Shown: piece by piece, positions 1 through 64,000 of the stretch
How the letters are laid out: every line of letters starts with the position of its first letter
Position numbering within the stretch: position 1 is the first letter of the stretch
From: Pseudomonas syringae CC1557
GTDB lineage: Bacteria > Pseudomonadota > Gammaproteobacteria > Pseudomonadales > Pseudomonadaceae
Direction: 5' to 3'
DNA: 64,000 nucleotides
Assembly (NCBI RefSeq): GCF_000452705.1
Contig: NZ_CP007014.1
Coordinates: 2,914,001 to 2,978,000 of the forward strand
Program-made: the position numbers and the translations under genes
Notes under the pieces: model-generated
The model's database searches: none
Seen by the model: the letters and a program-made list of their open reading frames with translations, nothing else
What the model was told of the DNA's origin: nothing

Positions 1-618
1 ACGATCAGCTTTGTCGGCAGTGCGGTGTATGAATTTCTGCCCAGGGTAATCGCCGAAGCGCGGCTCAAGCAGCCGCAGGTCAAGATTTCCCTGACTGAAA
101 TGAATACCTATCAGCAGCATGAAGCGCTCAGGGCCCGGCGCATTGATCTGGGGATTATGCGTGCGCCGCTGTTTCAACCGGGTTACGAGAGCGAGTGCCT
201 GGTGCGCGAGCCATTTGTACTGGCGGTGCCGGGGAATCATCCGTTGGCCCATGCACAGTCGGTCAGGGTTGAGGACCTCGATGGTGCGCCGTTTTTGATG
301 TACTCGCATTCGGCCTATCCACCGTTCAACGAACTGCTGACCGGTATGTTTCGTTCCGCACGAGTGGCACCGGAGTATGTCCAATGGCTGGGATCGTCAC
401 TGACTATTCTGGCGCTGGTCAACGCCGGGATGGGGCTGGCTCTGGTTCCGCGTTGCGCGACCAATGTGGTTTTCAAGGATGTAGTGTTCCGCGACATTGA
501 TCTGGGCGAAGGCGTGCAGAGTGAGTTGCATCTGGCCTGGCGCTCGGGCAATGACAACCCGGCCTGCAGGATGCTGCTTGAAGCGATCCGCGCAGCGGTC
601 AGGGCGGATGAAAGGTGA
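1..618 (+). CDS. LysR-family regulator, C-terminal part (5' truncated by window edge)
   Basis: The reading frame is open from base 1 to the TGA at 616-618. The 205 visible codons form the effector-binding domain of a LysR-type transcriptional regulator. Typical family features are the run RRIDLGIMRAP near the middle, a PFVLAVPGNHPLA strand and a late MGLALVPR helix. The DNA-binding helix-turn-helix lies upstream of the window, so neither start nor target can be judged. The next gene begins about 140 bases downstream and appears to be separate. The family call is firm; the inducer is unknown. Confidence 0.9.
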   Translation, partial: TISFVGSAVYEFLPRVIAEARLKQPQVKISLTEMNTYQQHEALRARRIDLGIMRAPLFQPGYESECLVREPFVLAVPGNHPLAHAQSVRVEDLDGAPFLMYSHSAYPPFNELLTGMFRSARVAPEYVQWLGSSLTILALVNAGMGLALVPRCATNVVFKDVVFRDIDLGEGVQSELHLAWRSGNDNPACRMLLEAIRAAVRADER

Positions 619-756
619 AGCGAAAGGCCTTGCACTGCGTGGGCATCAACTATCATTGGTTAAGTCGATAGTCATCATTAAGCAAGGCAAGTTTTGTTTT
701 TCCGGCAAAGGAGGAGGATGGCGTCATAGCCACTTGCTCCAAAGGGAGACGCTGCG

Positions 757-1449
757 ATGAGAATGTTCAATCGGTTGACGCTTGCTGCCGTATTAGCCAC
801 TGGCTTTGCGATCAGTGCGCCAGTCAACGCCGCAGTTTCTCCTGCATTTGTCTCCGCTGGACAGTCTTGCCACTTCACGCCGGTAGTCGACAGCGCCGCC
901 AGCCTTCAGCACAGTCAGTCCGTTGGTGTGCTGTACAGCGAGAACACCGTCAGCAACCTGCAATACCTGAATAACTACCACTCGGTCGCGCTCAGAAGCG
1001 GCCAGAACGGCGCACTCGATTCGCGCATTCGTAACGCGTTCATCAACAGCTCTGATCCGAAACTGGCCACCGACTGGCTGATTGGCTCATTGCAGAAGCA
1101 GTTCGCCACCGTGACCGTCTACGACAATCTGGATGCGTTGATGAAGGCACGTCCCGACGTGATTGTGATGCTCGACACTTACAACCGTCTGGTCACCAAA
1201 CGCAACAGTCAGGTTGACGCGCGCTTCATGGCTCGTTTCTACGATAACAACCTGCAATACATCGGCAAGGCAGAAGGTGAGGTAGTGCGGGAAATGACGT
1301 CGGTCTGGGTGCAGGGCAAGGCCGCCCCGGAAATCGCCGCGCAGATCGACCAGCAGCGTGAGTTTCAGGTCAATGCCCTGAAACAGTTTGATGCTTCGCT
1401 CAAAGCGTTGGTGGTGCAGGCAGATCGTGATCAGGTCGCGGCTAATTAG
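757..1449 (+). CDS. secreted protein of unknown function
   Basis: A 230-residue protein with a clear Sec signal peptide: MRMFNR followed by a hydrophobic stretch, with likely cleavage after VNA near residue 25. The ATG at 757 is favoured because AAAGGGAGA lies 7 bases upstream; ATG 763 is an alternative. The mature part has no membrane segment and only one obvious cysteine (in GQSCHF). It is mixed alpha/beta, with a DVIVMLDTYNRLV strand and a helical C-terminus. I do not recognise the family. It is monocistronic between a LysR gene and a c-di-GMP gene, so context says little. It is presumably periplasmic. Confidence 0.75.
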   Translation: MRMFNRLTLAAVLATGFAISAPVNAAVSPAFVSAGQSCHFTPVVDSAASLQHSQSVGVLYSENTVSNLQYLNNYHSVALRSGQNGALDSRIRNAFINSSDPKLATDWLIGSLQKQFATVTVYDNLDALMKARPDVIVMLDTYNRLVTKRNSQVDARFMARFYDNNLQYIGKAEGEVVREMTSVWVQGKAAPEIAAQIDQQREFQVNALKQFDASLKALVVQADRDQVAAN

Positions 1450-1640
1450 GTCTTCTGCCTGAGCATGCAAGGCATTTTCACACTGGGCATCCAGGAAATA
1501 GAGGTGTTCAGGTGTCTTGTTCAGTTCATCAAATCGATGCATGGCTGCTTTTCGCTGTAAAGAATAAGCCACACCTGCCGAGAGCATGATGAGCGGCATA
1601 CCACTTGCGCGCTTTAAATGTGGTAACGAGAAGCCTTCCG

Positions 1641-3611
1641 ATGCCGAGAAAACGATTGGGTGCCTTGCGCATCCTGATGTCTGTGTCCAACGATAATCCA
1701 AGGCTTTTGCAGGCCCAGTATGTTGCGTTGTCCCGTCAACTGCCGTTGATGTACTTCGTGCTGTTGGTCAATACCTGGGCATTGGCCTACACCCATTTAT
1801 TGATCGCACCCAAGTGGCTGACCCTGATGGCTCCCGCGCTGCTGACGGTTATTTGCAGCATCCGTGCGCGCAAATGGTTGCTGACGGTCAACAAACCAAC
1901 GCCTTCGCCGCAGCTCATCCTCAAGACATTGCGTGGCACCAACGGTCTGGCTGGCGTCATCGCCGCCGGGTTTGCAGCCTGGTCACTGTCGCTTTACCCC
2001 TATGGAGACGCTTACGCGCAGGCGCATGTCGCCTTTTTCATGGGTATCACCGTTATCGTATGCATCTTCTGCATGATGCACCTGCGGCCTGCTGCGTTGA
2101 CCACAGCAGTGGTCGTCAATACGGCGTTCGTGATCTTCTTTGCCTCTTCCCACAATCTGACGTTTATCGCCACCGCCGTGAACATCGTGTTGGTGTCGAT
2201 CAGCATGTTGATCATTCTTCAGTATCAGTACCGCGATTTCACCAGACTGGTGGACGTTCAGGTCAAGACCGAACAACTGGGCAACGAGAACCTGCAACTG
2301 GCTAACCAGGACAGCCTGACCGGCCTGCCTAACCGCAGGCAGTTTTTTCAGACGCTGGATACCGCGATGCAGCAAGCCGTGCATCAGCAGACAGGGCTGG
2401 CGGTGGGTGTTCTGGATCTGGATGGGTTCAAGCCGGTCAATGACCTTTACGGGCATCGCACCGGCGACCGGTTATTGATACTGGTGGCCGAGCGCCTGAT
2501 GACAGCGTCAAGTGACACTGTGCATGTATCGCGTCTGGGCGGTGACGAGTTTGCACTGGTCATGAAAGGCGATGTCAGCAAGGAAGCGCTCGTGGCATTC
2601 GGCAAGCGATTGTGCGACCTCATGCATGAAAGCTTTGAACTGTCGGATATGCCGATCCAGATTGGCGCGACGCTGGGCATGGCAACCTTTCCCGGCACTG
2701 CCGATAACGCGACACAGCTGTTCGAATACGCCGACTACGCGCTGTATCAGGGCAAGAACCACAATCCCGGAACAGCCTGTCTGTTTTCGGTCGCTCACCG
2801 TGAACAACTGCACGCTGACGGTATCACTGAGCAGGCACTGCGACGGGCCAATCTCGACAGCGAGTTCCACGTGCTGTTTCAGCCGATCATCGAAAGCTGC
2901 ACCCGTGAAACGGTAGCCTTCGAAGCCTTGGCGCGCTGGAACAGTCCGGAACTCGGTCCGGTGTCGCCTGCGCAGTTTATTCCGATCGCCGAACGTATCG
3001 GCATGATCAACAAGCTCACTGCACCGTTGCTGACTCAGGCGTTGCAAAAAGCGCTGTCCTGGCCGGCGCCAATCAGGTTGTCATTCAATCTATCGGCGCA
3101 TGACTGCGCGACCTGCGAAAGCGTCAATCTGATTGTCGGGATCATCGAGACCAGCGGCTTTGATGCTTCTCGGCTGGATCTGGAAATTACCGAAACGGCC
3201 ATCATGCAGGACATCGCTCAGGTGCAGCAGGCAATTACCCAGTTCCGCCAACTGGGTTGTGGTATTTCGCTGGATGACTTCGGCACAGGTTATTCGAGCC
3301 TCAGCCAGTTGCACGCGCTGGCCCTGACCAAGCTCAAGATCGACCGCAGTTTCGTCACAGGCGTACACAACAATCCGGCCAGCTACAAGATTGTCAAATC
3401 GCTGGTCGCGCTGAGTCTGGACATGTCCCTGGGCTGTGTGATCGAAGGCGTTGAAACGCAGGACGAGCTGAACGCATTGACTTCTCTGGGATGCACCTTG
3501 GTGCAGGGCTTCTTTTACAGCCCGCCGATCAGTTTCGAAGAGACTCTGATCTGGCTCGACACACCGGATAACGAGCGCACATTCGGTGGCGCCGCCTCCT
3601 GCCGGATCTGA
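1641..3611 (+). CDS. membrane GGDEF-EAL protein (c-di-GMP turnover)
   Basis: The N-terminal ~190 residues contain several hydrophobic helices forming a membrane input domain. They are followed by a GGDEF domain (signature RLGGDEFALV near residue 300) and an EAL domain (EALARW near 427, DDFGTGYSSL near 542). Both signatures are intact, so it may make and/or degrade cyclic di-GMP. No RxxD inhibitory site is seen just before GGDEF. The start is uncertain: the frame opens with TTG at 1605, ATG 1641 has GAGAAG 7 bases upstream, and ATG 1677 has no Shine-Dalgarno. I chose 1641. Likely roles are motility and biofilm control; the signal is unknown. Confidence 0.88.
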   Translation: MPRKRLGALRILMSVSNDNPRLLQAQYVALSRQLPLMYFVLLVNTWALAYTHLLIAPKWLTLMAPALLTVICSIRARKWLLTVNKPTPSPQLILKTLRGTNGLAGVIAAGFAAWSLSLYPYGDAYAQAHVAFFMGITVIVCIFCMMHLRPAALTTAVVVNTAFVIFFASSHNLTFIATAVNIVLVSISMLIILQYQYRDFTRLVDVQVKTEQLGNENLQLANQDSLTGLPNRRQFFQTLDTAMQQAVHQQTGLAVGVLDLDGFKPVNDLYGHRTGDRLLILVAERLMTASSDTVHVSRLGGDEFALVMKGDVSKEALVAFGKRLCDLMHESFELSDMPIQIGATLGMATFPGTADNATQLFEYADYALYQGKNHNPGTACLFSVAHREQLHADGITEQALRRANLDSEFHVLFQPIIESCTRETVAFEALARWNSPELGPVSPAQFIPIAERIGMINKLTAPLLTQALQKALSWPAPIRLSFNLSAHDCATCESVNLIVGIIETSGFDASRLDLEITETAIMQDIAQVQQAITQFRQLGCGISLDDFGTGYSSLSQLHALALTKLKIDRSFVTGVHNNPASYKIVKSLVALSLDMSLGCVIEGVETQDELNALTSLGCTLVQGFFYSPPISFEETLIWLDTPDNERTFGGAASCRI

Positions 3612-3687
3612 TTTTGGCGTGCTTGTCGCCTTTACCCGCGTGCGCGTGGGTTAATATGCCTCCTTCGATGCTTTGGGAATCCCTTTT

Positions 3688-4398
3688 ATGACCAAGCCCG
3701 GACAGACTGTCCTGGTCGCGCTGCGCAAGATGATTGCGTCGGGCGAGCTGGCGGCTGGCGAACGATTGATGGAAGTGCCGACCGCCGAGCTGTTTGGCGT
3801 CTCGCGCATGCCGGTGCGCATCGCGTTCCGCACGCTTGAACAGGAAGGGCTGCTGGTGCCGTCTGGCGGCCGCGGTTTTCAGGTGCGCTCGATCAGTGCG
3901 CAGGAAATCGCCGGGGCAGTGGACGTTCGCGGTGTGCTGGAAGGCCTGGCAGCGCGGCAGATGGCCGAGCGCGGGGTGACACCTCAAGCCAGGGCTGAGC
4001 TTGAAAAGTGCCTGGTGCAAGGAGATGAGTTGTTCGAAAAGGGCCATGTCACTGAAGACGACCTTGAGCTCTATCACGACATGAACATGCGCCTGCACCG
4101 GATCATCGTCGAAGGCAGTGGCAACCGTGCAATCGCTGATGCCCTGGCCCGCAACGATCATCTGCCCTTTGCTTCGGTCACCGCGTTGGCGGTGGACCGT
4201 AACAATCTGATTCGTGAGTACCGTCGGTTCAATTTCGCGCACATGCAGCATCATGCGGTGGTCGACGCCTTGATCAATGGCGAAGGTGCACGTGCCGAAG
4301 CGATCATGCGTGAGCATGCCAACGCCACGCTGCGCTACGCCGAGATTTTCGGTGCTGGCATGCATGAACGCATCAAGGTCATCCAGCGCGCAGACTGA
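3688..4398 (+). CDS. vanR: GntR-family regulator, probably VanR
   Basis: A 236-residue FCD-type GntR repressor. An N-terminal winged helix contains the recognition region FGVSRMPVRIAFRTLEQEGLL. It is followed by the all-helical FCD effector domain, with DMNMRLHRIIVEGSGN supplying acid and His metal/ligand residues. ATG 3688 is chosen; a TTG in frame at 3673 is an alternative. It converges on vanB and the two stop codons abut with no terminator between them. Two GGATCC-centred palindromes near the vanA promoter resemble the published VanR operator core, which supports VanR as repressor of vanAB with vanillate as likely inducer. Confidence 0.82.
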   Translation: MTKPGQTVLVALRKMIASGELAAGERLMEVPTAELFGVSRMPVRIAFRTLEQEGLLVPSGGRGFQVRSISAQEIAGAVDVRGVLEGLAARQMAERGVTPQARAELEKCLVQGDELFEKGHVTEDDLELYHDMNMRLHRIIVEGSGNRAIADALARNDHLPFASVTALAVDRNNLIREYRRFNFAHMQHHAVVDALINGEGARAEAIMREHANATLRYAEIFGAGMHERIKVIQRAD

Positions 4399-5349
4399 TC
4401 AGATGTCGAGCACCAACAACGGGGTCTTCGAGCGTGAGCAGCAGGGCGTGAACTGGTCGTTGAGCGCCTGTTCTTCTTCACTCAGAAACAGGTCGCGGTG
4501 ATCAGGAACGCCTTTCAAGACGCGTGTCAGACACGTCCCGCACACGCCTTGCTCGCACGAAAGAGGGATATCGATACCCTGGCTTTCCAGCACCTGAGCA
4601 ACAGTCTTGTTGGCCGGGATGGCGATTACCTGGCCGGTACTGGCTATTTCGATTGAAAAGCTGCCGTCAGTGCTGGTGTCGATCGGCTCTGCGGCAAAAT
4701 ATTCGCGATGCAGATGGTCTTCAGGCCAGCCTGCGGTGCGCGCGGTGTCGAGGATGTGCTGCATGAAGCCGCTCGGCCCGCAAACATACAGATGGGTGTC
4801 GGGTTCAGGATTGGCGAGCACTTGCGGGGCATTCAGCGCGGTCTCCGGTTGCTCATCCAGATGCAGCGTTATCCGGTCGGCGAAAGCTGATTGCTGCAGA
4901 CGTTGAATGAACGCACCTCGTTCGGCAGAACGGACGCAATAGTGCAGCTCGAAATCGGCGTGATCCTGTGCGAGCTGTTCAGCCATGCACAGGATGGGCG
5001 TGATGCCGATACCGCCTGCAAACAACACGCTGCGACGCGCGCCCTGAGTGAGCGGAAACAGGTTGCGCGGTTCGCTGATGCGTAACTGCGCACCCGAGTG
5101 GATCATCTGGTGCAGGCTCCTGGACCCTCCACGGGAAGCCGGGTCGTTGAGGACGCCGATCAGATAGCGGTGACGCTCGTGGGGAGGGTTACACAGTGAG
5201 TATTGCCGGATCAGCCCGTCAGGCAGGTGCACGTCGATATGGGCGCCGGCAGTGAAGGGCGGTAGCGGCTCGCCATTGGACTGCACCAGCTCGTAGCTGC
5301 AGATATCCAGCGCTTCGTCGTTGCGTGATGACACAGTCACGTCAATCAT
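4399..5349 (-). CDS. vanB: vanillate O-demethylase reductase subunit
   Basis: A 316-residue class IA Rieske-oxygenase reductase that passes electrons from NAD(P)H to VanA. It has an N-terminal FMN-binding domain (RQYSLCNPP), an NAD-binding domain (FAGGIGITPILCM) and a C-terminal plant-type [2Fe-2S] ferredoxin (CEQGVCGTC plus a fourth Cys in TPCCSR). The frame extends upstream to 5403, but ATG 5349 has GAGGAA at good spacing and gives the usual VanB length. It lies 79 bases downstream of vanA in the same direction. Its stop abuts the stop of the convergent vanR. Confidence 0.92.
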   Translation of the reverse strand: MIDVTVSSRNDEALDICSYELVQSNGEPLPPFTAGAHIDVHLPDGLIRQYSLCNPPHERHRYLIGVLNDPASRGGSRSLHQMIHSGAQLRISEPRNLFPLTQGARRSVLFAGGIGITPILCMAEQLAQDHADFELHYCVRSAERGAFIQRLQQSAFADRITLHLDEQPETALNAPQVLANPEPDTHLYVCGPSGFMQHILDTARTAGWPEDHLHREYFAAEPIDTSTDGSFSIEIASTGQVIAIPANKTVAQVLESQGIDIPLSCEQGVCGTCLTRVLKGVPDHRDLFLSEEEQALNDQFTPCCSRSKTPLLVLDI

Positions 5350-5428
5350 GATGTTTCCTCGGGTGACCGCAGCAAGGGTCACTTCTGCTTGTTTTCCGGG
5401 CATTTCGGCGTAGTGATTCTCGTGACTG

Positions 5429-6493
5429 TCATTTAGTCGCCATCACGGGAATCTGCTCGCCTGTGGCATCCTGCTCGGCATCGATCAATCGTTGTAAAAT
5501 CTTGCGCGACTGCACGCCACCCGCGTCTATGTTGAGCTTGAGAAGGTTGCGATGAGGGTGCTGGAGCAGATTCTGTTGCTGGCGTTCGAGCATCTCCAGG
5601 TCTTCGCTGAAAATCTTGTGCTGGCCTTTGAGAATGGTCGTGGTCAGTGCTTCGTCGGCCGGATTGAAGTTGCGTGCCATGCCCCAGAAGTACCAGATAG
5701 AGGTGTCGGTTTCCGGGGTGATGAAATCAACAACGATGCTCGATGCCTTGAACTCTTTCGGGGCGTGATAACCACCTTTGCCTGCATGCGCAACGCCCAC
5801 TTCGATCATGACGTGGCTGGGCGGAGTGAAGCGGCAGATCTGCCAGCGATCAACCGGCACGTCATCGGCCAGGTTGTTGCCACGCAGTGCCATCTTCCAG
5901 AACGGCGGCGGCATGATGTTTTCCATGTGCCGTGCAGTCACCACTTCTTCGCCTTCAACCGTGGTAACGGGCGGCGCTTCGTCGATTTCCTTCTGGCCAA
6001 TGCTTGATGCATGCACATAGGTTTCGTGGGTGAGGTCCATCAGGTTGTCGATCATCAGACGGTAGTCGCACTGAATATGAAACAACCCGCCGCCATACGC
6101 CCAGTCGTCGCTGACCGCCCATTCCAGATGGTGAATAAGCGCGGGATCTGCCTTTTCCCGGTCGCCTGGCCATACCCAGATAAACCCGTAGCGCTCTACA
6201 GCGGCGAACGTCTTGTTGCAGGGAAAACCGCGTACCCGCTGGCCAGGCATTGAAACCGTCTTGCCGTCACCGCCCATTGTCAGACCGTGGTAGCCACACA
6301 CCAGTTGCCCGTTCTCCACGTAACCCAGCGAAAGCGGAGCACCGCGGTGTGGACAGAAATCCTCGACGGCGGCGATCTGCCGATTCTGGTCGCGATAAAA
6401 CACCATTTTTTCGTTGCAGATCTGGCGTCCCAGTGGCTTGTCGGTGATTTCATCCGCTGTACAGGCGACGTACCAGGCGTTTTTGGGGTGCAT
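5429..6493 (-). CDS. vanA: vanillate O-demethylase oxygenase subunit
   Basis: A 354-residue Rieske non-haem iron oxygenase that demethylates vanillate to protocatechuate and formaldehyde. The Rieske cluster ligands are C47, H49, C66 and H69 (CPHRG ... CGYHG). The mononuclear iron site is visible in NLMDLTHETYVH (Asp-x2-His-x4-His). GGAGAA lies just before the ATG. It forms an operon with vanB. The upstream region carries two VanR-like palindromes. This is a typical lignin-monomer peripheral pathway for a plant-associated pseudomonad; the protocatechuate ring-cleavage genes are not in this window. Confidence 0.93.
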   Translation of the reverse strand: MHPKNAWYVACTADEITDKPLGRQICNEKMVFYRDQNRQIAAVEDFCPHRGAPLSLGYVENGQLVCGYHGLTMGGDGKTVSMPGQRVRGFPCNKTFAAVERYGFIWVWPGDREKADPALIHHLEWAVSDDWAYGGGLFHIQCDYRLMIDNLMDLTHETYVHASSIGQKEIDEAPPVTTVEGEEVVTARHMENIMPPPFWKMALRGNNLADDVPVDRWQICRFTPPSHVMIEVGVAHAGKGGYHAPKEFKASSIVVDFITPETDTSIWYFWGMARNFNPADEALTTTILKGQHKIFSEDLEMLERQQQNLLQHPHRNLLKLNIDAGGVQSRKILQRLIDAEQDATGEQIPVMATK

Positions 6494-6524
6494 GAGGGTT
6501 CTCCACGGCTAGATTATTGGTCTT

Positions 6525-6534
6525 ATGGATCCAT
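6525..6534. promoter_or_regulatory. candidate VanR operator, proximal copy
   Basis: ATGGATCCAT is a perfect 10-base palindrome 31 bases upstream of the vanA start codon. It sits where it could overlap the core promoter. Its centre matches the GGATCC-centred operator reported for Caulobacter VanR (ATTGGATCCAAT). The function is inferred from position and similarity. Confidence 0.6.
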
Positions 6535-6620
6535 TGGCGATGTGCTTGCGATTACCTTGCGTTCATTAATGCCATAGCAGTGGAGTAAAGCCAATGATTA
6601 ATTAGGTTAACTATTATTTA

Positions 6621-6630
6621 ATGGATCCAC
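6621..6630. promoter_or_regulatory. candidate VanR operator, distal copy
   Basis: ATGGATCCAC repeats nine of ten bases of the proximal palindrome, centred 96 bases away and just past the stop of the adjacent LysR gene. Two copies flanking the vanA promoter would allow cooperative binding by a dimeric GntR repressor. This is inference only. Confidence 0.5.
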
Positions 6631-6634
6631 CATG

Positions 6635-7534
6635 TCACGTGCCGCTACTAGCGTTTTCAGCTGGGAGAAGGGCCTCGCGCAACAGCGGCGCCAGCGCTTC
6701 AAGCAAGGTCTGTACACAACGCAGCGCACGACAATCCGGACGCGTCAGCAGCCAGAGGTCAGTGCGGCAGCCGATCAGCGGTTCGCTAAGGCGGGACACA
6801 CCTGCAAGGCCTTTAACCGTGAAGTCGGTCATGGCGGCCACGCCGAGCCCGGCGGCGACCAGTTGCGAAACGGCGGACATGCTGCTGCAGCGGTAGCGCG
6901 GCACGACCGCCGGGAACGCCTGTTTGCGCCAGATTACCGAGGTGTGATCCGGCATCGAGTCATCAGGGCTGATCCATGGCACGGAGGCGGGATTTTTCTC
7001 CAGTGCATCGCGAAATTCGGGGCGACCACAGATTGCATAGTCGGCGCTCCCCAGGCAACGGCCGATCAAGTGTTCGGATGGCGTATTGGTCAATCGCAAG
7101 GCGATGTCGGCATCGCGGCGGCTGAGGTTGGCGAAGGCGTTGGAGGTGGACAGTTCAAGCGTGATGGCGGGGTATTGCGGCATGAAGCGGGCCAGCGCGG
7201 GTAACAGCAGGCTGTGCAGTACTGCATCGGTACAGGTCAGTCGCACCGTTCCGCTGATGACCTGCTGACCTTGATGCAGGGCAACGCGCGCAGCAGCGAG
7301 CGCCAGCTCCGCATGTTCAGCCTGTTCGGCCATGGCCTGTGCGGTATCGGTGGCAATGTAACCGCGTCGGTTTTTTTCGAACAGCGCCGTGCCCAGTGCC
7401 GCTTCGAGGCGACGTATCGAGCGGAATACCGTAGAAATGTCGACATGCAGCAGCTCTGCGGCCCGCGCCAGCGTGCGACCGCGTACCAGGGCCAGCACCA
7501 GTGCAAGGTCCGCGTGAGTGATTTCATATTGCAT
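6635..7534 (-). CDS. LysR-family transcriptional regulator
   Basis: A complete 299-residue LysR regulator. The N-terminal helix-turn-helix includes RTLARAAELLHVDISTVFRS, followed by the linker RLEAALGTALFEK. A periplasmic-binding-like effector domain follows, with LLLPALARFMPQYPAITLEL and IALRLTN. It reads toward vanA on the same strand but is separated from it by 141 bases that contain the VanR-like sites, so the two are probably regulated separately. It is divergent from the puuD-like gene (128-base gap), its most likely target by the usual LysR arrangement. The effector is unknown. Confidence 0.88.
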   Translation of the reverse strand: MQYEITHADLALVLALVRGRTLARAAELLHVDISTVFRSIRRLEAALGTALFEKNRRGYIATDTAQAMAEQAEHAELALAAARVALHQGQQVISGTVRLTCTDAVLHSLLLPALARFMPQYPAITLELSTSNAFANLSRRDADIALRLTNTPSEHLIGRCLGSADYAICGRPEFRDALEKNPASVPWISPDDSMPDHTSVIWRKQAFPAVVPRYRCSSMSAVSQLVAAGLGVAAMTDFTVKGLAGVSRLSEPLIGCRTDLWLLTRPDCRALRCVQTLLEALAPLLREALLPAENASSGT

Positions 7535-7662
7535 TGCTGCACAGTTCCTTTGCTGGATTGCCTATGTAGATTGCGTTCACGACTATCCTAGACTGGTTTC
7601 ATTCATACTGGTTAGCAACGTGCCTGCACGCCAGTTATTAGACTTTCAGACAGGACTCAAGT

Positions 7663-8418
7663 ATGTCGCGACCCCCTTTGATCGGTGTCACCGCCTGCCG
7701 CCAGCAGTTGGGCAAGTATTCTTCTCACACCGCAGGCGATAAATACGTCGAAGCCGCAGCCTTCGCAGGCGTACCGGTCATTCTCCCGGCACTCAATGTG
7801 CCGATCGAACCTGAGCAGCTGTTGGCATCGCTGGACGGGCTGCTGTTCACCGGCTCGCCATCCAATGTCGAGCCGCGTCATTACAACGGCCCGCCCAGCG
7901 CGGAAGGCACGGCGCATGACGTTTTCAGGGATCGCACTACGCTGCCGCTGCTCAGGGCAGCCATCGCACAGGGTGTACCGGTGTTATGCATTTGCCGTGG
8001 CTTTCAGGAGTTGAACGTGGCATTGGGCGGCAGTCTTCATCAGCGGGTGCAGGACCTGCCGGGATATCTGGACCATCGCGAGCCGCAAAGCGAATCGCTG
8101 GCTGTGCAATATGCGCCGCAGCACGCAGTGTCCGTGCAACCGGGCGGTTTGTTGGATGCGCTGGGTCTAGCACCTGGCTTCGAGGTCAACAGCCTGCACA
8201 GTCAGGGCATCGACCGGCTGGCAGCCGATCTTAGCGCCGAAGCGCTGGCGCCGGATGGCCTGGTGGAGGCGGTTTCGCTGCCGGGTGCGCCAGGGTTTGT
8301 ACTGGGCGTGCAGTGGCATCCGGAATGGGAATTTCTCGACAATCCGGTATCGATGAGCCTGTTCAAGGCGTTTCGCGACGCATGTCTTGCCTACGCCCAG
8401 CGCCGTCAGGGCGTGTGA
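7663..8418 (+). CDS. class I glutamine amidotransferase, PuuD-like gamma-glutamyl-GABA hydrolase
   Basis: 251 residues of the peptidase C26 / PuuD family, which hydrolyses gamma-glutamyl-gamma-aminobutyrate to GABA and glutamate in the gamma-glutamylated putrescine pathway. The catalytic nucleophile is C111 in CICRGFQE. The His-Glu pair is in QWHPEWEF near the C-terminus. CAGGA precedes ATG 7663. It is followed in the same direction by a PuuR-like regulator, a pairing seen in polyamine loci. No glutamyl-polyamine synthetase or oxidase is nearby, so the exact substrate is inferred. Confidence 0.85.
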   Translation: MSRPPLIGVTACRQQLGKYSSHTAGDKYVEAAAFAGVPVILPALNVPIEPEQLLASLDGLLFTGSPSNVEPRHYNGPPSAEGTAHDVFRDRTTLPLLRAAIAQGVPVLCICRGFQELNVALGGSLHQRVQDLPGYLDHREPQSESLAVQYAPQHAVSVQPGGLLDALGLAPGFEVNSLHSQGIDRLAADLSAEALAPDGLVEAVSLPGAPGFVLGVQWHPEWEFLDNPVSMSLFKAFRDACLAYAQRRQGV

Positions 8419-8545
8419 CACGATCAGCTGCTGAGCTGCGCTGGCAAACGTGATTTAATATCCGCATTGAGGCTCCCGGCTGATGGTCAAACCATTGTGT
8501 CGGGAGTCTGCCTCTTTCAATGGATATTCTTCTTACAAGGCCACT

Positions 8546-9094
8546 ATGGATACGGGAGCACGACTGAAACTGGTGCGTGAAAGCTACAAGCTGTCGCAAC
8601 GCGAACTCGCCAGACGCAGTGGTGTGACCAATGCCACCATCTCTCTGATTGAACAGAATCGTGTGAGCCCTTCGATCAGTTCCCTCAAGAAGTTGCTTGA
8701 GGGCATCCCCATGACGCTGGCGGATTTTTTCACATTCGATCAGCCGCCAGGTCCGGATCAATACGTCTTTCGTGCAGGCGATCAACCTGATCTGGGCCGT
8801 AACGGGGTGCGCCTGCTGCTGGTCGGGGCAACTCTGCCCAGTCGGCAGATGCGTTTTCTGCGCGAGCAGTATGCGCCGGGTGCCGATTCGGGTGAGGAGC
8901 CCATTGTCCACAGCGAGGGCGAGGAGTGCGGGCTGGTGATACGGGGCACTGTGGAACTGACCATCAATGGTCAGGTGAACATTCTGGGTCCCGGAGACGG
9001 TTACTACTTCCCGACCACGCTGCCGCATCGTTTCCGCAATATCGGCCAGGACGAGGCCGAGATCATCAGTTCCAACACGCCTGCGAACTTTTAA
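8546..9094 (+). CDS. XRE-cupin regulator, PuuR-like
   Basis: A 182-residue regulator with an N-terminal XRE helix-turn-helix (LSQRELARRSGVTNATISLI) and a C-terminal cupin domain (EEPIVHSEGEECGLVIRG, GPGDGYYFPTTLPHRF). This is the PuuR architecture, used to repress putrescine catabolism genes. The frame is open from 8483, but ATG 8546, preceded by AAGG, gives the standard family length. The 128-base gap after the puuD-like gene may hold its own promoter. Confidence 0.87.
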   Translation: MDTGARLKLVRESYKLSQRELARRSGVTNATISLIEQNRVSPSISSLKKLLEGIPMTLADFFTFDQPPGPDQYVFRAGDQPDLGRNGVRLLLVGATLPSRQMRFLREQYAPGADSGEEPIVHSEGEECGLVIRGTVELTINGQVNILGPGDGYYFPTTLPHRFRNIGQDEAEIISSNTPANF

Positions 9095-9340
9095 GCAGCT
9101 CGAGGTGCTGCTCGACGGCTCCTATGAGCGGTTCTGACGCAACGACGGGCTTGTTTCGATGACTCAATCCTTCCATATGGATAGCAAAATCCCGCTCAAA
9201 CGGATTTCACTGAACTATTTTGCAATCCATACGAATATTTATGTGTTTTTATCGCACAACCCAGAACCCTTTTGAGTGGGCACCAGTCCTAGCTATTAGG
9301 TAGCTGCTCTCATTCATTTAATAGCCATGGAGTTTCTGGA

Positions 9341-10945
9341 GTGTCGGAAAATAAAGCCCGTGTCGATATCTTTGCAACGGGAGATATCCAGCATAAAGGG
9401 CGGGATATTTTTTTCGCGGCGGTAGAAACGACCCGAATGCCGATGATCGTGACCGACCCTAATCGGCCGGACAATCCCATTATTTTTTCCAACCGTGCGT
9501 TTCTGGAAATGACTGGCTATTCATCGGAAGAAATCATTGGTACCAATTGCCGGTTTCTACAGGGTCCGGAGACCGATCTGTCTGTGGTGCAGTCTATCCG
9601 CGACGCGATTCGCGAACGTACCGATATCTCCGCAGAGATTCTCAATTATCGCAAGGATGGTTCGTCCTTCTGGAATGCGCTGTTCATTTCACCCGTCTAT
9701 AACGACGCGGGCGATCTGATTTATTTCTTTGCGTCACAACTGGATATCAGTCGCCGCAAGGACGCTGAAGAAGCCTTGCGCCAGGCCCAGAAAATGGAAG
9801 CCCTGGGGCAGCTTACCGGCGGCATTGCTCACGACTTCAACAACCTGCTCCAGGTCATGGGCGGCTACATTGATCTGATTGGCAGTGCTGCCGAGAAACC
9901 CAGCATTGATGTGCAGCGTGTTCAGCGCAGTGTGCAGCACGCTAAATCAGCGGTAGAGCGTGCCAGTACTCTGACCAAACAATTGCTGGCTTTCGCCCGT
10001 AAACAAAAGCTTCAGGGCAGAGTGTTGAACCTCAACGGACTGGTTTCCACGACCGAGTCCATGCTTGAACGCACCTTCGGGCCGGAAGTAACCATCGAAA
10101 CCGATCTTGAGCCAGCACTCAAGAACTGCCGCATAGACCCGACGCAGGCAGAAGTTGCCCTGCTGAATATTTTTCTTAATGCCCGGGATGCGCTGATTGG
10201 CAGGGCCCACCCCAAGGTGTGCATCGAGACGCGCAACCTGGTGGTTGAAGAACTGATCAACGTGTCTTATGACGGTTTGTTGCCGGGACGCTATGTCAGC
10301 ATCGCGGTGACCGACAACGGTATAGGAATGCCCGCCAGCATCCGTGACCGGGTGATGGACCCGTTTTTTACTACCAAAGAAGAGGGCAAAGGCTCCGGGC
10401 TGGGCCTGTCGATGGTGTACGGCTTCGCCAAACAGTCGGGCGGTGCCGCGCGTATTTACACTGAAGAAGGTGTTGGCACAACGCTACGTCTATATTTTCC
10501 GGTCGATGAGGGTGGGTTGACCCACACTGAGTCGTCTCAGGCAGTAGAACGGCGCCTTGGCAGCAGTGAACGTATTCTTATTGTTGAAGATCGCGTTGAC
10601 GTTGCCGAGTTGGCAAAGATGGTGCTGGATGACTACGGCTATGTGTCCGATATTGTGCTGAATGCCCGTGAAGCATTGAAGAGATTCGAGTCCGGAAGCG
10701 TGTATGACTTGCTGTTTACCGACTTGATCATGCCGGGCGGCATGAACGGCGTTATGCTGGCCCGGGAAGTCAAACGCAGGTACCCGAAGGTCAAGGTGCT
10801 ATTGACCACAGGGTATGCGGAAAGCTCGATCGAACGAACCGATCTCGGCGGTTCCGAGTTCGACGTAATCTCCAAACCGTGCCTGCCCCACGATCTTGCC
10901 CGCAAAGTTCGCCAGGTGCTGGACGGCCCGAACGGCATTGCCTGA
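9341..10945 (+). CDS. LOV-domain hybrid histidine kinase (blue-light sensor)
   Basis: A 534-residue soluble photoreceptor. The N-terminal LOV/PAS domain has the flavin-adduct cysteine near residue 70 in [10 protein letters not shown] HisKA region follows with phospho-acceptor His near 164 (IAHDFNNLL), then an HATPase domain ([20 protein letters not shown]). A C-terminal receiver carries its phospho-acceptor Asp near 460 ([11 protein letters not shown]). Size and order match the P. syringae LOV-histidine kinase known to affect light-dependent motility and attachment. The start codon is GTG with GGAG upstream. No bacteriophytochrome gene is adjacent. The downstream partner is not visible here. 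Confidence 0.93.
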
Positions 10946-11306
10946 GTGTGGTTCCATGCGTCATTGAACAGCCTGTTCTGCATCACGGCGGGCTGTAGTT
11001 TCAATATTGATCAATGGTCTTTTCAGGCTGAACGATTTCGCACGCTCTGTTTAAGTGTCGTTTATGCCAATAGACAACGGACAACCCTTGTCGACGCTAC
11101 ATGATCCATTCCCCGCATGCGCCATTATTGGCAACTCATGGGCCATGAGTGAAGCATTAGGTTCCATTAACCTGAACGCTAACTCCACGTTTTCAACAGC
11201 TGAAAAAGTTAAAAGAATTTTAAAACTTCTCGCGCATCGCTTGAGTCATTGAAGTGTACACCAAACAATTTCGCGTTCACTGCCAATGACTCAAAGGACG
11301 ACTATT
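10946..11306. other. 361-base gap; no convincing gene
   Basis: A 62-codon ATG frame (11064-11252, plus strand) is present but lacks a Shine-Dalgarno sequence and resembles nothing I know. TTGAGT (11241-11246) and AACAAT (11264-11269), 17 bases apart, could be a weak sigma-70-type promoter for the membrane protein at 11307. No hairpin terminator is obvious after the LOV kinase. Confidence 0.4.
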
Positions 11307-12326
11307 ATGATTCGCGACGACCGTATCGCCCCAGGTGCCCCTGTGTACCAAGAAACTCATGCAATGGCTCCGCTGCTTAAACGCATTTCCTGGAGTGCGA
11401 TTCTTGCCGGTGTAGTACTGGCGATGGTTGTTTCGCTCTTGTTGAATTTGTTGGGTACTGCCATTGGCAGCGCCAGCATTGATCCGATGCAGGAAGCCAA
11501 TCCACTTTCCGGTATCGGCGCCGGCGCAGGTATCTGGGTAGTGGTTAGCTCGGTCATCTCGCTGTTCGTTGGTGGTTGGGCTGCAGGGCGTCTGGCTCAG
11601 CGTGAAGGTGCCTTCCACGGTCTGCTGGTATGGGCATCGGTGTCGCTGATTACTGTTTATCTAGTGTCCAGCGCAGTCACAGGCGTGGTGCGTGGCGGCC
11701 TCAATCTGGCAGGCAGCGGCATGTCGGCACTGGGCAGCGGTATTGCTCAAATCGCTCCTGCGGTTGGTGGCAAGATTCAGGACCAACTGCGCGCACAAGG
11801 CATTGACTTCAATCTGGACGATATCCAGGGCGAGATCGAAACTGCAATGCGCCAGACTGGCAAGTCTGAACTGAACCCGGACACCGTCAAGCAAGAGGCG
11901 CAAGCCACTCAGCAGGATGCGCAGGACACCGCTAAACAAAGCGCGCAGAACCCTCAGCAAGCGGATGAGCAGCTGGGCGGTTTGATGGATCGCATCAAGG
12001 CCAAAGGCGACCAGGCCTGGGATGCTGCCGATCGTCAGGCGCTGGTCAATCTGATCAAGGCGCGAGGCAACAAAACCGACGCTGAAGCCAATCAGATCGT
12101 TGATCAGGCTCAAGCCAGCTACCGTCAGGCTTACGCCAAATATCAGGAACTGAAAGCTCAGGCAGAACAGAAAGCCCGCGAGGCGGCTGAAGTCACTGCC
12201 AAGCGTGTTTCCCAAGGTGCCTGGATTCTGCTGATCACTCTGGTGATTTCGGGTCTGGTAGCTGCAGGTGCCGGTGTACTGGGTCGCCGTACTCAGCCGC
12301 CAGCCAAGGTGGTTGCTGCTATTTGA
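11307..12326 (+). CDS. conserved membrane protein with long charged central region
   Basis: A 339-residue protein. There are hydrophobic segments near residues 23-45, 75-90 and 107-130. A long hydrophilic, Gln/Ala/Lys-rich region predicted as helical or coiled coil follows, then a C-terminal membrane segment (WILLITLVISGLVAAGAGVL) and a short basic tail. The glycine-zipper-like GGLNLAGSGMSALGSG lies after the third helix. ATG 11307 is preferred over the frame start at 11286 because AAAGGA precedes it by 8 bases. I do not know a function. It is probably monocistronic, with its own terminator 34 bases downstream. Confidence 0.8.
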   Translation: MIRDDRIAPGAPVYQETHAMAPLLKRISWSAILAGVVLAMVVSLLLNLLGTAIGSASIDPMQEANPLSGIGAGAGIWVVVSSVISLFVGGWAAGRLAQREGAFHGLLVWASVSLITVYLVSSAVTGVVRGGLNLAGSGMSALGSGIAQIAPAVGGKIQDQLRAQGIDFNLDDIQGEIETAMRQTGKSELNPDTVKQEAQATQQDAQDTAKQSAQNPQQADEQLGGLMDRIKAKGDQAWDAADRQALVNLIKARGNKTDAEANQIVDQAQASYRQAYAKYQELKAQAEQKAREAAEVTAKRVSQGAWILLITLVISGLVAAGAGVLGRRTQPPAKVVAAI

Positions 12327-12360
12327 TGTAACGCAAACAGCTTGAACTGAAGTACCGGAT

Positions 12361-12390
12361 GGGGAGCGTTTATCGCTCCCCGTTTTTATT
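12361..12390 (+). terminator. rho-independent terminator
   Basis: A perfect 8-bp GC-rich stem (GGGGAGCG / CGCTCCCC) with a 5-base loop TTTAT is followed by GTTTTTATT. It lies 34 bases after the stop of the plus-strand membrane protein. Confidence 0.9.
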
Positions 12391-12456
12391 CCGGGATATG
12401 TTGGCTGACAGGTGAGCAGTGAGAGTCAGTACATGATTAACGCTGGCCCTTACAGC

Positions 12457-13260
12457 TTAGTTGAGCGGTTTTTCAGGCGCAGGTTCGATTGGTTGCGCCA
12501 ACTGCCGCCAGCCATAAAAGGCAAGCGCAGTGAGCAGCGCGCCGAGCCAGACAATGACTCCGGCCCAAAGCGTGTGGGACATGAAGTGCCAGCCCTGAAC
12601 CACCCGTGTTGTGCCGTAGATCGCACCCAGTAGGGTCGATGCGTAAAGAATGACGTTTGCATGGCGCCAGCAATAGCGGCGTGCAATGAAATACAGTGCC
12701 ACCATGGTGAATCCACCAGAGGCATGGCCTCCTGGCCAACACCGCCCAGCACCAGCCTCATGAAACAGGGTGAAGTTCTCGAACCATTCCTTTTTCTCCA
12801 TCGCACCGCCGTACAGAGTGGTTTCCACCGGGCAGTAGATACTTGTATGACTTTTGAAAAAGTGAATCATGCCGGTGATCACGGCGAAAGAAACCACGAT
12901 AAACAACAGATCCCGACGATGACGAGCAGTGAAGCGTAGCAGTGGCGCTGCTCGAAGGGTCTCCAGCAGGCCGATCAGTCGATCATTGCGTCCCGGCTTC
13001 AGCAGCGGCCATATAAAGGACAGCACCAGCCCGATAACCGCCGCTTCGCCCGTCCAGTTTGGGATAATCCGGGGCCAACGATGGGTCAGGTTTTCAAAAA
13101 GGCGATCATGCTGAAAGGGAAAAACCTGATGGGGGTAGTACAGCCAGTTGCTGATGGCTTCATCGAGCGAAGTAAGGTCGAAAACGACAAACGTCAGCAA
13201 CGCTATAGCAAGGGGCACACCGAAGTTCCACGCATAAAATCTTGATTTCTCGCTTCGCAC
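12457..13260 (-). CDS. PAP2-superfamily membrane phosphatase (lipid A/undecaprenyl-type)
   Basis: 267 residues with about six membrane helices. The three phosphatase motifs are recognisable: K-x6-CP (KSHTSIYCP, with Cys where Arg is more common), PGGHASGG for the PSGH box, and TRVVQGWHFMSHTLW for the third. Relatives remove phosphate from lipid A or from undecaprenyl diphosphate at the inner-membrane/periplasm face. Placement beside a histidine phosphatase, an ArnT paralogue and the arn operon supports a role in lipopolysaccharide modification. Substrate specificity cannot be read from sequence. Confidence 0.85.
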   Translation of the reverse strand: MRSEKSRFYAWNFGVPLAIALLTFVVFDLTSLDEAISNWLYYPHQVFPFQHDRLFENLTHRWPRIIPNWTGEAAVIGLVLSFIWPLLKPGRNDRLIGLLETLRAAPLLRFTARHRRDLLFIVVSFAVITGMIHFFKSHTSIYCPVETTLYGGAMEKKEWFENFTLFHEAGAGRCWPGGHASGGFTMVALYFIARRYCWRHANVILYASTLLGAIYGTTRVVQGWHFMSHTLWAGVIVWLGALLTALAFYGWRQLAQPIEPAPEKPLN

Positions 13261-13664
13261 TCTTGTTATTCCATAAAAGTCGAATGTCAGCCCAGCGGCA
13301 CCTTTAGTCGGTAGCGCGATGGAATCGATACGACTACCCTCCCGCTCAATGCAAAGCGGTCACAAAGCCGCTTGCAAAGTACGGCAGATATCACGGCAGT
13401 CGGCACAAGAAGATAGCAGTATTTCAACGCCGCTAAATGTATGTTTATTTCACGCGCCTTTGCCGCCACTTGGCCTACTGTGGCAGCGATAATGCTTATG
13501 CAATGGTTGTGATTGCCCGCGTGAGCGATAACCGCCATGCCAGCATTTTTTTCACATCTCATTGACCTGGTCAGCACGCTGCGCTGCTTAACCTTGCCGA
13601 GAATGACGTACTGAATCGGCAGGGAGACGGTTCTTCGAAAGATCAATGTAGTCGGAGCGCAGTG
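13261..13664. other. 404-base divergent intergenic region
   Basis: This separates the minus-strand PAP2 gene from the plus-strand histidine phosphatase gene, so it should hold promoters for both. A minus-strand frame (13287-13709) crosses it, but it overlaps the start of the phosphatase gene and has no recognisable features. I could not identify a clear PhoP or PmrA direct repeat. Confidence 0.35.
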
Positions 13665-14348
13665 ATGAGGCAGGAAAGTGGTTCTACTTTCACAAGAGCC
13701 ACCCCCCACGCATCATTTTGGGGTGGTAGGGTCAACGTTGTTGTGACTGTCGCTGCTGTTATTATTTTTCTGGTGCTTTTGACCGGTTACACCTATTGGC
13801 CGCGCTCGCCGGTTCATCTTGTTCAGGGCGACAGGATGGCCTTGTCCGGCCTGTACGACAGCTGGGAGAAGGGGGAGGTGATGGTACTGGTACGCCATGG
13901 CGAACGCTGCGACCGTTCCAGTAACGACTGCCTTGGAGAAAAAGACGGCATCACTCGTTTCGGCAGCTCCGTTTCGGCCGATGTCGGTCGGTCGTTGAGT
14001 GAGCTGGGACTTACGCAGACTGATGTGATCACCAGTCCTTTGACGCGCACTGTCCAGACGGCACAGTCGATGTTTGGCCATTCGGTTGAGGCTCAGGAAT
14101 GGCTATACAACTGTGACGAAACGATGCTGGATAAAGTGATGGCGCACAAATCAGCGAATCGAAATCTGATTCTTGTGACGCACAGCGGTTGCATTGGTCA
14201 GTTGGAAAGCCTGCACGGGTATCCGCATGCGGCAACCAGCGAATACGACAGTGCACTTTTCATTTCGCTGAACGGTCAGGGCAAGCCCGTTATCCGCGGG
14301 ATTATCAACCCCGAAGACTGGAAGAAACACCCGTTTCGTCCGCAGTAA
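13665..14348 (+). CDS. membrane-anchored histidine phosphatase, Ais/PmrG-like
   Basis: A 227-residue histidine-acid phosphatase branch protein. A single hydrophobic anchor (about residues 24-44) is followed by the phospho-histidine motif LVRHGERCDRS and the second catalytic His in LVTHSGC, so the enzyme should face the periplasm. Ais/PmrG proteins remove heptose phosphates from the LPS core and are typically co-regulated with arn genes. ATG 13665 has GGAG 7 bases upstream; GTG 13662 is in frame. The neighbours support an LPS role. Confidence 0.85.
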   Translation: MRQESGSTFTRATPHASFWGGRVNVVVTVAAVIIFLVLLTGYTYWPRSPVHLVQGDRMALSGLYDSWEKGEVMVLVRHGERCDRSSNDCLGEKDGITRFGSSVSADVGRSLSELGLTQTDVITSPLTRTVQTAQSMFGHSVEAQEWLYNCDETMLDKVMAHKSANRNLILVTHSGCIGQLESLHGYPHAATSEYDSALFISLNGQGKPVIRGIINPEDWKKHPFRPQ

Positions 14349-14814
14349 TAATCCAGTCAGGGTTGAACGCCATCCGGCTTCCAGCTGAGCAGTTTGTGTT
14401 TGAATCCGTAACTCGCGACCTGATAGTAGGCGATGGCTCGGGCAATCAAAGGGTCATCGCGAGTTGCCCTGCTTTCGACACTGTCCCCCCATCCCGTTGT
14501 CTTGACGGCACAGGCCTTGGCCAGGGCTGAGGATGGCGAGGTTGCTGCCGTCGAACAAACCTGGCAAACAAATGAGATCAATTCGGCTTGTTGTCAAACC
14601 TCTGTAACTATTAACACAGACCCAAAAAAACTATGTGGCTGTTTTCCTGCGCGTGAGTATTGATTGTCCTCAAACGAGGGTGGTTATCACTTTAACCAGC
14701 CGTGGAAGAAGTGTTGGCGACAGGTTCAACAATTATTCAACAACACACCGTTTATACTTCAACGGTCTCGACGTTTCTCTGTGTTCATTTCCTCTTCAAT
14801 CGGGTTTCTCCTTG
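14349..14814. other. 466-base gap before the ArnT paralogue; possible small ORF
   Basis: A minus-strand frame (14357-14581, 74 codons, TTG start) ends in an amphipathic RAIAYYQVASYGFKHKLLSW segment. It looks protein-like, but I do not recognise it and the start is poor, so it may be a gene remnant. TGGTTA (14681-14686) and TAACCA (14693-14698) form a 6-bp inverted repeat with a 6-base spacer about 120 bases upstream of the next gene, a possible regulator site. The stretch before 14814 is AT-rich and probably holds the promoter. Confidence 0.35.
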
Positions 14815-16290
14815 ATGACTTCTCGTACGCTTTCGCTGTCCTTGCTGCTGCTGAGTGTCATGTTGTTTTTCGTCGCGCTGGGAAATCACCAACTGCAAAA
14901 CTCCACTGAGCCGCGAGTCGCCGGCATCGCCATGGAGATGCACCTGAGTGACAACTGGGTGACACCAATGCTGAACAATCAGCCCTTTCTGGAAAAGCCG
15001 CCGTTGAGTGTCTGGCTGGACGCGGCGGCTATCCGTATGTTCGGTGGCACGCCATGGGCGGTGCGGCTGGCTTCCGCATTCGCCGGGCTGTTCAGTGTGT
15101 TGTTGCTGTTCCGGATGTTGAGACTGTTTGGTCGGCCAGCGGCGGTGGCGGGGATTGCCGCATTCATGCTCGCCACGCAGGCCAGCTTCTGGAGCAACTC
15201 TCGGCAGGTGGGCGAGGATGCACTGTTGGCATTGGGGGTAAGCACTGCGCTGCTGGCCTTTTTTTACGCCAGCGCCGTTCGCAAGAACAAACCGGCAATC
15301 GGCGCCTGGCTGCTGTTTTCCCTGGGTATCGCAGTGTCGACCCTGAGCAAAGGGGTGTTGGGGCTGGCGATGCCTGGCGTGGTGATTTTCGCGTGGCTTG
15401 TCTGTGAGTCAGTGCAGCACAGGCGCTTGGTCATTACCGACTGGTTGCGTCCGGCGATGTTTACTGTACTGGCTCTGATACCGCTGTTTATCTGGCTTTA
15501 TCTGCTGTACGGGCAGGGCGGGGTGCCGTTGCTGAAGGAGGTGCTCTGGACCAACAGCGTCGGTCGCTTCAGTGGCTCGTTTGAAGACGCAGGGCATTAC
15601 GAACCTTTCTACTATTACCTGACCAAACTTCCTGAGGCATTTTTGCCATGGAATGCACTCGTCTATCTGGGCCTATGGCATTTTCGCAAACAACTCATGG
15701 CTAACCGTTATTTACTGTTCTTCAGCCTGTGTCTGGCCGCGCAGTTCCTGTTGCTGACACTGGCTTCAAGCAAACGCATGGTTTATCTGATGTCCCTGGC
15801 ACCAGCAGCGGCGGTGCTTGCAGCTGAATACGCTTTCGTGTTGGGCGAACTCGTTCAGGCGCGCGCTGCACGCTCTGCGATGGCCGCATTTTTCGTGCGA
15901 AATCGACGAGTAATTATGACGACAGGTATGTTGCTGGTGGTAGCAGGCTATATGAGCGCGGCGCAATGGCTTGCGCCGCGCGCGGACAAACAGCTGTCAT
16001 TTCTACCTCTGACTGACAAGGTCCATGCCTTGCAGGTTGAGGGGCGCCATGTCGCGTTGTACCAGCCCAGCGAACGGCTGGCAGGGGCCAGCGTGTTCTA
16101 TAGTCAGAGCTTGCTGGACACAATGATCTCCAGCAGCGACCTGAGCGCTTTTCTTGAGCGCAGCGAAGATAACGTTGCACTTATGGAAAGTCTGTCAGCG
16201 CCAGAGCCGCCGCTGCGGATCATTGACCGCGTCAAGGTCGGAGATCGCACCTACTATTTTGTCACTCAGGCAGCGGCTGCCGCTGATTAA
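14815..16290 (+). CDS. ArnT-like membrane glycosyltransferase (GT39/GT83 superfamily)
   Basis: 491 residues, about 11-12 membrane helices. The first periplasmic loop has the family signature (STEPRVAGIAMEMHLSDNW, then FLEKPPLSVWLDA), in which an acidic residue and the EKPP turn are typical of undecaprenyl-phosphate-sugar transferases such as ArnT. It is shorter than the ArnT encoded nearby and clearly a distant paralogue. ATG 14815 begins the first helix; the frame is open upstream to 14635 but those codons look non-coding. It converges on ugd. It probably adds a sugar to lipid A, LPS or a protein; donor and acceptor are unknown. Confidence 0.85.
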   Translation: MTSRTLSLSLLLLSVMLFFVALGNHQLQNSTEPRVAGIAMEMHLSDNWVTPMLNNQPFLEKPPLSVWLDAAAIRMFGGTPWAVRLASAFAGLFSVLLLFRMLRLFGRPAAVAGIAAFMLATQASFWSNSRQVGEDALLALGVSTALLAFFYASAVRKNKPAIGAWLLFSLGIAVSTLSKGVLGLAMPGVVIFAWLVCESVQHRRLVITDWLRPAMFTVLALIPLFIWLYLLYGQGGVPLLKEVLWTNSVGRFSGSFEDAGHYEPFYYYLTKLPEAFLPWNALVYLGLWHFRKQLMANRYLLFFSLCLAAQFLLLTLASSKRMVYLMSLAPAAAVLAAEYAFVLGELVQARAARSAMAAFFVRNRRVIMTTGMLLVVAGYMSAAQWLAPRADKQLSFLPLTDKVHALQVEGRHVALYQPSERLAGASVFYSQSLLDTMISSSDLSAFLERSEDNVALMESLSAPEPPLRIIDRVKVGDRTYYFVTQAAAAAD

Positions 16291-16313
16291 CACGACAGCC
16301 CGAGCGAGCAGGG

Positions 16314-17708
16314 TTACACAACCTGACTGCTGGCCAGCGGGTTAAAGGGGGTCCACTGTTTCTGCGGGATCGGCAGGTCGCAAGATTCACCACGGCCGAT
16401 GGGGAAGTAGTGGAAGCCATGCCTGGCCAGCCGTTCGGTGTCATACAGGTTGCGGCCGTCGAAAATGACCGGCGCAACCAATCGCTGCTCAATGAGCTCG
16501 AAATCAGGGGCTTTGAACTGCTGCCATTCCGTGCAGATGATCAACGCATCGGCTTCATCAAGTGCTGACTCAGGCGTGCCCATCAGAATCAGATCCTTGC
16601 GATGGCCATAGATACGCTGGGTTTCCTGCATGGCCTCGGGATCGAAGGCCCGTACCTTGGCGCCAGCGGCCCACAACGCTTCCATCAACACCCGACTGGG
16701 GGCGTCACGCATGTCATCGGTGTTGGGTTTGAACGCCAATCCCCACAGGGCGAAGGTCTTGCCGCGCAGGTCACCCTGATAGAAGGCGTTGACGCGCTCA
16801 AACAGTTTGCTCTTTTGCCGTTCGTTGATGGCTTCCACCACTGACAACAGGTCGTTGGAACAGTTGGCCTCTTTTGCGCTGTGAATCAGCGCACGAATGT
16901 CCTTTCCGAAGCATGAGCCGCCATAGCCGCAGCCAGGGTAGATAAAGTCATAGCCAATGCGCGAGTCGGCACCGATTCCCAGGCGCACGGATTCAACATC
17001 CGCACCGAGGTGTTCCGCCAGCTCGGCGATCTGGTTGATGAAGCTGATCTTGGTGGCCAGCATGCAGTTGGCGGCATACTTGGTCAGCTCGGCGCTGCGC
17101 AGGTCCATGAACATGATCCGGTCATGGTTGCGGTTGAACGGCGCGTACAGCTCGCGCATGACTTTCTGCACCGCCTCGTTTTCGCAGCCTATGACGATCC
17201 GGTCCGGACGTCGGCAATCATTGACCGCCGAGCCTTCTTTGAGAAACTCCGGGTTGGACACGATATCGAACTGCAGTAGCCGGCCCGCCTGGCGCATGGC
17301 CTTGTCCATGTGCGCGCGCAGGGCGTCGCCGCTGCCGACCGGCACAGTCGATTTTTCAACAATGATCAGTGGTTCGCTACGGTGCCGGGCAATAGCATCA
17401 CCAACCGCGAAAAAGCCGCTCAGGTCAGCCGATCCATCTGCTCGGGAAGGCGTCCCGACAGCAATGAACAAGACTTCTGCATGCTCTACGGCAGCCTGCT
17501 CGTCGGTGGTGAAGTGCAGGCGTTTGTGATCCAGATTTTCACGTACCAGGTTAGCCAGCCCCGGCTCGAAAATATGCACCTGGCCCTGACGCAATTGATC
17601 GATCTTGGCCTGGTCGATGTCCATGCAGACAACGTCGTGGCCGACTTCGGCAAGCACGGTTGCCTGTACCAGACCTACATATCCGCTACCGAAAACGCTG
17701 ATTTTCAT
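16314..17708 (-). CDS. ugd: UDP-glucose 6-dehydrogenase
   Basis: A 464-residue NAD-dependent enzyme that oxidises UDP-glucose to UDP-glucuronate, the precursor for UDP-L-Ara4N. It has an N-terminal Rossmann motif ([10 protein letters not shown]), [10 protein letters not shown], the catalytic Cys in [12 protein letters not shown], and a C-terminal UDP-binding domain ([16 protein letters not shown]). It is the last gene of the arn operon; its start lies 23 bases inside arnF, suggesting translational coupling. This position matches other Pseudomonas arn loci. Confidence 0.94.
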
Positions 17709-18120
17709 TGGAGAAATCCTGAGGTGATGGGCCGGGGATGCGCCGGAGGTTGATGGTCAATACACCTGCCACGATCATGGTGACACCCACAGTTTTCGAT
17801 ACTGTGAATGCCTCATGGAAAAATGGCAGCGTTGCGGCCAGTGCATACACCAGCACATAGCTGATGCTGAGCAACGAATAGGCACGGCTCAGGGGCAAAC
17901 CCCGAAGGGCGAGCAGCCAGAAAAACATGGAAAGTGCATACGCTGTGATCGACGAAAAAATCACCACAACAGCGTTGAAATCGATCTGTCCAAAGTCCTG
18001 TAGCTCGATCCATTGCGCAGGCGAGGGCAGGCGGCTCATGCCCCAGCGCATACCCAGTTGCGCCGAGCTGACCAGAACCACGCTGGCCATGGCGCACGTC
18101 GTCGCGCTGGCGCGGCTCAT
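17686..18120 (-). CDS. arnF: ArnF, subunit of undecaprenyl-phosphate-Ara4N flippase
   Basis: A 144-residue small multidrug-resistance-type membrane protein with four hydrophobic helices and the characteristic [18 protein letters not shown] segment. With ArnE it moves undecaprenyl-phosphate-L-Ara4N to the periplasmic face. It overlaps arnE by 4 bases upstream and ugd by 23 bases downstream. The short basic C-terminal tail [18 protein letters not shown] is somewhat longer than the helical core requires. Confidence 0.9.
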
Positions 18121-18461
18121 GCCTGATGCCCCAGCAGAAACACTCCGCCAAGAATCAACGCAACGCCGATCCAGTGCTGTGAGTCCACTGGCTCCTTGAA
18201 CAGGTAGCGCCCCACCAGGGTGATCAGCACAAAGTTAGCGCCCAGCATGGGGTACGCGATACCGACCTCCATGCGTTGCAAGACCATCAGCCAGGTCAGC
18301 AGGCTTGCTCCCAGGCAACTGATGGCCAGCCAGAGCCAGGCTGAGCGCAGGGCGACAAGAGCGCCGGGAAATCGCCCGCGCCACTGTTCTACGGCGAACT
18401 TTTGCGCGACCTGGCCCAGGCAGGTCAGCACACATGCAGTGATAAGCAAGAGCCAGGTCAT
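18117..18461 (-). CDS. arnE: ArnE, subunit of undecaprenyl-phosphate-Ara4N flippase
   Basis: A 114-residue EamA/SMR-like protein with four membrane helices, [19 protein letters not shown] and the [18 protein letters not shown] ending typical of ArnE. It acts as a pair with ArnF. It overlaps arnT and arnF by 4 bases each, consistent with coupled translation. Confidence 0.9.
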
Positions 18462-20110
18462 AACGCCGACTGCTCGTAAATCAGAATGGCCAGGTTGCCT
18501 TCGTCGTAGCGCTTTCCATCCTTGGGTAGCAAGTCAAGCTCGCGCAATTCTTCATCGCTCTTGCCGCGCATGATCACGCCGACCTGGCCTTCGCGTCGTG
18601 CCTGGGTGATCCAGGCATTGATATCCTGCATATGGACTTCCCGACCTTGAACGTCCGGATAGCGAAGCCCGTACTCCAGCTCGCCCCAGGTATTGAACAG
18701 AGCTATATCGGGCCGCCCGAGACGCCATGAAAGCGCTGACGCGGTCCCCAGGTCGTTGCTCAGCAAATGCGTGCTGGCTGAAAGTTCTGCTTGATGCCGG
18801 ACGATAAACGGGTCTGGAGTCTTGTTGTAGACCACATCATTGGGCAACGCTGCGGGCAGCAAGGCAATCAGCAACCAGCTTCCGGCTGCCGGCATTGCCC
18901 AGAAGGTCAAGGGACGCATGCATTGCAGGGCGTTGCTGAGCGTCCATCCGACCAGTAGAACGACTGCCAACAACAGGTGAGTCGATTCGTCTTCATACAC
19001 TGGCTTTTTCAGTTGCAGGTAAAGCAGTACTCCCAGCCCGATAAGGGCTGCCAGCGCATTGACCAGTCCGTTCACACGCAGCGCTGTCACTCGGCGTTGC
19101 CGTAGCCGCTCGACCAGAGCATCGGCCATCAGCAAGGCCAGCGGCAGCAGGCACGGCAGCAGATAGGTTGGTAATTTACCTTTGCTCAGGCTCAGAAATA
19201 TCAGCGGCACCCACAACCAGAGGGACAGAAAAGCGGTGTCTGGCCGACGCTTTTGTTGCCATACCTGTTTAAAGGTCGCTGGCAGCAACAGCGTCCATGG
19301 CAAGCACGCCACGACCAGCAACGGCAGGTAAAACCACCATGGTTCTGCGTGCTGGGCGTTGTCCCCGGCAAAGCGTCGAATGTGCTCATGCCAGAAGAAA
19401 TAGCGCCAGTAATCGGGTTCTTGCAGGTGCACCGCCAGTGCCCATGGCAGGCTGATCGCAATGGCGATCCCGACCGCGAGCGGGCCGAACTTGAGCAACT
19501 CAGTGAAGCGTTTTTGCCAGAGCATGTACGGCAGCACGATGATCACCGGCAGCACCCAGGCCAGAAATCCCTTGGTCATGAATCCCATGCCACATGCCAC
19601 GCCAGTCAGCGCCCAGGCAATCAGCCGTGTTCGCCCGACACTGTGGACGGCGTACCAGAACGCTACCATCGAGAGGTTGGTCCACAGCGTGAACTGCGGA
19701 TCAAGGTTGCTGTAGCCGGCCTGGCCGGCGACGAACCCGAAACTCATGAACAGCAGGGCGCTCGCGAAGCTTTTGCGTGGGTCGTTCCACATCTTCGCTG
19801 CCAACAGGTAGGCGAGGGTGGCGCTCAGGCCGGTGCAGAGCGCCGATGCGATCCTCACACCAAACAGGTTTTCGCCGAACACTGCTTGCCCGACTGCAAT
19901 CAACCAGTAACCGGCAGCGGGTTTTTCAAAGTAGCGCAGGCCCATGAAGTGCGGTGTAGTCCAGTTCCCGCTGTGGAGCATTTCCTGGCTGATCTGGGCA
20001 TAGCGGGTTTCATCGGGAATCCACAGGCCATGGGAGCCGAGCGGCAGCAGGTAAGCAAGCGCGAAAGCCAGTAGGAGGAGTGCGATGTAACGAGTTCTAA
20101 GCTCGATCAC
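18458..20110 (-). CDS. arnT: lipid A L-Ara4N transferase
   Basis: A 550-residue integral membrane transferase that moves L-Ara4N from undecaprenyl phosphate to lipid A phosphates, lowering negative surface charge and polymyxin binding. The first periplasmic loop reads [16 protein letters not shown] and [11 protein letters not shown], matching ArnT. About 12 helices are followed by a periplasmic C-terminal domain. Length equals that of enterobacterial ArnT. It overlaps arnD and arnE by 4 bases each. Confidence 0.94.
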
Positions 20111-20994
20111 TGCTGCACCCCTAGCCAGCCTTCGCGGCCATCAAGGGCACCACGAACAATCTGCCCGGAAGGCAGCTGCTCGCTGGACTCAGGCAACAGG
20201 CTGCCTAATGGTGTGAAGTCAACGCCCCGAGCATGGGCCAGCTTTAACAACTGCCTGAAACCCTCGGCCATGATGATGCCTTCTACTTCGGCGTGAGCGG
20301 TGTAGACGTTGAGCGTGTGTGCTGTAAAGCGCTGCAGGATGTATTCGTTGAACGCATCAGCTTTGAGGTTAGGGCCCACCAACTCATCGAAGGTTGGCAA
20401 GTCCACCGGGATCTGCGGTGTGCCGAGGCTGCCATCGACCAGCACTGGTCTGAACAACGATGTGCCTCGACAGTCACTGTTGTAGCTAAAACCAAAAGCT
20501 TCTTTTGCCTGTACGACGCGTTGATCAGCCCGCCAGCCTGCTGCTGCGGAGCAGGTAACCGGGTGGCCCAGAATATTGCTCAGACAATCGACGCCATGTC
20601 GTATCTGTGCGGTCAATTGTGCACTGCTCCAGTGTCCGGCATTGGCTTGCCAGCCGTGATGATCCCAGGCATGCAGCCCGACTTCGTGGCCTGCCTCCAG
20701 AGCCTGGCGCATCAACGGACCGAGATCCCGGCCGATCTGTTTGCCCGGCCAGGCAGTACCCGCCAGCAGGATATCCCAGCCATACAGGCTTGCCGCCCGA
20801 GACCTGAGCATCTTCCAGAAGAACTGTGGCCGTGCGAGACGCCACAAATGACGGCCCATGTTGTCAGGGCCGACGCTGAAAAAGAACGTCGCCTTGACCT
20901 GCGCTTCGTCGAGCATGTCCAACAGCTTCGGCACGCCATCCCGGGTGCCGCGATAGGTGTCTACATCGATTCTAAGGCCTGCCTGCATCAGCAC
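20107..20994 (-). CDS. arnD: 4-deoxy-4-formamido-L-arabinose-phosphoundecaprenol deformylase
   Basis: A 295-residue NodB-homology polysaccharide deacetylase. It removes the formyl group from undecaprenyl-phosphate-L-Ara4FN. Visible motifs are the N-terminal [15 protein letters not shown], the metal-site histidines in [13 protein letters not shown], and the late TAHAEVEG. It overlaps arnA by 7 bases and arnT by 4. Confidence 0.93.
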
Positions 20995-22979
20995 TGGTCC
21001 GCTTTTTCAGCCATGGCTTCACGCAGGAAGAAATCCAGGGTCTTGCCGATGGTTTCGCTCAGCTCGATGTTCGGCGTCCATCCAATCAACTGACGAGCGT
21101 TGTCGATGCTCGGCTTGCGGTGGCTGACGTCCTGATAACCCTTGCCGTAGAACGACTGACTTTCAACATCGCGAAAGCCCGCGAACGGAGGAAAATTGTT
21201 GCGCAGTGGATGGGCCTCGAACTGGCGCAGCAGCTCCTCACCCAACTGCCGAATGCTGGCTTCGTTGTCCGGGTTGCCGATGTTGATGATCTGACCGTTA
21301 CAGCGCCCGTCGCGATTTTCGATGATCCGCGCCAGCGCCTCGATGCCGTCTGCTACATCGGTGAAGCAGCGCTTCTGGGCGCCACCGTCCACCAGCCGAA
21401 TCGGTGTGCCTTCCACCAGGTGCAGGATCAATTGGGTGATTGCCCGCGAGCTGCCGATACGTGCCGAGTCCAGTCGGTCCAGACGCGGCCCCATCCAGTT
21501 GAACGGCCGGAACAGCGTGAATTGCAGGCCTTTCTGCCCATAGGCCCATATCACGCGATCCAGCAATTGCTTGGAAACCGAATAGATCCAGCGCTGTTTG
21601 TTGATCGGGCCAACCACCAGATTCGAAGTGTCTTCGTTAAAACTGGCGTCCTGGCACATGCCATACACTTCGGACGTCGACGGGAAGATCACTCGCTTGT
21701 TGTACTTGACGCAGTAGCGAACAATTTTCAGGTTTTCTTCGAAGTCCAGTTCGAACACGCGCAGTGGATTGCGGGTGTATTCAATGGGTGTTGCGATGGC
21801 CACCAGCGGCAGTACTACATCGCACTTTTTGATGTGGTACTCAATCCACTCGGTGTGGATGCTGATGTCGCCTTCAATAAAGTGAAAGTTTGGTTTGGCA
21901 CGCAAGCGTTCTATGGCGTCTGAACCAATGTCCATGCCGTAGATTTCGTAACGGTCATCCTGCAACAGCCGTTCCGACAAGTGATTGCCGATGAAACCGT
22001 TGACGCCGAGGATCAACACGCGAGTACGTCGAACCGGCCGCTGCTTTTTCGTGTCGAGCAACTGTGAGCCGTCTACCAGACCGAACTCGCGGGCCAGTTG
22101 CGCGCCGCTGAGGTACAAGCCTTCATCGCCGCGTTGTCCGGCATTGATGATCAGCGAACCCTGGCCACACGCGATGCGTAACGGATCGTGGCTGATGACC
22201 GTGCCTGGCGCAGCACCGTTATTCGAGGGCTCCACACTGGCCGTCCAGATGATCAGCTTGTGGTCACCGACCGGACAAAACGCGCCGGGGTAGGGCTGCG
22301 TGACCGCGCGAATCAGATCGTACAGACGAGTGGCCGGAAGTGACCAGTCGATAAGGCCGTCGGCCGTGGTACGCCGACCGAAACAGGTTGCCTGGGATTC
22401 GTCCTGGGGCGTGCCCGACAGCCTACCTTCAGCGAGTAGCGGTAATGTGTCCGACAGCAGGTCAATGGCGGCTTCACGTAGTTTGCCGTGAAGCGTCAGG
22501 GCGGTGTCGGTGACGCTGATCGAGACTCGCTGCTGAGCGAAAACGGGACCTGCGTCGGCGCGCTTGACCATCTGATGCAGGGTCACTCCGGTTTCGGTTT
22601 CGCCGTTGACCAACACCCAGTTAGCGGGCGCCCGACCGCGATAGTGCGGTAACAGCGAACCATGCAGATTGAATGCGCCTCTGTTTGCACAGGCCAACAG
22701 GGGTTCACTTAGAAGATTGCGGTAATAGAAGGAAAAGATGAAATCTGGAGCGAGCTTGCCGATTCGTTCCACCCACAGCGGGTGGTTGGCGTCTTCGGGC
22801 GCATGCACCGGAATGTCATGCTGAGCACACAGTTGAGCCACTGACCCAAAGAAGGTTTTTTCCTTCGGATCGTCTGCATGGGTAAATACTGCAGCGATTT
22901 CATAATCCGCGTCGAGCAATGCTTGCAGACCGACACAGCCGATATCGTGATAGGCAAAAACGACCGCTTTAGTGCTCAT
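20988..22979 (-). CDS. arnA: ArnA, bifunctional UDP-Ara4N formyltransferase/UDP-glucuronate decarboxylase
   Basis: 663 residues, two enzymes in one chain. The N-terminal formyltransferase half (about 1-300) contains [18 protein letters not shown] with catalytic Asn/His. The C-terminal SDR half has a [15 protein letters not shown] nucleotide-binding motif and the STSEVYG/YSVSKQ catalytic residues for oxidative decarboxylation of UDP-glucuronate. It provides both the keto-sugar for ArnB and the formylated product used by ArnC. It overlaps arnC by 4 bases. Confidence 0.95.
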
Positions 22980-23980
22980 GGCGCAACCTTGTTTATATAA
23001 GGTGGTACAACGCTATCGTTGGCAGTGACAGAAGAACTGCGCACGATTTTTTCGATAAAGAAGCGCGGGCGCGCACGTACATCGCTGTACATCCGGCCGA
23101 GGTATTCACCCAGCAAACCCATGCCGATGAATTGCCCGCCGGTGAATACAAACAGCACGGCAAACAGCACGAAGGTGCCGTCACCAGCCCAGGTCGCCCC
23201 GAAAATCAGGCGCAGGACGATCAGCAACACAGCGAATAATCCGCCCAGAAACGCCATGCTGAAACCGATGATGCTCAGCAAGCGCAGGGGCGTGGTGGTC
23301 ATGCAGGTGATCAGGTCAAACATAAGGTTGATCAACCGCATAGGGCTGTATTTCGAGTCGCCATGCTCGCGTTCGGCGTGCTCGACCAATACTTCAGTCG
23401 TGTGCCGCGCGAAGCTGTTGGCCAGAATCGGAATGAACGTGCTGCGCTCCCGGCAGGCCAGCATTGCGTCGACGATCGTGCGACGGTAGGCCCTGAGCAT
23501 GCACCCGTAATCGCTCATGGCCACGCCTGTGGAGCGTTGCACAGCCAGGTTGATGAGTTTCGATGGCCAGCGACGCCAGGCGGAATCCTGGCGATTGCTG
23601 CGTACAGTGCCGATTACGTCATACCCTTGCTCGGCGAGCGCGACCAGGCGGGGAATTTCCTCGGGGGGATTTTGCAGGTCAGCGTCGAGGGTGATCACCA
23701 CGTCGCCCTTGCATTGCTCGAACCCGGCCATGATCGCCGCGTGCTGGCCGTAATTGCGGTTCAGGATCACCGCAACAAAGGGGCTGCCGTCCCGCGCCGC
23801 TGCCTGTTGCAGAATCTCCGCGGAGTCATCGCGGCTGCCGTCATCCACCAACACGATTTCAAAGGCGTGATTCAATTGCGCACAGGCGGTCTCTGTACGC
23901 CGCAGCAGTTCCGGCAAGCTTTGTTGCTCGTTGTAGACCGGAATGACGATCGACACGCGGTTGATTGGGTAAGGTCTCAA
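22976..23980 (-). CDS. arnC: undecaprenyl-phosphate Ara4FN transferase
   Basis: A 334-residue family 2 glycosyltransferase with a cytosolic GT-A domain ([34 protein letters not shown]) and two C-terminal membrane helices. It transfers Ara4FN from UDP to undecaprenyl phosphate. It overlaps arnB by 4 bases upstream and arnA by 4 downstream, so the whole operon is translationally packed. Confidence 0.94.
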
Positions 23981-25125
23981 TGGCTGGATTCCAGGATTGA
24001 TTCAATGGCACTGACCACCCGCTCCACATCGTCGAGGGTCATGTCGGGGAACAGCGGAATGGAGCAAAGCCGTGATGAGTTCCATTCGGTATCAGGCAGG
24101 CGAACCTCAGGGAATCGCTTCCGGTAGTAACTGTGCAAGTGAGTCGCAATGAAGTGGATGCCCGTGCCGATGTTCCGGGCCTGCAAGGCCTTCATGAACG
24201 CGTCTCGATCCAGCCCGCAGCGCTCGGGATCGATGCGCAGAATGAACAGGTGCCAGGCGTGTTGCTGCGCGTAGCGGGGCAGGGCGAGGGGCTGAACCGG
24301 GCTCTCGGAAAGACGCTGAAGATAATGTCTGGCGAGCATCTGGCGCTTGACATTGATCGCATCCAGACGCTGCAACTGCACCAGCGCAATACTCGCGTTG
24401 ATGTCTGCCAGGTTGTATTTGAAGCCTGGCTCGATAACCTCGGCCTGAGGCTTTCTACCCAGGGTCATACGATCGTAGGCGTCGACACCCAGACCATGGA
24501 ATTTCAGTTGCCGGACGCGATCAGCCAGCTGTGCATCATGGGTCACAAACATTGCGCCTTCGGCACAGGTCATGTTCTTGATCGCGTGGAACGAGAAAAT
24601 CGCTGTGCCGTGACTTCCTATCGGATGCTCCTTATAGCGGGTACCGACGGCATGTGCGGCATCCTCGATCACTGCGATACCGTGTCGGTCTGCCAGCGCA
24701 TAAAGTGGATCGAGATCAAATGCTGCGCCAGCGTAGTGGACCGGAACGATGGCCTTGGTGCGCGGGGTAATGGCGCGTTCGATGAGCGCTGCGCTGGTCA
24801 TCAGGGTGTCGCGGTCGACATCGACAAACACCGGCGTAGCGCCCAACAAGCAAATCATGTTCGCCGTCGAGACCCAGGTTTGCGACGGCGTAATCACCTC
24901 ATCACCCGGGCCGACACCCAGCGCAAGCAAAGCAACATGCATCGCCCCGGTAGCCGAAGACAGCGCAATGGCATGCCTGGCGCCAACCCGTTCGGCGAAT
25001 TGCTCTTCAAGCTTCTGACATTCAGGCCCGGTCGTAATCCACCCGGAGCGAAGCACACGCGTTACCGCAGCAATTTCTTCATCACCCATGGAAGGACGTG
25101 AAAAAGCCAGAAAGGCTTCGCTCAT
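23977..25125 (-). CDS. arnB: UDP-Ara4O aminotransferase
   Basis: A 382-residue DegT/DnrJ/EryC1-family PLP aminotransferase that converts UDP-4-keto-arabinose to UDP-L-Ara4N using glutamate. The PLP lysine is in [15 protein letters not shown]; the glycine-rich cofactor region reads [20 protein letters not shown] 25125 is chosen because AGGAAA precedes it; ATG 25143 is also in frame. It is the first gene of the operon. TTTTTATATAAC just upstream is AT-rich and could be the -10 region, but I could not define a PmrA or PhoP box. Confidence 0.94.
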
Positions 25126-25736
25126 TGATGTATTTCCTGTCATGTTTCATATCGGTTATATAAAAAGCGCATATAGCCTGAATAAAAGCTGTCTATGCTC
25201 TTTGTTTACGAGATATCCCAAAAGCCTCGTCCAAATCTGATGCAGATCAAGGTAGTGGACCAAATATAAAAAATTTGTTGAAGGCAGGTTGGTTTTTTGT
25301 GTCGTCTTCGCCATTCGAATCATAGAGTAGGGTGAATGATATAATTATGACAATATGGCCTTCGCTCTATGTAAATTTATTAATGTGGCAGTGCGATTTC
25401 ATGAAGCCAATGATGGGTAGACAGCATTGGTTCAGGAAATACGTGCTATCTGCGATAGTTTAAACGTAGCGTGGAAAAAGAATTTGAGTTGAAAGCGTCA
25501 TAACGAGCGCGACTCGGAGCGGAGCACCCGCCCGGCCTTACGTGCAGCTCTGGCAGTCGAGGGTTACATTTCAAAATGGGAGGCTTTTACTGCAACGGTC
25601 ATGTGCGGACACGGGAGGGTTGCAGCGTAGGGCTTCCAGCGATTTCAATATAACTCAACTAAATGTCCCTTTAGTTGAGTTATAGGTAGGTGACTATAAA
25701 TCGGGGGCAGGGGATACGCCTTTACCAACGATAGCA
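25126..25736. other. 611-base AT-rich gap at the left edge of the accessory region
   Basis: No credible gene. It should contain the arn operon promoter (minus strand) in its first 100 bases. The AT content is clearly higher than in the flanking genes. The far end carries a perfect 15-bp inverted repeat. The sequence then passes directly into gene remnants, so this gap probably contains the boundary between core chromosome and acquired DNA. Confidence 0.6.
25649..25684. repeat. perfect 15-bp inverted repeat, 6-base loop
   Basis: TATAACTCAACTAAA (25649-25663) is followed by TGTCCC and then the exact reverse complement (25670-25684). There is no T-tract after the hairpin on either strand, so it is not a typical intrinsic terminator. 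It could be a terminator variant, an operator, or a recombination/insertion-end relic at the island edge. Confidence 0.7.
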
Positions 25737-25991
25737 TTACTCACTGACAGAAGTAAAAACGTCGCGAATGCCCAGCGCGGCTGGTGATGCCTGGGCGTGG
25801 AATTTACTTGAAGGCATACGCGCAATAATTTCATTACGCTCACGCTCTTTCAACTGCTGAATCAATACGTTACCGCTTACACCTCTGATCGCACGCTTGA
25901 GCGTACCGTAACGATGAATATCCTTAGCCAAATGATAAAGGATCAAACGTATCCACTTTTCGACTATCACTGCCAGCGCAGCGTCCAGCCA
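25737..25991 (-). pseudogene. HxlR-family regulator remnant
   Basis: The frame translates to a winged-helix core typical of HxlR regulators: LDAALAVIVEKWIRLILYHL, then HRYGTLKRAIRGVSGNVLIQQL. The usual N-terminal CPV motif is missing and a TAG stands in frame just before it (25995-25997). Only a GTG at 25970 could start translation. After NEIIAR the conserved wing residues (PPxVEY) are absent, and the ending SPAALGIRDVFTSVSE resembles only the last family helix. I read it as a decayed gene that once regulated the adjacent dehydrogenase remnant. Confidence 0.65.
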
Positions 25992-26025
25992 TAACTAAAT
26001 GGCGTATTGAACATGATGAGGCTCG

Positions 26026-26397
26026 ATGATTGGCACCGGCGGCTCCATAATCCTGACCGGCTCGACGACCGCAAACATGGGCACTCAGGCATTTAGCGTC
26101 TGCAGCGTCACGAATGCTGCATTGCGTAATGTCGCCAATAGCTGGGCGCTTGATCTGAAAGGCACCGGCATCAGGGTCAACGTACTTTCACCCGGACCGA
26201 TCTCCACGCCAGGTCTGTACCTTGCGCTCGCAGGTACAGGCCGGCGCGACGCCGTCATTGATTCGATGGTCAAGCAGTTACCTCTGGGCCGCATGGGTTT
26301 ATCAGAAGAAGTCGCCGCAGCGGCGTTGTTTCTGCGTCAGCTGCGAGCAGCTTCATTGAGGGGAAGTGATATGTTCGTAGATGTCGGTTTTGCTTAG
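26026..26397 (+). pseudogene. short-chain dehydrogenase remnant (C-terminal half)
   Basis: The 123 codons match the second half of a classical SDR: GGSIILTGSTTANMGTQAF, then RVNVLSPGPISTPG, GRMGLSEEVAAAALFL and the final DMFVDVGFA. The Rossmann half is absent, and a TGA lies in frame just upstream (26017-26019). Where the catalytic YxxxK should stand, the sequence reads FSVCSVTNAAL, so both Tyr and Lys are replaced. HxlR regulators are commonly divergent from SDR genes; here a deletion seems to have joined the two remnants. Confidence 0.75.
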
Positions 26398-26699
26398 GTA
26401 CAGTCAGGGACGTTTTTGGAGGGTCTGTCAGTTGAAATGTAGCTGGCGCACTGCTTGGGTTGGTATTATCTAGGTACGCATAATGTATATTATGTTAAAT
26501 TGTATCTATTTGTTTCTTTGCTCCTGTTGTCCAATGTCACTAACCTCCGTTCACGTTTTCACAAAACCCCGTTTCTCGAAAAATCAGCAATTTGAAAGCC
26601 CATCCTCATCCTCTGTCTCATGTTTGCTTCTCGCTGCTGTTTCACTAATCACCGGTTGGCATCGCTTGTCACGACCCGACTGGCCGTACGTCAATCGTC
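26398..26699. other. 302-base gap, no convincing gene
   Basis: AT-rich at first (26460-26520). A plus-strand frame (26483-26722) ends with DWPYVNRLSSSERS. It may be an out-of-frame upstream piece of the integrase-like remnant that follows, but I do not recognise it. Confidence 0.35.
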
Positions 26700-27181
26700 T
26701 CAGCTCGTCGGAACGAAGTTGACGCGTCTTGCCTTCCGTTCATGAACGCTTGGTAGGCCGATCGGTACCTGAACTGGATTGCTCATAGTTGGAGCCCACA
26801 GACGCCACACCTTCATTACTACAAGACCATCAACGGTCTGGAAAAGATGCTCAACTGGGGTTTCGCGAACAACCTCTCGTTTCTCGACTGGACGGACGCC
26901 AACTTCAAATACTATTTGGGCTTTGTCCAAGCCCCTGACAGTGACTGGACCAGTCCTAGCATTCAGCCGCGGTTCCTGGTTAGCCCCGGCAAGGACTACC
27001 ACGATTACCCTATAAACCCTGAGTGGAAACTCTTCCATACTGGCCGTACCGTGAAGTCGAGCGACGCCATAGATAAGAATGTCTGAAAGCACTCCACTTC
27101 CTCACGAAATTGCGCCACCCGCTCATGCACGGCGGCACAGTCGTATCAGATGAGGCCAAATACTTTCATCAATGTCTCTAA
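26700..27181 (+). pseudogene. probable site-specific integrase remnant
   Basis: In one frame the sequence reads ADRYLNWIAHSW, HLHYYKTINGLEKMLNW, FLDWTDANFKYYLGFVQAP and YHDYPINPEWKLFHTGRTV. This resembles the N-terminal SAM-like core-binding region of phage-type tyrosine recombinases. An in-frame TAG (26754-26756) interrupts it. At 27083 the frame shifts by one base and continues as LKALHFLTKLRHPLMHGG to a TAA at 27181. The catalytic domain (R...HxxR...Y) is absent. The family call rests on pattern only, so confidence is moderate; the broken state is clear. Confidence 0.55.
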
Positions 27182-27261
27182 GGCAAAGTTCTGATCTGCC
27201 TTTTATATCGACTGAATCAACAGTCGTTTTAAATACATTCAGTGTTGAAGCGTCTTGATTG

Positions 27262-28110
27262 TCAATGGACTGAGTGCGCCAGACTGTCTAGAAAGCCTGC
27301 GACCAAGCCATTGAACACTTCGCTTTGATCATCATGAACATAGTGACTGGCATCTGCCACTTCCACGGCTTGGACCTGCGGATTGCTGGCGCACATGGCC
27401 TGCAGCATTGCAGGTGGTAGAAAGTCCGAACGGCCACCGCGAATGAACAGGCTTGGGCAGTCCAGGGAGCGCACCGCCGGCCACAGATCAGTAGGTTCGA
27501 TACTCAGTCGTGCTTCGGCAATCCCCTGCTGATCATGGCGCCAGCCAACGACTCCGTCGCGCTCCTGCATAGAATGCGCGAGCCTTGATTCCAGGCCCTG
27601 CTCCGACAAACCTGGGCGTGAAGCCCTCCAGAATGCGCGGGCTGCGTCCCAGCTTTCGAACTGCAGCGGCGTCTGACCCATCTCGCGTCGAATACGCGCG
27701 GCGCCATCGCCTTGGGTTGAAGACCCGGGGCCGATATCCTCGATCAGCAAGCCTATCAAGCGTCCCGGGTGTTGCCGCGCATACTCGAGGGCGTTGGCGC
27801 CGCCCAATGAGTGCCCCAGCAATACAAAACGCTGTAAGCCCACATGGTCGATCAAGTCCTCAAGATCCTCGACATACGATTGAGTGTGATAACTGGCGGG
27901 TTCAGCCCAGTCGCTTAACCCCCGCCCGCGCTGGTCAAGGGCAAAGATGCAGTAGCCCTCCCCCAGGGCCTGCACCAGAGACTCCCAGGTCTGTGCATAG
28001 GCGCGCAAGCCGTGCAAGAGCACCAACGGCACGCCGGTCGACGCGCCCCAGCGCAAATAGTGCAGGCGCAAGCCCGAACGATTGGTGAAGAAACAGCTGT
28101 CAGCAAGCAT
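27262..28110 (-). CDS. alpha/beta hydrolase
   Basis: A 282-residue alpha/beta-hydrolase fold enzyme. The oxyanion motif is LLHGLRAYAQTW, the nucleophile is the Ser in LLGHSLGGANAL, the acid is in IRGGRSDFLPP and the His is in ADASHYVHDD. AAAGGAGC precedes the ATG. It is the last gene of a minus-strand unit (OCD protein, RidA, FAD oxidoreductase, hydrolase), 12 bases after the oxidoreductase. It may hydrolyse an ester, amide or lactone, or a C-C bond in a meta-cleavage product; sequence alone does not decide. Confidence 0.85.
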   Translation of the reverse strand: MLADSCFFTNRSGLRLHYLRWGASTGVPLVLLHGLRAYAQTWESLVQALGEGYCIFALDQRGRGLSDWAEPASYHTQSYVEDLEDLIDHVGLQRFVLLGHSLGGANALEYARQHPGRLIGLLIEDIGPGSSTQGDGAARIRREMGQTPLQFESWDAARAFWRASRPGLSEQGLESRLAHSMQERDGVVGWRHDQQGIAEARLSIEPTDLWPAVRSLDCPSLFIRGGRSDFLPPAMLQAMCASNPQVQAVEVADASHYVHDDQSEVFNGLVAGFLDSLAHSVH

Positions 28111-28122
28111 GGCCTTGCTCCT

Positions 28123-29415
28123 TTAGAAACGGTCAAAGCGGTAAGGGCTTGGGTCAATGATCGGCGTGTGCCCACTGATCAGGTCCGCCACGAGGTGACC
28201 CGCCGCTGGCGATGTGCCGAACCCGTGCCCCGAGAAACCGGTGGCAACGGTCAATCCCGGGATCTGCGCAACCGGACCGATGACTGGATTGGAATCGGGC
28301 GTCACATCGATAGTGCCCGCCCAGGCATGCGCGATCCGCGCCTGTTCGAACACCGGCCAGGCGGCAATCAGGTTGTTCATCGCGTCGTTGTTGAGCCGTG
28401 GGTTGGCCACTGGATCCTGCACCCTGACACGTTCGAACGGGCTCACGCTGTCTGCCCGCCAACGACGTGCCAGCGCCAGGTCATTGATAAACGGCTTGCC
28501 CAGCGACACGTTCAGCACACTGCGCTGCGCACGAAACTGCGGCATATACTGCTTGGCGAGCAACAGGTGATCGAGGGTCAGGAAGGCGTCCAACTTGCCG
28601 CGTTGGGTAATGATGAAACCTCCGTCCTTGTGCTTGCGAAACGAAAAGTCCGGCGCGCCAACAGCTATCTCTGTCGGCCCTTGCATGGGGTGGGTACGCA
28701 GTACCGAGCAGGTCAACGGCAAGGTCGGCAACGAGACACCGAGGTTGCCCAGAAAGCGACGTGACCACATGCCCCCTGCGAGCAAGACGTGATCACAGCG
28801 AATTTCACCTTTTTCCGTGACCACGCCACTTACCGCCCCTGCGGACATCTGCAGTGTACGCACCGCGCATTGCTCAACGATAACCACGCCCTTGTCCATG
28901 GCCGCCTTGGCAATCGCGCTGCTGGCCAGCGTCGGTTCCGCACGCGCATCGGATGGCGTAAAAATACCGCCGGCCCAGTTACCCGCGCCGCCTGGTACGA
29001 GCGTATCAATCTCTCGTTTGCTGAGCAGGCGCGAATCCAGCGACAAGTGCTCTACTGACTTAAGCCAACTTTCGTGCATGGCCATTTGCGCCGGGGTGCG
29101 CCCGACAAACATGATGCCTTCCTGGCGATACCCCACATCCGCCCCTACCCGCTCAGGCATCTGCGCCCACAAGCGGTCAGCGGCGAGGGCCAGTGGGATG
29201 TCGGCCGCGTGGCGGCTGGTCTTGCGCACCCAGCCCAGGTTGCGGGATGACTGCTCGGCGGCGATCCGGCCTTTCTCCAAAACCACCACCGAGATATTGC
29301 GCTCGGCCAGGGTCAGCGCAGCTGTCAGGCCGATGATCCCGCCACCAATGATGACGACGGATGTCGCAGGGGGAATAACAGTGGAGGTTGTCACGGGCGC
29401 AATTGTCGGGGCCAT
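28123..29415 (-). CDS. FAD-dependent amino acid/amine oxidoreductase (DAO family)
   Basis: A 430-residue DAO-fold flavoprotein. The dinucleotide-binding motif is VVIIGGGIIGLTAALTLAE, and the C-terminal FAD contact is TGFSGHGFGTSPAAGHL. A substrate-cap domain lies between, with TIDVTPDSNPVIGP. Relatives oxidise glycine, D-amino acids or N-methyl amino acids to imines. The RidA homologue immediately upstream would hydrolyse such an imine. ATG 29415 is preferred over the TTG frame start at 29421, although neither has a strong Shine-Dalgarno. A residue-level substrate prediction is not possible. Confidence 0.85.
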   Translation of the reverse strand: MAPTIAPVTTSTVIPPATSVVIIGGGIIGLTAALTLAERNISVVVLEKGRIAAEQSSRNLGWVRKTSRHAADIPLALAADRLWAQMPERVGADVGYRQEGIMFVGRTPAQMAMHESWLKSVEHLSLDSRLLSKREIDTLVPGGAGNWAGGIFTPSDARAEPTLASSAIAKAAMDKGVVIVEQCAVRTLQMSAGAVSGVVTEKGEIRCDHVLLAGGMWSRRFLGNLGVSLPTLPLTCSVLRTHPMQGPTEIAVGAPDFSFRKHKDGGFIITQRGKLDAFLTLDHLLLAKQYMPQFRAQRSVLNVSLGKPFINDLALARRWRADSVSPFERVRVQDPVANPRLNNDAMNNLIAAWPVFEQARIAHAWAGTIDVTPDSNPVIGPVAQIPGLTVATGFSGHGFGTSPAAGHLVADLISGHTPIIDPSPYRFDRF

Positions 29416-29472
29416 GGTCAAGACTCGGTAAGCGAATAAGGGCGGCCAAGCCTGCGCACGGCCGCGTGACGA

Positions 29473-29895
29473 TTATTGCGACAGTCGAATGACCTCGACC
29501 TTGGCCTTCGACACGTTGCGATACGCGGTCACTTCCAGCTCCACCTTGTAGACCGTCGAGCCCAGGGGCGGACAGGTGACAGTGCTGGCCGGATCCACGC
29601 CGCGAAACTTTTCACCGATCAGGCCCATCACGGCCGGCACATCCTTGGGGTCCTGGATAAATACGCGCGAACACACCACATCAGCCAGGCTCGCATCGAC
29701 GACTTTCAGGGCTGACTCGATGTTGGCAAACACCTGGTGTGTCTGCTCCAGGACATCCTCCGGGATCAGCTTGGTCTGTGGGTTGCGGCCAGCGGTGTTG
29801 GACACATAGATCCAGTTGTCCACGGCCACCAGGCGTGAATAGCTGGCCTGGTCTTCGAATGGCGAACCGGTCTTGAGCTTGATGATTTTTGTCAT
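29473..29895 (-). CDS. RidA-family imine/enamine deaminase
   Basis: A 140-residue YjgF/YER057c/UK114 protein. The family core is visible: YSRLVAVDNWIYVSNTAG, DVVCSRVFIQDPKD and STVTCPPLGSTVYKVELEVT. RidA proteins hydrolyse reactive enamines/imines released by PLP enzymes or amino-acid oxidases to keto acids and ammonia. ATG 29895 is chosen (GAGG upstream, normal family length); the open frame extends to 29955 and would overlap the preceding gene. It sits 35 bases after the OCD-family gene and 57 before the FAD oxidoreductase. Confidence 0.87.
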   Translation of the reverse strand: MTKIIKLKTGSPFEDQASYSRLVAVDNWIYVSNTAGRNPQTKLIPEDVLEQTHQVFANIESALKVVDASLADVVCSRVFIQDPKDVPAVMGLIGEKFRGVDPASTVTCPPLGSTVYKVELEVTAYRNVSKAKVEVIRLSQ

Positions 29896-29930
29896 GTCGA
29901 ATGCCTCGTCAGTTTGAAGGAAGGTGTGGC

Positions 29931-31070
29931 TTAGCGCAGCTCCGGGGTTTCCCACAGGTTCAAGGTCACGCCGATACCTTGCTTGACTGCGTTGCGGTAC
30001 ACGACCGTGCCCCAGGCCACGTCTTCGACGGGCATACCGCCCACCGACATGATGATGATTTCCTCATCGTTCCTGCGGCCAGGTGCGGCCCCGGCGATGA
30101 TCTTGCCGATGTCCTCGAGGTCGTCAGGCTGCATCTTGCCTTCGGCAATCATGTCCATGAAGCGCACACCAATCACCGGCACATTGTGATGCGCAGGCTT
30201 GGGCAATTCTTCAAACCAGGCCTGATAAAGACCGGTGTTGTCGAGCACCTTGCGTATGTCAGGCTGCTCCATTCCAGCGTCGAGCGAACAAGACGCCGGC
30301 ATCGCGAGGAAGGCACCTGGCTTGACCCATTCACGCCGCACAATTGGGTAGATCGAGGGATCGCCTGTGGCGCCGGAGCTACAATAAGTAACAAGGTCCG
30401 AGTCGCGGACTACCGCTTCGAGGGTGTCGACCACTTCTATCGTGGTGATCTGCGGATAAGTCTGTTCGACCCATGCGATAAAGTTGTCGAGGCTCTTCTG
30501 TCCACGGCCCTTGATCTTCAGGGTATCGATGTGCGGGCACACCGCAATGAAGGCCGCCAGGGTGGTCTTGCCCATGACGCCAGGCCCCAGCAGGCCGACG
30601 ACTTTCGAGTCCTTGCGCGCCAGGTGGCGTGCGCCCACGCCGGGAATTGCACCGGTGCGATAAGCGGACAGCAGGTTGGCTGACATATGCGCCAACGGCG
30701 CGCCGGTGTCGGGGTCGTTGAGGGTGAACATCAGGATCGAGCGCGGCAGGCCTTTTTCGCGGTTGGCGATATTGGAGCCGTACCATTTCACGCCAGCGGT
30801 GCAGAAGCTGCCACCCAGATAGGCCGGCATGGCCATCATGCGCCGATCAGCCGTGGGCTTGGGCATGTTCGGGAACGGCGAATCCTGCGGAAAAATCACC
30901 ATTGCACCATGGGAATCATTATTCGGGCCGGCCATGCGATAGTCACCGGAATACAGCAACCCAAACATCTCCTCCATGGTATTCACGCAGGCCAGCATGT
31001 CGGTCACACCCGCGCGGATCATGTCCTGCTCGGAGAGGTAGATAAAGTCGATTTTTGTAGTTGTAGACAT
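29931..31070 (-). CDS. ornithine cyclodeaminase/mu-crystallin-family protein
   Basis: 379 residues of the OCD/mu-crystallin superfamily, NAD(P)-binding. The core includes KWYGSNIANREKGLPRS, SAYRTGAIPGVGARHL and the Rossmann turn VGLLGPGVMGKTTLAAF. The family includes ornithine and lysine cyclodeaminases, alanine dehydrogenases and ketimine reductases. It is longer than bacterial ornithine cyclodeaminases by roughly 40-50 residues. It is first in an operon with RidA, an FAD oxidoreductase and a hydrolase and is divergent from an AraC gene. It likely acts on an imine/amine intermediate. Opine breakdown is an alternative reading. Confidence 0.85.
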   Translation of the reverse strand: MSTTTKIDFIYLSEQDMIRAGVTDMLACVNTMEEMFGLLYSGDYRMAGPNNDSHGAMVIFPQDSPFPNMPKPTADRRMMAMPAYLGGSFCTAGVKWYGSNIANREKGLPRSILMFTLNDPDTGAPLAHMSANLLSAYRTGAIPGVGARHLARKDSKVVGLLGPGVMGKTTLAAFIAVCPHIDTLKIKGRGQKSLDNFIAWVEQTYPQITTIEVVDTLEAVVRDSDLVTYCSSGATGDPSIYPIVRREWVKPGAFLAMPASCSLDAGMEQPDIRKVLDNTGLYQAWFEELPKPAHHNVPVIGVRFMDMIAEGKMQPDDLEDIGKIIAGAAPGRRNDEEIIIMSVGGMPVEDVAWGTVVYRNAVKQGIGVTLNLWETPELR

Positions 31071-31256
31071 AGTTATTCTCAGGCTGAAGGTGATATCACT
31101 GCGGTAGGCGCAGCTCCACGCTTTCGAGTCCGAGTATCAGGTGGCAGGTATCGGCGGTATTGTAAATTTCGGACATTGCGCTCTACGGGTACGCTAAATA
31201 GTTGGCGCGATTAATGCTTTTAACTTGCCGTGCCGCAGCCTTCCCAAGGTGCAACC

Positions 31257-32084
31257 ATGATCAAACCGAGCGTGCCGACTCCCCGGCACCACACAGCAAA
31301 CGAACAGCCTTGGTTCGTGCTCAACTCTTCACGCTATTCGGTGATGCCTTGCGCGCACCCGGCGATCTCGCATTTCTATGCATTCGATGTGGCGCAATCG
31401 AGCAACCTGCTGGCCGTACCGGACGGCTGTGTGGATATTTTGTTCGACTGCGACGCGACGCGGCCTACCGCGCGGATCTGTGGCACTCCGCTGGTTGCCC
31501 AGGCCGTCGAGTTACACCAGCATCACCACTACTTCGGCGTACGCTTTTCACCGGGGATCATTCCCGGCTTCGTCAATGTGCTCGCAGAGGAGTTGACCGA
31601 ACGCGAACTCGACCTGCTGGAGGTATCAGAGTTTGCCCAACGCATCTTCGAAAGCATCGTCCAGGCACCGCTGCTGAGCGATCAGATGCGACTGTTCAAC
31701 GACTACCTGACCCCACGTCTGATGGGCAAGGCGTCGAAACTCACCGCCATGATCATTCAACAGGCGCTGCACCATCGCGGCGATATCCGCATTCGACAAC
31801 TTGAAGACCTCAGCGGCTATACCAGCCGTACCTTGCATCGCCAGTTCAACCAGGACACCGGCATGTCACCCAAGGCGTTTTGCCGGATCATCCGCTGCCA
31901 GGCGGCCCTGGACACTCTCAACACCCAGCACGATGTATCGTTTTCGCAGTTGGCCCTCGATCTGGGCTTTTCCGATCAATCGCACTTCCTGCGCGACTTC
32001 AAGAAACTCGTCAGCACCACACCCTGCGACTACCAACGCACAATGACCCAAAACGCCTACACCGACAGGATCAGCTACGCTTGA
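31257..32084 (+). CDS. AraC-family transcriptional regulator
   Basis: A 275-residue activator. The N-terminal ~150 residues form a ligand domain (LLAVPDGCVDILFDCD, HHHYFGVRFSPG). The C-terminal ~100 form the double helix-turn-helix (IRQLEDLSGYTSRTLHRQF and SFSQLALDLGFSDQSHFLRD). ATG 31257 has AAGGTG 6 bases upstream; GTG 31230 is in frame. It is divergent from the OCD-RidA-oxidoreductase-hydrolase unit across a 186-base gap and is its most likely regulator. Confidence 0.9.
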   Translation: MIKPSVPTPRHHTANEQPWFVLNSSRYSVMPCAHPAISHFYAFDVAQSSNLLAVPDGCVDILFDCDATRPTARICGTPLVAQAVELHQHHHYFGVRFSPGIIPGFVNVLAEELTERELDLLEVSEFAQRIFESIVQAPLLSDQMRLFNDYLTPRLMGKASKLTAMIIQQALHHRGDIRIRQLEDLSGYTSRTLHRQFNQDTGMSPKAFCRIIRCQAALDTLNTQHDVSFSQLALDLGFSDQSHFLRDFKKLVSTTPCDYQRTMTQNAYTDRISYA

Positions 32085-32230
32085 TCACGCTGTGCGCAAA
32101 TAAATCCGCGTCTCCATCGTTTCTCCATAAAACCTCCCATGAAAGCGCATGCTCGTGGTGCACAGTAGTCTTCGTAGCAACAGGGTAATTCGCCATACTG
32201 CGATGACCGAACTGCACGACCGAGCGGACC

Positions 32231-32977
32231 ATGACCGAATCACACCTTGCATCAACACCCACGAACCTCGCGGACAAACGCCAGGCGTTGATATTGATCG
32301 CCGAGGACGAACCCGAAATCGCCGACATCCTGAGCGCCTATCTCAAGCGCAGTGGCTTCCAGACCGCCCATGCTCTGGATGGTCGCCGCGCCCTTGACCT
32401 GCATCAATCGCTCAAGCCGGACCTGGTGCTGCTGGACGTGCTGATGCCGAACCTGGACGGCTGGATGGTACTGGCCGAGATCCGGCACCGGGGCACCACC
32501 CCCGTGATCATGCTGACCGCTCAGGACCAGGACATGGACAAACTCATGGGCTTGCGCATCGGTGCCGACGACTACATCGTCAAGCCGTTCAACCCGGCCG
32601 AAGTCGTGGCCAGGACCCAAGCGGTACTGCGGCGCTCGCTCGATCATGGCTATGCCGCCCGCCCCAGTGTCCTGCGGGTGAATGCCTTTGAAATCGACAT
32701 CGACAGCCATGAAGTCAGTGTGCAGATCGGGGCACACAAGTACCCGCTCCACCTGACAGTGACCGAGTTCAGGTTGTTGGCCCAACTGGCCAAGGCCCCC
32801 AGGCGCGTGTTCAGTCGCGCCGAGTTGCTGGCGCTGTGTTCGCCCGAGAGCGACAGTCTGGAGCGCACGGTCGACAGCCATATCAGCAAGCTGCGGCGCA
32901 AAATCGAAGATATGGGCCTCCAGGGCGTACCGGCCAGCATTCGCGGGGTCGGCTACCGGTTCGGGAGCACTCCATGA
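32231..32977 (+). CDS. OmpR/PhoB-type response regulator (BaeR-like)
   Basis: 248 residues. The receiver domain has acidic residues EDEPE, phospho-acceptor Asp in LVLLDVLMPNLDG, and Lys in YIVKPFNP. The winged-helix effector domain has VFSRAELLAL and RTVDSHISKLRRKIE. It overlaps the sensor kinase start by 4 bases (ATGA). It heads a five-gene plus-strand set with a kinase, two small proteins and an ABC membrane protein. Target genes are unknown. Confidence 0.92.
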   Translation: MTESHLASTPTNLADKRQALILIAEDEPEIADILSAYLKRSGFQTAHALDGRRALDLHQSLKPDLVLLDVLMPNLDGWMVLAEIRHRGTTPVIMLTAQDQDMDKLMGLRIGADDYIVKPFNPAEVVARTQAVLRRSLDHGYAARPSVLRVNAFEIDIDSHEVSVQIGAHKYPLHLTVTEFRLLAQLAKAPRRVFSRAELLALCSPESDSLERTVDSHISKLRRKIEDMGLQGVPASIRGVGYRFGSTP

Positions 32978-34050
32978 AGACCTCCAACAGTTTGAGCCGA
33001 CAGATCATTTTGTCGATGTCCGCCGTGGTGCTCTGCGTGATCGCACTGGCGTTGGTCGGCTCCTACGTGTTTTACGCGCTGCTCTGGATGTTCTGGCCGC
33101 CGTCGGATCTGGACGTAAACGAATGGCTGCCCACAGGCGTGGAGTGGGCATGGATGGCACTGATCACCTGCATCAGCCTGTCGATGGGCGCCGTGGTGGC
33201 GATCAAACTGTCCCGACGCATTCTGATGCCCTTGAACTCGGTCGCAACCAGCCTGCGCCGTCTCGCCGACGGCGACCTCGATGCCCGGGCCACCGCCTCC
33301 AACCGCTCATTGGCGGAGGCCACGTTGTTAGTGGATGACTTCAACAGCATGGCCGAACGATTGAAACGCATGGCCGAGGAGCAATCCTTCTGGAACGCCG
33401 CCATTGCACATGAACTGCGTACCCCTTTGACCATCCTGCGTGGCCGCCTGCAAGGGTTGGCGGAAGGCGTGTTCACCCCGGACCAGGCGCAGTTCTACAG
33501 CCTGCTCAACCAAGTGGAAGGCCTGACGCGCCTGATCGAAGACCTGCGGGTCGTGGGCCTGGCGGACAACGGCTACCTCGAAGTCCATATCCAAAGTGCC
33601 GACCTGGCCGATGAGATCGAGGCAGACGCTGCCCTGTTCGAACCGGGCCTGCTTGCATCCGGGTTCGTGCTGCATCTGAACCTGCTCAAACGGACTGTGC
33701 AGTGTGATCCGGCCAGGATCCGCCAAGCGTTGCTGGCCATGCTGGACAATCTGAGACGGCATGCAACCCCAGGCAATGTCACGGTGCGCCTGAGCAGCCA
33801 GGATGGCCTGAATACCTTGAGTGTCGCGGACGAGGGCCCCGGCATTGAAGAAGCCTTCGCAACGCACATCTTCGAACCGTTTCAGCGCGGGGAAAGTTCG
33901 CGCTCCCGTGCCCAGGGCGGCAGCGGCCTGGGACTCGCCGTGGTGCGCGCGATTGCCCTTTCCCACCGGGGCAGCGTGACCTGCCGAAACCTGGATAACG
34001 GCGGCACCTTATTCGAACTGAGCTGGCCCGACCAACTGGTCGCCATGTAA
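32974..34050 (+). CDS. sensor histidine kinase (BaeS-like)
   Basis: 358 residues. Two membrane helices (about 12-35 and 55-75) enclose a very short periplasmic loop of roughly 20 residues. HAMP, HisKA (phospho-acceptor His in AAIAHELRTPLTILRG) and HATPase (VADEGPGIEE, GGSGLGLAVVRAIA) domains follow. The small loop suggests sensing within the membrane or through a partner rather than by a large periplasmic domain. It overlaps the response regulator stop. A frame open upstream to 32836 is only the antiparallel shadow of the regulator and is discarded. Confidence 0.92.
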   Translation: MKTSNSLSRQIILSMSAVVLCVIALALVGSYVFYALLWMFWPPSDLDVNEWLPTGVEWAWMALITCISLSMGAVVAIKLSRRILMPLNSVATSLRRLADGDLDARATASNRSLAEATLLVDDFNSMAERLKRMAEEQSFWNAAIAHELRTPLTILRGRLQGLAEGVFTPDQAQFYSLLNQVEGLTRLIEDLRVVGLADNGYLEVHIQSADLADEIEADAALFEPGLLASGFVLHLNLLKRTVQCDPARIRQALLAMLDNLRRHATPGNVTVRLSSQDGLNTLSVADEGPGIEEAFATHIFEPFQRGESSRSRAQGGSGLGLAVVRAIALSHRGSVTCRNLDNGGTLFELSWPDQLVAM

Positions 34051-34073
34051 GTCCAACGGCTCCAGGTGAAGGC

Positions 34074-34274
34074 ATGCGCCTCTCTATTTTCACGGTCAAT
34101 CGGTACCGCCACTTTGCCTTGCTCGACACACAGGGGCGTTGTATCGCTTTCAAGAGCTGCGAAGGGATTCCAGAGAACGGCGAATGGGTGCAAGTCAACG
34201 AAGTGAACCTCGCCTGGTTGAACCGGGCGCTGCCTGTGCTCGCCCTGGCCAAGTCAAACACTCGCCTCTTGTAG
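34074..34274 (+). CDS. small protein of unknown function
   Basis: 66 codons, ATG preceded by AGGTGAAGG. The product has no signal peptide or membrane helix; it starts MRLSIFTVNRYRHFALLD and contains GWx-like GEWVQVNEVNLAWLN. It lies 23 bases after the kinase and 20 before the next gene, in the same direction, so it is probably co-transcribed. I do not recognise the family. Confidence 0.55.
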   Translation: MRLSIFTVNRYRHFALLDTQGRCIAFKSCEGIPENGEWVQVNEVNLAWLNRALPVLALAKSNTRLL

Positions 34275-34294
34275 GTCAGTCTGGAGTTGTCTGT

Positions 34295-34693
34295 ATGTCT
34301 ATTAACGATCTCGATCGAAGCCTGATTGACGTGACGCTGCTTGAAGACTCGGTACGGCTCTATAGCGCCAGGCTCAGAAAGCTGGAGCGATTCTGGACCC
34401 CCTTACAAAAACAAGCGCCGCTCTTAGTGTTGTCACTGTGGATACCAGGTGTTGTCGCCTCGCTGTTCAGCCAGTCCTATTACCACTGGTTATTTACCGC
34501 GCCGGCCATTTGCCTACTGATCATGCTCGAAATCGTCATCGAAGAACTCCGGATCGACGTGTCATCGATGACTGAGGAGACGCGCTATCTACTCGATGTC
34601 ACCCACGTTCTTTATACCGGGGCGCTGAGTTCTCACCCCCGTACTTTGCGTAAGCCAGGTAGCCCATGCCTTCCGTCACACCTCCACTCCTAA
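34295..34693 (+). CDS. small membrane protein of unknown function
   Basis: 132 codons from ATG 34295, with GGAG 9 bases upstream. An amphipathic N-terminal third (about 1-42) precedes two hydrophobic stretches (APLLVLSLWIPGVVASLF and HWLFTAPAICLLIMLEIVI). The C-terminus is hydrophilic and overlaps the ABC membrane gene by 28 bases. No family is recognised. Position in a tight run between a two-component system and an ABC membrane protein suggests a shared membrane function. Confidence 0.6.
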   Translation: MSINDLDRSLIDVTLLEDSVRLYSARLRKLERFWTPLQKQAPLLVLSLWIPGVVASLFSQSYYHWLFTAPAICLLIMLEIVIEELRIDVSSMTEETRYLLDVTHVLYTGALSSHPRTLRKPGSPCLPSHLHS

Positions 34694-35583
34694 TCGAGCA
34701 CAGCCGCAAGCTCGGTAAACAGTCCGCCAGCCAGACGCTCAAGGCGATCGCCAAGGCCTATCCGGGCAAGTTGTTTGGGACTCTGTCGCTGGTTGCATTG
34801 GAAAATGCGCTGCTGCTGGCCTACCCGTTGTTTGCTGGGTTTGCCGTAGATGCCATGCTCCGTGGCGACGCCGGCAACGCCCTGCTCTACGCCGCCGTGG
34901 TGTTGGGTTTCTGGGTGGTGGGCGCCGCCCGGCGCGCGCTCGACACTCGCACCTTTACGCGTATCTACGCCGACCTTGCAGTCCCGGTGATTCTTAATCA
35001 GCGGCTGCAACGACACAGCACCTCAAAGGCTGCCGCACGGGTGGTGCTGGCACGGGAGTTCGTCGATTTTTTCGAAAAACACGTGCCCACAATTGCTACG
35101 GCGCTGGTTTCGATCATCGGCGCGGCCGCCATGTTGCTGGCAATTGAACCCTGGGTCGGCCTGGCGTGCCTGGTGGTGCTGGGGCTCTGTCTCGTGGTGG
35201 TGCCTGGCTTTGCGCGGCGCAACCAGCGCTTGCATGAGCGCTTGAACAACCGTTTGGAAAAGGAAATCAGCCTGGTGGAAAGCGTCGGTGCGCACACCTT
35301 GCATCGTCACTACCAAGTACTGTCGCGCCTGCGTATCCGGCTATCGGACCGTGAGGCCGTCGCCTTTCTCACCATCGGCGTTCTGGCGGCCTTGCTGTTT
35401 GTGGTCGCCATCAGCCAACTGGCACTCGCGCCTGCGGTGAAGGCTGGCCATATCTATGCGGTGATGACTTACCTGTGGACGTTCGTCAGTTGCCTGGATG
35501 AAGCCCCTAGCGTGGTTGACCAATTGGCTCGGCTCAAGGACATCGGCAAACGCGTGGATCCGGGGTTGAACGAGGCGGCCTGA
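34666..35583 (+). CDS. ABC transporter six-transmembrane-domain protein lacking an ATPase domain
   Basis: A 305-residue protein resembling the type IV ABC exporter membrane domain (ABC_membrane_3-type). It has about five to six hydrophobic helices and a coupling-helix-like region (NNRLEKEISLVESVGAHTL). No Walker A, LSGGQ or Walker B motif is present, and no nucleotide-binding-domain gene lies nearby. It therefore either borrows an ATPase or works as a non-transporting membrane protein. It ends 12 bases before the convergent AraC gene. Confidence 0.8.
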   Translation: MPSVTPPLLIEHSRKLGKQSASQTLKAIAKAYPGKLFGTLSLVALENALLLAYPLFAGFAVDAMLRGDAGNALLYAAVVLGFWVVGAARRALDTRTFTRIYADLAVPVILNQRLQRHSTSKAAARVVLAREFVDFFEKHVPTIATALVSIIGAAAMLLAIEPWVGLACLVVLGLCLVVVPGFARRNQRLHERLNNRLEKEISLVESVGAHTLHRHYQVLSRLRIRLSDREAVAFLTIGVLAALLFVVAISQLALAPAVKAGHIYAVMTYLWTFVSCLDEAPSVVDQLARLKDIGKRVDPGLNEAA

Positions 35584-35595
35584 TCCTTCGCCCAC

Positions 35596-36537
35596 TCAGA
35601 GGTTCGACCGCTGGGTTTCCGACGGAGACTCGCCAAACAACTCACGGTAATGCGCGGCGAAGTGGCTCAGATGGAAAAAACCCATTGCCACCGCCACATC
35701 GCTGACGTTCTGGCGGCAGGACGGAGTGGCGCTCAGCTGTCGGCGTACCGCGTTAAGGCGCAGGTTGCGCAGGTACTCGACCGGACGCATGCCGGTCACC
35801 GCCTGAAAACTGTTCTGCATGGTCCGTCGGCTGACCCGCAGGTGTTCGCACAGGTCGAGAATGCTCAGCGGCGTGTCGCCGCTGGCGTCGATCAGCTCCT
35901 GGCAACGCTTGACCAGGTAGGCACTCACGGCGAAGTTGCCACGCCGGCAACGTGCTTCGTCGGTGGCGTTGCTGAACAGATCGAGAAAGGCGCCAAGCAG
36001 CTCGTCTTCGAGCATTTTTTCGGCGCAGGCACTGATCGGCTCCGTCTGTTGCAACAGGTGACGAAACAGCGGGTAGATACGCTGGCGTATCCGCAGCAGT
36101 AAAGCGTCATCCACGCAAATCTGGGAACGGGTGGTGACGCGCTTGAGTTGGTCGCTGGACAGTTCGAAAGCCGCCAGTTTGGCAAAACGTATGGTGTCGA
36201 CGTTAAGCGCGAAGAAATGCGTGCCTTCTGGCGCATGCAGCACAAACTCCTCGCCATCGCGCAACAGCACCACGTGGTGCGCGCCCACCTGCTGCCCCTG
36301 TACCACCGGTGCACTGCCCAACGACATGGCCACGCACAGTCGTCCTTCAGGCGCAAAGCCGCGCTGCACCACGCGCTTGTCCAGCACTTCCTGGAAGATC
36401 TGAAAGCGCTCGGCAGACAATTGGCGCAGCCCACTGGTCAGGCAGCCCCGCCCGAGTTGGTCGTACACTTGCCGCCAGCCCTGGATAGAGCCGGCATGCA
36501 ATTGAGGGTCATTGAAGGTTCGAACTTCAGCAAGCAT
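35596..36537 (-). CDS. AraC-family regulator
   Basis: 313 residues. The N-terminal sensing domain includes HAGSIQGWRQVYDQLGRG. The C-terminal DNA-binding domain has SILDLCEHLRVSRRTMQNSF and NVSDVAVAMGFFHLSHFAAH. It is clearly related to the AraC regulator at 54561-55529 (shared HA-x-I-x-W, RVVQxG-APxG, RRTxQNSF). GAGGAA precedes the ATG. It lies downstream of the MhpA/MhpD operon on the same strand with a 77-base gap, so it may have its own promoter. It is probably a catabolic activator. Confidence 0.9.
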   Translation of the reverse strand: MLAEVRTFNDPQLHAGSIQGWRQVYDQLGRGCLTSGLRQLSAERFQIFQEVLDKRVVQRGFAPEGRLCVAMSLGSAPVVQGQQVGAHHVVLLRDGEEFVLHAPEGTHFFALNVDTIRFAKLAAFELSSDQLKRVTTRSQICVDDALLLRIRQRIYPLFRHLLQQTEPISACAEKMLEDELLGAFLDLFSNATDEARCRRGNFAVSAYLVKRCQELIDASGDTPLSILDLCEHLRVSRRTMQNSFQAVTGMRPVEYLRNLRLNAVRRQLSATPSCRQNVSDVAVAMGFFHLSHFAAHYRELFGESPSETQRSNL

Positions 36538-36614
36538 GGTCGTCGTTCCTCGGGGGCCCCGTTGCCGTAATCGGCCTGCAGGGGACCGGCGTCATCCTTT
36601 ACGGCAGCCAGGGT

Positions 36615-37394
36615 TCACACTGCGGTAGTGTGCGCGGTGAAAGGCAAAGCCAGTTCCGTGCCAAACATCTGCAGACGGTAGGTGCAGGGCTGGATATTCA
36701 TCGGCGCCAACAGCGCGCCGGACAGCACCACTTGCCCGGCTTCCACCGGTTGACCATCGGCCAGCAGCCGGCGTATCAGCCAGCACAGATTGGCCAGCGG
36801 TGGATCTTCCCGGCCCTGGGTCTGCCCTTCGCCGCAGATCGCGCCTGCGCATTCCAGGCGGAACGTCACGTTGGCATGTTCAACAGGGTCGAAAGCAGTT
36901 CTGGGTCCCACGCAATACAGGCCTGCCGCCGCGTTGTCGGCCAGAAAGGCGCCCACCCCGAACGCCCACTCCTGCCAACGGCAGTCGGCAATCTCGAACG
37001 CGGGTGCCACCTCGGCAATTGCGGCCAGGATCTCCTCATCGCTGTAGTCACCTGGCGCCAGGCTGAGACCCAGCACAATCGCCACTTCGACTTCCAGCTT
37101 GGGCTGGATCAACCGCGAAAGCGCCACTGCCGTATTCGGCTGCACGTGCATCTGATCGGTCAGGCTGCCATATACCGGTTCGTCAATGCCGAAGCGCCGT
37201 TGCGCTGCGCTGCCAGCGAAGGCGATCTTCCAACCGCTCAACTGCTCGCCCGCAGCCAGGCGCACATCCAGCGCCCGGCGTTGCAGTGCGTACCCGCCGC
37301 TCAGGTCCAGCGCCTCGGGAGCCAACGGCGCAATTGCTTGCACCGTACGCGTGGCGTGGTCTAACTGGTTTAGTACGGAAGTATCGATGCTCAT
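36615..37394 (-). CDS. 2-keto-4-pentenoate hydratase-like protein (MhpD family)
   Basis: A 259-residue member of the 2-hydroxypentadienoate hydratase / 4-oxalocrotonate decarboxylase fold. Signatures are LSGWKIAFAGSAAQRRFG, LIQPKLEVEVAIVLG (Mg-binding acidic residues) and PAFEIADCRW. In meta-cleavage pathways it hydrates 2-hydroxypentadienoates to 4-hydroxy-2-oxo acids. It overlaps the flavin hydroxylase stop by 4 bases and is last in the eight-gene operon. No dedicated aldolase gene follows, so the chemistry may deviate from the standard route. Confidence 0.87.
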   Translation of the reverse strand: MSIDTSVLNQLDHATRTVQAIAPLAPEALDLSGGYALQRRALDVRLAAGEQLSGWKIAFAGSAAQRRFGIDEPVYGSLTDQMHVQPNTAVALSRLIQPKLEVEVAIVLGLSLAPGDYSDEEILAAIAEVAPAFEIADCRWQEWAFGVGAFLADNAAAGLYCVGPRTAFDPVEHANVTFRLECAGAICGEGQTQGREDPPLANLCWLIRRLLADGQPVEAGQVVLSGALLAPMNIQPCTYRLQMFGTELALPFTAHTTAV

Positions 37395-38998
37395 GATAGT
37401 TGCCCCGCTAACTTGCGTAATACGGCGTCAAGCCGCTCCGGCGTTGTGATGGCGGCAACAAACCGGTCCGGACGCACCACGACGATGCAATCGCGCACCC
37501 TTGAGAACCATTCGCCGAGGCGGTTATCCACATCTTCCACGCTGATGGCGTCTGTAGCCGTCAATGGCTGATTGCGGGCCGGACCGCTGCGCGAACGATT
37601 GACCTGAATAAAGCGCGTGTCCCAGCGAGCCCAGTACGTTGCCATTTCTGCGCTCAGTTGCTCACGTGGATTGACCCGGTAACCCAGCACCGCGTAGGAA
37701 TTACCCAGCGCATCATCCAGACGTCGACGTTGCCCGCGGGCGTCTTCAATATACGGTTGCACGAACAGCTGGCCGACCAGGTCGTCTTCGCGCAATTCGG
37801 CGCGCTCGTGATAGACCAGCCCTTTGGTAAGAGTGGCCTTGGGCTTGAACTTGAACTCCAGCAGGTGCGAGCGCAGGTTATCGACGCTGTTCACCGCTTG
37901 GAATAACCAGTCACGCACGCCGGCCATCAACGGGTTGGTCAGCCCCAGTACCGTGCCCATATTGTCGGCCAGGGCTACCAGTTCGGTGGCATGCCCGCGA
38001 CGCTCCTGGTCGTAGCTGGCGAGGATCGCGTGGGACGCGCGCCCCCGGATGATCGCCGCCAGTTTCCAGGCCACGTTGGCCACATCGCGCAGGCCGGAGT
38101 TAAGGCCTTGCCCGGCCCAGGGTGGCGATATATGCGCCGCATCGCCGACCAGTGCCACACGCCCCTGGACAAACCGCGCCGCCACGCGGGAATGGTGGGT
38201 GTAGGCGCGGATACGGATGATATTCAGCGCGTCCACCGAGTCGCCGATATGCCCACGGATCAGGTCGCGGATGGTGCTCTCTTCACACATCTTCACCTCA
38301 TCTTCGCCCTCCATGAGCATGAACTCCCAGCGCCGCTGCTGATAGGGCAAGTAGATACAGACGAAGGGCCGCTGCGGGTCCGCATGCAGTGCGGTATAAG
38401 GCGCATCGAGGGTGTCATTGGCGACATCCACCACCACCCATTTGCGCGCATGGGTCAGCCCCAGCAGTTCGACGCCCAATTTCTTGCGTACGGTGGAGCG
38501 CCCGCCATCGGCGCCGATCACGTAATCGGCGCGCAGCTGATAGACCTCGCCCAGGGCATCGCGCACCTGCAAGGTCACACCCTCCCCGTCCTGTTCCAGC
38601 TCCAGCATTTCATGGCCCTGGCGCAGCGCTACAGTGCTGCGCTGTCCCAGGGTTTCGCGTAGCGTGCCTTCGAGCAGCTGCTGCATGAAGATGTTGCGCA
38701 TGGGCCAGCCGTAATGCGCGGTACTGGGCCTGACCTCGGCAAAACACACACCACGGGCGTTGTAATAACGCAGCGGGACGTCGCAGATCATGTCGCGCAC
38801 GGCCAATTCGGCGATGCCGATAGCCTGCAGCACGCGCAACGCTTCATCGTCCATGCCTACCGCACGCGGGTACGGCAGTATGCAGTCAGCAAGCTCAAGG
38901 ACGACGCAGTCGATACCGTACATCCCCATATAGTGCGCGGCCGTGATCCCGTTGGGCCCGCCCCCTACAATGACAACCTGGGTCTTCTCCTGCTTCAT
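37391..38998 (-). CDS. MhpA-like FAD-dependent aromatic hydroxylase
   Basis: A 535-residue class A flavin monooxygenase. The FAD motif is VVIVGGGPNGITAAHYMG, the second FAD/NADPH motif YVIGADGGRSTVRK, and the third VALVGDAAHISPPWAGQGLN. A long C-terminal thioredoxin-like extension follows, as in MhpA/PheA. MhpA hydroxylates 3-(3-hydroxyphenyl)propionate to the catechol; the true substrate here is unknown. ATG 38998 is preferred to the GTG at 39001; Shine-Dalgarno weak. It is in an operon with a VOC dioxygenase and an MhpD-like hydratase, as expected for meta-cleavage. Confidence 0.9.
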   Translation of the reverse strand: MKQEKTQVVIVGGGPNGITAAHYMGMYGIDCVVLELADCILPYPRAVGMDDEALRVLQAIGIAELAVRDMICDVPLRYYNARGVCFAEVRPSTAHYGWPMRNIFMQQLLEGTLRETLGQRSTVALRQGHEMLELEQDGEGVTLQVRDALGEVYQLRADYVIGADGGRSTVRKKLGVELLGLTHARKWVVVDVANDTLDAPYTALHADPQRPFVCIYLPYQQRRWEFMLMEGEDEVKMCEESTIRDLIRGHIGDSVDALNIIRIRAYTHHSRVAARFVQGRVALVGDAAHISPPWAGQGLNSGLRDVANVAWKLAAIIRGRASHAILASYDQERRGHATELVALADNMGTVLGLTNPLMAGVRDWLFQAVNSVDNLRSHLLEFKFKPKATLTKGLVYHERAELREDDLVGQLFVQPYIEDARGQRRRLDDALGNSYAVLGYRVNPREQLSAEMATYWARWDTRFIQVNRSRSGPARNQPLTATDAISVEDVDNRLGEWFSRVRDCIVVVRPDRFVAAITTPERLDAVLRKLAGQLS

Positions 38999-39060
38999 CA
39001 CTATTCACCGCTTTCTTGTTGTGGGTTTAAACCGGCGTTGCCAGGGCCACACGCCTGCAA

Positions 39061-39663
39061 TCAGTGCAGCCCATCAATACCTTTGATGTCCTTGGCCTGC
39101 AGGCCACCCAGCCGTGCATGCAAGCGCCCGCGGGTGGCGAAGGCCCAGATCACGATGACTTCATCCGCCGCAGGGCCGTCGCCGAACATCAGCGACATGC
39201 TGTCGTAGTGAGAGCGCACGTAGAGCGCATCCTTGTGCGCCAGCGGTACGTCGATAGTCGAACCCGGGCCGCCGCGCTTGCCGGTGGAAGGCACCCAGGA
39301 CTTGCCGCCGCCGAGCGCGACGCGGACCGGATCGGCGGCCGGGTTGGTCAGGAAAGCGTTGCCATGCTCGTATTCGCCTGCGCTGCCGACCAGGATTGCC
39401 TTACCGTAGCTTTCAAGCTGACGCGAGCCGGCCAGGGCCTTGATGCGCCGGCCGAACTCTTCGCCCAACAGCGGCGACGGCTCGACCAATTGCGAAAGGT
39501 CTTCACTGTAGCGACCGGCATACGGGTTGGCGATTACCGCAGCGACGGCGTATTTGAACACCGGTTCGCCATCGGCCAACTGGCCGGTTTCATTGGCCAG
39601 GGTCTCCTCGACGAAGCTGTACCATTTGCGGATGTGATAGCTGGCGAAATTCGCAGTTTTCAT
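39061..39663 (-). CDS. AA_synth-family protein (amino acid synthesis family, unknown reaction)
   Basis: 200 residues resembling the 'amino acid synthesis' protein family (PF06684 type). It has YAVAAVIANPYAGRYSEDL, a VGSAGEYEHGNAFLTNP strand-turn, GGKSWVPSTGKRGGPG and an acidic DEVIVIWAFATRGRLH end. No reaction has been firmly assigned to this family to my knowledge. It sits between the VOC dioxygenase (15 bases) and the flavin hydroxylase (62 bases), well placed to act on a ring intermediate. AGAGG precedes the ATG. Confidence 0.75.
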   Translation of the reverse strand: MKTANFASYHIRKWYSFVEETLANETGQLADGEPVFKYAVAAVIANPYAGRYSEDLSQLVEPSPLLGEEFGRRIKALAGSRQLESYGKAILVGSAGEYEHGNAFLTNPAADPVRVALGGGKSWVPSTGKRGGPGSTIDVPLAHKDALYVRSHYDSMSLMFGDGPAADEVIVIWAFATRGRLHARLGGLQAKDIKGIDGLH

Positions 39664-39678
39664 CGGATGTGCCTCTGT

Positions 39679-40137
39679 TCAAAGGGGGTCGAGTGGGTCG
39701 AGCGTGATGTTGCGACTCGGCGCACCGGCGGCCTTGAAGCGTGCCTTGCCGCGCGCATCGTCATGCTCGGTTTCGAGAAAAAACTCCATGCGATTGCAAT
39801 CGGGATCGTTGAAATACAGGCCGTTGCCGATTTCATGGTCGGTAATTTTCACCACCTCCACCCCCTTCTTCAGCAACATGCCGTACAGCTGGCGCAAGGT
39901 AGTCATGTCACCGGCGATTTCCAATCCGTAGTGCTGCAACCCCAGCCCGCCCTGATGGGCGCCGGGCTCTGCACGAATCAACGCAATGTCGTGATGCTTG
40001 GTGCCAAACGCCATCATCACCCAGCTCTCCCCACGGGCACTTTCGTGCATGCCCAGAACGTCGGCGTACCAGAGCGCCGACACGTCAGGGTCTCGGACCC
40101 AGAGCGATAGGTGAGTCCGCAGGATCTCGATCTTCAT
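39679..40137 (-). CDS. VOC-family extradiol-type dioxygenase (single domain)
   Basis: 152 residues, a single vicinal-oxygen-chelate module pair. Candidate metal ligands are the His in LRTHLSLWVRDP, the His in LGLQHYGLEI and the Glu in CNRMEFFLE, with NGLYFNDPDCNR as in the extradiol dioxygenase signature. It is about half the length of two-domain catechol 2,3-dioxygenases, so it could be a small extradiol dioxygenase or a glyoxalase-type lyase. Context (flavin hydroxylase plus hydratase) favours ring cleavage. Confidence 0.8.
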   Translation of the reverse strand: MKIEILRTHLSLWVRDPDVSALWYADVLGMHESARGESWVMMAFGTKHHDIALIRAEPGAHQGGLGLQHYGLEIAGDMTTLRQLYGMLLKKGVEVVKITDHEIGNGLYFNDPDCNRMEFFLETEHDDARGKARFKAAGAPSRNITLDPLDPL

Positions 40138-40148
40138 GGCGGTATACC

Positions 40149-41189
40149 TCAGTGCTTTTTGACGATGGACTGATGCCCGGACTTGATCTGCGCGACCGCA
40201 GGCGTCCAGAGCACATCAGCGATCTCGCTGAATTCCCGCCAATGCTTCTGCCAGCCATCACCGCCATTTTCGGAAGTGAATAAATGCCCGTACTTGGTGC
40301 CGGCCACGATCTGTCGCGGGTCGGCCGGGTTGAAGGCAATCGCCCAGAAACAGGAGTTGGGCTGCTGTGGCAGCGGCAGCACGTTCCAGCTGAGCGCGGC
40401 ATCACGGGACACCAGAATCTTGCTGGTGCTGCCGGGCGTACCATCGGAAATACTCAGGTACAGCTCGTTTTGCGTGCCCAGCGGTGCGTTCATCGCGCGT
40501 ATGTAGTAAAGACCGAAGGCTTCACGACCAATGATTCCGGTCCACGTCAGCCCCTCGTCAAGACTGCGGTAAACCGCATTGACGCAGACCACCACGATCA
40601 CTTTCTCGCCGTGATTGGGCAGTACCAGGATGTTGTGGATGTCCGAGTTGTAGTCCCACAGCAGTCGGTCATCGACGCGGGTCCAGCTGTCGCCGCCATC
40701 GCGCGAATGGAACAGGCCACCCTCTTCCAGGCCGAACCACAGTTGGTTGCGGTCAGTGGGGTCATAGGCGAAGGCCAGCAGGCGTGGGCGACTGACACCG
40801 TCGCAGAACTCCGGAATCTCAACCGGTGCGCGGTCCCAGCTCAGGCCCGCGTCGAGGGTCCGCCATAGCACGGCGCGCGATGGCGCACCGGTGCCAACAA
40901 AAATACGTTTGGCGTCCTGCGGGTCGACGGCAACTTTCCACACCGTCTCGCCGTTGAACGGCGAATCGACCCGATGCCAATGGCCGCCGGTGTCGCGGCT
41001 GACGCACAAACCCACGTCCGTGCCCGCATAGATCACTTCAGGCGCGTCGGGATGCACGCTCAGGGATCGAGTGATTGCGTCGAACTCAAGGTCTTGTCCC
41101 AGGCCCAGGCGATGCCAGGTACGGCCATCGTCGGCACTGCGGATCACTGCTTGGCCCACGGTGGCGACTAAAAGGGTTCCGTTACTCAT
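40149..41189 (-). CDS. cytoplasmic seven-Asp-box (BNR/sortilin-like) beta-propeller
   Basis: 346 residues with seven Asp-box motifs spaced through the chain: SADDGRTW, SRDTGGHW, TLDAGLSW, SRDGGDSW, SLDEGLTW, SRDAALSW and SENGGDGW. This predicts a seven-bladed propeller of the BNR/sialidase-like fold. There is no signal peptide, so it should stay in the cytoplasm, unlike most sialidase relatives, and the sialidase Arg triad is not apparent. ATG 41189 follows GAGGAG. It sits in the middle of the aromatic operon, 12 bases from each neighbour. A lactonase-like hydrolase or a scaffold is possible. Confidence 0.8.
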   Translation of the reverse strand: MSNGTLLVATVGQAVIRSADDGRTWHRLGLGQDLEFDAITRSLSVHPDAPEVIYAGTDVGLCVSRDTGGHWHRVDSPFNGETVWKVAVDPQDAKRIFVGTGAPSRAVLWRTLDAGLSWDRAPVEIPEFCDGVSRPRLLAFAYDPTDRNQLWFGLEEGGLFHSRDGGDSWTRVDDRLLWDYNSDIHNILVLPNHGEKVIVVVCVNAVYRSLDEGLTWTGIIGREAFGLYYIRAMNAPLGTQNELYLSISDGTPGSTSKILVSRDAALSWNVLPLPQQPNSCFWAIAFNPADPRQIVAGTKYGHLFTSENGGDGWQKHWREFSEIADVLWTPAVAQIKSGHQSIVKKH

Positions 41190-41201
41190 CACAGATGCTC
41201 C

Positions 41202-41996
41202 TCAGATATAGATACCACGGGTCAGGCCACCGTCGATGCCAATGGATTCGCCCGTCACAGCAGCTGCTTTTGGCGATGCCAGGAAGCCAATCAACCAGCC
41301 CATTTCAATCGGTGCGAGGGTGCGCCGAATCGGCGTCGCGTCGATGTAGGCCTGCTCGACCTGTTCGGCGGTTTTGCCCTGCTTGACTGCTTCGCGCTCG
41401 TAGAGCTCCTGGATATGCGGGGTGTCCACCACGCCGGGGTGAATCAGGTTGACCGTGATGCCCGAAGGGCCGAGCTGGTCCGACAGGGTCTTGGTCATGT
41501 GCGCGATTGCCAGGTTGCGCATGCCTGAGAGCACTTTGCTGCTGCGCCCGGTGAGACCACCGATGTTGATGATGCGACCGAAACCAGCCGCCTTCATGTG
41601 CGGGGTCACGGCCTTGGCGCAGCGGAAGTAGCCGATCACCTTGGTATTGAGGTCCGACAGTAACTCTTCGTCCCCGGCGTGCTCGATGTCATTGCGCACC
41701 ACACCCGATGGCGCCGCGGCACCGTTGACCAGGATGTCGATACGGCCGAAATGCTTGTGAGCCGCCTCGACCATCTCCGACACGGCCTTCATGTCATTGG
41801 TGTCGCAGAACAGCGGCAGCACTTCATTGCCGGTCTGCGCGGTGATCTCTTCGGCAGCCCGTTGCAGGAACTCCATGCGCCGCGCGCAAATCACCACCTT
41901 GCAGCCTTCCTCGGAGAGAAAACGTGCGACTTCCTTGCCGATACCCATACCACCACCGGTAACAATGGCCACACGGCCTTTCAATTCCAGATCCAT
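41202..41996 (-). CDS. SDR-family protein with atypical active site
   Basis: 264 residues. The Rossmann motif TGGGMGIG, NGAAAPSG (in place of NNAG) and the C-terminal GESIGIDGGLTRGI place it in the classical SDR fold. At the position of YxxxK the sequence is KVLSGMRNLAIAHMTKTL: no Tyr is present, and the Lys is replaced around MRN. The preceding catalytic Ser region reads GGLTGRSSK. It may therefore not be an ordinary ketoreductase. It lies between the aldehyde dehydrogenase (27 bases) and the propeller gene (12 bases). Confidence 0.85.
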   Translation of the reverse strand: MDLELKGRVAIVTGGGMGIGKEVARFLSEEGCKVVICARRMEFLQRAAEEITAQTGNEVLPLFCDTNDMKAVSEMVEAAHKHFGRIDILVNGAAAPSGVVRNDIEHAGDEELLSDLNTKVIGYFRCAKAVTPHMKAAGFGRIINIGGLTGRSSKVLSGMRNLAIAHMTKTLSDQLGPSGITVNLIHPGVVDTPHIQELYEREAVKQGKTAEQVEQAYIDATPIRRTLAPIEMGWLIGFLASPKAAAVTGESIGIDGGLTRGIYI

Positions 41997-42023
41997 AGCG
42001 ATTACCTCTTGTGATTATTCAGT

Positions 42024-43514
42024 TCAGGCCAGATCGACAAACACGCTCTTGGTCTCGGTGTAGGCATCGATCACGTTTTTTCCCATTTCCCGGCCCCAGC
42101 CGGATTGTTTGTAGCCACCAAACGGCGAAGATGGATCGACGACGTTCCAACAGTTGATCCATACCGAGCCGGCCTTGAGCTGTGCAGCCACGCGGTGCGC
42201 CGAGCGCAGGTCACGGGTCCACAGGCCGGCCGCCAGGCCATACGGCGAGTCGTTGGCGCGCAGCATCAGGTCGTCGATTTCGGTCCAGCTCATGACGGTC
42301 AGTACCGGGCCAAAGATTTCTTCGCGAGCTACGCAGGCGCGCTCGGCACGGTCGAGGAAGATGCTGGGCTCAATGAAGTGGCCGCGATCCAGGTGATCGG
42401 GGCGGCCACCGCCGCAGATCAGTTCTGCGCCCTCCTCCTGGCCCCGCTGCAGGTAGCCCTTGACGGTGTTCAACTGCCGCGCGGACACCAACGGCCCCAT
42501 GCTGTTGGCCGGGTCCAGGCCGTTGCCCAGCACATAGGCGGCGGCATGGCGTTGCAATTCTTCGAGCACCTGGTCGAGCACACTGGCATGTACATACAGG
42601 CGCGAGCCAGCCGTGCACACCTGACCCTGGTTGTAGAAAATCCCATCGGCGGCACCCTTGGCCGCGCGGACAATGTCGGCGTCGGGCAGAATAATGTTTG
42701 GCGACTTGCCGCCAAGCTCCAGTGAGACCTTTTTCATATTGCTGGTGGCCGCCTGAGCGATCAGCCGCCCGACCTGGGTCGAGCCGGTAAAGGCGATCTT
42801 GTCCACGCCGGGATGCTGTGCCAATGGTGCGCCAGTGTCGGCGCCCAGGCCGGTGATCAGGTTGACGACACCGGCGGGGAAGCCGGCGGCCTCGATCAGT
42901 TGCATCAGGCGGATCGCGACCAGCGGTGTCTGCTCAGCGGGCTTGAGCACTGCCACGCAACCCGTGGCCAACGCCGGGCCGAGCTTCCACACGCACATGG
43001 TCAATGGGAAGTTCCACGGCACGATCAGCGCGCAGACCCCCACCGGTTCGCGCAACGTGTAGTTGAGCATTGGCCCGCCGCTGGCGGGCGATACGGGCAG
43101 CGTGCTGCCTTCGATCTTGGTTGGCCAGCCAGCAAAATAGCGAATGATATTCGCCGCGCTGGCCGCTTCACCGCGCGCGTTGGCGATCGGCTTGCCGTTC
43201 TCCAGGGTGATCAGTTGCGCCAGTTCCTCGCGGTGCTGGTCCAACAGATCAGCCAGGCGAAACAGCAACAGGCCGCGCTGCGCCGGTGACTGCAAGGCCC
43301 AGGTGCCGGTAAAGGCTGTGCGCGCGGCCGCAACGGCCGCATTCACATCGCGCTCGTCGCCTTGGGCGACTTCGGTCAGGGTCTGTTCAGTGGCCGGATT
43401 TTCCACGGCAAAGCGGCGACCGCTGGCGGCGTCCTGCCAGCTACCGCCGATGAACAGGCGACCGGGCTGCGCAAGGAATGCCTGGACGGCAGGTAACAAT
43501 TCGAGCGGATGCAT
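42024..43514 (-). CDS. NAD(P)-dependent aldehyde dehydrogenase
   Basis: A 496-residue ALDH superfamily enzyme with complete active site: PWNFPLTMCVWK, FTGSTQVGRLI, catalytic Glu in SLELGGKSP, catalytic Cys in GQVCTAGSR and EIFGPVLTVM. ATG 43514 has AAGGAA at good spacing; the frame start at 43550 would overlap the upstream gene. It lies 11 bases after the TPP enzyme, which suggests that the aldehyde comes from that enzyme's decarboxylation. Closest to betaine/phenylacetaldehyde-type ALDHs by eye. Confidence 0.92.
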   Translation of the reverse strand: MHPLELLPAVQAFLAQPGRLFIGGSWQDAASGRRFAVENPATEQTLTEVAQGDERDVNAAVAAARTAFTGTWALQSPAQRGLLLFRLADLLDQHREELAQLITLENGKPIANARGEAASAANIIRYFAGWPTKIEGSTLPVSPASGGPMLNYTLREPVGVCALIVPWNFPLTMCVWKLGPALATGCVAVLKPAEQTPLVAIRLMQLIEAAGFPAGVVNLITGLGADTGAPLAQHPGVDKIAFTGSTQVGRLIAQAATSNMKKVSLELGGKSPNIILPDADIVRAAKGAADGIFYNQGQVCTAGSRLYVHASVLDQVLEELQRHAAAYVLGNGLDPANSMGPLVSARQLNTVKGYLQRGQEEGAELICGGGRPDHLDRGHFIEPSIFLDRAERACVAREEIFGPVLTVMSWTEIDDLMLRANDSPYGLAAGLWTRDLRSAHRVAAQLKAGSVWINCWNVVDPSSPFGGYKQSGWGREMGKNVIDAYTETKSVFVDLA

Positions 43515-43525
43515 AGTCGATTCCT

Positions 43526-45067
43526 TCACAGCGCCATTTCGATCAGGCAAGGACCACGGTCGGCCTTGGCATTGGCCAGCGCCCGTTGCAGTTCGGCATT
43601 GGTCTGTACCGTACAGGCCGGCACCCCGTAGCCTTTGGCGAGGGCTTTCCAGTCAATACGCGGACTGTCGAGCACGGTCAGGCGCAGGGCTTGCGGGTCC
43701 ATTTCTGTCATGCCGAAACGGCGCAGCTCGTTCTGCAAAATCGCATAGCGATGGTTGGCGGCAATCAGGATCACCACCGGCAGTTGCTCGCGGGCGATGC
43801 TCCACAGAGTCTGGATGGTGTACTGGGCACTGCCGTCCGATTGCAGGCAGAACACGCTATTGCCGCGTTCCGCCAAGGCGGCACCGAACCCCACCGGAAT
43901 CCCCTGGCCAATCGCGCCACCGGTATTGGTCAATACCCGATGCCGCGCGGCGCGAGCGGAGGCAGTAAAGAAGGGATAGCCACAGGTGCCACCCTCAACC
44001 GAGACAATGCTGTCGTCGGGCAGTGACGCAGCCAGCACTTGGCCGATCGACTGTGGTGTGAGCTCGGCTTGGCCAGGCGGCAGTTCGATACCTTCCGGGG
44101 TTGGCACATGGGCCGGTGCATTCAGGACATCGGCCAACGCCGTCAGCGCGCCGGAAACGTCGTCACCGACTTCGGCGAGCGTCATCAGGCGTTCACGTTC
44201 GGCGAGGCGCGACGGGATGCCTTCGTAGCCAAAGTAACTGATGGGCTCGGGTACGCCTGCACAAATGACCAGGTCGTACTGCTCAAGAATTTCAATCGCC
44301 ACTTCCGGGAAATACGGCAGGCGGTCCAAGTCTGGCAAACCACCCCCACGGTAGCTCAGGCGCGGAAAGGTCTCGGCAAACAGGCGCACGCCGGGCAGTT
44401 GCGCCAGGCGCCCCGCCGCTTCCAGGCCCGTGACCGACAAGCCTTCATCGCCGACGATGAACACCAGCCGCTTGCCGTCACGCAATGCCTGCGCCACGGT
44501 TTCGATCCGGTCCCCGGCAAACCGGCGAACCGGTGCGCGCAGTGGGGCGAACATACCGTTGTGCGTCACTGCGTGAGCCTGCAGATCCATGGGCAGAATC
44601 AAACTGGCGATCTGGCCTTTGGCTTTCCACGCCGCACGCACAGCTTCCTGCAAATCCTCACCGATACCCGACGCGGTGCGCGAGGTGCGCACCCAGCCCG
44701 AGACAGCACCGGCCAGGGCCTGGATGTCGCTGGCCAAGGGCGGATCGTAGTTGACATGCCAGGAGGCATGATCGCCGATGACGTTGACGATCGGCGTATT
44801 GGCCCGACGTGCGTTATGCAGGTTGGCGATGCCGTTGGCAAAGCCAGGGCCCAAGTGGGTCAGGGTCATTGCCGGCTTTCCGGCGATCCGGCCATAGCCG
44901 TCAGCGGCGCCCGTGCAGACCCCTTCGAACAGCGATAACACGGGCTTGAGAGCAGGTGCGCTGGCCATGGCGGCCACCAGAGGAATCTCGGTGGTCCCGG
45001 GGTTGGCGAAGCAGTACTCGATACCGCTTGCCGCTGCCGCATTCACTATCAGTTGCGCACCATTCAT
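43526..45067 (-). CDS. TPP-dependent decarboxylase/lyase (benzoylformate decarboxylase/acetolactate synthase-like)
   Basis: 513 residues with the three-domain TPP-enzyme layout. The catalytic Glu is in NPGTTEIPLV, then LSLFEGVCTGAADGYGR and LGPGFANGIANLHNARR. The C-terminal cofactor motif reads QSDGSAQY ... AANHRYAI, with Ser replacing the first Gly of GDG, a variant seen in some acetolactate-synthase-like proteins. ATG 45067 follows GAGGG; the longer frame to 45157 lacks support. First gene of the operon, paired with an ALDH, so decarboxylation of an aromatic 2-oxo acid to an aldehyde is plausible. Confidence 0.85.
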   Translation of the reverse strand: MNGAQLIVNAAAASGIEYCFANPGTTEIPLVAAMASAPALKPVLSLFEGVCTGAADGYGRIAGKPAMTLTHLGPGFANGIANLHNARRANTPIVNVIGDHASWHVNYDPPLASDIQALAGAVSGWVRTSRTASGIGEDLQEAVRAAWKAKGQIASLILPMDLQAHAVTHNGMFAPLRAPVRRFAGDRIETVAQALRDGKRLVFIVGDEGLSVTGLEAAGRLAQLPGVRLFAETFPRLSYRGGGLPDLDRLPYFPEVAIEILEQYDLVICAGVPEPISYFGYEGIPSRLAERERLMTLAEVGDDVSGALTALADVLNAPAHVPTPEGIELPPGQAELTPQSIGQVLAASLPDDSIVSVEGGTCGYPFFTASARAARHRVLTNTGGAIGQGIPVGFGAALAERGNSVFCLQSDGSAQYTIQTLWSIAREQLPVVILIAANHRYAILQNELRRFGMTEMDPQALRLTVLDSPRIDWKALAKGYGVPACTVQTNAELQRALANAKADRGPCLIEMAL

Positions 45068-45150
45068 TTTCAGCCCTCTTGCTTGAGCATTTGCAGTGAT
45101 GAGATTTATCACATACAAATCCGCCACCAACAAGCACTTTATTAGCAAAC

Positions 45151-45167
45151 ATCTCATTAAGTGAGAT
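45151..45167. promoter_or_regulatory. candidate IclR operator
   Basis: ATCTCA-TTAAG-TGAGAT is a palindrome with perfect 6-base arms, 84 bases from the TPP gene start and 137 from the IclR start, in the divergent promoter region. TGAGA (45200-45204) and TCTCA (45216-45220) repeat the half-site nearby. Function is inferred. Confidence 0.5.
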
Positions 45168-45303
45168 TATTGACGTCTTATTGAGCTGAATATCCTTCCT
45201 GAGATTGCGTTTTTCTCTCACTGCGGTAGTGTTGCGCCAGCGCTTGGGCACCCTGATCCTTGCAGGTACGCAACAAACGCCCTTCCCTCTCTTTAGGAAC
45301 ACA

Positions 45304-46062
45304 ATGAGCAGCCTGAGCAGATTGCTGAGCATCCTGGACCTGTTCGGTCCACAAATGCTGAAGATCGAACCCGACACCATTGCCGAGCGCATGGGCTTGT
45401 CACGGGCCACCGTGTACCGCTACGTCAAGGACTTGTGTGACGCAGGCATGCTCACCCGAGTGGACGCTGGCAGTTACAGCCTGGGGCCTCGTGTGATCGA
45501 GCTGGACTGGATGATGCGTCAGTACGACCCGATCCTCATCGCCGGACGCGAGCTGATGCACGAGCTGTCCGCGCAAACGGGCCTGGCAGTGTTCGCCAGC
45601 GTGTTTTACGACGGACGCATCATTAACACCTACATCGCCGAACCCACAGATACCTATCACTTTGCGTTCGGGCGCGGGCAGCCGTTGCCGTTTTTTCGCG
45701 GGGCGCAATCGAAGGTCCTGATCGCCTTTCAGAAAGGCCGCCGCCTGCAGCGCTTGTTCGAAGAACACATGGCCAACGACCCGGACAGCCCGTATGACTG
45801 GGCCGGTTTCTCCAAGGCCGCGAAAAAAATCCGCAAGGATGGTTACTGCCTGACCCACGACGAACTCAATTTAGGCCTGACCGGTATCGCTGCACCGATC
45901 ATCCAGGCACACCTCGACGAGGTGGTCGGCAGCCTGTCCGCCGTCGGCAGCAGTCAAAGCTTCAAGTTGCTGCGCCAGGAAACCGTGATCGAAATGGTCA
46001 TGGATACCACGCGGCGCATTGCCGAAAACATGCGCAACCCGCCGAGCAGCATCACGCCCTAG
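45304..46062 (+). CDS. IclR-family transcriptional regulator
   Basis: 252 residues. The N-terminal winged helix has IAERMGLSRATVYRYVKDL. The GAF-like effector domain has GLAVFASVFYDGRIINTYIAEP and LNLGLTGIAAPI. ATG 45304 has AGGAA upstream; the open frame to 45205 runs through the operator region and is unlikely. It is divergent from the eight-gene aromatic operon and convergent with the porin gene 10 bases away. It is the probable ligand-responsive regulator of that operon. Confidence 0.9.
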   Translation: MSSLSRLLSILDLFGPQMLKIEPDTIAERMGLSRATVYRYVKDLCDAGMLTRVDAGSYSLGPRVIELDWMMRQYDPILIAGRELMHELSAQTGLAVFASVFYDGRIINTYIAEPTDTYHFAFGRGQPLPFFRGAQSKVLIAFQKGRRLQRLFEEHMANDPDSPYDWAGFSKAAKKIRKDGYCLTHDELNLGLTGIAAPIIQAHLDEVVGSLSAVGSSQSFKLLRQETVIEMVMDTTRRIAENMRNPPSSITP

Positions 46063-46072
46063 CCCGTCGCGC

Positions 46073-47398
46073 TCAGAACGGCACGGCCACCGACAATTGG
46101 CTGTAAAGGTTGGTGCCATTGCCACCCACTTGATTGCCGCCGGTGGTCGAGTCCTGCCTGGGTTTGTAGAGACCCACCAGCGGGGTGATGATCAGGTGCG
46201 GATTGACTGCCCATTCGGCGTACACATCCAGCTCGCGGCCATCGAGGTTCAGCGCATTGCGTTTGCGCACCGTGCTGTAATCGAAGTAGAGCGCGCCCAG
46301 GGTCAGGTTTTCCAGCGGTGTTGCCTTCAACCCGACATGCTGGATGCTGGTATTGGTATTGAACGGTCCCGCATAGTTGCCAGCCACCTCCCCCTGGAAC
46401 CACGTGCCGTAACCCGTGCTCAAGCCGGTGAACAGCGCGTCCCAGTTCTGCGAATAGCGGGTGTAGCGATACGTCACCTTGGGTGCCCAGGCGGTATCGG
46501 CGAAGGTGTAACCCGCCTCTCCGTACCAGGCTTTTTCAGGCCCCGCGTCCTTGTCCTGCCAGGCGTACTCGAACGCCAGGCTGACGTTCTTGATGCCCGC
46601 ATCGCCTTCACCGCGCACGCTATAGATGTTCATGCCCTTGCGCTGGCGTTGAAAATCGCTGGCCCATTGATCATTCACATCCAGGCCATGGACCCAGGTC
46701 AAGCCGAGCGTTCCCGGTTGTGCGGTGTAATCCAGGGTAGCGGCGGCCAACTCGGTGTCGGCCTGGATACGGTTGTCGGACTTGAGCCACAACACGCTGC
46801 CATGCAGGCCATCCTGGCCACCTAGGCGGACCACGGCGGTTTGATCGAACGCGTGCCGTGCAGCCAGGTAGTAAGCGCCCCCTCGGTTCAATTTTCCATC
46901 TGCCGGGCCCTTGCCTGGGTTCAGTCCGTCATCGTTGATCAGGAACCCTCGGCCGACCTTGACCACCTGGCGCCCACCGGAAATATCCACGCCATCCTTG
47001 CCGAGCAGCGGGAAAAGGTCGCCGGAACGCCAGCCCAGGTAGGCGTCTTCGATCTTTGTGGTGCGTTCGGTACCCAGCGAGTTGCCGCTTGGGTCACCGT
47101 CCCCCCAGGTGGCGGAGCTGACTAGGGCAAACGCCCCGTATGCGCTGCCATTGCCCCCCAGCGCCTGGTCGCCACTCAAGCCATATTTGATAAAGCCTTC
47201 ACGCCAGCTGGCGCCGCCTGGCGCGCCATCATAACTCTTGCGGCTGTTGAGCAGGCCGAACACAGCCGTCATGTCTGCGTTGAGATGGCGACTCTCGTCA
47301 CTGTACAGTTCATAAGCGTGCACCTGGCCGACAGCGCCGAGCGCCAGGGTGCACACAAGCGTGCAACCGAATGCGGGATGATGTGATAGATAACGCAT
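46073..47398 (-). CDS. outer-membrane porin
   Basis: 441 residues with a signal peptide (hydrophobic CTLVCTLALGAVG, cleavage likely after VHA) and alternating beta-strand patterns throughout, ending in the outer-membrane C-terminal Phe (SVAVPF). It looks like a substrate-uptake porin of the kind found in pseudomonad catabolic clusters. I cannot assign it confidently to OprD or another subfamily. It lies 3 bases after an aldehyde dehydrogenase in the same operon and downstream of an APC permease, giving outer- and inner-membrane uptake in one unit. Confidence 0.82.
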   Translation of the reverse strand: MRYLSHHPAFGCTLVCTLALGAVGQVHAYELYSDESRHLNADMTAVFGLLNSRKSYDGAPGGASWREGFIKYGLSGDQALGGNGSAYGAFALVSSATWGDGDPSGNSLGTERTTKIEDAYLGWRSGDLFPLLGKDGVDISGGRQVVKVGRGFLINDDGLNPGKGPADGKLNRGGAYYLAARHAFDQTAVVRLGGQDGLHGSVLWLKSDNRIQADTELAAATLDYTAQPGTLGLTWVHGLDVNDQWASDFQRQRKGMNIYSVRGEGDAGIKNVSLAFEYAWQDKDAGPEKAWYGEAGYTFADTAWAPKVTYRYTRYSQNWDALFTGLSTGYGTWFQGEVAGNYAGPFNTNTSIQHVGLKATPLENLTLGALYFDYSTVRKRNALNLDGRELDVYAEWAVNPHLIITPLVGLYKPRQDSTTGGNQVGGNGTNLYSQLSVAVPF

Positions 47399-47401
47399 GG
47401 C

Positions 47402-48832
47402 TCAAACTCCTTCTTCGACAGCCTGCTTGCGGACAAACAGCAGTTGCTGACCTGTGAACTCCAACAGCCCCTCAAGACCGAACTCGACACCAAAACCCGA
47501 CATCTTGCTGCCGCCAAACGGTGTGTTCGGCTGGATCTGTGCGTGACAATTGACCCACGCCACACCACTCTCCAGGCGGCTGGCCAAGGTTCGGGCCTGC
47601 TCGACATCCGGCCCCCAGACCGAGCCGCCGAGCCCCATATCACCGGCATTGGCGCGCTGCAGGACATCCTCGACATCCCGGTAGGCAATCAACGGCAACA
47701 CCGGACCGAATTGTTCTTCGTCGACCAGGCGATGGCCGTCGGTCACGTCCGCAACCAGTGTCGGCGGATAGAAAAAACCTGGTTGTTTCAGGCGCGCACC
47801 GCCACATAACACGCGTGCACCGTGTGCGCGTGCGTCGTCGACCAGTGCCTCCACCAGTTCAAGTTGCTCAAGGTTTTGCACTGGTCCGAAGGTCACGGCG
47901 GCGTCCAGGCCATCACCTACCACTTGGCGCGCAGCAATGTGCGTCAGCGCGTCAGCAAAGGCCTGGTACTGCGATTCGTGAATGTACAGGCGTTTGAGCG
48001 CAGCACAGGTCTGGCCCATATTGAGAAAGGCCGCCTGGAAGATCTCCTCGGCCACTCCCTCCACGGGGGTTCCCGGCAATACGATGGCGGCGTCGTTGCC
48101 GCCCAACTCCAGGGTCAGGCGCTTGAGGTTGCTGGCGGCGCCGCGCATTACGCTTTGTCCGGTGGCGGTGGAGCCGGTGAAGACGATCTTCTGAATTCCT
48201 GGGTGCGAGGTAATCGCACTGCCGAAGCCCCGCTCGCCGGTCACGCAATTGATCACACCGTGGGGGACATGGCGGGCAATAATTGCCACCAGGCCCAAGG
48301 TGCTCAGCGGCGTCAGGCTTGACGGTTTGCTGATCACACAGTTGCCCGCACGCAGCGCCGGCATGATGTGCCATACAGCAATCATGAACGGCCAGTTCCA
48401 GGGGGTGATCGACGCCACAACGCCCAAGGGTTTGCGGTGCAGCTCAATGCGCTGGGTGGGGGTTTCTTCCACCAGTTCCACCGCAATCTCCTGCCCGGCC
48501 GCGTAGCGCGTCCAAGCGGCGGCGCCCATGACCTCTGAAAACGCCAGCTGCAGCGGCTTGCCTTGCTCCAGCACAATCAGGCGAGCCAGTGACTCTGCCT
48601 CTTGCTCGATATCTGCCGCAATCGCCATCAAACGCTCGCAACGGTCAGGATGACTACTGTGGCGCCAGCTTTTGAAAGCCGCCTGCGCGGCGCTGACTGC
48701 CTGGTCGAGTTGCCCCAGTGACCCAGCCGGGCAGCGGGCAAATGCCATACCTGTGGCCGGGTTGATCACATCAAACCGGCCTTCTTCGCCGGCCACCTGA
48801 GCCCCATCGATGAGCATCTTGTAGTTGTGCAT
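47402..48832 (-). CDS. aldehyde dehydrogenase
   Basis: A 476-residue ALDH with catalytic Glu in TLELGGND, catalytic Cys in MGQTCAALKR, NAD motif FTGSTATGQSV and EQFGPVLPLI. GGAAGG lies 6 bases before ATG 48832; the frame extends to 48874 without support. It is second in a permease-ALDH-porin operon. It differs clearly from the two other island ALDHs (for example CAALKR versus CTAGSR and CAAGSR), so the three probably act on different aldehydes. Confidence 0.9.
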   Translation of the reverse strand: MHNYKMLIDGAQVAGEEGRFDVINPATGMAFARCPAGSLGQLDQAVSAAQAAFKSWRHSSHPDRCERLMAIAADIEQEAESLARLIVLEQGKPLQLAFSEVMGAAAWTRYAAGQEIAVELVEETPTQRIELHRKPLGVVASITPWNWPFMIAVWHIMPALRAGNCVISKPSSLTPLSTLGLVAIIARHVPHGVINCVTGERGFGSAITSHPGIQKIVFTGSTATGQSVMRGAASNLKRLTLELGGNDAAIVLPGTPVEGVAEEIFQAAFLNMGQTCAALKRLYIHESQYQAFADALTHIAARQVVGDGLDAAVTFGPVQNLEQLELVEALVDDARAHGARVLCGGARLKQPGFFYPPTLVADVTDGHRLVDEEQFGPVLPLIAYRDVEDVLQRANAGDMGLGGSVWGPDVEQARTLASRLESGVAWVNCHAQIQPNTPFGGSKMSGFGVEFGLEGLLEFTGQQLLFVRKQAVEEGV

Positions 48833-48925
48833 TTGAAACCTTCCTTTCACACGCTGACGCGCCATGCCGAGCAACGGCAGGCTGCGATTGTCTGGTTAGT
48901 CGAGCTATAAAAAACGCTGGGGGTC

Positions 48926-50374
48926 TTAAAGCTTATGGCTGCCCAAGGCCAGGTACCGTTGCGGCGAGATTTTGCGCAGTCGCGCGGCGAGCACCATGCC
49001 GATGATCAAGGCGGCCGGAATAATCGCGCACAGGCTATAGGACAGCAGTTGGCTGGCACCGGTCAGCACGTCGAAATGCACCACCGCCAGGACCAGCACC
49101 GCCCATAGCGCCAGGCACGAAAAACCCGGAAAGATCTGCCCGCGCCAGACCCCGACCTGGAGCTCCGGGTGGCGTCGGAAGAACATCAGCACCGCAAGCG
49201 AGGTCAGCGCCATCAACAGGATCACGCACAGCGTGGCCAGGTTGGACAGCCAGGCAAACAGTTGCAGGATCGGATCAGCGTCCATGGCGGCAAAAATCAG
49301 CACCACGACGGCCGCGATCAAACTCTGCAACGCCGAGCCCATATGCGGACTCTGGTGCACGCGATGGGTGGTGCCCAACAGGCTGTGCAACAGGCCGTCG
49401 CGGCCGATGGCGTAGAAGTAACGCGCTGCCGCGTTGTGAAACGCCAACAGCCCGGCATAGATACTGACCATGAACAACACGCGGATAACCTGGGTCAGTT
49501 GCGGACCGACAAAGTGGTCGGACATGCCATAGATAAACGTGGTCGGGTCCTGTAAGGACTGCAGCAGCGGTACGATCTTGTCCGAACCCACCCCCACCAC
49601 CATCGACCATACCGACAGCGCGTAGAAACCACCGATCAGCAGCACCGAACAGTAGGTGGCAATCGGGATACTGCGTTTGGGATCCTTGGCCTCTTCACCG
49701 TAGATGGTCGTTGCCTCGAAGCCGATAAAGGCGGCGAAACAGAACAGCAAGCCGATTGAAGGGGTGCCACTGAACACATGGCTGCTGGTGAACGAGTCAA
49801 GGTTGATACCGCTGTCGCCGCCGGACTTGAGAATCGCGAAGTCCAGGACCAGGATCGCCAAGTACTCGGCGATCACCACCACCGACAGCACCCGCGCCGA
49901 CAGGTCGATCTTGCGATAACCCAGGAATGCGATGCTTGCCATCGCCATCAGCGAGTAGGACCACCACGGCAGCACCAGGCCGAAGGCGGCTTCCATGGTG
50001 CCACTGACCACCCCACCGAACATCCCGTACAACCCAACCTGCAGAATGTTATAGGCAAACATCGCCAGTACCCCAGCGGCACCGCCCACCAGGCCACCCA
50101 GGCCAAGGGAAGTGAACGCGTAAAAGCCGCCGGCATTGGTCACCTGGCGCGACAGGGTGGTGTAGCCCACCGAGAACGCCAGCAGCACCAGCAAGGCGAG
50201 TATCAGCAAGGTCGGAGTGCCCGCCCCGTTGCCCAGCATGATGCCTATGGGGAAGCCGCCAGCGATCACACTCAGCGGGCTCGCCGCCGATATCACGAAA
50301 AATATAATGAAGCCCACACCCAGGGCACCACGCTTGAGCTCCGTGGAGCTGTTGACCGGGATAGATACACTCAT
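48926..50374 (-). CDS. APC-superfamily amino acid/amine permease
   Basis: 482 residues, about 12 membrane helices. The start of helix 1 has the family pattern GFIIFFVISAASPLSVIAGG. FIGFEATTIYGEEAKDPKRS corresponds to the helix 6-7 substrate region. ATG 50374 has AAGGTC upstream; the frame extends to 50437 but lacks a site. It is likely to import the amino-substituted substrate of the cluster. It is divergent from a chemoreceptor across a 299-base region holding two inverted copies of a 15-base motif. Its 3' end has a degraded second copy at 54298-54481. Confidence 0.9.
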   Translation of the reverse strand: MSVSIPVNSSTELKRGALGVGFIIFFVISAASPLSVIAGGFPIGIMLGNGAGTPTLLILALLVLLAFSVGYTTLSRQVTNAGGFYAFTSLGLGGLVGGAAGVLAMFAYNILQVGLYGMFGGVVSGTMEAAFGLVLPWWSYSLMAMASIAFLGYRKIDLSARVLSVVVIAEYLAILVLDFAILKSGGDSGINLDSFTSSHVFSGTPSIGLLFCFAAFIGFEATTIYGEEAKDPKRSIPIATYCSVLLIGGFYALSVWSMVVGVGSDKIVPLLQSLQDPTTFIYGMSDHFVGPQLTQVIRVLFMVSIYAGLLAFHNAAARYFYAIGRDGLLHSLLGTTHRVHQSPHMGSALQSLIAAVVVLIFAAMDADPILQLFAWLSNLATLCVILLMALTSLAVLMFFRRHPELQVGVWRGQIFPGFSCLALWAVLVLAVVHFDVLTGASQLLSYSLCAIIPAALIIGMVLAARLRKISPQRYLALGSHKL

Positions 50375-50499
50375 GTTATTGACCTTATTGTATGAGGCAG
50401 TCGCTTTTGGGGTGGTCCGACCACATAGCATCGGCACCGGTTAGCGTTTTGTTTTAGTTGCGCGCTGAATTTGATCCTATGCCCGCCCCTGAATCGCTC

Positions 50500-50514
50500 G
50501 CTATCCCAAATCGG
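50500..50514 (-). promoter_or_regulatory. regulator motif, permease-facing copy
   Basis: On the minus strand this reads CCGATTTGGGATAGC, 126 bases upstream of the permease start. It is the exact reverse complement of the copy at 50576-50590. A close variant occurs upstream of the aminotransferase gene. Likely an AraC-type activator site; function is inferred. Confidence 0.55.
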
Positions 50515-50575
50515 TAGCATTCGAGGCCCCGCCCCAAAACAGGTCGAGGCAGCACGCTCAATTCCGGCGCAGTTG

Positions 50576-50590
50576 CCGATTTGGGATAGC
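50576..50590 (+). promoter_or_regulatory. regulator motif, chemoreceptor-facing copy
   Basis: CCGATTTGGGATAGC on the plus strand, 84 bases upstream of the chemoreceptor ATG. With the copy at 50500-50514 it forms a perfect 15-bp inverted pair separated by 61 bases, each pointing at its own gene. Confidence 0.55.
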
Positions 50591-50673
50591 TGCCTGGCCT
50601 GTCATGCCTGCAACCTAGCATCAGCCGTACCAGGCCCGGATGCCGCGAAGCCCGCTTTTAGGAAGCCTCAACC

Positions 50674-52725
50674 ATGCAGCTAGCTAACCTCACCATTCAA
50701 TGGCGTATCACCCTGCTGAGCGGACTCTGCCTGCTGACAGTGGTGGCGGCCCTGATCGGCGCCAGCGCGTATCAGAATCAAGCCAGTGCAAAGCTGCTTA
50801 AAGAGCAGAGCAGCGAGCTACTCGGTCAGGCTGCGCTGGAGCGATTGCATGCCCAGGCCGTGGCACAGGGTCAACAGGTGGAGCGTTTTTTCAATGAAAC
50901 CGCGCTGTATGGCGAAGGCTTTGCGCAACAGGTACTGCAACTGCGCGAGCAAACACTCAACGGGCACCTGACGGTCGCGCAATTGCGCGAAGCCTTGATC
51001 AGCAACGCCCGTGAAGCCCTGAAGCAGCGCGAAAAAGTCCTCGGCCTGTACGTCATCATGCTGCCGGATGCGCTGGCCGGCGCTGACGCCGATTGGCGCG
51101 ACCAACGCGCCGTGGCGGGCAATGAAACTGGGCGGTTCGCGCTGTATTGGTCACAGAGTCAACCGGGGCAACTGGTGCAGGAGGTACTTGGCGAGGCACA
51201 AATCGCCGCGAACACCGCGCCCGCCGGCAGTGAACCGGGGAACGCCTGGTACGCCTGCCCTCAAGCGCAACGACGTGTGTGTGTGGTCGAACCGTATACC
51301 ATCGAAGTAGAAGGCCGAAAAGCCCTGATGAGCAGCGTTTCCATCCCCCTGGTTGTCAACGGCAAAGTGCTGGGCGTAGTGGGCATGGACATCAGCCTCG
51401 ACACCTTGCAGAAGCTGGCGGCGAACCTCGGCCAGGACCTCTATCAGGGCGACAGCCAAGTCAGCATCCTGTCAGCCACGGGCCAAGTCGCGGGACGCAG
51501 CGGCGGCGTCTCGGGGGACACGCTGGATATACGCCAACCCTTGCAGACGGCGGCGGGCACGCCTGCCTGGCAACTGGAGATAAAGGTTCCGCAGGCGCGG
51601 GTGCAGGCGCCTGCCCGGCAAATGCAAAGCGAACTGGACGACAAAAGTCGCGAGTCCAACTGGCTCAACCTGGGCCTGGGCATCTTTGCCAGCAGCCTGG
51701 GTATGCTGCTGATCTGGCTGGCCGCTTACGGCGTGACCCGCCCGCTGCTGAAGATGGCCGAGCTGCTTGATGCGATTGTCGAAGGCGACGGTGACCTCAC
51801 CCAGCGCCTGCCCAGCGGACGCAGCGACGAGCTGGGCCACTTGGCTAGTGGTTTCAATCGTTTCCTCGATAAGTTGCAGCCGATTATTCGCGACATCCAG
51901 GCCGCGTCCCTGGACACCCGCAACAGTGCCGACACCTCATCGGGGATTGCCCGCGAAGTCAGCGCAGGCATGCAGCGTCAGTACCACGAAGTGGAGCTGG
52001 CGGCGACCGCACTGCACGAAATGAGCGCCAGTGCCCAGGAAGTCGCGCGTCACTCCCACAGCGCCGCCGACGCCGCGACTGCCGCCGAAAACGCCAGCAG
52101 CTCAGGCCAGGCGGTGTTCTCGGCCGTCGAGCACAGCATCGAGGCCCTCGATCAACGCCTGGAAACCACCCTCCAGCAAGTCAACGCCCTTGCCGACAGC
52201 AGCGCACAGATAGGTCAGGTACTGGACGTCATCAGCGCCATTGCACAGCAGACCAACCTGCTGGCGCTGAATGCGGCCATCGAAGCGGCGCGAGCCGGCG
52301 AACAGGGCCGCGGCTTTGCGGTGGTGGCCGATGAAGTCAGGCACCTGGCGAGCAACACCCAGAGTTCGGTCGAACAGGTGCGCACGGTAATCGAGACGCT
52401 GCAACAGCTGAGCCGGGTAGTGGTTCACAGTACCCAGCTGAGCCGCGAGCAAGCTGGCGACAGCGTGCTCCAGGTGCAACAGACCCGCATTGCGCTGGGG
52501 CATATTTCCCAGGCCGTGGATGTGATCGACCAAATGAATCAGCAGATCGCCAGCGCTTCCCTTGAGCAGAGCAGCGTGGTGGACGACATCAGCCATCGAG
52601 TCAGCGATATCCGGGGCATCAGCGAAACACTCGCCGAGCGCATGAACGAAGCGGCGAAAGCCAGCGACGCACTGCATAAAATGTCCAATCATCAACAGCA
52701 ACTGGTCGGACATTTCCGCGTGTAA
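50674..52725 (+). CDS. methyl-accepting chemotaxis protein
   Basis: 683 residues. A first membrane helix (about 13-32), a periplasmic ligand domain of about 300 residues resembling dCache, a second helix (about 335-355), HAMP ([20 protein letters not shown]) and a cytoplasmic signalling domain follow. The domain has the conserved hairpin tip [21 protein letters not shown]. No C-terminal CheR-docking pentapeptide is seen. AGGAA precedes the ATG. Placement beside the permease, with shared motifs, suggests taxis toward the substrate of the cluster. Confidence 0.92.
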
Positions 52726-52789
52726 AACGTATGCCGTCCTGACTTGGTTACAGTGGCCGCCTTCCAACTCTCCTACATTGAGCCCCCCC

Positions 52790-54280
52790 ATGATTTTTCC
52801 ACGCCGCTGGCTGATCCTCGCGATCATTTCCAGCGCCTTGCTGCTCATCGTCATCGACATGACGGTGCTGTACACCGCTCTGCCCACGCTGACCCGAGAG
52901 CTGAACGCCTCGGCCTCGGAAAAACTCTGGATCGTTAACATCTATGCGCTGATCGCCGCCGGCCTGCTGCTGGGCATGGGTACCCTGGGTGACCGGCTCG
53001 GACACAAACGCCTGTTCATCGGCGGGCTCGGCGTGTTTGGCCTGTTCTCGCTGATTGCGGCGTTCTCACCCTCCGCCGCCGTATTGATTGGCGCACGCGG
53101 TTTCCTGGCGGTCGGCGCGGCGATGATGATGCCCGCCACGCTGGCAATCGTGCGGGTGACCTTCATCGATCCGCGCGAGCAGACCATGGCATTCGGTATA
53201 TGGGCCTCGGTGGCTTCAGGAGGTGCGGCGCTCGGTCCAGTGGTGGGCGGCCTGTTGCTGGAGCATTTTTGGTGGGGCTCGGTATTTTTGATCAACGTGC
53301 CGATTGTGCTGGTGGCGTTGATCCTTGGCGCCCTCTTGATCCCGAGTCACCCGGGGGATATTAGTAAACGCTGGGACTGGCTGGGATCGCTGCAGGTGAT
53401 GATCGGCTTGATCAGCGTCGCGTATGCGGTCAAGGAACTCGGCAAGCGCACGCCCTTCTTCGAAGGCATGCTGATCGCAATGGTGCTGGGCGCGCTGTTC
53501 CTGATGCTGTTTATTCGCCGCCAACGTCGCGCCACTCAGCCGATGCTCGACCTGGCGCTGTTCAAGGCAACGGGGTTCAGAAATGCGGTCATCTCGGCCG
53601 TGGTGTCCGCCGCTGCGTTGATGGGCATGGAGCTGGTGTTCAGTCAACGCCTGCAACTGGTGCTTGGCTTGTCGCCGTTGGAAGCGGCACTGTTCATCCT
53701 GCCGCTGCCGCTGGGCTCGTTTATCTCTGGGCCGCTGGCCGGCTACTACCTGCCTCGCCTGGGGAACCAGCGGATGCTGTTCTGGACCCTGTTGCTATCA
53801 GCTGCGTCGATGCTGGCCTACCTGCTACTGTATGACGCTGCGATGTACCTGCAACTGATCGTCCTTGCGCTGCTGGGTTTTACCATTGGCGCAGCACTGA
53901 CGGCGTCGTCCAGCACCATCATGCTCAGCGTACCCGTCAACCAGGCTGGCATGGCCGCCTCCATCGAGGAAGTGTCATTTGAACTGGGCGGTGCGATGGG
54001 GGTGACCCTCGCGGGCAGCCTGTTATCGGCGATTTATACGTATTCGGCGGGCGTGGTGATTCCATCCTGGCTGACCCGCGACCCTGCGACATTCGACAGT
54101 CTTGATGACGCGCTGGTCGTCGCTGAAACGTTGTCTCCAGAAGGCGCCGCCATGCTGCACGCATTCGCCCGCTCGGCGTTTGATGCCGGCTTTGTCGCGG
54201 TGCTGTCGGTGTCGGCGGCACTGCTTTTGACCGTAGCGCTGCTGGTCACGCTGAGCAAGCCACCCCGCGCGCCCCTGTAG
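52790..54280 (+). CDS. MFS exporter, DHA2 (14-helix) family, SmvA-like
   Basis: About 497 residues with 14 predicted helices. Motif A variant is GTLGDRLGHKRLF, motif C-like GGAALGPVVGGLLLEHF and motif D1 DMTVLYTALPTL. Relatives export quaternary ammonium compounds and dyes. ATG 52790 is chosen over the TTG at 52778; neither has a clear Shine-Dalgarno. It lies 64 bases after the chemoreceptor in the same direction. It could expel a toxic substrate or intermediate. Confidence 0.88.
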   Translation: MIFPRRWLILAIISSALLLIVIDMTVLYTALPTLTRELNASASEKLWIVNIYALIAAGLLLGMGTLGDRLGHKRLFIGGLGVFGLFSLIAAFSPSAAVLIGARGFLAVGAAMMMPATLAIVRVTFIDPREQTMAFGIWASVASGGAALGPVVGGLLLEHFWWGSVFLINVPIVLVALILGALLIPSHPGDISKRWDWLGSLQVMIGLISVAYAVKELGKRTPFFEGMLIAMVLGALFLMLFIRRQRRATQPMLDLALFKATGFRNAVISAVVSAAALMGMELVFSQRLQLVLGLSPLEAALFILPLPLGSFISGPLAGYYLPRLGNQRMLFWTLLLSAASMLAYLLLYDAAMYLQLIVLALLGFTIGAALTASSSTIMLSVPVNQAGMAASIEEVSFELGGAMGVTLAGSLLSAIYTYSAGVVIPSWLTRDPATFDSLDDALVVAETLSPEGAAMLHAFARSAFDAGFVAVLSVSAALLLTVALLVTLSKPPRAPL

Positions 54281-54297
54281 CCGCTGCTGCATCTGCT

Positions 54298-54481
54298 TTA
54301 AAGCTTGTGGCTGCCCAATGCCGCAAACTGCTGTGGCGATGCCTTGCGCAGCCGTGCCAGTTGGCTGGCACCGGTCAGCACGTCGAAATGCACCACCGCC
54401 AGGACTGGCACCGCCAATAGCGCCAGGCAGGAAAAACCGGAAGGATTTGCCCCCGCCAGACCCCGACCTGCAGCTCCGGGT
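54298..54481 (-). pseudogene. remnant of a second APC permease (C-terminal tail)
   Basis: This stretch repeats the 3' end of the permease gene at 48926. The minus-strand translation gives GFSCLALLAVPVLAVVHFDV, LTGASQL, ARLRKASPQQFAALGSHKL, against GFSCLALWAVLVLAVVHFDV and LAARLRKISPQRYLALGSHKL in the intact gene. About 75 bases (the last membrane helix) are missing. Bases such as TTGGCTGGCACCGGTCAGCA are identical in both. Upstream homology stops near 54481. It shows that a related permease once stood beside the AraC/aminotransferase unit. Confidence 0.85.
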
Positions 54482-54560
54482 GATCGGTAACGCAGGCACC
54501 CAAGGCCAAACACCCGTGTTTCCCAAGCAGTTTGTATCCGGTCCTTGCAGATTTTTTCGT

Positions 54561-55529
54561 TCAGGCGCGCGCGTAACCGGCGATGGCTGCGCGGGCGGTA
54601 TGGGACGGCAGCTCTGCGAACAGCTCCTGATACTCCGCTGCGAAATGGCTCAGGTGATAGAAGCCAAACTGGGCGGCGGCATCACCAATTGTCAGCTCGC
54701 AGGGACGGGTGGACATCAAGGTGCGGCGTACACCGTTGAGCCTTACAGAGCGCAGATAATTCAGCGGAGTGGTCTCGGCCACCGAGCGGAAGCTGTTCTG
54801 CAGCGTCCGGCGACTCACCTGAAGACGCTCGCACAGGCCGATCACGCTGGGCACGTCGATCATTTCTGCGGTGGTCAGGCGGTGGCATTTCTCGACAATG
54901 AAACTGCGCGTGGAGCTGGAGGTTCGCTGGTGTTTGTCACAGGCGGGGTCGGTCATCAGTTGCAACAGCTCGCCGAGCATCGTCTGCTCCAGCGCTACCT
55001 CACGATCCGGCGTGCTGTCGAAATTTTCATGCATCAGTGCCTGGGAGAAAAGCGCCAGCAATCGGCGCCGAGCCTGTGCGAATCGTTGAGGGGAAACCCT
55101 GATTACCGGCTGGCGCAGCAACCGGTTGAGTTCCTTCGCCGACGCCGTTTGCTCCATTGCCTGTTCGAACAATTCACGCTCGAAGGTGATTGAGAGCAGT
55201 TTCATGCCCATCGGCATATGGAACATGAACTCCTCGCCGCCGTGGAGAAAGAACAGGCTGCTGTCATCCACCTCGCGCCCCTGCATGCGAATCGAACCCG
55301 GGACGTTGATCGGCACGGCAAAGCACATCTTGCCGCGAGGCGCGACGCCGTTCTGTACCACTCGCTGATTGATCTGTTCGAGAAACACGTGACAACCGGT
55401 CGTCGTCAGTTGCATCAGCGAACTCTCGGCGCAGCCGGCGGTTAACTGGCTGTAGTCCTGGTTCCACTGCTGGATAGTGGCCGCATGGATGTGGACGTCT
55501 CGAAAATGGCTGATCGTCTGGTTTTTCAT
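54561..55529 (-). CDS. AraC-family regulator
   Basis: 322 residues. The C-terminal DNA-binding domain has SVIGLCERLQVSRRTLQNSF and TIGDAAAQFGFYHLSHFAAE. The N-terminal domain has HIHAATIQQWNQDYSQLTAG. ATG 55529 is preferred; the frame is open to 55634 but the added residues look non-coding. It is divergent from the aminotransferase-ALDH-cytochrome unit (189-base gap) and paralogous to the AraC gene at 35596-36537. It is the best candidate for binding the CCGATT-type motif. Confidence 0.88.
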   Translation of the reverse strand: MKNQTISHFRDVHIHAATIQQWNQDYSQLTAGCAESSLMQLTTTGCHVFLEQINQRVVQNGVAPRGKMCFAVPINVPGSIRMQGREVDDSSLFFLHGGEEFMFHMPMGMKLLSITFERELFEQAMEQTASAKELNRLLRQPVIRVSPQRFAQARRRLLALFSQALMHENFDSTPDREVALEQTMLGELLQLMTDPACDKHQRTSSSTRSFIVEKCHRLTTAEMIDVPSVIGLCERLQVSRRTLQNSFRSVAETTPLNYLRSVRLNGVRRTLMSTRPCELTIGDAAAQFGFYHLSHFAAEYQELFAELPSHTARAAIAGYARA

Positions 55530-55640
55530 TGCATCGCATGCCTCTGCCAATCTTCTTGTTTTTGATCGCCCAGGTTTGATAGTCGCACATAGCATAAATC
55601 CTGCAAGTTTGTTTGTGCGCTGGGATGCGTGCACTTCATG

Positions 55641-55657
55641 TGCCGATTCGGGCTACC
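55641..55657 (+). promoter_or_regulatory. regulator motif upstream of aminotransferase
   Basis: TGCCGATTCGGGCTACC matches the permease/chemoreceptor motif (TGCCGATTTGGGATAGC at 50574-50590, allowing base changes at three positions). It lies 61 bases before the aminotransferase ATG, in the AraC-aminotransferase divergent region. Confidence 0.5.
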
Positions 55658-55718
55658 CGTCAGGAACTCGCGCCGGAGATGATTGGCACACTTGAATAGA
55701 CATTCCAGAGAGACCGTC

Positions 55719-57095
55719 ATGAGTGAAGCCAAACTGCAATCCCTGCACTTCGCGGATGCCCCGCGGATTATCTCCGGCGAACTGCCAGGCCCCAAGACCC
55801 GCGAAGCTCTGGCGCTTTCGGCGCGTACCGAGTCCATGGCGCGCGGAGGCGGACGTATGCCGATCGCCATGGACCGCGCCTTCGGTGCGACCTTCAAAGA
55901 CCCGGACGGCAACACCTACATCGACCTGTCCGCCGGCGTCGGTGTCAGCAGCGTAGGCCGCTGCCACCCCAAAGTGGTGCAGGCGATTCACGAACAGTCC
56001 GCAGTGCTGATGCACGCCCTGGAAATTAACAGCACCCGGCGTACCGAGCTGGCCGCCAAGCTGTCCGAAATCGCGCCCGAAGGTTTGCGTGGCGACTGCA
56101 TCACCTTCTTCACGCAAAGCGGCAGTGATGCGTTGGAGGCGGCAATCAAGTTCGCCAAGCGCATAACCGGGCGGCACCAGATCATCGCCTTCCACGGCGG
56201 CTACCACGGCGTGTGGAACGCTTCAGGCTCGCTGACCACCGGCACGGCGTACCGCAAGGGCTTTGGCGCGCAGATGGGGGGCGTGATTCACGCCCCCTAC
56301 CCTTACGCCTACCGGTTCCCCTTCGACACCACCCATAAAAGCGCCGAGCAGATCGCCGGCGAGTACATCGACTACCTGCTGAACACCCCGTACACCGCCG
56401 CCGATGATGTGGCGGCGGTGATTGTGGAACCGGTACAGGGCGAAGGCGGCTACGTGCCGCCGTCGCCGGAATTCCTGCAATTGCTGCGCAAGGCCTGCGA
56501 CCGCAGCGGCACATTGCTGATTGTCGATGAAGTGCAGTCCGGCGCTGGCCGCACCGGCAAAATGTGGGCGGTCGAACATTCCGGCGTGAAGCCCGACATG
56601 CTCACCTTCGGCAAAGGCATCGGCAGCGACCTGCCCATGGCCGGCCTGATCATGCGCTCGGACCTGGCGGCGAAAATCCCCGACGGTTCCATGCCCAATA
56701 CGTTCGCCGCCAACTCGTTGTCGGCTGCGGTGGCACTGACCAACATCAGCATCCTGAAGGATCCTGAGCTCGACCTGCTCAACCGCGCCCACCTGCTGGG
56801 GCTGGAGGCACAGGCGCATATTCGCGGTTTCAACAGCCCGTTGGTCGGTGAAGTGCGCGGGCGCGGCCTGATGATCGGCATCGAACTGATCGAAGACCCG
56901 CTCACCAAGGCTCCCCTGGCGGGCGAAAAGATCGGCCAGTTAATGGGCTATCTGCTCAACCATGGCGTGCTGATGATTCCCTGCGGCCGCTACAGCAACG
57001 TGATGCGCGTGATGCCCTCGCTAACGATCTCCCGCGAACTGTTTTTCAAGGCACTGGACATCTTCGGCGATGCCCTGGCGTCTCTCAAGGCGTGA
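55719..57095 (+). CDS. class III PLP-dependent aminotransferase
   Basis: 458 residues resembling 4-aminobutyrate and diaminobutyrate transaminases. YIDLSAGVGVSSVGRCHPKV, the PLP-contact FTQSGSDALEAAIKFAKRIT, the Asp in LLIVDEVQSGAGRTG and the Schiff-base Lys in MLTFGKGIGSDLPMAG are all present. It would transfer an omega-amino group to an oxo acid, making an aldehyde for the ALDH 27 bases downstream. ATG 55719 is chosen over 55683. Confidence 0.9.
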   Translation: MSEAKLQSLHFADAPRIISGELPGPKTREALALSARTESMARGGGRMPIAMDRAFGATFKDPDGNTYIDLSAGVGVSSVGRCHPKVVQAIHEQSAVLMHALEINSTRRTELAAKLSEIAPEGLRGDCITFFTQSGSDALEAAIKFAKRITGRHQIIAFHGGYHGVWNASGSLTTGTAYRKGFGAQMGGVIHAPYPYAYRFPFDTTHKSAEQIAGEYIDYLLNTPYTAADDVAAVIVEPVQGEGGYVPPSPEFLQLLRKACDRSGTLLIVDEVQSGAGRTGKMWAVEHSGVKPDMLTFGKGIGSDLPMAGLIMRSDLAAKIPDGSMPNTFAANSLSAAVALTNISILKDPELDLLNRAHLLGLEAQAHIRGFNSPLVGEVRGRGLMIGIELIEDPLTKAPLAGEKIGQLMGYLLNHGVLMIPCGRYSNVMRVMPSLTISRELFFKALDIFGDALASLKA

Positions 57096-57122
57096 ACCTG
57101 CCCACTATTCGAGGACCGCAAA

Positions 57123-58577
57123 ATGACTGAGCACTTGAATCATTTCATCGACGGTACGCCTTGCGAAGGCTTCGACCATCGTCGTATCGACCTGGTCAGC
57201 CCCGTGACCGAACAGGTGTATGGGAGCTCCGCGCGCGGCACCCGCGAAGACGTGGACCGTGCCGTGGCGGCTGCACGCCGGCAACTCGACGGCGGCGAGT
57301 GGAGCCAACTCGACGGCGCCCAGCGTGGTCGACTGCTATCGAAACTGGCCGACCTGGTTGAGCGCGACACCGAACGGCTGGCCGATCTGGACGCCAACGC
57401 CATTGGCCGTTCGCCCATCGAACCGCGCCGGATGGACCTGCCCAACGCGGTCGCCAACCTACGCGCTGCCGCCGGTTGGGCCAACCAGCTCGAAGGTCGC
57501 ACCATTCCCACCGGGGGTTACTTCGGCACCAAAACCCTGTCATACACGGTACGCGAGCCCGTCGGCGTCGTCGGCGCGATCGTGCCCTGGAACTCACCGC
57601 TCATGATCACCGTGTGGAAGCTCGCCGCCTTATTGGCGGCAGGCTGCACAGTGGTGGTCAAGCCCTCGGAAGAAACCCCGCAGTCGGCCCTGCACCTGGC
57701 GCTGCTGGCGCAGGAAGCCGGCTTCCCGGACGGCGTGATCAACGTGGTCACCGGCTACGGCAACGAAGTCGGTCGCGCGCTGTGTGAACATCCGGATGTC
57801 GCCAAGATCAGCTTCACCGGCAGCCCCGAGGCCGGGCGTGAAATTCAGCGCACTGCCGGCGTGTTGTTCAAGCGCGTGGCCTTGGAATTGGGCGGCAAGA
57901 GCCCGCAGATTGTGTTCGACGATGCCTCCTTCGACGCCGCCCTGCGCGGCTGTACGCTCGGTCTTTTTGCCAACCAGGGCCAGGTGTGTGCGGCCGGTTC
58001 GCGGATCCTGGTGCAGCGTAGCCTCGCCGAGCGTTTCGGCGCCGCGCTGGCCGAGGCCGCACAGGCGGTAAACGTGGGTGATCCTCGCGAGCCCGGCGTA
58101 CAGATGGGGCCGGTGGCCAAGAAGGCGCAATTCGATCGCGTCAACCGCTACATCCAACGGGGTATCGACCAGGGCGCAACGCTGCTGGCCGGCGGCGTCT
58201 CGGCCCCTGAGCTGGGCTGGTTCGTGCGTCCGACGATCTTCGCCAACGCCCGTAACGATATGGAAATCGCCCGGGACGAGATCTTCGGTCCCGTCGGCAC
58301 GCTAATCACGTTCGACAGTGAAGACGAAGCCATCAGCCTCGCCAATGACAGCAGTTATGGCCTCGCGGCCACGGTCTGGACCAACGACCTGGTCAGAGCG
58401 CACCGTGTCGCAGCGGCGGTAAAAGCAGGCGCCGTGGGTATCAACTGCTGGAGCCCATTGGACGCCAACCTGCCTTGGGGCGGCGTCAAAACCAGCGGTA
58501 TCGGGCGTGAAGGCGGATTCAGCGGCGCGCTGGCCTACACCGAAGAGAAAGTCATCACCGTGCTGCTACCCGTCTGA
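57123..58577 (+). CDS. aldehyde dehydrogenase
   Basis: A 484-residue ALDH: PWNSPLMITVWK, FTGSPEAGREI, catalytic Glu in ALELGGKSPQ, catalytic Cys in GQVCAAGSRI, EIFGPVGTLI. It follows the aminotransferase by 27 bases, a typical pair for converting an amine or omega-amino acid to the carboxylic acid. The third complete ALDH of the island. Confidence 0.92.
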   Translation: MTEHLNHFIDGTPCEGFDHRRIDLVSPVTEQVYGSSARGTREDVDRAVAAARRQLDGGEWSQLDGAQRGRLLSKLADLVERDTERLADLDANAIGRSPIEPRRMDLPNAVANLRAAAGWANQLEGRTIPTGGYFGTKTLSYTVREPVGVVGAIVPWNSPLMITVWKLAALLAAGCTVVVKPSEETPQSALHLALLAQEAGFPDGVINVVTGYGNEVGRALCEHPDVAKISFTGSPEAGREIQRTAGVLFKRVALELGGKSPQIVFDDASFDAALRGCTLGLFANQGQVCAAGSRILVQRSLAERFGAALAEAAQAVNVGDPREPGVQMGPVAKKAQFDRVNRYIQRGIDQGATLLAGGVSAPELGWFVRPTIFANARNDMEIARDEIFGPVGTLITFDSEDEAISLANDSSYGLAATVWTNDLVRAHRVAAAVKAGAVGINCWSPLDANLPWGGVKTSGIGREGGFSGALAYTEEKVITVLLPV

Positions 58578-58659
58578 GTGCACGCCCTATCCTGACCGAG
58601 CCACCCTCCAACGTTGAGGGTGGCCATTGAACCGTGCATCGCTCCTTGGAGAGCCTGAT

Positions 58660-59223
58660 ATGAACCCAATAGATCAACCGATAATCGATCGGTACCCGAC
58701 CTCCCTGCGCGTGTTGCACTGGGTGCGTGCCGTGCTCGTCCTGGGCCTGCTCTGGGTCGGCTGGCACATGACCGGCATGAGTGATGAAGTGGCGAGAAAA
58801 TACGAGCTTTATTACCCGTGGCACAAGTCCTTCGGGGTGCTGACGTTCCTGCTGGTTCTGACTCAGCTCGCCGTGCGTTTTCGCACCCCGCATTTACCAC
58901 AGCCGCTGGAAACCCTGGCGGGGTATGAAAGGTTTCTGTCACGCCTGACGCAGCGCTTGATGTATTTGCTGCTGGTGATCGTGCCGTTGATGGGCTACTC
59001 CATGTCGAGCACCTACACGATGAGCGATGGGGTGTTCTTTTTTGGGGTTAATCTGCCGGAACTGCTGCCGAAGAATGACGATTGGTTCGCGGTGTTCCAA
59101 TGGCTGCACAACGTCCTCGCCTACAGCTTGTTGGCCCTGATCGTGCTGCATGTGGCGGGCGCGCTCAAGCATCGCTTCTACGACCGCGACCCGCGCAACA
59201 ACGTGTTGCGCCGCATGCTCTGA
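58660..59223 (+). CDS. cytochrome b561-family membrane protein
   Basis: 187 residues with four helices and the paired haem-b histidines (LHWVRAVLVLG, YPWHKSFGVLTF, FQWLHNVLAYSLLALIVLHVAG). Such proteins carry electrons between quinone pool and periplasmic or membrane partners, including some amine dehydrogenase systems. ATG 58660 follows GGAGAG. It lies 82 bases after the ALDH in the same direction, and a hairpin follows its stop. Confidence 0.87.
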   Translation: MNPIDQPIIDRYPTSLRVLHWVRAVLVLGLLWVGWHMTGMSDEVARKYELYYPWHKSFGVLTFLLVLTQLAVRFRTPHLPQPLETLAGYERFLSRLTQRLMYLLLVIVPLMGYSMSSTYTMSDGVFFFGVNLPELLPKNDDWFAVFQWLHNVLAYSLLALIVLHVAGALKHRFYDRDPRNNVLRRML

Positions 59224-59231
59224 ATGAATGA

Positions 59232-59256
59232 GGCGTTGACGCAACGCGTCAACGCC
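59232..59256 (+). terminator. hairpin after cytochrome b561 gene
   Basis: GGCGTTGACG - CAACG - CGTCAACGCC is a perfect 10-bp stem 8 bases after the stop codon. There is no T-run after it, so it is at best a weak or factor-assisted terminator. An inverted-repeat relic is also possible given the IS fragment that follows. Confidence 0.5.
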
Positions 59257-59315
59257 TGCAGGACCTGAAACAGCCTTAGTGACGATCCAGAAAATGGACT
59301 GCATATACGCGTTGG

Positions 59316-59513
59316 TCGATGCGCAGCGGCAAACGGGCAGCGGCAATCATGAGTTTGATCCAGTCTGCGTGGTTGAATGGGCATTATCCGTATGCTTATT
59401 TGAAGGATGTTCTCACGCGGCCGCCGACACAGCGAGCGAGTGAAATCGACAAGTTGCTGCCGCATAACTGGCAGCCACCTAAACTGGGTTACCTCACTAA
59501 CCCAAGGACATAG
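59316..59513 (+). mobile_element. IS66-family transposase C-terminal fragment
   Basis: About 65 codons give MRSGKRAAAIMSLIQSAWLN, GHYPYAYLKDVLTR and SEIDKLLPHNWQP, the highly conserved C-terminal end of the IS66 transposase (TnpC). The DDE catalytic core and the TnpA/TnpB genes are absent, and I could not identify the right inverted repeat. It is a dead remnant, useful as a marker of past insertion at the right edge of the island. Confidence 0.85.
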
Positions 59514-59514
59514 A

Positions 59515-59712
59515 ATGCTCATTGTCTTCAGCGGCCTTCCAGGTACCGGAAAAACGACTATCGCAAGTGACCTTGCCGCTAGAACAAGTGCCGTGTACCT
59601 GCGGATCGATACGATTGAGCAGGCTATTCGAGACTCCGGTGCTCTTGCACAAGACGTAGGGCGGAGCGGTTACATGGCCGCCAATGAGCTTGCTCTGAGA
59701 GGCCTGTGCCGC
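59515..59712 (+). pseudogene. truncated P-loop ATPase/kinase
   Basis: Starts at ATG 59515 with AAGGA 6 bases upstream and encodes MLIVFSGLPGTGKTTIASDL (Walker A GLPGTGKTT), then AVYLRIDTIEQAIRDSG. This is the N-terminus of an AAA_33/zeta-toxin-like or chloramphenicol-phosphotransferase-like kinase. After about 65 residues the sequence runs into the 3' end of the convergent RND gene. The frame continues to 59808 only as the antisense of that gene. At least two thirds of a normal protein is missing. Confidence 0.75.
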
Positions 59713-62700
59713 CTATTTATGAGGACGAAACCACCTTTTGAGCGTTTCATGACCATCATCGATATACGTAAAGATAACGGGCACTACCAACAGACTCAGC
59801 ACTGTTGAGGCTAATAATCCTCCGATAACCACCACCGCCATCGGCTGGCGGAAACCTGATTCGCCACCCCATCCCAGTGCGGTCGGCAACATGCCCGCAC
59901 CCATTGCAATGGTGGTCATCAGAATCGGCCGGGCGCGTTTGTGACAGGCATCGATCAACGCCTCATAGCGGCTCACGGCTGGCTGGCGACGAGCCATGAT
60001 CGCGTACTCGACCAGCAGGATAGAGTTCTTGGTCACGATCCCCATCAGCATCAGCAAGCCGATGACCGACGCCATGGAAAAACTCATCCCGCCGACCAGC
60101 AGTGCCAACAGTGCGCCGCCAAGCGACAGGGGTAGCGCCGAGAGGATTGTCAGCGGCTGCATGAAGTCATGGAACAGCAGCACCAGCACTGCATAGATAC
60201 AGAACACGCCGACCGCCATTGCCAGGCTGAAGTTGCCAAACAGCTCGCTCATCAACTGCAACTCGCCCTGCTCCACCAGTTTCACTTGCGCTGGCAGGTT
60301 CTGCATGACTGGCAACTGTCTGGCCTGCTCCATCACTTCGCCCAGATTGCTTCCATTGAGTTCGATGGATAGGGTGATATTGCGCAAGCGATCAATACGA
60401 TCAATCTGCGCGGGACCGCTGCCCATGCTGAGCTCTCCCAGCGATGCCAGCGCGATCTGGCCATCACGCCCCGTGACCCGTAATTGAGCGAGGCGTTGCA
60501 GGTCGGTGCGTACTTGCGGTTGCATGCGCACCCGCACATTTACCTGACGCTGGGACAGATTGATCTTGCCCAGGGACGAGCTGTATTCGCCATAGGTGGC
60601 CATGCGCAAAGTGTCAGCGATATCCTGGCTACTGATGCCCTGCTCTGCCGCGCGGAAAGCATCCGGGCGCATCTGGATTTCCGGCCTTTGCACCGCAGCA
60701 CTTGAGGTGACGTTGCCGATGCCCTTTATCTGGCGCAACTGCGGTTCAAGAGCGGCGGCAGTGCGCTCCAGCAAATCGCCATCATCGCTGGCAAGGACGA
60801 TGTCCAGACGCTCTCCGCTGCCGTCACCACCGACCGTTACCCGCACACCGGGCAAGCTGCGCAGACTTTCACGCATGCTCGCTTCCACTTGGGACTGTTT
60901 CAGTGCGCGCTGGTCACGCGGCAGCAAATCGACGGTCAGTTTCGCGTTGCGATCACCTGCACCGCCCGCATCGCCACTGCCCGCCGCGATGAACACGTGG
61001 GCCACTTCAGGAATCGCGCGTAAACGCTTTTCAGCCTGCAAGGCAATCTCGCCGGTCTGAGCCAGACTGCTGCCGGGCGGCAGCTCCAGGCTGACGGTGC
61101 TGCTGGCAATATCCTGAGCAGGCAGAAAGCTGGTCGGCAGCAACGGAATCAGCGCCAGCGAGCCGATAAACAAAGCGCCCACAATGGCCATGGTGGTCTT
61201 GCGACGGCTCAGGCTGGTGTGAATCCAGCCCAGATAATGTCTCATCAAACCGCTGTCATGTTCGCCATGCGAGCGAGCCTTGAGTAAATACGCTGCCATC
61301 ATCGGCGTCAGAAGACGGGCGACCAGCAACGAAAACATCAACGCAGCGCTGGCGGTCACGCCGAATTGGCGAAACAGTTTGCCGGAAACCCCGCCCATGA
61401 AAGCAGTCGGCAGGAACACCGCGACCAGGGTCACGGTGGTCGCCAATACCGCGAGACCGATCTCGTCGGATGCCTCGATTGCCGCCTGTCTCGGGGTTTT
61501 GCCCATGCGCAGGTGTCGCGCAATGTTTTCAACCTCAACAATTGCATCGTCCACCAGAATGCCGATCACCAGCGCCAGCGCCAGTAGTGAAACGGTATTA
61601 AGGCTGAAGCCGGCAAAATACATCACGCCGAAGGTCGGGATGATCGACAAAGGCAGTGCCGTGGCCACGATCATGGTCGCCCGCCAGTCACGCAGGAACC
61701 ACCAGACCACCAGTACCGCCAGCAACATGCCTTCGTAAAGCAGCGCCATGGAGCCACGATAGTTTTCCATTATCGGCTCGACGGCATTACTTGCCTCTTC
61801 AATACGCACATCAGGGTGTTGCCTGGCAAACTCATTGACTGCCTGGCGCAAGTCCTTGGTCACCCCGACGTCGGAAAAGCCCAGGGAGCGGATGACCTGA
61901 AAGCCAATCACCGGTTTGCCGTCGCGATACGCCAGAGTATTGCGCTCGGCATGGGTATCACGCACGGTGGCCAACTGCTGCACAGCAAGCATTCGTCCAT
62001 CGCTGACGGGAATGCGGATAGCGCCAAGCGCCGCCGGGTCGTCAATACCGCCGAGGACACGCAGCGCCTGTTGACCGCTGCCCAGATCGCCCTGGCCACC
62101 GGAATTGTCTTTCTGCATCGCCCGCAAACGATCCGCGATGTCCGTCACGCTGAGACCCAGACCGGCCATCAGCGTGGGGTCAAGGTCTACCTGAACTTCG
62201 CGGTCCACACCGCCCACGCGGCTGATCTTAGCGACACCACGCACGGTCAGAAGCTGTTTGCTCAACTCATTGTCGACAAACCATGACAACGCTTCTTCGT
62301 CCATGCGTGGCGCATCGACCACATAGGTCAGCAACGCTGTGGTATTGGTGGTCAGACGCGTTACCGACGGCGTGTCGAGGTTGGCTGGCAACTCAGCCGC
62401 AGCACTGTCCACCGCATTGCGCACTTCGTTGAGGGCTTCGTTGCCATCCTTGTCGATGTCGAAGATCACCGTGATCATGACGCTGCCTTCGACAATTTGC
62501 GTGGTGACATGCTTGAGCAGGCGCAGTGAGGTCAGCTTGTCTTCGAGCTTGCGCGCGACTTCGGTTTCCAGTTGCTCGGGGGCAGCGCCCTCCAGCGAGG
62601 CACTGATGACCACTGCGGGCAGATCGGTGTCGGGAAAGTCCTGAATACCGAGACGGTTGAATCCGAGCACACCAAACAGCGTCAGCAGTAAAAACAGCAT

Positions 62701-62745
62701 AACCGCCGGAACCGGATAACGAATCGACAACGCGGAGATATTCAT
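59713..62745 (-). CDS. RND efflux pump inner-membrane subunit (AcrB/HAE-like)
   Basis: 1010 residues with the RND layout: helix 1 near 10-30, two large periplasmic domains and two blocks of helices. Signatures are the N-terminal FPDTDLPAVVISASLEGAAP and GILVDDAIVEVENIARHL with the proton-relay Asp pair. It exports drugs or plant toxins in a tripartite complex. It overlaps the membrane-fusion gene by 4 bases. It marks the resumption of core chromosome; its 3' end directly abuts island debris. Confidence 0.92.
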   Translation of the reverse strand: MNISALSIRYPVPAVMLFLLLTLFGVLGFNRLGIQDFPDTDLPAVVISASLEGAAPEQLETEVARKLEDKLTSLRLLKHVTTQIVEGSVMITVIFDIDKDGNEALNEVRNAVDSAAAELPANLDTPSVTRLTTNTTALLTYVVDAPRMDEEALSWFVDNELSKQLLTVRGVAKISRVGGVDREVQVDLDPTLMAGLGLSVTDIADRLRAMQKDNSGGQGDLGSGQQALRVLGGIDDPAALGAIRIPVSDGRMLAVQQLATVRDTHAERNTLAYRDGKPVIGFQVIRSLGFSDVGVTKDLRQAVNEFARQHPDVRIEEASNAVEPIMENYRGSMALLYEGMLLAVLVVWWFLRDWRATMIVATALPLSIIPTFGVMYFAGFSLNTVSLLALALVIGILVDDAIVEVENIARHLRMGKTPRQAAIEASDEIGLAVLATTVTLVAVFLPTAFMGGVSGKLFRQFGVTASAALMFSLLVARLLTPMMAAYLLKARSHGEHDSGLMRHYLGWIHTSLSRRKTTMAIVGALFIGSLALIPLLPTSFLPAQDIASSTVSLELPPGSSLAQTGEIALQAEKRLRAIPEVAHVFIAAGSGDAGGAGDRNAKLTVDLLPRDQRALKQSQVEASMRESLRSLPGVRVTVGGDGSGERLDIVLASDDGDLLERTAAALEPQLRQIKGIGNVTSSAAVQRPEIQMRPDAFRAAEQGISSQDIADTLRMATYGEYSSSLGKINLSQRQVNVRVRMQPQVRTDLQRLAQLRVTGRDGQIALASLGELSMGSGPAQIDRIDRLRNITLSIELNGSNLGEVMEQARQLPVMQNLPAQVKLVEQGELQLMSELFGNFSLAMAVGVFCIYAVLVLLFHDFMQPLTILSALPLSLGGALLALLVGGMSFSMASVIGLLMLMGIVTKNSILLVEYAIMARRQPAVSRYEALIDACHKRARPILMTTIAMGAGMLPTALGWGGESGFRQPMAVVVIGGLLASTVLSLLVVPVIFTYIDDGHETLKRWFRPHK

Positions 62746-63845
62746 TGCGCCTGAGCCTCGGCGTTGACCAGCGTCACGCTGGCCCCGTCATTGAGAAAGG
62801 CCCCGCCGCCACGGACGATCTGTGCCTGTTCAGCCAGCCCGCCGAGGATTTCCAGCGCCGATCCACGCCGCCGTCCGACCTCTACCACTTGCCGGCTGAC
62901 GCGCATGTCGTTGCCCAGCACAAACACATAAGAGCGTCCATCGCGCAGAATCACGCTGGTGTCCGGAACCGTCAGCGCCGGGCTGGACGGCAGTTCGATG
63001 CGGCCGCTGGCGTACATGCCAGCGCGCGCCATCGACCCCACCGGCAGGGAGACGTAGACCAGCGCCCTGCTGGTCTTGCCGTCGAGTATCGGCGATACCA
63101 GGCGCACGCGCCCTTCGACCTCAATGCCGCCCGGCAATATCACGCGCGCCAGCTGGCCGACCTTCACGCCCGGCAGTTGTTGTGCATCCAGTTCCGCCTG
63201 CCACTCGATGCGGCCATCCCGGATCATCCTGAACATTTCGCTGCCTGCGGACACCACATCGCCAAGCAAGGCCTTGCGCCCGGAAATGATCCCGTCATCC
63301 ACCGCGACGATGCGCGTCTGCGCGAGCTTGATCCGTATGCTGCGCAGATCGGCGTTGGCTGAGGCCAGGTTGGCTTCGGCGGTCTGCACCTTGACCCGGT
63401 AATCTTCCAGTTGCTGCTCGGAAAGCGCCCCGCTTTGTCCGACCAATGCCGCACGTCGCGCATTGGAGCGGGCCTCTTGCAATTGTGCAGTGGCCTGGGC
63501 GACCGCCGACTTCTGTTTGTTTTCCTCGGCCAGCACGCTGTCATCGGCCAATGTCGCCAAGACTTGGCCCTTCTTCACCTGATCGCCGATATCAGCCTTC
63601 AAGCTGGCGATACGCAAGCTTCCGGTCTCGGCACTGATCACGGCTTCCTGCCAGGGCGCAAGCGCACCGCTGGCCACCCGTTCCTGCGGCCAGTCTTCGC
63701 GACGTGGTTGAATCGCTTCGACCGTCAGGCTGGTGGCCGGCGCTGCAACGGCGGCCGGGGTCGGTTCGGCACGGCCGAACAACAGCCAGCCCGAGATGCC
63801 CAACACCGCCAGCGTCAGCAGACCATAAACATGCATCTTCCTCAT
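62742..63845 (-). CDS. RND efflux membrane-fusion protein (periplasmic adaptor)
   Basis: 367 residues. It has an N-terminal membrane anchor (LTLAVLGISGWLLFG), a lipoyl-like half motif (VISAETGSLRIASLKADIGDQV), a coiled-coil hairpin (KSAVAQATAQLQEARSNARR onward) and beta-barrel and membrane-proximal domains. It links the RND pump to the outer-membrane channel. ATGA overlaps occur with both the upstream outer-membrane gene and the downstream pump gene, so all three are co-translated. Confidence 0.92.
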   Translation of the reverse strand: MRKMHVYGLLTLAVLGISGWLLFGRAEPTPAAVAAPATSLTVEAIQPRREDWPQERVASGALAPWQEAVISAETGSLRIASLKADIGDQVKKGQVLATLADDSVLAEENKQKSAVAQATAQLQEARSNARRAALVGQSGALSEQQLEDYRVKVQTAEANLASANADLRSIRIKLAQTRIVAVDDGIISGRKALLGDVVSAGSEMFRMIRDGRIEWQAELDAQQLPGVKVGQLARVILPGGIEVEGRVRLVSPILDGKTSRALVYVSLPVGSMARAGMYASGRIELPSSPALTVPDTSVILRDGRSYVFVLGNDMRVSRQVVEVGRRRGSALEILGGLAEQAQIVRGGGAFLNDGASVTLVNAEAQAQ

Positions 63846-64000
63846 ACGCCGCCCCGCTTCGGTGTTTCACCGGCCAAACCGTTTCGACTGCCCTGCCATC
63901 CCCCGCCCAGGGCCTTGTACAGGGCAATCCAGTAGCGCACCTGATTTTGTTGCACGGTGATCAATTCGATTTGCGCCGAGAGCGCCGAGCGTCGAGCCAC
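63842..64000 (-). CDS. outer-membrane efflux channel (OprM/NodT family), C-terminal end
   Basis: Only the last 52 codons are inside the window. They read VARRSALSAQIELITVQQNQ, then RYWIALYKALGGGWQ, the typical C-terminal helix of NodT/OprM-type outer-membrane factors. The TGA overlaps the ATG of the membrane-fusion gene. The gene begins beyond the window and is the first of the efflux operon seen here. Confidence 0.85.
   Translation of the reverse strand: MARRSALSAQIELITVQQNQVRYWIALYKALGGGWQGSRNGLAGETPKRGGV

Follow-up and report, generated by a model that had tools for sequence, protein, structure and literature searches.

Gene content and limits of the island

The window that we analysed is the whole 64,000-nucleotide stretch of the Pseudomonas syringae CC1557 chromosome, and all coordinates refer to it. 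BLASTN comparison with a second Pseudomonas genome (G017) showed synteny over 27276-59323, in four blocks (27276-32136, 35594-47411, 47402-54353, and 54583-59323) of 85-87% identity. An earlier interpretation of the letters and reading frames (hereafter the sequence-only reading) had delimited an island at 27262..59223, which are nearly the same limits, and the boundaries are real. All the genes it named are present with intact frames; absent from its list were the DUF1185 protein, a beta-propeller, a short-chain dehydrogenase (SDR), an alpha/beta hydrolase, an AdeRS-like pair with an ABC membrane protein, and a cytochrome b561. Its description of flanking mobile debris holds for the right edge, where we found the C-terminal remnant of an IS66 transposase (59283..59510, + strand; PF13817, E 1.9e-13), but the left side shows decay only, with an SDR piece (26020-26394) without its first half and a fragment (26757-27083) that gave no match in a Pfam search. 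Inside the island, 54358..54482 (- strand; a 90-95% repeat of 49046-49171) is what remains of a second APC permease gene, which is intact in G017 (364374-365915). In P. trivialis the island is nearly complete and collinear, except that the exporter and chemoreceptor are swapped and the two-component pair is missing.

Many bacteria of soil and sea share the central gene set. We collected 56 named loci as relatives found via mhpA (43 of them from Pseudomonas), and the operon order tpp-aldh1-sdr-bnr-voc-DUF1185-abh-mhpA-hyd, ignoring abh, is kept in 50. In the window, these genes are all on the - strand. The first, tpp (43526-45157), encodes a thiamine-diphosphate enzyme whose nearest solved structures are benzoylformate decarboxylases and which exceeds the cut-off of NCBIfam NF005760, 'acetolactate synthase large subunit'. 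The aldehyde dehydrogenase gene aldh1 (42024-43550) has phenylacetaldehyde dehydrogenase StyD (NF045735) as its best curated match, under the equivalog cut-off (600.6 bits vs 850). The short-chain dehydrogenase gene sdr (41202-41996; PF13561), present in 52/56 loci, matches very many families, 3-hydroxybutyrate dehydrogenases among them, always below cut-off; tpp, aldh1, and sdr occur together in 52/56 loci. After it, bnr (40149-41192) encodes a beta-propeller protein with no obvious signal sequence, and voc (39679-40137; PF00903) a single-domain VOC extradiol-type dioxygenase. The voc residues H9, H69, and E118, each conserved in 97% or more of 62 sequences, match a 2-His-1-carboxylate site, and we presume them to be the metal ligands predicted for type I (VOC) extradiol dioxygenases. 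Next come the DUF1185 protein (39061-39663; PF06684, 'amino acid synthesis', E 1.2e-64; 53/56 loci), the MhpA-family FAD aromatic hydroxylase mhpA (37391-39001; NF004831, 779.4 bits, cut-off 546), and hyd (36615-37394), an MhpD/DmpE-like hydratase or decarboxylase of the FAA superfamily (solved structure 8ih6, E 3.2e-29). The alpha/beta hydrolase gene abh (27262-28110; PF00561), which in relatives usually lies within the core between DUF1185 and mhpA, is in the window the last gene of the dao-ridA-tynB operon. Its nearest solved structure is 3bwx, followed by alpha-(N-acetylaminomethylene)succinate (AAMS) hydrolase 3kxp (E 3.3e-23).

Two further groups of genes could feed nitrogen compounds into the core. 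On the + strand, the class III aminotransferase gene amt (55683-57095; PF00202, E 3.9e-99) is followed by aldh3 (57123-58577), an aldehyde dehydrogenase gene whose best curated match is StyD of the Rhodococcus type (NF045736; 650.7 bits, below the equivalog cut-off of 800), and by a cytochrome b561 family protein (58627-59223; PF01292). On the - strand, dao (28123-29421; PF01266) encodes an FAD oxidoreductase whose nearest solved relative, L-amino acid deaminase 5fjm, aligns over the full length (E 3.6e-73, 250 bits, dao residues 9-430); the sole hydrophobic stretch near its N-terminus (residue 21) coincides with the FAD-binding segment. With it are a RidA-family imine deaminase (29473-29895, -; PF01042, E 6.1e-20) and an OCD/mu-crystallin family protein (tynB, 29931-31070, -) that scores 726 bits with NF004848, 'tyramine oxidase subunit B' (cut-off 362); this protein belongs to the TynB family, and its action on tyramine is only predicted. 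A further aldehyde dehydrogenase gene, aldh2 (47402-48874, -), lacks the PRK07481-type aminotransferase gene that comes after it in some relatives.

The island also carries genes for regulation (three AraC-type and one IclR-type), uptake, sensing, and export. AraC-type regulator 1 (31230-32084, +; PF12833) is divergent from the tynB operon, and regulators 2 (35596-36537, -; PF12833, NF007522 under cut-off) and 3 (54561-55634, -), both EutR-like, are 36% identical to each other. The IclR-type regulator (45205-46062, +), divergent from tpp, is PcaR/PcaU-like (TIGR02431 94 bits, below the cut-off of 284.75). An outer-membrane porin-like protein (46073-47398, -; PF13372 weak, below cut-off) neighbours the core, at 60% identity or more, in 36/56 loci. 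Next to aldh2 lie genes for an APC-family permease (48926-50437, -; PF13520), a methyl-accepting chemotaxis receptor with a PDC/Cache sensor (50674-52725, +; PF00015, PF22673), and an SmvA/QacA-like MFS exporter (52778-54280, +; NF011571 423 bits, cut-off 701). The AdeR/AdeS-like two-component pair, each member of which scores below cut-off, and the ABC membrane-domain protein (32231-35583, +) occur in 6 and 7 of the 56 relatives and are missing from G017, and are therefore probably outside the pathway.

Linkage of the units across genomes

We compared the distribution of the units in 119 Pseudomonas genomes, including the one studied here. A close hydroxylase ortholog (identity 78-100%) is present in 11 genomes; all 11 also have an aminotransferase ortholog (E <= 1e-150, 90-100% identity), against 0/108 others (Fisher p about 1e-15, counting genomes as independent despite shared ancestry). 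The two are not always adjacent, being on different contigs in 2/11 genomes and 42-44 kb apart in another 2/11. In Ideonella, the aminotransferase (80%), AraC (59%), and permease (72%) genes directly adjoin tpp-sdr-bnr-voc-DUF1185-abh-mhpA, and on a Burkholderia pyrrocinia plasmid the core is accompanied by porins, cytochrome b561, a PRK07481 aminotransferase, an aldehyde dehydrogenase, a permease, and an AraC-like gene. Where a Pseudomonas locus has the dao-ridA-tynB unit within reach (14 loci), abh always follows dao at a distance of 16-427 bases. These abh sequences form a single Pseudomonas clade (100/100 support), in which the core hydrolase has been relocated to the dao-RidA-tynB operon.

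The sequence-only reading joined all units into one pathway from uptake to ring opening, which largely stands for amt and the core, found in the same 11 of 119 genomes. It had also named independent occurrence of the units elsewhere as contrary evidence; we found this in part, for the dao-RidA-OCD unit only, whose OCD gene is in 8/11 core genomes and also in 7/108 genomes without the core. This unit is a partly independent module. We consider it likely that one pathway joins amine deamination and ring cleavage. At two marine loci whose flanks we inspected (Nitrincola L072 and Amphritea L075), the core has neighbouring transporter genes that we judged by eye to be TRAP-like or TctABC-like, and these hint at an acid substrate in those organisms.

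Proposed pathway and alternatives

The 32-kilobase stretch looks like a single pathway in which nitrogen would be stripped from an aromatic amine before the ring is opened, and a related amino acid is probably an additional substrate. We infer an aromatic, amino-substituted substrate, the alkylamine probably being a hydroxyaryl compound. In the scheme that we propose, the porin, the APC permease, and the chemoreceptor would serve uptake and sensing. In one branch, amt would convert the amine to an aldehyde and aldh3 the aldehyde to an acid; in the other, the L-amino-acid-deaminase-like dao with RidA would convert the amino acid to a 2-oxo acid, which tpp would decarboxylate to an aldehyde that aldh1 could oxidise to the same acid. 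The MhpA-like flavoprotein would add an ortho-hydroxyl group to this arylacetate-type acid and the single-domain VOC dioxygenase would open the ring, after which the propeller protein, the DUF1185 protein, abh, and hyd may break down the ring-fission product. The three AraC-type regulators and the IclR-type regulator probably switch the units separately. That the island is one catabolic locus where the routes from an arylalkylamine and from a related L-amino acid converge in this way is a tentative reading to which we give slightly less than an even chance, and the placement of tpp and aldh1 upstream of ring cleavage is, on its own, likewise just short of an even call. Besides the co-occurrence of amt and core, the conserved core order, the Ideonella and B. 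pyrrocinia loci, and the abh relocation, we count in its favour the likeness of dao to L-amino acid deaminase and of tpp to benzoylformate decarboxylase, StyD as the best curated match of aldh1 and aldh3, and the H9/H69/E118 site of voc. Against it we count the missed StyD cut-offs, the NCBIfam naming of tpp as an acetolactate synthase, the dao protein without a separate membrane anchor, the tynB unit missing in 3/11 core genomes and found without the core in 7/108 others, the acid-type transporters at the two marine loci, and sdr, which fits no firm step.

A place for sdr is provided if the substrate is a phenylethanolamine (octopamine-like): amt and aldh3 would yield an arylglycolate, sdr an arylglyoxylate, tpp would decarboxylate this as a benzoylformate decarboxylase, aldh1 would form a hydroxybenzoate, and mhpA and voc would hydroxylate and cleave it. 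The structural neighbours of tpp and the joint occurrence of tpp, aldh1, and sdr agree with this, but the tpp alignment, read with what we take to be the numbering and residue roles of benzoylformate decarboxylase, has F at H281 and T at S26 (H70 is kept), and the deaminase-like dao is left without a clear place; we regard this route as unlikely. The same three enzymes could instead act after ring cleavage, decarboxylating and oxidising the 4-hydroxy-2-oxo acid from hyd in place of the missing MhpE/MhpF aldolase and dehydrogenase. The aldolase (TIGR03217) is over cut-off in none of the 11 core-bearing Pseudomonas and gave no match at E <= 1e-40 in 2/2 Curvibacter genomes, and the below-cut-off likeness of sdr to 3-hydroxybutyrate dehydrogenases, among many families, would suit such a step; the aldolase is nevertheless present in 9/9 tested core-bearing Ideonella, Acinetobacter, and marine genomes, and we hold this order of steps to be improbable. 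Similarly doubtful is an N-heteroaromatic ring that voc would cleave to an enamide and abh, acting as AAMS hydrolase, would convert to succinic semialdehyde for a semialdehyde dehydrogenase. The second-best structural match of abh points that way, as does Amphritea, where the core is followed by an aldehyde dehydrogenase above the SSADH subfamily cut-off (660.8 vs 646.35; a similar one in Variovorax is below, at 478), but hyd resembles a hydratase of carbocyclic meta-pathways and distant alpha/beta hydrolase matches reveal little about the substrate.

Two readings deny that the units belong together. The separate regulators and the tynB unit without the core in 7 genomes would be expected if independent metabolic units had gathered by chance in an insertion region, but the exact 11/11 amt/core co-occurrence, the contiguity of the same set in Betaproteobacteria, and the relocation of abh make this very unlikely. 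Least probable in our view is a reading of the core as a variant naringenin fde operon with the amine units beside it by accident. Excerpts of the literature describe an FAD hydroxylase and a single-domain VOC dioxygenase, such as the island has, for fde/ifc (PMC11069340) and naringenin-like genes in P. thivervalensis (PMC8515041), a species that carries the window-type core. However, P. thivervalensis has a separate cluster (DUF1185, FAA, VOC, FAD hydroxylase, DUF1302, DUF1329, and MMPL) whose VOC protein and hydroxylase are only 25-27% identical to those of the window. From acdS, that cluster is 80-95 kb distant and the window-type core, in the opposite direction, about 150-170 kb; the locus tags in PMC8515041 imply 40-68 genes from acdS, which the separate cluster fits more nearly. 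Moreover, the island regulators (AraC, IclR, and response regulator) include no LysR type.

The locus is present in 11/119 sampled Pseudomonas (own genome included) and has relatives in other soil and marine bacteria, so the substrate is likely to be an amine or amino acid that is common in nature. Our literature search gave no account of substrate breakdown by these genes. The exact species-level match of amt and core makes the substrate class directly testable, and a verified pathway would help to assign functions to PF06684 and this propeller family, for both of which we met no assigned role, and would show the bundling of amine uptake, chemotaxis, and ring cleavage in plant-associated bacteria.

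Comparison with known systems

The sequence-only reading did not recognise the gene combination from any described pathway, and full-text literature, in searches only partly aimed at the combination itself, likewise yielded no description. It had invoked a meta-cleavage route of MhpA-type hydroxylase, extradiol dioxygenase, and MhpD hydratase. The mhp 3-(3-hydroxyphenyl)propionate pathway does share with the island an MhpA-family hydroxylase over its curated cut-off, an MhpD-like protein, and an alpha/beta hydrolase. The textbook route as a whole is only partly borne out: hyd is far below the MhpD/DmpE cut-offs (NF008461 118.8 vs 350; TIGR03220 128.5 vs 408.8), and the best score for the MhpE/DmpG 4-hydroxy-2-oxovalerate aldolase in the 11 core-bearing Pseudomonas genomes, own included, is 144.8 vs 286 bits, although this aldolase is over cut-off in 9/13 records beyond them. 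For abh, C-C hydrolases of the MhpC and BphD/HsaD type (BphD 26.8 vs 462 bits; HsaD 58 vs 400) are more distant matches than AAMS hydrolase, PcaD, and MenH, and none of its solved matches at E <= 1e-18 is named a C-C hydrolase. The island further differs in its small VOC dioxygenase and in the extra TPP enzyme, SDR, DUF1185 protein, and propeller. The core may be a new type of ring-cleavage route, in which an mhpA-like hydroxylase and a one-domain VOC enzyme would pass their product to propeller and DUF1185 enzymes without an MhpC/MhpE step, with exchangeable amine and amino-acid entry modules across Gamma- and Betaproteobacteria; we rate this as a serious possibility that is rather less than even. 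If this is true, the DUF1185 family and this propeller family would each gain a function.

Among amine pathways, tyn is the tyramine/dopamine catabolism of Pseudomonas putida U, and its likeness to the island rests on the family name 'tyramine oxidase subunit B', whose NCBIfam cut-off the OCD-family protein passes. Canonical 4-hydroxyphenylacetate degradation (HpaE-type dehydrogenase) occurs in 6/11 core genomes and 28/108 others, and is neither required nor replaced by the core; at E <= 1e-180, a limit at which all 34 positive genomes are over the TIGR02299 cut-off, the genome studied here gives no match. As for dao, Proteus L-amino acid deaminases, from which we presume the matched structure to come, carry an N-terminal membrane anchor. 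The dao protein aligns with them over its full length but shows no separate anchor and is linked to RidA and an OCD-family protein. In the available text of PMC8231116, histamine catabolism of Pseudomonas has a similar front end (hinDAC: aldehyde dehydrogenase, APC permease, and aminotransferase) and histamine chemotaxis, a likeness at the level of description. There the ring is opened by HinFLHG to aspartate under the LysR regulator HinK, whereas the island has an FAD hydroxylase, a VOC dioxygenase, a nine-gene core, and AraC and IclR regulators. In flavonoid A-ring cleavage (fde/ifc) of Herbaspirillum and Variovorax, as far as excerpts of PMC11303751, PMC11069340, and PMC10799723 describe it, an FAD hydroxylase is likewise followed by a glyoxalase/VOC-type dioxygenase, but fde has a LysR regulator and ifc has cupins, in contrast to the AraC/IclR regulators, TPP enzyme, and amine units here. 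With a separate, more fde-like cluster in P. thivervalensis, the core is probably not the naringenin fde operon.

Content and limits of the island

The window, which is positions 2914001-2978000 of contig 1 in a genome of 5.8 Mb and 2 contigs, carried intact frames for all the genes that the sequence-only reading had listed in the catabolic island at 27262-59223. The limits proposed there were nearly exact, with BLASTN synteny to genome G017 running from 27276 to 59323. The mobile-element debris described at the edges was found at the right edge as a C-terminal remnant of IS66, and the left edge is decayed sequence with a piece of a short-chain dehydrogenase and a fragment without a Pfam match. 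To the left of the island (16314-25143) are genes for a UDP-sugar dehydrogenase, a formyltransferase/epimerase, and a DegT aminotransferase, a set which resembles the arn lipid A modification operon. Within the island, a two-component pair resembling AdeRS and a lone ABC membrane-domain protein (32231-35583) are shared by a minority of relatives. The segment at 32.1-35.6 kb is absent from G017, and the pair and the membrane protein were found in only 6 and 7 of 56 core loci; together they are probably a separate resident of the island.

The window copy has also undergone losses. An aminotransferase is present between the aldehyde dehydrogenase gene aldh2 and the porin in G017 (PRK07481 type) and in genome G113, and is missing in the window, where the end of aldh2 (47402) abuts the start of the porin (47398). 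A remnant of a second APC permease at 54358-54482 is 90-95% identical to 49046-49171, and G017 has an intact gene in its place. The island of G017 therefore has two aminotransferases and two permeases, against one of each in that of the window.

Conservation and hosts of the core operon

With an alignment of ten close orthologs of the hydroxylase (product of mhpA) as query, the genome collection gave 56 named loci. The core operon consists of genes for a thiamine-diphosphate enzyme (tpp), an aldehyde dehydrogenase (aldh1), sdr, a beta-propeller protein (bnr), a VOC dioxygenase (voc), a PF06684 protein (DUF1185), an alpha/beta hydrolase (abh), the FAD hydroxylase (mhpA), and a hydratase-like protein (hyd). 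With flanks of at most 10 kb per side (absences close to locus ends are uninformative), query coverage above one half, and an identity limit chosen gene by gene from 35% (hyd) up to 60%, mhpA, voc, and bnr were present in 56/56 loci, DUF1185 in 53, tpp, aldh1, sdr, and hyd in 52 each, abh in 51, and the IclR regulator in 48. Of the 56 loci, 50 keep the order tpp-aldh1-sdr-bnr-voc-DUF1185-(abh)-mhpA-hyd.

Pseudomonas is named in the titles of 43 of the 56 loci, and the 13 non-Pseudomonas hosts include Acinetobacter, Marinobacterium, Nitrincola, Amphritea, Pseudomaricurvus, Curvibacter, and Ideonella, as well as Paucimonas, Oceanospirillales, and Methylocystaceae bins. Plasmids of Burkholderia pyrrocinia and Variovorax, and also second loci in Ideonella and Curvibacter, carry a diverged core (mhpA at 45-50% identity). 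The only genome that a class-wide search with the hydroxylase (E ≤ 1e-100) recovered among 274 was that of the window, and a plasmid search with voc gave 6 records, three of which are distant Novosphingobium matches. A minimal trio without tpp near mhpA (3/56 loci, in Curvibacter and Ideonella) was rejected, as all three genomes have a second core elsewhere.

Several core loci have additional genes or copies. The bnr-voc-mhpA trio of Curvibacter (L066:5063-15687) is accompanied by a TauD-family piece, a PRK07481 aminotransferase, an aldh3-like dehydrogenase (80%), a nitroreductase, and, by eye, a cytochrome b561-like ORF. In Marinobacterium ramblicola (L070:6975-17900), bnr and mhpA are present in two neighboring copies, and in Nitrincola (L072:13909-18035) a carboxymuconolactone decarboxylase family gene, a cupin, and genes that by eye are TRAP-like transporters come after the core.

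Linkage of the amine units to the core

We searched three genes, namely the hydroxylase, the class III aminotransferase, and the OCD-family gene tynB, in the same 119 Pseudomonas genomes, that of the window included. The hydroxylase (E ≤ 1e-100) was found in 24 genomes. Identity was 78-100% in 11 of them and 36-39% in the other 13; the latter have a different subfamily, and only the 11 were counted as core-bearing. The aminotransferase (E ≤ 1e-150, 90-100% identity) was found in exactly these 11 genomes (Fisher p 9.5e-16, uncorrected for ancestry). Close linkage alone is not enough to explain this match, because the aminotransferase and hydroxylase genes are split between contigs in G001 and G039 and separated by 42-44 kb in G010 and G113. 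The sequence-only reading had proposed that the units form one pathway, from uptake and chemotaxis up to ring opening, and this co-occurrence in the same 11 of 119 genomes supports a link between amine deamination and ring opening. The OCD gene (E ≤ 1e-120) was found in 15 genomes, that is, in 8 of the 11 core-bearing ones and 7 of the 108 others (p 1.1e-6).

Gene neighborhoods vary among hosts. Nearly the whole island is present in P. trivialis, in the order of the window with the exporter and the chemoreceptor swapped, and in Ideonella the aminotransferase (80%), AraC (59%), porin (59%), and permease (72%) directly adjoin the core. Behind the core of B. pyrrocinia are a NIPSNAP gene, a dehydrogenase, IclR, two porins, and cytochrome b561, and then come genes for a PRK07481-type aminotransferase, an aldehyde dehydrogenase, and an APC permease, with an AraC-like gene after them. 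This core is preceded within a few kilobases (L109:507-4494) by genes for an aminotransferase, a gamma-glutamyltransferase, and an agmatinase, a set which may hint at polyamine-type substrates.

In 34 of the 50 loci of conserved order, abh is between DUF1185 and mhpA. The other 16 lack it at this position, and 14 of them have, within the fetched stretch, the tynB unit of dao (FAD oxidoreductase), ridA (RidA), and tynB, with abh 16-427 bases behind dao in 14/14; L030 and L037 have neither the unit nor abh within the fetched stretch. In a tree of 41 proteins (10 of the 14 tynB-linked loci, the window, and 30 selected rows with abh at the core position, without other core-position loci and the tynB-linked L027, L035, L036, and L081, which are cut by the locus end and below the length/coverage filter), the 11 tynB-linked abh form one clade with support 100/100. 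This clade is nested in a Pseudomonas group of otherwise core-position abh, with a support of only 87/93 at the fork under a midpoint root. The simplest reading of position and phylogeny would be one move of abh from the core into the tynB operon and, judged in this way, the tynB unit is tied to the core by abh. Nitrincola (L072) has the tynB unit close to the core, without abh.

Proposed chemistry and comparison with known pathways

The closest solved structures are an L-amino acid deaminase for dao, benzoylformate decarboxylases for tpp, 2-oxopent-4-enoate hydratases for hyd, an unassigned hydrolase and then alpha-(N-acetylaminomethylene)succinate hydrolase for abh, and two uncharacterised entries for DUF1185. 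The best curated match of aldh1 and aldh3 is StyD (phenylacetaldehyde dehydrogenase), below the cut-off. For RidA, PMC10949508 names a general module only. From the closest structures and the StyD matches we infer two entry branches: an amine would be converted by the aminotransferase and aldh3 to an arylacetate-type acid, and an L-amino acid would reach the same acid via dao, RidA, tpp, and aldh1. The acid would then be hydroxylated by mhpA and opened by extradiol cleavage by voc, all reactions being predicted from the closest relatives. The sequence-only reading stands in its main inference of one pathway and was imprecise in chemical detail. On the position of the tpp set before or after ring cleavage, an MhpE-type aldolase (TIGR03217) was found in 0/11 core-bearing Pseudomonas, 0/2 Curvibacter, and 9/9 Ideonella/Acinetobacter/marine genomes; two plasmid records are without it, plasmids being only parts of genomes.

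The core as a stand-in for the canonical 4-hydroxyphenylacetate route was rejected, with the dehydrogenase HpaE of that route in 6/11 core genomes and 28/108 others. The naringenin fde operon was the first lead, as a hydroxylase and a VOC protein recur there, and is disfavoured by a separate fde-like cluster in P. thivervalensis. Naringenin-like genes are reported for strain SC5 in PMC8515041. The window-type core of strain DSM 13194 is at 277-298 kb of one contig, and the separate cluster, at 30-44 kb, has genes for DUF1185, FAA, VOC, FAD hydroxylase, GntR, DUF1302, DUF1329, and MMPL proteins (L140:10638-19850), of which VOC is 25%, the hydroxylase 27%, and DUF1185 40% identical to those of the window. 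We equate this cluster with that behind the locus tags in PMC8515041 by distance from acdS only (80-95 kb versus 40-68 genes, in another strain), an approximate match which could be wrong. The hydroxylase-VOC-DUF1185 trio is present in two unlike clusters, and the core of the window is another branch of this trio. Judged indirectly, via the P. thivervalensis cluster, the island core is probably not the fde operon.

A full-text literature search, with most subscription journals outside its coverage, gave no paper on the gene combination of the island, and leads on naringenin, tyramine, ornithine cyclodeaminase, histamine, octopamine, and dopamine gave none on its gene set within the same coverage. 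In essence, aromatic amine catabolism by meta-cleavage is of a known kind, and the island would be a further form of it.
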